A stretch of DNA of 35,344 nt. It comes from Baffinella frigidus (lineage: Eukaryota; Cryptophyceae; Cryptomonadales; Baffinellaceae). Positions 1 through 35,344 of the stretch are shown here, piece after piece. The notes under the pieces are model-generated. The model searched no databases. It saw nothing but the letters and a program-made list of their open reading frames with translations, and had not been told where the DNA came from. Both the position numbers and the translations under genes were made by a program. The stretch covers positions 644,633-679,976 of the forward strand of contig MU646306.1 of NCBI GenBank assembly GCA_026770585.1, in the 5' to 3' direction. Position 1 is the stretch's first letter. Each line of letters starts with the position of its first letter.

Positions 1-49
1 CGCTGCGTGGTTGCATACGCGAGGAGTGTGGAGTTGGAGAGGCACGGAC

Positions 50-142
50 CTTCTCCTCGGGGTTCATGTCCCCCCACTCGTCCTGGTCCTCCATCACCTC
101 CGCGGCTATCTCCACCACCTTCACGTGCTCCCCTCCCCGCAC
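50..142 (-). CDS. Calpain exon 35 (acidic tail, last exon in window)
   Basis: Residues 1068-1098: VRGGEHVKVVEIAAEVMEDQ, DEWGDMNPEEK. Acidic segment after domain III, comparable in place to exon 16 after module 1. Acceptor TTCCAG|GTGCGG, probable donor GAGAAG|GTCCGT at 49-44, so the gene continues to the left. Four acceptor-side copies at 281-318, 386-426, 516-560 and 703-740. Confidence 0.8.
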
Positions 143-3100
143 CTGGAAAGAAGAGCGCGTTTATTAGGGTTCAAAGTGTAGGGTGTAGGGTGTAGGGTGT
201 AGGGTGTAAGGTGTAGGGTGTAAGGTGTAGGGTGTAGGGTGTAGGGTGTAAAGTGTAGGGTTGAAGGTTATAATTTAGGAACCTCCACCACCTTCGCGTG
301 CTCCCCTCCCCGCACCTGCGCACGAGTTTAGGGGTTATGGTTCAGGGTTTCAAGTTTCGGATATATCCTGGGTGTCCCACTCCCCGCCACCTCCACCACC
401 TTCACGTGCTGCCCTCCCCGCACCTGCGCGAGAGTTCAGGGTTCAGGGTGTAGAATGGGGAACGTACCATCGGGTTTCTGGTTTCTGGTTTCGGATTTGA
501 GGTTAGGGTTTCCTCTGCGGCTATCTCAACCACCTTCACGTTCTCCCCTCCCCGCACCTGAAAAGAAGAGCGCGTTTATTAGGGTTTAGAGTGTAGGGTG
601 TAGGGTTTAGAGTTTAGGGTGTAGGGTGTAGGGTGTAGGGTGTAGGGTGTAGGGTGTAGGGTGTAGGGTGTAGGGTGTAGGGTTGAAGGTTATAATTTAG
701 GAACCTCCACCACCTTCACGTGCTCCCCTCCCCACACCTGGACCAGGGTTTAGGGATAAGGGGTCAGGGTGCAGGGTTTAGGGTTTAGGGTTTAGGGTTT
801 AGGGTTTGGGGTTTGGGGTTTAGGGTTTGGGGTTAGTGTTTAGGGTTTGGGGTTTGGGGTTTGAGGTTTGGGGTTTGGGGTTGAAGGTTTAGGTTTTGGG
901 TTTTGGGGTTTTGGGTTTTGGGGTTTGGGGTTTAGGGTTTTGGGATTTGGGATTTGGGGTTTAGGTTTTAGGGTTAAGGGTTTAGGGCTTGGGGTTTGGG
1001 GTTGAGTGTTTAGGGCTTGGGGTTTAGGGTTTAGTGTTTAGTGTTTAGTGTTTAGTGTTTAGTGTCCAGTGTTTATTGTTTAGTGTGGAGTGTTTAGAGT
1101 TCAGGGTTTAGAGTTCAGGGTTTAGGGGTGTACCAGGATGGGGCTCTTGTGCCAGATGTTGAGCATAAAGCCACCCTCCTTCTCAGGATCAAACGTCATC
1201 GGCACCACCACGTACGGCGAGTCCTGCCATGTCAGTCCGAAACAGTTCAGCATCGTTCCATCGCAATTTCGTTTCCTGTGAAATTATCGCGAGTTCGTCG
1301 TGGTTGCAGCGTCGTGAGTGCTGCCGTCTTGTGCCCCCGGGCAATAGAGTGTATGGCAGACCCACGGTTATTCCAGTCGTCCTCTTTCTCAGGGTCGAAC
1401 GTCATCGGGACCACCACGTACGGCGAGTCCTGCCAGATAGGGTTCAGGGGTCAATGTGATGGGGTTAGGCTGTGGTTGGTGTGACGAGTCCTGCCGTTCA
1501 TCGCGAAGCCGCGCGAGTTGAGCGATTTTTGCACACGCAATGATTTATTATGATATATGTGTTTGTGGAAACAAATATTATCTTAGCGAGTAACATGCAG
1601 ACACGCGGCCGGAGCCGAGGCGCGGAGAGGGAGGCGCGGCAGCAGGAGGGAGAGCGGAGACCTTGGGGTTCAGCTGTAGGGTCAAGGGTGCTGGAGTTCA
1701 GCTGTACGGTGAAGGGTGCTGTGGTTCAGCTGTAGGGTGAATGGGGTTCGGGTTGAGTTGTAGGGTGAAGGGCCCTTGGGGTTGAGCTGTAGGGTGAAGG
1801 GTGTTGGAGTTCAGCTGTAGGGTTGAGCTGTAGGGTGACCTTGGGGTTGAGCTGTAGGGTGAAGGGAGTCGCGACGTCGCGGTCGCGCCTGCGGACACGA
1901 GTCGGGGTTTGAGCACACTCCCTGGCCCTCGGGATGGACGTGATCTGGGACACGCATATCACAAAAAAAAATACAAAAAAAAATAATCAGACACATACAG
2001 TCCGGCACCCTCCGAAAGAACATTGTGAGTGGCGTGGCGTGAAGAACGCCCTCGCACGCGAAACTTTCCACGCGACGATAACCTGTGTATCCAATCGATC
2101 ACGTCTTTCTATAATTCCTGCACAAGTAAAAGTATTTGTGTTCGGAATCCGCGCAAAGTTGACAGATTGGCAGTTGACACGGATTGCAGAACGTTCACGC
2201 TTGCGAGAACACACTCGCACGCGAAAGATACGCGGGCGTTCCGCACGCCGTTCGATTTTGCTCCCACACAACACTCTGGTTGACAAGATTGGTGGTTCAC
2301 AAGGCTTGCAGAACGCTCAGGCGCGCTTGAGGGAACAGTTTCCCCATTCACCCTCGCAAACCGTCGTCGCCAAGGTCCCATCTCGATCAGATTTACGTAG
2401 TTGCAGCCAACTTAGATTTACGTAGATTTACGTAGTTGCAGCTCAGAGTTACGTAGCACGCGCTGGGTGCCCACGGTATGATCTGCTCGAAAGAAGAGGC
2501 TGTGCGCGCATTACCCCAAGTCATGTTTTAGGGGAAATGGTTCCCAAAAGTTTTGGAGCCGTTTTTCTTTTAGCAGAAAAACGGCTCCAAGAACGCACAA
2601 ACGGCTCAAAGAACGCACATGGAATACCCTACCCACGGGCCTGGAGCGGGTGCGCATTACCCCTCGCTCTCTCGGCACGCAACCCCAACGAGGACAGAGC
2701 TGACCGTTCCCAAACCCTAGTTGGTCGTTCCTAAACTCTCAACCCTAAATTCGCAGACCCGCAGAGGGGCACGTACTTGAAACCACTCATGGCGACGAGA
2801 TCGGACGATCGCATGCGTGCCCCCTCGTCATCACCCCTCACTCTCTAGGCACGCACCAGGGAAGGGGGAGTTTGTCTCGTTCCTACGCCAACTCGCGAGG
2901 GTTTATGAACGACCAACTCTCTCTCTAGGCGAGCACCGCCGAAGGGGGGAGCGATGGTCTCTCATACATCGTGAACCTCAAGTCTGTACACCCGGAGAGG
3001 GGCACTCGTACTTGAAGCCACTCATGGCGACGAGATCGGAGGATCGCATCCTCGCGCCCTTGGCTTCAAACGCCGCCGCCTGCCCACCATCCACACCTCC

Positions 3101-6100
3101 GTCAGCAAAAACACGAAAACACGGACACGCGCGTCAAAAATGCACGAGGAAGGCAACCACGTCAGCCGCCGCCTGCGCGATTTCCGTACTCTTAGGGGGG
3201 GTTGAAACACCAGAATGTGTACCAGGAATCCTTGAGATAGACGCTTTGAACGTCATCTATTAAGTGACGGACGAGAAGAGGTCGGGGGATCGCATCCTCG
3301 CGCCCTTGGCTCCAAACTCGCCTGCGCGAGTTTTGCACTGTTAGGGGGGGTTGAAACACCAGAGTGTGTACCAGAAAACCTTGAGATGGACGATTTGCGA
3401 ATGGAGATCTGTTAGGAGACGAGATGAGATCGGACGATCGCATGCGTGCGATCCCTTGGCTTCAAACGCCACCGCTTGCCCAGCATTCACACCTCCGTCA
3501 GCAAAAACACGGACACGCGCGTCAAAAATGCACGAGGAAAGCAACCACGTCAGCCGCCGCCTGCGCGAGTTTCGCACTGTTAGGGGGGTTGAAACACCAA
3601 CATTTGTACCAGAAATGTGCGCCTGCCGTTGGAGTAGGAATTGGGCGTCCAGTCCTTGGAGTCAGCACACACGCGCGAGTTTTGTATTTTCAGGCGGCAT
3701 AAAACACCAAAATTTGCACCAGAAATCCATGAGATGGACGCTTTGCGAAATGTAACCTGAAATTTATTAGATGAAAGCTTTGCGAAATATAATAGAGGTG
3801 ATGAGCTGATACCTTGGCAACGACGAATCCGATGACGTTGGAGTAAGCATCGGGCTTCCTGTCCTTGAAGTCAGCACACACGCACGAGTTTTGCACTTCC
3901 AGGCGGGCTAAAACACCAGAATTTGTACCTAAAATACAAGAATTTGTGCCTAAAATACCAGAATTTACAGAATTAGTGCACATTTGAATACATAATTGGT
4001 ACGCATTAAAACGCCATAATGTGTACGCATTGGGTGACGCGGTGGGACCTTGGCCACGACGAATCCGATGGCGTTGGAGTAGGCGTTGGGCTTCCAGTCC
4101 TTGGAGTCGGCGCGCACGCGCGAGTCGGGCTGCGAGAGGTAGATGAAGCACGACGTCTTCTGCTCCACGAAGAGAAGATACTGCCAACCGCGTTCGATGT
4201 GGATGATTGTTAGGTCAAAAAACTAACGAAAGGTGCGCTTTTTTGATGAAATATGCGTTTTTTTTAGACGCGGTGCGAAGGGGGCACGCGATCTTTTGGT
4301 GGGAACATTCGCATAATGCAGGCGTCAGTCCTTGGGAGTCGGGCTGCGAGAGGTAGAGCGCTTGTGGGAAAACTTGGCCGATTTCAACGAGATTTTTTTT
4401 CAAAATTTGTACCAGAATCGTTTAGATGGACCGGTTTCATGTCACGTCCTGGTACAAAATCTCTGAATTTCTGAAAACATTCCTCGTTGAAATCGGTCAA
4501 GTTTTCCCACACGCGCTCTAAATGAAGCACACAGGCGTCTCCTCCACGGACAGCAGATACTGCACACATGGAAAGACGAGGTTGATTAAGTTAACCTTCA
4601 CGACCGGGGGAGAGGTGGGACGACCGCGTTCAAAGTGGATGATTGTTAGGTCAAAAAAGCGCAATTCACCTACGTGGATTCGCCCGTGGGGTCATTTTTG
4701 CATAATGCAGGCGTTGGATCCCGCGAGTCGGGTTCTGTGAGGTAGATGAAGAACGAAACACAGATAGTGACGACAGGTTGCGGTTTGGGGTTTGGGGTTT
4801 GGGGTTTATGGTTTAGGGTTTAGGGTTTAGGGTTTAGGGTTCAGGATTGATGGTTCAGGATAGCCGTGCTTTTCCCACCGTGAATCCCTCTATCAGGCGC
4901 CATCCGTATACCCCTTGAGTGCCCATGCCGTCAAATTTGAGGGCCAAGAGGTCCTAGGCAGGTCCTAGGGCCCTACCGTAGGGCGTATGAGCCTACTGGC
5001 CACTTAAGGGATAGGAGGGGGGACGTCCTGGTTCGCGGCGAGGGGCACCTAGGGGTTCTCAAGCCATGCAGAGGGGTTCCTTGGAGGCGATCCGCTGCTT
5101 TCAGGCAAGTGGCGGTTCATAACCTGTGTGCCCAGGCTCGTACCCGAGGACCCACAGCGACTGCTGACTGAACCAGGCAGGTTCTGTGCCGGGACTGCCA
5201 CTAAACAGGGAAAGCTTAGCAGCAGCCCACCCCCCCCCCCCCACACACACAGGGGAAACACATTTGGAGAGGGTCCTTAATAAACGGGCAGACCTGGGGG
5301 TTCTGGAGTCAGGCGTTGGGGTTCTTGGAAGTAGGGGCGCCCATGGCGGTGCTGAAGGGATTTCATCTCGACAGATAACTGAATCAGTTCCCTAAGTAGC
5401 GTTCTCAATTAATTAGGAGGCATGATTGAAGTGACTATTGCCCAACTAATTTCTCCTTTTCAACCTCCTGTTGAACAATCATTCAGTCATTTATCTTTCG
5501 AGACGAGATGAGACCTGTGGGTTCTGGAGCCAGGCGTTGGGGTTCTTGGAAGTATGGGCGCCCATTGGCCTAGATACTAGATACTAGACACTAGAAACAC
5601 GATACTGGACAATAGAAACAAGATACTGGAGATACTCGACACTCGATACTAGACAGACCTGGGGGTTCTGGAGCCAGGCGTTGGGGTTCTTGGAAGTAGG
5701 GGCGCCCATGGCGGTGCTGAACCACACACAAGGCGATCGCAACCCCCTTTTTAAATGTTGGTTTTACGGTTTTGTAGGGCGTTGGTCACGTGCCGACACG
5801 GAAAAGCGTGTAGCCACGTGACCAACCCCATGAAAATTACTACGCACTGACAACTTCCAGACATTTGAAAAGGGTGATGGCGTAGCCTCGTGTGGGACCT
5901 GGGGGTTCTGGAGCCAGGCGTTGGGGTTCTTGGAAGTAGGGGCGCCCATGGCGGTGCTGAACCGCGGCACGGGAAGCGTCAAGTCCTCGCGCAGCCATTT
6001 CCCTTTCGAGCGGATGCACTGCCACGGCTCCTGCGCGGGGTGCGGTGTAGTTTCGTCAGCGTTCATCATTGCGGTTGCATATAGGCGCGTTGAAGTTTCT

Positions 6101-7599
6101 TGCGGCGGGATGTGCCGTGCGCCACATCATGTATGAAACACGCCGAAGCCAGACGGTCGGTCGTGACTGCCTTGCGTGTTCCTAAGTTGCCAACGAACGC
6201 ACTGCCACGGCGCCTGCGCGGGTGGTGCTTTGTAGTTTCGTTAGGGTACATGGCGGTGCTGAAGCGCGGCACGGGGAGCCTCAAGTCCTCGCGCAGCCAT
6301 TTCACTCAGACCCACACGATTTCAGCTAAGTCAACCAGCTCACCTAAGTCGACTTTCCCCTGATTTTGTTAAGATGGACCCTGGTCTGGGACCGGGCATT
6401 TGACTTAAGGCGCTAGCTTTCAGGGGGGGCTGACTTAGGCGAAATGTTGTGGCTCCGAGTGCATTTGTCTTTCGAGCGGATGCATCGCCACGGATCCTGC
6501 GCGGGGTTTGGGGTTTGAAACCCCAGACCCCAACCCCCAAACCACCAGAATGGCTCCTGCGAGTGAAGACAGGTTATGGTGGCTCCGAGGAACACCCCGT
6601 AGGGTGTAGGGTGTAGGGTGTAGGGTGTAGGGTGTAGGGTGTGGGGTGTAGGGTGTAGGGTGTAGGGTGTAGGGTGTAGGGTGTAGGGTGTAACTCCTCC
6701 CGGAAGGAGTGAGTTAGTGAGTTGGTGCTGTTGGCGATACGTTTTAGTAGCGTGTGTTGTATTTTCGTCGGGGTGAATGGCGGTGTCGTCGGATTGAGGG
6801 GTGGGGTGGGGGGTCGTTGTTCCTGCGTGCGCGGGCAGAGGCGATGCAGGTTCGATAGGGTGCATGGCTGTTCCGTCAGATCGAGGGGTCGTTCGGGATT
6901 CGGTGTGGCGGTAGGCGTATCTGTGTTCTTAACAAATGCGGTTTCGTTAGGGTTCAGGGTTTAGTGTTTAGGGTTTAGGGTTAAGGGCTTAGGGTTTAGG
7001 GTTTAGGGTTTAGGGTTTAGGGTTTAGGGTTCAGATACAGGGTTAAGGGTTGTAGTTGTAGTTTTTGGCAAGGTGTGTGGTGGGTCCGCGGTCAAGCCCG
7101 GAGGGCTGAACGGTGCGCCACATAACGTTTCTAATGTAGTTCATGGTGTATATGCCGAGCTCAATGTGTTGCGAGACACTGCGGGGGGCGAGGCGGGGGG
7201 GGGGGGAACTTGGACATCTAACGGTGAATAAGCTGACCGCAACGTGTTGCAGGGCGGGCGAGGCGGGCGAGGGGGGGCTTGAACATGCGGCAGATGTAGA
7301 GGGTGTTGAGGTCGTCGTAGCGGACTATTCTTAAGTTGACCTACTGAGGTTTTGGTACACATCCGTCAACTTTGGAGCGGAAAAGAGCCCGGCCTCACCA
7401 AATTGATGAGACGAAATAGACTGAGGCAGATCTAGACCTTGAACATGCGGCAGATGTAGAGGGTGTTGAGGTTGCTCTCTCTCTCTCGCGCTCTCTCTCT
7501 CTCTCTCTCTCTCTCCCCCTCGTGCTCTCTCGCTCTCTCTCTCTCGCTCTCGACCTTGAACATGCGGCAGATGTAGAGGGTGTTGAGGTTGCTCTCTCG

Positions 7600-7648
<49 letters not shown>

Positions 7649-10600
7649 TCTCTCTCTCTCGACCTTGAACATGCGGCAGATGTAGAGGGTGTTGAGGTTG
7701 TCGTAGAAGTCCTGCTCCCACATCCAGAAGAAGCTCTCGTCGCCCCGCTCCGCCGAGAGCTCGTCTGCAACCTGAGGTTTTGGGGATTGGGGTTTAGAAT
7801 TGAGGAACCCTATGTTAATTATTGAGGTGATGACTCTAAGTTTTAGGGTTTTCTGCGCCGTCATGACACACGTGCACCATTAGCTAGAGTAGAAGTCCCG
7901 CTCCCACATCCAGAAAAAGAAATTCTTCTGGATGTGGGAGGGACGGAATTCGCACTTGGTCTCACGGCGTTGGGCAACCCCGAACCTGCAGCCCAACCCT
8001 GAACCCTGAACCCTGAACCCTGGGTTCAGGTTTTGCGGACGAGGAGGTGCATTTTTGTGTTTTGCGGATGAGGAGTTGCGGTTTCGTGTGTTTTGCGGAC
8101 GGGGAGTTGCAAAAAGAAACGAAGCCGCACCTTGTCGTAGGTGGTCCACTCCTTAGAGCCCTGCGACCACGGCCCGATCCACCCGGGTAGATCGGACGAG
8201 GCGGTGCGATTTTGTGTGTTTTGCAGACGAGCAGTTGTGGTTTCGTGTATTTTGCGGACGGGGAGTTGCAAAAAAACACGAAGACGCACCTTGTCGTATG
8301 TGGTCCACTCCTTAGAGCCCTGCGACCACGGCCCGATCCACCCGGCCTTCCCCCATGGGTTCTTCAGCTTGATCAGCCTAGTTGAGGGTTGAAGGTTTAG
8401 GGTTTGGGGTTTAGGGTTTAGGCTTCAAGGTTTCGGGTTTCGGGTTCCGGGTTTCGGTTTTCGAGTTTCGGGTTTAGGTTAAGCTGAAGAACCCGAGGGG
8501 TAACGCTGAAGAACCCGTGGACTAAAGCTGAAAAAAAAGCGTGGGGTCATGCGGTGGAGAACCCATGGGGGAAGGTGTTACCGCAGGAGCGTCTTCCCCT
8601 CGAACATCCGCTCCCCAATCCGCGGGAGATGGATCTCCTTGAGGGCCACGATCGGGTAGCAGTGTCCCGGGAGGAGCCCGGTTTCCGCGGAGTTGTCGCG
8701 CCGCCCGGTGTCCGCCTTGATCGCGGATCCGATTAATGATCTGCGACGTTTCAGGGACACGACACGTGTTCAGCACTCCTTGATGGACGCGACGGGTGTG
8801 CTTAGCACGCCTTCTAGTTTCAATTTGCAATTTTAAGCTAGGATATCTACCAACGGAGCCAGGTAAAATGGACGCGACACATCTCCGCGGAGTTGTCGCG
8901 CCGCCCGGTGTCCGCTTTGATCGCGGATCCGATCAGCAATCTGCGGGGGGTTCAGGGACGCGACACGTGTGTTCAGCACGTGTTCATGGACGTGAGGGGC
9001 GTGCCCAGCACTTGTTCAGGGACGTGATGGGTTTGTATCCAGGTGTCAGCACTGATCGCGGACCCGATTTGCGATCTGCGTGGGTTTCACAGACGCGAAA
9101 CGTGTGTTCATCACTCTTTTAAGGACGGGACGGGTGTGTCCAGCACTCCTTCAAGGACGGGACGGGTGTGTCCAGCACGCCTTTCTACCAACGGAGCCAG
9201 GTACAATGGACGCGACAGAGTTATCGCGGCGCCCGGTGTCCGCCTTGATCGCGGAACCGATCAGCGATCTGCGGCGGTTGCACGGACATGACATGTCTCT
9301 ACTAACGATCATCGATCTGCGACGTGGGCAGTCTGGCAGGCAACCGGCACGAGGCGGAGCTAGGTTACTTGCTCGGCTGACTGCACCTGCTGGTGTTGTT
9401 TAACTGAGACCCGATCAGGGATCTGCAGTTCAGGGACGCGCTGGGTGTGTTCAGCACGTCTTCTCCAAACGGAGCCGGTTCAGCATGGACGCGACAATTG
9501 ATAAAGACGTAAAAAAAGGCGTCTTTTCGCGTTTTCGGTGTGCCCAGCACGTCAAACTGCACCAGGTCGCCCGTCACAGACACACTGAAAACGCACGAAA
9601 CGGCGCCGTTTGTTGTACAGACACACTGAAAACTCTGGGTGGTTGGCTGACCACGCCAGATTGCTCGTGGGGGTTGGGCTCGTATGGGCGCCGAACTATC
9701 CCAAAGTAAACAATTTCCTCTTATTCGCTCCGGAGAATTGACTTTTGGCGACCCCTTCCAAACATCTGGTGTGGGTCGCACCCGTTGGTGACGAGGAGCG
9801 TCATTTCCTTCCAGAGCATTCCGTTGCGCACGCGCGACTCCACGTCCGGATCCGAGAGCCTCAAAACCTGTTGATGAGCAGGGGGGGGCTCAGAACCTGA
9901 GGATGCACGTGGGTCGAGACACCACGTCCACGAGAAGCAGGCAATTGCTCTGGGTGAGAGGCACGGCTTGCGCGGGTGCGCGTGGGGCGAGGTTTAGAGA
10001 GAACTTCATTACTTCCGAAACGACCGCCAGGTAAAGCTAGGATATCTACCATAAACTCTAAACCCTACCCCCCCCCCCAGAATTTCCCATTTGCGTGCGT
10101 TACATCGACGAGACGCAATTACGCAAATGGAAAATTCTGGGGTAGGGGTAGGGTTTAGGGTTTATGGTGCATGGTTCATGGTGTAGGGGAGAGGGTTTGG
10201 GTTTCAGGTTGTAGTGTTCAGGGTTCACGTTTTAAGGTTCCGGTTTTAGAATATAGGGGAGTTGTGCCTGGGGCGCGCAGCCAGTGAGGTCCTTCAGGGC
10301 GTTTTGGGTGTAGGGATTATTGTTGAGGGGTTGGGGTTCAGATTTTACGGTTCAGGATTTATAACATAGGGGGGGGGGGTGCCTGGGGGGTCCTTGTGGG
10401 CGTTTAGGGATTGGGGTTCAGGATTCAGGGTTCAGGGATTAGGGGCGAGGGTTTACAGTTGAGGGGAGTGATTAGGGTTTAGTGGGGATCGTGCCTGGGG
10501 CGCGCCGCCCGTGAGGTCCTTGAGGGCGTTTGTGGTGTAGGGATTATTGTTGAGGGTTTGGGGTTCAGGTTTCACGGTTCAGGATCTATAATATAGGGGG

Positions 10601-10890
10601 GGGGTGGTGCCTGGGGGGCGCCGCCCGTGAGATCCTTGAGGGCGTAGGCGAGGTTGCCGTGCGCCAGACACTCGTAGCACCTGAAATCCAGGAGGCGTGG
10701 CGTAAGCCTTGATGAGCAAATGACCACTCGTGGAGCACTGTAGGAGCCCTAGCGCCAGACAGTATCACCACCTTTCGGGTTGTGCGTGGCTTGAACCATT
10801 TCCCTCAGAGGAAGGTGCGAATTCGAACCTTCCCCCGAAGGACATGGGCAGTGCCAGACACCGATGACCTACGCCTGGCTGGGTGCGTCG

Positions 10891-10942
<52 letters not shown>

Positions 10943-13900
10943 CTCTCTCTCTCGCGTGGCTTGAGCCAGGATTCGCCGATGGCGCCCCATCTCGAAGGGG
11001 GTACATGAGACGCGGTGCTAGGAGCCCCAGGATCTACACTAGTCCCAACGCCGTGCGCCAGGCACTTGTAGCACCTGTCATTTGCAGGGGGGAGGGGTCA
11101 GATGGGGGTTTCCGCGGGGAGGGAGGGAGGTATGCAGAGAGGGAGGGGGAGGCATGTTTAGGGTGTATGGTGTATGTTTTTTTGTTTAGAGGTTAGAGTT
11201 GGGAGTTATTTGTTTAGGGTTTAGATTTTAGAGTTAGGGGTTTCGGTTGGGGTGCACCCGTGGAGCTTAGCGTAGGCCTTTTCGAGGATCGGGACCCAGA
11301 GCTCGCTCACGTCCTGTGTTAGGGTTTATGATTTAGGGTTTAGGGTTTAGGGTTTAGGGTTTAGGGTTTAGGGTTTAGGGTTAAGGTTTTAGGTTTCAGG
11401 GTTTAGGGTTTAGGGTTGAGGGTTAGGGTTTAGGGTTAAGGTTTTAGGTTTTAGGGTTCAGGTTTTAGGGTTTAGGGTTGGGATTTACCGCGCACTTAGC
11501 CATGAGTGAGCGCGCGCGTTTCGTGCACGGGAGGTGATCATCCACCATAACCTGTTGACACCCAAATTCAAGGGTCCGTGTAGAAGCGGGCGGTGAGACC
11601 GTGCTCTTTTTCGCCACAAAGTTGACGCATCAGAACCACACACACAGCATGTCAACTTAAGAATAGTCAGCCAACAAGCGTGAGACAGAGTGTCTGCGCA
11701 CTTAGCCATGAGCGAGCGCGCGCGCTTCGTGCACGGGAGATGGTCGTCTACCATAACCTGTTCGAGCCCAAGTTCAGAGTGTATGGGTTTGGTGAGCCTT
11801 CCGACTCCGTGTGCAGGGTGCAACACTGCATGGTGCTGAAAGGGGTGTGACTAACAAAGTACCGACTTGGGTTAGGCAGCTCCAAACCCTAGGAGGTTCC
11901 CCGAACTACCAACTGCACACACCCTCAGTTCCAAACCCTGCAGAGAGAAGATATTTCTTACCCTCAACCCTCAACCCTCAACCCTAGACGTCAAGTGGCA
12001 GGAGGTTCTCCTAGCTCTGCCTCACGCGGGTTGACTGACTATGCTTAAGTTGACACCTGCCGACTGACTATGCTTAAGTTGCCACCTGCTTCCACTTGCC
12101 GTCCTTGTAGAATCTTGTGGTGTACACGCCGTACGTCTCACATGCGGCGGAGTAGTCGAGGAACAGCCCCCGCAGCATCTCTGGACGCGTCGCCAGCACC
12201 TGGGGGGACGTGATATGTGTGTCAGACACACTGCCGAGACGCGGCACACGTGTTGGGAACACCCACTGGTGTGTCAAACACGCACATGTGTGTGGTGGAC
12301 ACACATGATGATTCGTCTGACACACTCACTGGTGTGTCTAGCACGCTGTACGTCTCGCACGCGGCCGATTAGTCGAGGAACAGCCCCCGCAGCATCTCTG
12401 ACCGCGTCGCCAGCACCTGGGACGTGACCGGGTGTCAGACGCACTGACGGGATGTGATGCAAGTGTTGGGCACACCTACTGGTGTGTCTAGCACGCACAT
12501 GTGTGTGGTGGACACACATGATGTTTTGTCTGACACACTCACTGGTGTGTCTAGCACGCTGTACGTCTCGCACGCGGCCGAGTAGTCGAGGAACAGCACC
12601 CGCAGCACCTCCGGCCGCGTTGCCAACACCTGCCGGGACACGACACGAGTGTCAGACACACCCCCATGTGTCTGACACACCTACTGGTGTGGCATGCACA
12701 CTGGCGGGGCGCGACCGAGTATCAGACACACCCGTTGGTGTGTCTAACACGCCTGTTTGTGTGTCAGTCACACCCGTACTGATTAGAACTTTTTCTGGTA
12801 CTATGCATGCTCAGTTTAGTTACCGTCTTGGTTAAAAAACAACCTGATTGAGGTAACAGTAGGGAGTGTAGTACTGCAAGGGCGTCGATGAATCAGGAAT
12901 CCACTATTACTTAAGTTAACAGAGGTTCCACTTTTGCTCTGAGACGTTCCACTCTCGACTTTTGTCTCGGTGGGCCGCGCTCTTCCAGGGCGCGCCACCA
13001 AGACAAACGTCATTCTCGCTTCAACGCGAGTCTGGGATCAGACACCCATATGCGATTCCTTTTTCCTCGGCGCCCTTGCGGTACGACACCACTAGCCCTC
13101 CGAAGCAGGCCAAATCCAAGATGTGTCTTGAGCCATTTGCGCCTTGGCGAGGGTCGAATTCGATCCTCGCCAGGGCGAAAATGACGCAAGTCAAGACCTC
13201 GGTTTGGTCCATGACAGCATCGCGCCTTGAACCATGCATCCGTTGATAGGCGCGCCTCACTCGGGTTGACAGACTATTCCCAAGTTGACATGCTGAATGC
13301 GCGGTACAAATCCGTCAACTTTCGCGCGGGAACGACCCCGGAGGAAGCAGGTTGGTGGGAACAAATAGACTGAGACAGAGCTGGTGGTGTAGTACCGCAC
13401 GGGCGCCGAGGAACCAGGAATCGGAGAGCGCGCCGACTGTTGACTAATTCTCGCGTTCCCTGGTACAAAGCCTGCCGGGATTAGTCATCGCCCCGGTACG
13501 AGAGGGCCCGGTTTAGTCAACCGTCGGGGTTAGTACCGCAAGAGCGCCCAGAAACCAGGAATCGGAGAGAGCCTTGAACCACGTCATGGACCAAACCGAG
13601 GTCTTGACTTGAGTCATTTTCGCCCTGGCGAGGATCGAATTCGACCCTCGCCAAGGCGAAAATGGCTCAATCGCGGACGTGGCCTGCTTCGAAGGGCTAG
13701 TGGTGTCGTACCGCAAGAGCGCCGAGAAACCAGGAGTCGGAGAGAGCGCCTTGGACCACGCCGCCGTTGATGGGCGCGCCGGGGGTACTGTCCTTGAACA
13801 GTCGCGGTTTCACCTGCACGTGCGGACTCCACCGTTACTCCACACAGCGGACTTCGAGGGGATTTTGAATAACCCATGAGCGATAGGACCTGTGTCCCTA

Positions 13901-16900
13901 CGGTAGGCAACCCGTAGGGGCATAGGGGGGTTCCTACGGATAAGGTAACGGAAAGTCGGCCAGTTGATAGGCGCGCCGGGCGAGCTGTCCTTGAACAGTC
14001 GCGGTGTCACCTGCGTTGAGGGTTCAGGGTGTAGGGGTTAGGGCTTCAACCTCGAGCGTGGATGTGACGTCCAGGGACGAGCGGACTGTGAGCGATACTC
14101 CTGGTAAAGGAGGTTTCCTTTTGCCTTGAGACGACACACACTCGAATTTTGTCGACGAACTTGTACTGGCATTGACTTACGAAAACGAATTTTGGAATCC
14201 CTTTTGTGAGATAAGCTTTTAGAATCCCTTTTGTGGGATAAGCGCTCTGGCAGACAGTACCCCCGGTGCGCCAATCAACGGCGGTGTGGTCCAAGGCGCT
14301 CTCTCTGACTCCTGGTTTCTGAAACGCAAGAGGACTGTCATGCAAAAAGCTTTCGCCAGCGAACCCCTTATTTGGACGGGACCCCGTACACAATTTACAA
14401 TGGAAAACAATTTAGGGTTTTAAAAGTCCTGAAATTTCTTTTAAAATTATTTTAGAGCCTGTAAGTCCCTCGCCAGCGGACCACATAGGGGGTCCGCTGG
14501 CGGAAGCTTTTGGCAGTAACTGGCAGCGCCCTGGCACTGTTCGCGTCTCGGTTTGATGGCTCGAGGCTGCTGCGAATGTTAATTGGGGGCATGACAGGTT
14601 GCATCAAACGTGCTTGGAGGTTGGTTGACCACGCCGGTCCAAGGCGCTCTCTCCGACTCCTGGTTTCTGGAACGCAAGAGGACTGGCTGCGCCCTTGCGC
14701 TGTTCGCGTCTCAGAGAGCTCTTTGCGCCTCGTGCGTTTGCTGTTGTAGATTTCGTCTGGCCAAACCCTACACTCTACATTTCGTTTCCTACATTTCGTT
14801 CGTTTGGCCAAACCCTACACCCTGCATTTCGTTAATCCTGGCTGAACCCACATCCGGATTTTGGATCGGGTATCGGGGTATCAGGGAATCGGGAGGGAGG
14901 GCTGAGGGGCACACGAAACGCCCTCGAATGTTGGCTGGACCGTGGCAGGTTTCGTATGAGGGCAGTATACAAACGGACAAAGCTTGTGTACCAGGCAACA
15001 CGCAACGAAGTCAAACTAATACATCATAGGCCCCCCCCCAGGCCTCTACGGCCTACCGTTGGCAATACCGTAGGCTTAACTACCCGGTTTTCAGGACGTT
15101 ACCTTATGAAACTACATCCGGCGCAAAACAAAGCGCGCTTGGTCTAACCTCCAAGCATGTTTGATGCAACTTGCCGTGGGAGTCTCGGACACGCTGGCAG
15201 GGCCCGTCACGCCCCCCCCGCTCTCAGTGACCCCCTGGCTCTGCGCGATCACAGCCACGTAACCCTACAGGTGTACCTCGCTCATAAGAACCCCCCCCCC
15301 CCTTCCCCCAGGACCACCATAGGGCCTGAGGCATGGTCCTACTGTAGGGTCCTACGGGGAGGCGGTTTCTTATGCGCGAGGTACCCCTGTGACCCCCGAA
15401 CCCCGCACCGTGGCGCCCTTTTCGCTCTTGGCAGACTATTTTCAAGTTGACATGCTGGGTCTTCGGTACAAATCTGTCAACTTTGGAGCGGAAATGAGCC
15501 CGGGCCCACCAAATTGATGAGCCCCCAAAGACTGAGACAGAGCTTGGCAGTGGGTAGCGGGGCGCGCGCGCGGGAGCACAGGGTTTGGGTGTGTGGTGTA
15601 GGGTGTAGGGTGTAGGGTGTAGGGTGTAGGGTTGAGGGTTTAGGGTGTAGGGTGTAGGGTGTAGGGCGAAGGGTGTAGGGTGTAGGGTGTAGGGTGTAGG
15701 GTGTAGGGTGTAGGGTGTAGGGTGTAGGGTGTAGGGTGTGGGGTGTGGGGTGTAGAGTTACCTTGGCGCCCTTCTCGCTCTTGGCATCCGTGGCTATTTG
15801 CGGCGGGCGGTTCCACGTGATGTCTGCTGGCGACATCCCCTGCGAATTCGGGTTCAAGAATTAGGGTTTACAACAGGACGCCTTAGCCTCGCGCCCTCCC
15901 AACCACGTCAAAAAAAGTTTTTTTGGTGCTGAGTGTTGAGTGTTGAGTGTTGAGTGTTGAGTGTTGAGTGTTGAGTGTTGAGTGTTTATAATTTAGGGTT
16001 TGGGGTTTGGTGTTTAGCCATGTGCACGGATTGTTTCTTCTGTCGCGACGGGCGGGTGCAAAAAGGGAGGCTCCCGCAACCTGTTCGAGCTCGGTCCTAT
16101 GGATGACATACCATAGGGTCTTATGGGTTATTCCCTTCAAAGAGCGGTTGGAAGATAGAATCGCGGCCCCGGGGAGCGTGGAGCTTCACCGGCTAATCAA
16201 AAGTTAACATCCTGCGTGTGTGGTACAAATCCGTCAAGTTTGGAGCGTGGACATGTTTCGGAAAAGGGAGGCTCGGACAACCTGTTCGAGCTCGATCGCG
16301 GCGCCGGGCGCCTTGGGGTCGAGGAAGATGATTATCTCACAAAAGGGATTCTAAAATTCGTTTTCTGAAGTCACTTCCAGTACAAATTCGTCAACTTATT
16401 CTTTTCTCTACGCATAAGTTGACATATTTGAAGGGGAATTGACTTAAAACACACGAATTTTAGAATGCATTTTCTGAGATAAATGCGCTGGATCTCTTGG
16501 GAAGCAAGAAACCCTCCGACATTTCCGGGTACGAGAATCGAAGCTTCGATATGTTCGGATGGGCATCCCAACATATCCCCGCTTTCCCTGGTACAAAGCC
16601 TGCCAAAAAATCTCCTGGTTTCCTCCCTCTCTTTTCAGCGACCTTCCACGTAAGAGGGTCATACCTGGGAGGAACAAAGGGAGGCTCGCAACCTGTTCGA
16701 GCTCGATCGCAGCCCCGGGCGCCTTGGGGTTCAAGAAAAGACTCGCTGGATCTCTTGTAAAGCAAAAAATCCTTCGTTCTTGTCGGGTAGTCGAGAAATA
16801 GACTAAAACATCTTCTTTCCAATCCTCTCTTGTTTTCGAACTTGCAGAGTTCCTTCCTCCTTTTTCATCGAACTTCCGAGGTGTTAACAAGTAAGAGCGG

Positions 16901-18441
16901 CGTACCTGTTCGAGCTCAATCGCGGCCCCGGGCGCCTTGGGGTCGAGGAAGATGGACTTCTCCTCGGCCTTGAATCCCGGGTCCTCGAACTTGAACCCCT
17001 GGTCCGTGTCCTTGTGCACCCACGGCTCGCACGCAACCCCTGCACGGGTTTGGGGTTTGGGATTTCATCTCGGACCATAGTAGAATCTGTCCTGATGAAA
17101 AGGTGTAAGATAGCATTATTTGATGACTAAAATAGCATATACACCCTTACCTTCCGCGTGGGGAGCCTAAGATAGCGGGACAGATTCTGTCTTGGTCCGA
17201 AATTAGGTTCAGGGTTTGGCCCGCGCACGCACACGTCCCCTCCAACTCCGCAGGGCTTCCAACTGCCACTCGAGGCTGGAAGAGGGGGTATTTTAAATGT
17301 GGGGTTGTTAAATTCAGTACCAGTCACGGGCAGGCTTGGTCACGTTACTGGGGGAATTCCCCTAGTAACGTGACCAAACGCGATATGTGTGTGAAAATTA
17401 CTACACAGCGGTCCACTTCTAAAGGACGTTAACACTTTTAAAATAGTCACATTTCTAGCCTCGAGTGGTGCATCCAGCGCAAAACACAGCACGCTTGATC
17501 CAACCTCCAAGCACGTTCGATGCAACCTGCCGTGCCCCCAATTAACATTCGCAGCAGCCTCGAGCCATCAGACCGTCTTGCAGTCGACAGCAGCCCCGGT
17601 TGGCCTCGTGTGGTGTGGTGGTATGAACCTTTCGAGTCGTCGGATTGCACCGTGCGGCACAGTCGACAGAACGCCCGCGTGACCGGTCACGCGGACGCCG
17701 AAGCCAACTGTCCGAGGTGACTGCTGAACGTGTTCTCGACTGTGCCGCGCGGTGCAATCCGACGACTCGAAAGGTTCATACCACCACACCACACGAGGCC
17801 AACCAGGCGTGTTCTCAAATGCCGGATCGATCTACGCTCTGGAAGGCCCCCCCCCCTCCCCCCCCCAGAAAGCAAAAACAGGAAAGGAACTAGGATGGTG
17901 GATATAAGGCTACCTGGAAAAGGGAATTCAAACTCCCGTGGCGCGAGGCCGGTCCGCCAAAATCATGAGAGCCATGATGAGGTGGATCCGGACAAGATGG
18001 TCGTCAACAAAGAACTCTCTCTCTCTGAGCTAGGTCCAGGCAGGATCAAGGAAGTGGAGGAGATCTATCAGCCATCAAAAGAGAATCAGGTCGGATTGGA
18101 GTTGAGTAAATTTTGTCACCAGGGATGAACTCTCAGGGTTGTCCCTGGTGAAATTGACTACAGGTGGTATATGATGAGGTGGATCCGGACAAGTTGGTCG
18201 TCAATAAAGAACTCTCTTTCTTGGAAGGGCGCCTCGCGTGGGCGGGAGCAGCGTTCTGGGTTTCAGGGTTCGGGCTTGTGGGTGGGACCTTTGGGTTCGG
18301 GCTAGGGTTAGGGTTGGGACCGTGTTCGGCTTAGGGGTGGGACCGGCTTAGGGGTGGGCGCAGATTCTCAACCCTCTCAGGCGACAATCCTCAGCCTCTC
18401 AGCCCGCAACCCGATGCAGGGACCGTGGTGATGGCGAGCGC

Positions 18442-18528
<87 letters not shown>

Positions 18529-19661
18529 GATTAAGGGTTGAGGGTTTTGAGGTTCAGGGGCGGCTTCACGGGTGGGGGCGAGCGCCGCAGCTACTCCCCT
18601 GGGATACAGGGGCGGGACCTTTGGCGCATAGGGCGACAATCTCGGCCTGCGAGAGTTTGAGGCGGACGTTCTTCTCTGGAAAATCCTCTATTCTTTATTC
18701 TTAAGTTCTTTGTTCTTTATTCTTTTTCTTTTCTTTTTTAAGGATTTGTGGTTCAGCGTTAAGGTCATCGGGTTTTGGGTTTCGGGTTTCAGGTTTCGGG
18801 GTTGGGGTTTGAAGGGTTTTAGGGATTAGAGGTGGGACCTTTGGCGCAGAGCGCGACAATCTCGGCCTGCGAGAGCTTCAGCCGGACTTGCTTTTCGGGG
18901 AAGTCCTCGTCAGCGACTGCTGGCAAGTGGAGCAGCTCGTTCTCCCCTGTGCGGGTTTGGGGTTTATTGTTAGTTATTTACGATTCATGGTTTAGGGTTG
19001 ACGATTCAGGTTGCACCGTAAAGCTCGTTCTCACCTGTGTCATGCAGCAAGCTTACTTCAGCGGAGAACTTACCTGGACGCGACTCTGCACAAAAAAAAT
19101 ATAAGGCACAACAGTCTAGGGCTGTAAAAGTCCTGGAGTTGTTTTTAAAATTGTTTTAGAGCGGACAGTGTCCGGGTTTGAGGCGGACTTGCTTCTCTGG
19201 AAAATCTCATCCGGACGAGTATTCATAATGAATACGATTTTGGGGATCTCCGATCCGATTCTCGTGCATCTTGAGGCTCTGAATGAAGTCTAGATATACG
19301 ACTGTCTCATTTCTACCGCTAAGATACACCAAAATCGTATTCATTATGGATACTCGACGGGATTAAATCCTCGTCTGCGACTGCTGGCAAGTGCAGTAGC
19401 CCGTTCTCCCCTGTGCGGGTTTGGGGTTTATTATTAGTTATTTATTATTCATGGTTTAGGCTTGACGATTTGGGTTGCACCGTGAAAGGAGGGGCTTTTT
19501 GCAACGACATGGATCAGTGAAGCTGTGACTCACTCTGGCAACGTGTGCGCGAGAGAGGGTGCACAGCGTACCCTCGGAAAGCTCCTAAGGCGCTCGTTAG
19601 AACCCCCCTCGACCCCCCACCCTCAACTAGGGTTCGTGGTTGATGGTTGATGGTTGATGGT

Positions 19662-19706
<45 letters not shown>

Positions 19707-19884
19707 AGGTTGAGGGTTGAGGGTTGAGGGTGCAGGGACCCTCGGCCTCTGTGGATGGGGGGACGTACCCTCATCGCATAAAAAATCTTCAACTTGTGCG
19801 CGAGAGTGGAGAAGAGCAGGGATCAGGGTTCAGGATGCAGGGTTCAGAGTGCAGGGTTCAGGGTGCACGCGGTCCCTCTCGGGC

Positions 19885-19923
<39 letters not shown>

Positions 19924-22900
19924 GGTTGGGAGTTGAGGGTTGAGGGTTGAGGCTTGAGAGTTGAGGGTTGAGGGTTGAGGGTGGAGGGCTGAGGGTCGAG
20001 GGTGCAGGTACCCTCAGCCTCGCCGTCCTCTTCGAGATCCTCCTCGTCGTCGTCCTCCGCCATCTCCCCAGACACCTTCACGGTTCAGGGTTTAGGATTT
20101 TGGGTTTGGTGTTTGGGGTTTAGGGTTCAGGGTTCAGGTTTTAGGGTTTAGGGTTTGGGGTTTAGGGTTTAGGGTTTAGGGTTTAGGTTTAAGGTTTAGG
20201 GTTTAGGGTTTGGTGTTCGGGATTTGGGATTTGGGGGGTGGGGGTGGGGGTTTGGGGCTGGGATTTGGGGTTTGGAGGGTGAGGGGTGGGATGACTGATA
20301 AGTGGCGTGGTGAATGCATTCTGAAAAAAACGATAGCATCCAAGGGGGTTCCGGGCTGACCTGACACTCCTCGATGCGCACCGGCTTGTCAGACCGCACG
20401 GTCAGGAAGAGGTTCTGAGTTAATCCGAATGGAGTTGCAATTTGTACGGGAATCGTTTAGATGGACCGATCCCAAAACTCACTGGCGGCTGCCAAGCGGC
20501 CTGCCACTTTTCGATGCTCCAAACGGTGGTTTTTTAGGCTGACCTGACACTCCTCGATGCACACAGACTTCTTGGACCGCACAGTCAGGAACGCCTACCG
20601 TAGTAAACGCCGTATTGCGCTCGAATCAACCACACTGCGCTAGAATCAACCAGGTTTCGGCGTTACCTGACACTTTTCGAATCGGTGGGTTTTCAGGCTT
20701 ACCTGACACTCCTCGATGCGCACGGGCTTGTTGGACCGCACAGTCGGGAACGCCTACCGTAGTAAACGCCGTATTGCGCTCGAATCAACCACACTGCGCT
20801 AGAATCAACCAGGTTTCGGCGTTACCTGACACTTTTCGAATCGGTGGGTTTTCAGGCTTACCTGACACTCCTCGATGCGCACGGGCTTGTTGGACCGCAC
20901 GGTCAGGAAGTACTTGCCATCCACCTGTTGTCAACGACAACCCACCTCGTTAGTCAACTATCTACGCACCATGATGGTAACCGAACAACTTAACAGCAGA
21001 ATGCCGCGGTAACTTTTATGTAAGTCAACAGAAAGGCACCAGTTGACTAACTCCCAGAAATTGACACCCCCTCTCAACGTTGCCGGGGCCCCAACTGATG
21101 GTCGCAAGTCATGGGAATGAACACCCATGGCGCCGCGACGTGTGCAAGCTCTCAAAAGTGGCGGGGAGTCAAAAGTGATGGGGCGTCAAAAGTTGACCTT
21201 GGGGTCGTAAGTCATCGGAATGAGCACAAACGGCCCTGCTGACGGCTCGAGCACCTGGTTTAGGGTTTAGGGTTTAGGGTTTAGGGTTTAGGGTTTAGGG
21301 TTTAGGGTTTAGGGTTTAGGGTTTAGGGTTTGAGATTTAGGGTTTGGGGTTTGGGGTTTGGGTTTTAGGGTGTAGGGTTAAGGGTTTAGTGTTTAGTGTT
21401 TGGGGTTTAAAGTTTACCAGCGGGTACGTGTGAAGGCTGACGTCTCTGTCTCGCTTGAAACTCGCAGACCTGCAGGTTGCGAGCCTCTCTTCAGGCTTCG
21501 AGGTGTGGGGTTTCGTGTTTCGCAATGATAATTTGACCCCGTACGATGGGTAACCGGCCACCAGGCAACGTGCGAAACGTGCCGGGTTTCTGACGCGAGA
21601 AACGTGCCGGGGTTCTGACGCCCCCTCCCGGATCCCCCTCCCGCGTCAGATCCGCGGGAGGGGGACCAATTGGCGAGACCAAATCGAGTTGAACAGAGCT
21701 AGGGGTTCCGGGCTGTGGTGCCTTTCTGTTGACTTACATGAAAGCAAGCGGGAGGGGCTGACCTGCCGAGTTGCGCGACGCGCGGGAGACGCGACTCGGC
21801 ACCGATGGCGTGCTGCCGTTTGCACCGCGCCACTGCGCACCATTGCATGTTTGAGCATCGCACGTTGGTTTGATTTGATGCCGGCGGCGAGCAGGGTTGC
21901 CGGTTGCACCGCGGTACTGCGCACCGTTGCATGTTTGAGCACTGCAAGTTTGGTTTGATTTGATGCTGGTCGTTTGCACTTGAGCAAACGACCAGCATCG
22001 CAAGTTTGATTTGATGTGATGCTGGTCGTTTGCACCGCGCCACTTCCCACCATCGACTGTCGTAGGGTACTTCGCTCCCGTACTTTGGGTGACGGCGCAA
22101 ACCCCGTTCCTGTATTTTGTTACCTATATCGTGTGCGCTCAGGGGGGAATTTACGGGCTCCAAAACATGGTTAGCATGTTTGGTTTGATGTGATGTTGGT
22201 TACGCGCTTGGGGGGGCTGGTAAGGCGGTGATAGTGATGCTTGTCTCTTGCACGAATCGCCTCTGACGAGAGTGTGGTGTTGTTTGTACGTGGTAACGGT
22301 GGATACCAGAGCGCTCAGTCGCGACGACGAAGCCAATGGCCTGGTTGTACTTGTTCCACGCAGTCTCGTGCTGCGTCTCGTCCGGGCGGTTCCCGTACAT
22401 GCGCGTGTCCTTCTGCGACATCGTCACGAACAGCTGCGTCCGTGTGTTCACCTGTGTACCAAAATTACCACACACTGCCTCAGATTACTACACACTGCCT
22501 AAAAATTACTACACGCTGCCTCGTTTTCGCGCTGCGTTTCGTCCGGGCGGTTCCCGTACATACGCGTGTCTTTCTGCGACATCGTCACGAAAAGCTGCAT
22601 TCGCGTGTTCACCTGCGTGTGTCTTTCCGGTCAGCAACGCGCCATCTGTGTGTGCGGTACGTCAACTGCTGACTGCTGACAGGCGCTTTGTTGGGCCGTA
22701 TAAGCGCGTGTCCGTCTGCGACATCGTCACGAACAGCTGCGTCTGTGTGCTCACCTGCGTGTGCTTTGCGTCAGCTGCTGACAAAGTGCGTGTGCTTACC
22801 GGTCAGCAAAGCGTCAGCTGTGTTTGCGTTGCGTCAGTCTCGTCCGGGCGTACATCCGCGTGTCCTTTTGCGACATCGTCACGCACAATTGCGTCCGTGT

Positions 22901-24513
22901 GTTCACCTGTGTGCGCACTCAGTCAGCTGCTGACATAGGGTCACCTGCTTTACTACCTGTATTCCCCACCACGCAGATATCCCATCTATATCTGGGGTGA
23001 CTACGGGGGCTTTGTTGGACTGTACCAGCTACGTCCATGTGTTCACCTGTGTCGGCCCGTTTCGGTCAGCAAAGCGTCAGCTGTGTATGCGATACGTCAG
23101 CTGGTGACTGCTATGGTTTAGGGTTAGGTGCTGACTGCTGGGGTTTAGGGTTCGGGTTTAGGGTTCAGGGTAGCTGGTGAGCGACGAGGGCTGTGTTGGA
23201 CGTTGATGTGCTTCCACAAGAGGAGCCCACGCGCCCTCAGGTCATTCCGTGGTACCATACCTCACGCAAAATAAAGCTGAACCCGAGGAGGCGTCTAGAA
23301 TAAGAAGACGGATAGGCGCGGGGGAAGAACATCATGCGATAGCAGGGCCCGCAAACTACGCTGACTCCGAGAAGGTATTCTGATGTGTTTACACGAACAC
23401 GGGTCGAGGGGAGGAGATCGGGGAGGACCGTCATGCGATAGCAGGGGTTGGTCCACCACTCGTTCTTCTTCCCCGGGCACCCCCCCGAGTTGATTCCCGC
23501 ATCCTGGTTTAGGGTTTAGGGTTTAGGGTTTAGGGTTTAGGGTTTAGGGTTTAGGGTTTAGGGTTTGGGGGTTTGGGGTTTGGGGTTTGGGGTTTGAGGT
23601 GTGGGGTTTGGGGTTTGGGGTTTTGGGGTTTAGGGTTCAGGGTTTAGGGTCTAGGGTCTAGGGTTTAGGGTTTAGGGTTTAGGGTGCAGGGTTTAGGGTT
23701 TGAGGTTTAGGGTCTAGGGTTTGGGATTGAGGGTTTAGTTGTTGGGGTTGAGGGCTTACACAGCGGCCCTTGACAAGCCTCTCGGACCAGAAGGAGGGGA
23801 ACAGGATGCACACACAGCGGGCTACTCTTGGGACAAATCGTCAAAGGTAAGACAGTTTTCGTCACCTTGTCCGTGGGAACCCCTCCTATGTCCCTACGGA
23901 TGGCCTACCGTAGGGTCCTAGGTGATATCGCGTATGGGATATTCAAAATCACTTGGAAGTCCGCTGTGTGGGTTTAGGGCGTAGGGTATACCCAGCGGCC
24001 TTTGACGAGCTCCTCGGACCAGGAGGAGGGGAAGAGGATGCACACATAGAGCGTGTTGAAGTACTTGCACCTGAGAACGCGAAGACCGACCATCAATCTT
24101 AGGTACTGCCTGTGAGTCTTGGGTACTAACTAAGTAACCAAGTAACCAATTGACTAAGTAACCGAGTAACTGAGTAACTGAGTAATTACCTAACTAACTG
24201 ACTAACTAACTGACTAACTAACTAACTAACTGACTGACTGACTCACTGACTAGTCAACTATCAGAACAGCCCTTAAACAGTTCCTCGGACCAAGAGGAGG
24301 GGAACAGGATACACACGTAGAGCGTGTTGGAGTATTTGCACCTGCGGTTTGGGGTTTGGGTTTGAGGGTTTAGGGTTTAGGGTTTAGGATTTAGGGCGTG
24401 AGGTTTTGGCACGCAATGCCCTTGAGGATGCACACGTAGAGTGTGTTGAAGTACTTGCACCTGATAACGTGGAGACCATCGAGTCTCAGGTACTTATTAA
24501 CTAACTAACTAAT

Positions 24514-24550
<37 letters not shown>

Positions 24551-27500
24551 GAATAAATAAGCTTGCACCTGATAACGCGAGTGATGCCGGAAGCCAACAT
24601 TAGCGGATGATGCTGGAAGCCAACGTTAGACAATCACTTGTTTCGACGCGATGCAGGTACAAAACAATACAATCATTGGTTGGGGAAGAGGTTGCACACG
24701 TAGAGTGTGTTGAAGTACTTGCGCCTGGCTTATGGTTTAGGTTTGAGGGTTTGGGGTTTCGGGATTAGGGTTTGGGGTTTAGAGTGTAGGATTTAGGGTT
24801 TACGGTGTCGGCACGCGAGGCCCTTCCTTTCTGAGGATGCACACGTACAGCGTGTTGACGTACTCGCACCTTCGCACGCGAAGACCATCGAGTCGTGTGT
24901 GATCTAGACCAGATCAACACAGACAAACCTCCTCACACGACACGGTAAGGTCAAATGTATTGACTATCTCCGTTCCTGTCAACAAAATTCTCTACACAGA
25001 TATTTTACTTCAACTCCCATGATCCAATTGAGTGCATTTTGTTGGCAGGCATCAATTAACACGTTCTCTCAGACAAAGTCGGGAGGGCACAGTCGGGGAC
25101 TTGTAGAGGGGTCAGTGGGGGGGGCGCGAACCAGTCTTCGAAGAGTATCCAAAACATGCCGTCGTCTGCCGGTTGGTAGTCTCTGCAAACGCCCCCACCC
25201 AGAATCAGCCTCCACAATCTTCCCGGGTGGGTAAACTTGCCAACGGGAAAAAAATCGCTGCCCGCGTCAGGCAAGAGTGGTGGGTACGAAGTCGCCCGGA
25301 ACCCCCCCGATCGCAAACACCTAAACCTAAACCCAAAACCCTAAAGTGGTTGATAATCCCTGCGCCCGCCCCCGCCCGGAATCAGCCCCACCGATCGCAA
25401 ACACCCCACAAAGCGGGCTTCCAAGAAGATTTCGCCCATAAATCTGGTCGAGATGTCGGTTGATAGTCCCTGCGCCCGCCCGCTCTCTGAATCACCCCCC
25501 CCCCCCGATCACAAACACCGGCGTGTGCCATACTCAAGCCTAGATCATAAACGGGGGATACAAATGGAGCCGGGTGTGTCAGACAAACCTGGTTTGTACC
25601 TAGCTCTGCCGTATTCGTGTTGACCGACTATTCTCGAGTTGACAAGCTTGGTCTGCGATCATCACCTTTGGAGTGAACAGAGCCCGGGCTCGCTACATCG
25701 ATGCGCCCACACACACCGAGAGAGAGCTGGGGTGTGGGGGGGGCACATCTGAAACATGTCGTACAAAAACGCTGCCCGGGTCAGCCAAGAGTGGTATGTA
25801 CGGGTATGGGGGTCGCGGAGTACGGTTCCGGGGGAACGGGTTAGGTGTTTGGGGTTTAGGGTTCGGGTTTAGGAGTGAGGGGGCCACCGCATCCAATGGG
25901 GTGCGACACACGTGGTGGGTACGGAGGGGGGGCGCTGAGATGCCCCCCTGAACCGAACTGCGACCTTGCCCGAATCATGTCACCCAAAACTCGATTCGGC
26001 AACTTTCGAAACTCGATTCGGCAACTTTCGAGGGGGGGGGCTGAGGGTGGTACCGCATCCACTGGGGGGCGTCAGGGTCGAGGTTTGACCACTCTGGCGC
26101 GTAGTCCGCCCACCGCCCGCACCACTCCTTCATCCCCCACGGGTTCCGCACCTGTGCCCATCCACGTTTCAACCAAAACCTGAAATTAGGCCGGAACATG
26201 CTAGGGGCCCTGCGGCCTGCCATAGTCAATACCGTGGGCGTGACTGCCCTAATTCCAGCTCGTCATCCTGTGAGTTTGCGTTGTTCTCGAATTGCACGAC
26301 TGCGGACTGACTAGCGTCCACACCACAACATCATCCCCCACGGGTTGCGCACCTGGTTGATGGTTTAGTGTTTAGTGTTTCGTGTTTAGTGTTTAGTGTT
26401 TGGTGTTTAGTGTTCAAAATTGGGAGTTGAGGGTGTAGAGTTTAGGGTATAGAGCTTGGGGTTCAGGATGCGGGGTTTAGGGTTCAGGGCTCGTGGTTTC
26501 GGCTGTAGGCTTTAGGTTTCAGGGTTCGCGATCCGCATTCGTGTTCATCCCGACTCGCACGACTGCTGCCGGACTCGAAGATTCCCAGGAGCAAATCATG
26601 CGCGGGGTAGTTCTCGTCTTGGTATTGTCGAAATGGGCTCCGCGCGGAAAAAATCGAGGTCAGGTCAGCAACATTTTTATTTTTTTGCCTTTTTGTGTCA
26701 TCTTATGGGTGGGAGGTGCTATTTTGAGATAAAAATCATGCCTAAGATAGCACAAAAGTCCATTTTTGGAAAAAAAACTTATTTCCTGACCTGACCTCGA
26801 TTCCGCGCGAAGCCCATTTCCACAATAATCAACCTGCCGGGATGGTCAACAGTCGCACGGGAGAAGCCCCGTTCACCGGGAGAAAGCGCAGACGTCGATT
26901 TGATCTCGAAAGATAACTGAATCAGTTCCCTAATTAGCGTTTTCATTTAATTGGGAGGCCTAAGTACATTTGCTATGCCCTATCTAATTTCTCCTATGCA
27001 ACCTCCTATTGAAAAGGAACTGATTCAGTCATCTTCCGAAATGAGATTCGTGAGAGAACACACGCGCGACGCTGTGTCGGCCGGCGTGCTCCCGGATGAT
27101 CTGTTTTGTAAAGCAACTGACGTACTGGTGTAGATAGTGTAAAGCAACGGATGCACTATTGCGCGAGGCTGAGTCGTCTGGGGGTGACGCACGGGTTCCC
27201 AGCCTGGACTGATGCAGAGCGAAAGAGAGAGAAGCTGCTATTGTAAAGCAGCTGGCGGTCAAGGACGTGACGCCGCTAGTGTAAAGCAACACAAACAGAG
27301 GCGTCCGCACCTGGAGGAATCAGAGGTCCTTATGCTTCTTGATGTCGACGATCCCGTACGCGTGCCCCCGGATGATCCGCATTGTAAAGCGATTGCTGCA
27401 TATATTGTAAAGCAACTGATGCGATATTGTAAAGCAACACGCTGTTATAGTAAAGCAATTGACGCTGCTAGTGGTGCGCTTTTGTAAAGCAACTCATGCA

Positions 27501-30500
27501 GCGGCGTCCGCACCTGCAGGAACCGGAGGTCCTTATGCTCCTTGACGTCGATGATCCCATACGCATGCCCCCGGATGATCCCACCATCGAACGCCACCTC
27601 CCGCTTCTGCCCCCGCGGGAGGGAGTAGCAGCACCCGCAGAGAGACCCCTGCCCCGCGGTGTGATTGGTGAGGGTGTTGATCAATGGGGTGTGTAGCACA
27701 GGAGAAGCCACCTCCCGCTTCTGCCCGCGCGGGAGCGGGTAGCAGCACCCGCAGAGAGACCCCTGCGGTGTGTTGAAGGAGGCGATGCGCGAGATGGAGG
27801 GGGGGGCGTGCTGGTGACCCCCGTGTCCGTGCGGTGCATTTTGGTGAGTTGCGGAATGTGGTGCAGGTGTGTTGACACAGGAGGAGCCGCCTTGCGCTTC
27901 TGCCCGCGCGGGAGAGAAGTAGCAGCACACCTATCGAGAAGCGCGGGAGAGAATTGGCAGAACCCGCCCAGCGACTCCTGCCCCGTATCCGAACGTAGGA
28001 AATCCCTATACTCCTGCCCCGTATCCGTACGTAGGAAATCCCTAGGAAATCTCTATACCCGGAACTTCCAGGGAATTCCTATTCCCGGATTCCCTACCCC
28101 CGAACCCCGAGACCTTAGACGGGTACTGTTTAGTGAGGGCGGTGCGGAATGGGGTGTGTGGGTTAACACGGGAGACGCCACATCCCGCGACTGTCCGTGG
28201 CAGGCACCGAACAGCAAGTAGCAAGCCGAAACCGCAGCACGCCCCCCTGAAAATCCATTTTCAAATGGGGGCTGGGCTTGATCTGACATGCGGTGATTTC
28301 GTGTTTAACATGCGCTGATTTTGTAAAGTGTGAAGTGGGTCTTTCAAGAGGGGGGCGTGCCTGCTTCATCCATAGTTTGAGCTTCTGCCAGAGGAAGCCG
28401 TTCGCGCACTCGTCCCGCACCTGTGTTCGTGTTCTGGGTCAGCTGCTTTCAGGGTCAGTTGCTTTACAACCTTTGCATCAGTTCTTTTACGATACGGATT
28501 TGAGCTTTTGATACAGGATACGGATTTGAGCGTTTGCTACAGGAATCCGTTCGCGCACTTATCCCACACCTGCGTTAGCGTGCACAGATTAGGGTTGAGG
28601 GTTAAGGATTGAGATTTGGGGTTTGGGGTTGGGGTTTGGGGTTGAGGGTTTAGGGTGGAGGGTTTAGGGTTGAGGGTTTAGGGTTGAGGGTTTAGGGTTT
28701 AGGGTTTTAGAGGAAGCCGTTCGCGCACTCGTCCCGCACCTGCATGCGTGTTCAGGGTTTGAGGTTCAGGGTTTGGGGTTTGGGGTTTGGGGTTTGGGGT
28801 TTGGGGTTCAGGGTTCAGGGTTCAGGGTTCAGGGTTCAGGGTTCAGGGTTGAGGGTTTGAGACTTAGGGTTTAGGGGTTCAGGGTTGAGGGTTAAGGGTT
28901 CAGGGTTCAGGGTATGCCACACGCGCCACATTTAGCGGCCCATTTTGGTCTTTTCAAGGAAAGAGGGTCGGGGGTGGGGGGTCCGAATACCTGGGGGTCG
29001 CTGAGGTTCACAACCTGAGGATCTCCTCCTGTCAGGTCTTTGAGCGCCATCGTCATGGTCCCTGCGTCCAACGGAAACGGTTACAAAACGTCATGGTCCA
29101 TGTGTTCAACGGAAACGGTTACAAAACGGCAACAGGGACGGTTACAGACGTCATGGTCCCGGTCTGGGGATACAGCCCCGTGTAGGATGACCGTAGTGAC
29201 TTGACACAGTCACGTCCACTATCCCTGAGGTGGCCAGTAGGCTCATACACCCTACTGTTAGAGCCGGCATTGTCCCAACGAGCACGGTCGTAGGGTTTCG
29301 GGTGTGGGGTATTTGGAGGGGAGGTTGTGGGAATGTGGGCATGGTTTGTTTAGGGACCTGTCTCGAGGTTGCGGAAGCAGCGGCGGTCTCAGTCTATTTG
29401 GGCTCACCAATTTCGCTCACCCGGGCTCTTTTCAACTCCAAAGTTGACAGATGTGTACCACACACCCAACATGTCAACTTACCAATACTCCGTAAACCCC
29501 AGTGAGGCAGGGCTAGGACCAGCATCGAGGTTCCGGTAGCATCGTCCGTTCATCAGAACCCCCCTCCCCCCTAGGGACCGCCATAGGGCCCTAGGTATAG
29601 GCCTACTGTAGGGTCCTAGGGGGTGGCGGTTTCTTACGAGCGAGGTACCCCTGTAATGGTATCCTGTCCAGTGCAAATGCTGCTCGGGTGTGGCAACCGT
29701 GGTGCAATGTAAATCGACCTTGGCTTTTCAATAGGACCCCCCTATGTCCCTACCGGTTTGATCCGTAGGGCCTATGGATTACGTTGAGATGGACTGTTCC
29801 CTTCTCGCTCGGCAGCGGTACCTGTCTCGAGGTTGCGGTAGCATCGTCCGTTCATCTTCGCGTACGCCTTCTCGACGAGCATCACCCAGATCTCGTTGGG
29901 CTGCGTCGACCGCGCGTACAGCGGCAGCCCTGTCCCCACCTGGTCCCAGTAAAGCGTAAAGCCGCTTTCAGTGTGTGCCAGTAAAGTAAAGTCACTTTCG
30001 GTAAGCGCCAGTAAAGTCACTTTCAGTAAGCGCCAGTAAAGTCACTTTCAGTAAGTGCCAGTAAGGCCACGTTCCCTCGCCGGGTGCCGTATCGTTTCTG
30101 TACCAAGCTCGTGCAAGCGGCAGCTCTGTCCCCACCTGTAAAGCCACTTTAAAGTCACTTGCTCGCCAGTAAAGTCACTTTTTATTGCCAGTAAAGTCAC
30201 TTTATCGCTCATCGTACAGCGGCAGCCCTGTCCCCACCTGTAAAGCCACTTTTAGTAAGCGCCAGTGAGGCCACTTGCAGTAAGCGCCAGTAAAGTCACT
30301 TGATCGCCAGTGAAGTCCCTGCTTATCGCCAGTAGAGTCACGTGCGCCAGTAAAGTCACTTTATCACTCGGCGTTCAGCGGCAGCCCTGTCCCCACCTGG
30401 GGCCAGTAAAGCCAGTCAGGTGTATCTCTCGCCGGCTGCCGTATCGTGTGTGCGTATACGCACGAAAAACTCGAAGCGCCCGTCCTTCCCACGGTGCGTA

Positions 30501-32626: not shown

Positions 32627-32989
32627 GTCCTCGGGACAGCAACTAGCTCAAGAGAAGGACCTCTCTATATGGAGGAGTCAAGGTCGTTTATGGCGTCAAG
32701 CAAGGTGGAGGGGAGAGGAAGTTTTCGATTCCCCCCGTCGTTTTTTGAACGATTTGATTCGATTTGAATTCAGGTTTTGACCACTGGATTCAAGCAGAAT
32801 CAAATCTGACCTCGATCGATCCTTTGAGACTTCGGAGCGAGCTGGGAAACTGCGCTGGCCGGATCGCTGACGGGGGTGGTGGTTGTTTGGGGGTCTCTCC
32901 TGATCCCTGATCCCGGGAGTCCGCGGCGTCCGGGGAGGAAATCCCCCCCAACTATAATCTCAGATCTTGACCGGATTTGCTGAGACATC
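32627..32989. promoter_or_regulatory. Probable bidirectional promoter region
   Basis: The calpain gene (minus) and the UIM-like gene (plus) start head-to-head 363 bp apart. The spacer holds both 5' leaders and so probably both promoters. A TATA-like CTATATGG lies at about 32664-32671 and an ACTATAATC at about 32951-32959. Neither can be assigned as a real TATA box from sequence alone. No repeats or MITEs were seen here, unlike the introns. Confidence 0.55.
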
Positions 32990-33631
32990 ATGAGCTTCTT
33001 CTCCAAGCTGATGGGCGGGAAGAAGACAGACAGCAAGGCGGCGCCCTACTCGCCGCCGCCGCCGCCAGCGCCGCAGGGCTCCGCCGCCAGCGCCGCAGGC
33101 AACGTATCAGCCGTCAGCGCCGTATCTTCCGAGGCGGAGGATCTTTGGCTGAGCGATCTCGCCGGGCCGGTGCCCGTGTCGGCACAGCCGCGCATCGCGG
33201 CTGCGGTGGCAGCGACGAACTCGCCCGGAGGATCAGCTCTCTTCTCGGGGATGGCGATGCAGAGCGGCGGCGGCGGCAGCGCTGCTCCAGCGCCCTCGGG
33301 GTTCTCGTTCTTGAACGACACCAGCCAGGCGGCGGTGGGAGGAGATGACACGTCAAACGACGAGGCATTCGCGCGCGCCCTCGCTGCGTCCTTCGCCACT
33401 GACGAACCCTCGCCGTCCCGCAGCGCCGCGCCCGCTCCCCTTGCGGAGCGCCCGCGCCAGACGCAAATTGAGCCGCGTTCCTCCACTCCCGTTTCCCAAG
33501 TGCCGCGCCCCGCCCCACCTGCGGTCCACTCGCCGGCGGTGCACTCACCGGCGCCGCCAGTGCTGTCCTTCCCCGTCGCATCGCCGCAGATCTCCACGCC
33601 AGCAGCGCTCGTCGCCACCCCTACGCTTCTG
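32990..33631 (+). CDS. Ser/Ala/Pro-rich protein with UIM-like motif, exon 1
   Basis: Starts MSFFSKLMGGKKTDSKAAPY and continues for 214 codons to a donor CTTCTG|GTGACT. The open frame runs to 33817, but the sequence after the donor is a degenerate tandem copy. The protein is mostly low complexity (poly-Pro, Ser/Ala/Pro), with SGFSFLND near residue 104 and DEAFARALAASFATDE near residue 124. The second fits the ubiquitin-interacting-motif pattern (acidic, hydrophobic, x-x-A-L-x-x-S, acidic). The basic Met-Ser-Phe-Phe N-terminus with GGKK is unplaced. No family is recognised. A role in ubiquitin or endosomal adaptor work would be a guess. Confidence 0.68.
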
Positions 33632-34465
33632 GTGACTCCTCAACCCTTCTGCTGCCTCCCTTCTTCTGCCACGACGTCACCTAACTGCGGCGGCAGTAAT
33701 CCGCCACTCGGGCCCTGCGTGTGCAACCCGACCTTGTGTATGTATGTGTGCGTGTGGACACTTCTGGTGATTCCTCTCCCCGCGTGTGCTTCCTCTGCCC
33801 CGGCGTCACCTCCCTGACGCTGCATGAATTTTTTGCCATGAATCTCATCCGGACAAGTATTCATGATAAATACGATTTCGGGGATCTCCCATCCGATTCT
33901 GGTGTATCGTAAGGCTCTAAAACAAGTCTAGATACACGACTATCTTATTCGTACCCTTAAGATACACCAAAATCGTATTCATTATGAATACTCGGCGGGA
34001 TTAAATCTGCCACTCGAGGCCTGTGTGTCCACACCGACCTTGTGTGCGTCTGTGTGTGTGCGTCCGTGGTTTAATCCAGGGACATGTTTAATTTAAATGA
34101 AAACGGATCCCTATTTGTTCATAGGAGGTGGACGGAGATTAATTAGGGCCCTAATCAAATTCAATAAGGGCCAGAATCCGGTTTGACAGGCCATTTTATT
34201 TTCAAGTAAACATGTTTCCTGATGAGGTTGTGTGTGCGCCTCTGTGTGTGACCGGAGCCCGCCTGTACGTTTGTGTTTCCCGAGTCAGTGACCCGTTCCC
34301 TGACCGGACGTGAGTATGATCTGAGTCAGCAACACCTTCGCCATTCGAGTTTCACATCGGTTTTTACACAGCAAAAAGCTACCCGAATTTCGAGTGTTAA
34401 GACCGTCTGGGAACTGAAGTTCATTGACAAATGAGTTTTCTAATCGCGAAAAAAAATATGGACAG
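33632..34465 (+). repeat. Intron 1 of UIM-like gene: tandem donor copy split by MITE-C
   Basis: The donor region CTTCTGGTGACTCC recurs at 33756. The block 33622-33750 is repeated at 33756-34065, with MITE-C (33845-34003) inserted in the second copy. GTGTGTGCG tracts follow. 34070-34460 has no recognised feature beyond TTTCCTGA/TCAGGAAA-like short inverted pieces. Confidence 0.72.
33845..34003. mobile_element. MITE-C copy 2 with AATC target duplication
   Basis: 159 bp, about 85-90% like copy 1 by eye, same inverted repeats and the same AATC flanks. It interrupts the second copy of the tandem block in intron 1 of the plus-strand gene. Confidence 0.88.
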
Positions 34466-34529
34466 GCGTCTGGGGGCGCGGCTGCAGCGTCTGCAGGAAT
34501 CCGGAAAAAGAAGAGCGCTCGCCGTCCGG
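34466..34529 (+). CDS. Likely exon 2 of the UIM-like gene
   Basis: Encodes ASGGAAAASAGIRKKKSARR, P in phase with exon 1: small-residue linker then a basic patch. Acceptor GGACAG|GCGTC, donor CCGG|GTAACC. A donor-side copy at 34841-34877 is followed by a MITE at 34884, the same arrangement seen around the calpain exons. That supports this being a real exon edge. The gene continues right of the window. Confidence 0.5.
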
Positions 34530-34689
34530 GTAACCTCCTCTCTCCCACACCCCGCCCTCCCGCGCAGCGCACAGCGGGCTACAAAGAGATTTTCGGGTGG
34601 GAAATGCCCGAGTTTCCGTTGATTTTTTGGTTGCCTGCCGTAGGGTCCTAGGTCTTATCGAGGAGGGGTTGTGCAAGATCCCTTCGAAG

Positions 34690-34832
34690 CCACGCCACAC
34701 AGCAGGCTTCGAAGGGACTTTCGGGCTCTGAGAGCCCGAGTTTCCGTTACCTTATCCGTAGGAACCCCCTACCGTAGGGTCTCTATGTATTATCGCGCAA
34801 GGGTTGTTCAAGATCGCTTCAAAGCCAGACAG
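34690..34832. mobile_element. MITE-B copy in a cluster
   Basis: CACACAGCAGGCTTCGAAGGGACTTTCGGGCTCTGAGAGCCCGAG..TTTCCGTTACCTTATCCGTAGGAACCCC..CTTCAAAGCCAGACAGCG. A relative at 34566-34690 joins it end to end. Confidence 0.75.
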
Positions 34833-34883
34833 CGCCAGGAGGCATCCGGAAAAAGAAGAGCGACCACCGCCCCGGTAATACAT

Positions 34884-35006
34884 CCTAGCTCTGCCTGAGT
34901 TTTATTCTGGCTCGTCCTCGAAAGTATTTAAGAGCAGAAATTCAGTACAAAAGGGCGAATGGGAAGCCTTTATGACAAGCCAGAAAAAAACTCGGGCAGA
35001 GCTAGG
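34884..35006. mobile_element. Inverted-repeat element with CCTAGCTCTG ends
   Basis: CCTAGCTCTGCCTGAGTTTT..AACTCGGGCAGAGCTAGG, arms about 30 bp. It follows an exon 2 donor copy of the plus-strand gene and precedes a repeat of the sequence after that donor. Confidence 0.82.
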
Positions 35007-35066
35007 TAACCTCTTCTCTCCCACACCCCACCCTCCTTCTCGTATCCCCTGCTCCAGTCTGCTCGC

Positions 35067-35231
35067 ACCACACAGCGGGTTCCGATGGGATTTTCGGCCC
35101 ATTTCGGGCCGACTTTCCGTTACCTTACCTGTAGGACCCCCCCCCCATGTTCCTACGGATTGCCTACTGTAGGGTCCTATGTCTCATGGCTTAGGTATTT
35201 TTCGAAATCCCTTCGAAGTCCGCTGTATGGG
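35067..35231. mobile_element. MITE-B copy
   Basis: ACACAGCGGGTTCCGATGGGATTTTCGG..GACTTTCCGTTACCTTACCTGTAGGA..CTACTGTAGGGTCCTATG..CCCTTCGAAGTCCGCTGTATGG. Both ends present. Confidence 0.8.
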
Positions 35232-35313
35232 GTCACACCTTCGTAAACGCGCAAAGTTTTCGAGCTTTCATCATTGACCAAACCCGCCCCCAATCAACCC
35301 TCCCCATCGCGCC

Positions 35314-35344
<31 letters not shown>

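What the first reader, a model, noticed from the sequence alone, without database searches (positions are those of the whole stretch)
1..35344. Exons are flanked by ladders of partial copies of their own splice junctions
About 27 of 35 calpain exons, and both exons of the divergent gene, have partial copies nearby. The rule is directional. Copies downstream of an exon contain its 3' end plus donor; copies upstream contain acceptor plus 5' end. Each intron therefore opens with decoy donors and closes with decoy acceptors, and the functional site is normally the one attached to the full exon. I know of no standard description of this pattern. Inference: introns grew by repeated duplication across exon-intron junctions.
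Basis: partly seen in the sequence, partly recalled or inferred. Interest (0 to 1): 0.93.

Follow-up and report, generated by a model that had tools for sequence, protein, structure and literature searches.

The report
Splice-bounded exon-edge copies build introns
In this algal gene the introns hold many partial copies of the ends of neighbouring exons, most of which stop at or within a few letters of the splice site, as if introns grew by unrelated DNA being inserted at exon edges while the exon edge itself was duplicated; the pattern is unusual and its cause is not yet known.

Summary
A two-domain calpain gene, most likely of a cryptophyte alga (35 exons, minus strand), has 67 local direct copies of 26 of its 35 exons. 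Fifty-seven reach an exon edge: 32 upstream copies the 5' end, 25 downstream copies the 3' end, none only the wrong edge; 10 are internal. Per kb, exons take part in about 15 times more local direct pairs than other intron DNA. Homology stops 0-7 nt beyond the splice site in 32 of 57, and 0-5 nt in 11 of 14 copies at least 95% identical, so decay is not the cause. The other 25 carry 9-120 nt of intron. Inner edges vary (15-86 nt). Between copies lies unrelated filler (MITE-like elements, CCCTAAA-like arrays, others). Best reading: introns grew by repeated insertion at exon-intron junctions with TSD-like, exon-limited duplication, plus ordinary tandem duplication. A break bounded by an mRNA-exon R-loop would explain the edge; that is inference. 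Some other genes of the genome show such copies, most kinesin loci sampled do not clearly; prevalence is unmeasured.

The parts
50..32626 (-). Calpain gene, 35 exons (two Peptidase_C2 domains), introns with exon-edge ladders
31154..31434 (-). Exon E3 31360-31434; downstream copy 31154-31188 (3' end, AAT|GT)
29356..30412 (-). Exon E4 29822-29939; upstream copies 30371-30412, 30213-30240, 30116-30138; downstream copies 29356-29379 and 29525-29554 (strict match of the latter ends 5 nt inside the exon, counted internal)
28361..28758 (-). Exon E6 28361-28420 (GC donor) with upstream copies 28709-28758, 28525-28576
27280..27928 (-). Exon E7 27514-27648; upstream 27707-27766 and internal 27895-27928; downstream 27280-27378 (31 nt flank)
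26054..26355 (-). Exon E8 26054-26151 with upstream copy 26321-26355
23757..24886 (-). Exon E10 23992-24070; upstream copies 24282-24344, 24424-24477, 24682-24727, 24833-24886; downstream copy 23757-23814
23321..23503 (-). Exon E11 23429-23503 with downstream copy 23321-23347 (no GT)
22307..23052 (-). Exon E12 22307-22451; four upstream copies 22527-22615, 22696-22757, 22849-22912, 23026-23052
21100..21254 (-). Exon E13 21198-21254 with downstream copy 21100-21124 (strict match ends 5 nt inside the exon, counted internal)
20354..20924 (-). Exon E14 20862-20924; downstream copies 20583-20750 (120 nt flank), 20524-20591, 20354-20409
18614..19483 (-). Exon E16 18839-18946; upstream copy 19368-19483 (73 nt flank), downstream copy 18614-18688
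16280..17039 (-). Exon E18 16906-17039; downstream copies 16691-16730, 16280-16330
15407..15839 (-). Exon E19 15762-15839 with downstream copy 15407-15433; element 15426-15544 meets the copy's inner edge (8 nt overlap)
13222..14014 (-). Exon E20 13712-13813; upstream copy 13963-14014; downstream 13533-13583, 13380-13434, internal 13222-13256
12086..12661 (-). Exon E21 12086-12199 with upstream copies 12555-12661, 12342-12532 (213-bp tandem units, extended flank)
11489..11762 (-). Exon E22 11489-11551 with upstream near-complete copy 11696-11762 lacking the donor
10221..11077 (-). Exon E24 10611-10680 (GC donor); upstream 11050-11077; downstream 10484-10529, 10221-10302
8582..9293 (-). Exon E26 8582-8740 with three upstream copies 8884-9011, 9042-9152, 9218-9293 (24-74 nt flank)
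8036..8377 (-). Exon E27 8290-8377 with downstream copy 8036-8186 (97 nt flank)
7278..7919 (-). Exon E28 7664-7771; downstream copies 7431-7591 and 7278-7320 (the latter ends exactly at the exon end, no GT); internal upstream copy 7889-7919
5291..6507 (-). Exon E29 5899-6030; downstream copies 5656-5723, 5512-5565, 5291-5356; upstream copies 6462-6507, 6199-6251 (11 and 36 nt flank), internal 6249-6303
5726..5894 (-). Filler between E29 and its first copy: dispersed palindromic MITE-like element, within 5 nt of the junction and of the copy's inner edge
5359..5509 (-). Filler between two E29 copies: element with terminal inverted repeats, relative at 26897-27047, about 5 nt from one edge and 2 nt from the other
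7315..7433 (-). Filler between two E28 copies: element with relatives at 13272-13382, 15426-15544; about 5 nt or less from both edges
3627..4756 (-). Exon E30 4049-4180; downstream 3811-3889; internal copies 3627-3680, 4336-4357, 4722-4756
2757..3587 (-). Exon E31 3012-3079 (borders less sure) with upstream 3426-3587 (long flank), internal 3278-3317, downstream 2757-2814
1667..1888 (-). Exon E31b 1840-1888 with downstream tandem copies 1667-1801 (long flank)
1134..1435 (-). Exon E32 1134-1223 with upstream copy 1381-1435
50..742 (-). Exon E33 50-142; upstream copies 283-318, 391-426, 512-676 (119 nt flank), 705-742
34485..34878 (+). Divergent gene: pair 34485-34533 / 34830-34878 that fits a downstream copy of an exon 3' part (gene model not confirmed)

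Best explanation
Introns of this gene lengthened by repeated insertion of unrelated DNA (MITE-like elements, CCCTAAA-like arrays, microsatellites, unidentified DNA) at exon-intron junctions. Each insertion was flanked by a duplication of the adjacent 15-86 nt of exon, so the full exon gained a new splice flank from the filler and its old edge stayed behind in the intron as a rung. Shown: exon-edge copies in direct orientation, outer edge within 7 nt of the splice junction in 32 of 57, variable inner edges, heterogeneous filler. Inferred: each rung was once the working junction, and the event is a staggered break with one nick at the junction and the other inside the exon, filled in and joined around captured DNA. 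Most speculative step: the junction nick is placed by an R-loop between spliced mRNA and its own exon, the only DNA structure I can name that would end at both splice sites. Ordinary tandem duplication (25 of 57 copies with longer flank) adds to the ladders.
For: 57 of 67 copies reach the edge facing them, 10 are internal, 0 only the wrong edge. Outer edge at most 7 nt beyond the junction in 32 of 57 (binomial against a uniform 0-86 chosen by me: P=6.6e-19); 11 of 14 copies at least 95% identical are sharp (0-5 nt), so decay is not the cause. The exact match just outside the junction is about as short as between different junctions of the gene: upstream mode 3 nt (14 of 32) against 3 (330 of 561 pairs); downstream mode 2 (8 of 27) against 2 (348 of 595). 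One 98%-identical copy (7278-7320) ends exactly at the exon end without GT. Intron-only matches reaching a junction: none; three end 6-7 nt from an acceptor. Exon pairs 62 over 3.28 kb against intron-only 26 over 21-25 kb. Three element fillers lie within about 5 nt of both the junction and the next copy's inner edge; one of them is dispersed (65 matches on both strands from 40 scored of 233 candidates, the window included), and six sampled other copies lack long flanking repeats. Sharp donor edges occur at AAG|, AAT|, CAG|, GCG| and TGG|GT, against a long fixed motif.
Against: 25 of 57 edge copies have longer intron flank and need only ordinary duplication. Identity does not fall with rung rank (rho -0.03, 38 copies), so 'nearest is newest' is not seen. 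All sharp acceptor edges are CAG|G, so a short motif is not excluded there. The three E29 downstream copies share GTC with the real exon, so the boundary there may be +3 rather than 0. Filler that happens to begin with GT or end with AG is improbable, so the event rate would have to be high. Three intron-only matches end 6-7 nt from an acceptor. Of six kinesin loci, picked as best matches and rich in long exons, two have no local pair and at most three hold a candidate without an exon model. No RNA, population or R-loop data.
Confidence: 0.55

Rival explanations
1. Plain tandem or SDSA duplication across the junction, with the intron part of each copy later decaying while the exon part stays recognisable because its source is conserved.
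For: 25 of 57 edge copies do continue 9-120 nt into the intron; E14, E21, E27 and E31b form near-tandem units.
Against: 11 of 14 copies with at least 95% exon-part identity have no intron homology beyond 5 nt; no intron-only duplicate reaches a junction, three come within 6-7 nt.
Confidence: 0.2
2. Introner-like transposons insert at junctions with their own long target-site duplication.
For: Some fillers are elements with terminal inverted repeats lying between junction and copy; introners with TSDs and splice-site recruitment are described (PMC9860276, passages).
Against: Only 5 of 59 fillers pass the terminal-repeat test, of at least two unrelated types, and arrays share the geometry; six other copies of one MITE-like element lack long flanking repeats; the passages seen give 3-9 bp TSDs.
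Confidence: 0.1
3. Repair-mediated capture of proximal DNA (SDSA) pastes exon pieces into nearby intron breaks.
For: Known in vertebrates, with filler and microhomology (PMC2671141, outline and two sections seen).
Against: Would be expected to give mostly internal pieces and both orientations; here 57 of 67 reach the facing edge and exon copies are 69 direct to 4 inverted. In that paper 4 of 824 donors are partial exon/intron, and one exon example is inverted.
Confidence: 0.1
4. The copies are kept by selection as splicing decoys, enhancers or recursive-splicing (ratchet) points, since many rungs read AG|GT or AG|G.
For: 30 of 32 upstream rungs keep AG and 22 of 27 downstream rungs GT or GC; pyrimidine content before sharp upstream rungs equals that before real acceptors, 0.54 and 0.53.
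Against: Intron background is also 0.52; donor-like rungs score lower than real donors (3.02 against 4.88, P=0.02, n=14; real donors trained the score, so the gap is inflated); at least two copies carry in-frame stops (E12 and E29 copies, read). Explains retention, not the filler geometry.
Confidence: 0.05

Closest known systems
Introners / transposon-driven intron gain (PMC9860276, passages seen)
   Same: Elements with terminal inverted repeats in introns; splice sites recruited around the insertion; direct repeats at the insert.
   Different: There short TSDs (3-9 bp in the passage seen) and new introns; here 15-86 nt exon-edge duplications at existing junctions, several filler types.
Direct repeats near intron splice sites (PMC11782384, abstract and first part of the discussion seen)
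   Same: Direct repeats at intron borders read as break repair around an insert.
   Different: Their repeats are 4-30 bp and compare the two ends of one intron; here ladders of longer copies of one exon edge near that edge.
Repair-mediated duplications in vertebrates (PMC2671141, outline and two sections seen)
   Same: Local duplication with filler of sequence within a few kb.
   Different: In the sections seen not described as edge-anchored; exonic donors rare (4 partial, 2 full, 2 intron/exon/intron of 824).
Tandem duplication of AGGT segments as intron gain; staggered-break tandem duplications in plants (recalled, not read)
   Same: Duplication with one copy serving the splice site.
   Different: As recalled, those duplicate across AG|GT without filler; here most copies stop at an existing junction and enclose filler.

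Membership tests
Introner | Many similar intron sequences from one element family, each forming an intron | tested here: not met
   Within this gene fillers are of several types; one is a dispersed element, others arrays or unknown. Other introns of the genome were not surveyed.
Introner | Short TSD with splice site recruited from it | tested here: not met
   Duplications are 15-86 nt of exon (15 is the detection limit); the sampled element shows no long repeat elsewhere.
Plain tandem duplication across the junction | Homology continues into the intron with the same identity | tested here: inconclusive
   Not met in 32 of 57 edge copies (0-7 nt), met to some degree in 25 of 57.
Repair-mediated duplication (SDSA capture) | Either orientation, donor boundaries not tied to exon edges | tested here: not met
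   69 direct to 4 inverted; 57 of 67 reach the facing edge.
Recursive splicing points | Intermediate splicing at AG|GT rungs in RNA | not testable with these tools
   No RNA data; AG at 30 of 32 upstream rungs.
R-loop-bounded staggered break | Break ends coincide with exon ends independent of sequence | tested here: inconclusive
   Sharp edges at five donor contexts but only CAG|G acceptors; breaks or R-loops themselves not observable.

The most novel reading that the evidence does not exclude
Splicing feeds back on DNA: spliced mRNA pairing with its own gene marks exon borders on the chromosome, breaks start there, and their repair inserts DNA while copying the exon edge, so introns grow from both exon ends in steps that are mostly GT..AG units.
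Probability: 0.25. Interest if true: 0.95.

Novelty: new variant of a known kind. Interest (0 to 1): 0.82.

Why it matters
How introns arise and lengthen is an old open question with few readable traces. Here 49 of 57 edge copies are still at least 85% identical to the exon, so borders and filler can be read directly. If the splicing-defined border holds genome-wide, it would mean that exon borders are visible to DNA breakage or repair, not only to RNA processing. It would also give a natural test of how the spliceosome picks one site among several near-identical ones. No matching description appeared in the searches run (ranked listings of an open-access library only).

Tried and rejected
Sequence-specific nuclease with a long motif such as CAGGT: thought unlikely, because sharp donor edges sit at AAG|, AAT|, CAG|, GCG| and TGG|GT; sharp acceptor edges are all CAG|G, so a short motif stays open. 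Long TSD as a property of the E29 filler element: not seen in six other genomic copies. Decay of across-junction duplications as the only cause: rejected for most recent copies. Gene conversion by cDNA as the cause of sharp edges: thought unlikely, because elements sit flush with both edges; not tested further. Nearest rung newest: no trend. Pseudo-exon control (417 of 700 with a copy): not separated from rungs, replaced. Assembly artefact: thought unlikely, since the contig is 2 Mb long and copies differ by substitutions; reads were not seen. An extra exon at 17978-18029 was left out, because E16 and E18 join in frame without it. Sampling random stretches of the genome failed: of 20 stretches fetched 16 were wholly withheld and 4 partly; the visible repeats of those 4 have no gene models and were not counted. 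In one search one of the 561 'different acceptor' pairs (E11 and E13) shares 60 nt, and both are preceded by a CCCTAAA array.
Full report
Identity. The window lies at G000:C4:644633-679976 of an unnamed 382-Mb genome in 1364 contigs. The minus strand carries a calpain gene. I located exons from translated anchors, set splice sites, and completed the model with help of relatives: 34 exons give 1077 aa without a stop; E12a (21545-21589) is a probable 35th with uncertain borders, and E31 has uncertain borders. Pfam finds Peptidase_C2 (two stretches) and Calpain_III on a 1038-aa version. The two best relatives are unnamed proteins of source jgi (52 and 46% identity); the best named ones are Hanusia phi (54%), Palpitomonas bilix and Guillardia theta, so the host is most likely a cryptophyte (that these are cryptophytes or kin is recalled).

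Observation. Self-comparison shows many local direct repeats, most non-array ones at 50-600 bp spacing. Exon by exon, 26 of 35 exons have 67 direct copies within 1.5 kb; 25 of 35 exons have an edge copy. Upstream: 32 of 38 reach the exon's 5' end within 3 nt (E22 is nearly whole), 6 are internal. Downstream: 25 of 29 reach the 3' end, 4 are internal. None shows only the wrong edge. In one search (other threshold) 25 of 35 exons had a copy, 69 direct and 4 inverted. Nine exons have none (E1, E2, E5, E9, E12a, E12b, E15, E23, E25); with looser scoring E1 has an internal 28-bp match 2 kb away and E9 a 49-bp match that is mostly intron.

More than chance, and exon-specific. After masking short-period arrays, direct pairs within 1.5 kb number 62 with an exon member (3.28 kb of exon), 36 between exon copies, 8 between an exon copy and other intron, and 26 with neither (25.0 kb of intron, about 21 kb unmasked). 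That is about 15-18 times more per kb for exons. Inverted pairs number 12, 7 of them intron-only. Slower decay of pairs with a conserved exon could give a factor of perhaps two (my estimate). A cruder control (417 of 700 intronic pseudo-exons with a copy; 1.07 direct copies each against 1.97 per exon) did not exclude the exon copies themselves.

Sharp edges. The printed ladders show many copies that agree with the exon up to the splice site and then differ, for example the E29 downstream copies (100, 96 and 98% identical in the exon part) followed by gtctgtct, gtctcatc, gtctgccc against gtcccaca at the real exon. Strict scoring puts the outer edge 0-7 nt beyond the junction in 32 of 57 edge copies (18 of 32 upstream, 14 of 25 downstream), the inner edge 15-86 nt inside the exon, 15 being the detection limit. 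Of 14 copies at least 95% identical, 11 are sharp (0-5 nt) and 3 are not (16, 19, 120 nt). The exact match outside the junction is about as short as between different junctions of the gene; this exact-run measure is cut by single substitutions or shifts, so some extended copies also look short in it. Intron-only matches: none reaches a junction; three end 6-7 nt from an acceptor (E9 21 nt, E18 15 nt, E30 36 nt), others lie further away. Sharp donor edges lie at AAG|, AAT|, CAG|, GCG| and TGG|GT; sharp acceptor edges at CAG|GTG, GTT, GGG and GAC.

Filler. Between rungs lie 38-421 bp, 48 of 59 fillers being 60-220 bp. Of 27 downstream fillers 25 begin GT or GC, of 32 upstream fillers 28 end AG; the other 6 rows look like shifted alignments (E4, E28; E21, two of E26, E29). 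For the filler next to the real exon this holds by definition. So most steps are GT..AG units by themselves. Five of 59 fillers pass my terminal-inverted-repeat test against 30 shuffles each (two in E20, one in E21, two in E29). The E29 filler 5726-5894 is a dispersed palindromic element: 65 matches, many being the two strands of one place and one the window itself, 40 of 233 candidates scored. Six other copies have no long flanking direct repeats; by eye three show a 2-bp repeat. Elements in E29 (5726-5894 and 5359-5509) and E28 (7315-7433) lie within about 5 nt of junction and next copy; in E19 the element overlaps the copy's inner edge by 8 nt. CCCTAAA-like heptamers occur 265 times on the gene's sense strand and 16 times on the other (whole window); this orientation holds neither GT nor AG, which selection for splice-silent filler would favour (inference).

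Other genes. In six loci of calpain and TCP1 matches on five contigs I read by eye, without full gene models: sharp downstream copies (C64 637-684/951-998; C1202 462-485/585-608), sharp upstream copies (C1202 1011-1046/1141-1176; C94 1885-1918/2101-2134), one downstream copy reaching +6 nt but with TT for GT (C94 2245-2276/2439-2470), one internal (C94 1961-1989/2116-2144), extended ones in C6 and C1202; C39 has several CAG|GTGCGC copies whose exon I could not place. Further pairs there were not assigned. In six kinesin loci, the best of 45 matches and mostly long exons, two have no local pair (L045, L047), L043 none at a recognised edge, and L044, L046 and L048 hold candidates without an exon model. 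So the feature is not private to this gene, but its prevalence is unknown.

Mechanism. The geometry equals that of a target-site duplication whose one end is the splice junction and whose other end is anywhere in the exon. Staggered break, fill-in and capture of DNA would explain the duplication and the mixed filler. What fixes the junction end? Selection should not, since larger flank would be at least as viable (argument); a long motif does not; the one element sampled does not. A hybrid of spliced mRNA with its gene would be exactly one exon long and would explain exon-limited, two-sided edges. This step is inference. Splice-site strength gives little: pyrimidine content before sharp upstream rungs (0.54, n=18) equals real sites (0.53) and background (0.52); donor-like rungs score below real donors (n=14), on a score trained on the real ones.

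Comparison with print. Introners (PMC9860276, passages), direct repeats at intron borders (PMC11782384, abstract and first part of the discussion), repair-mediated duplications (PMC2671141, outline and two sections). Searches listed no description of exon-limited, junction-terminated ladders in the open-access library; I judged by titles and abstract starts of the papers listed, and most subscription papers are not in it. The cryptophyte virus paper (PMC12220804, passages) did not identify the genome.

Noticed in passing
13709-13813: The second calpain domain reads SDSWFLGAL where the first reads GDCWFLSAL: the position of the catalytic Cys holds Ser, so the second domain may be inactive (catalytic role recalled).
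   Followed up: partly
window 1-35344: CCCTAAA-like heptamers run almost only in the orientation without GT or AG on the calpain sense strand (265 against 16 units).
   Followed up: partly
30470-30497: A 28-bp piece of exon 1 (32525-32552) lies 2 kb downstream, 100% identical, near two cgtatacgcac motifs (by eye).
   Followed up: no
31515-31690: MITE-like element with CTAGCTCTG ends, apparently with a 6-bp direct repeat (GTATCC on the plus strand), next to what looks like a short upstream copy of E3's acceptor (by eye).
   Followed up: no
17596-17806: Large inverted repeat in the intron between E16 and E18 (by eye).
   Followed up: no
35315-35344: Run of 30 C at the window end.
   Followed up: no
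28361 and 10611: Two of 35 donors are GC (E6, E24); the two E24 downstream copies also carry GC.
   Followed up: partly
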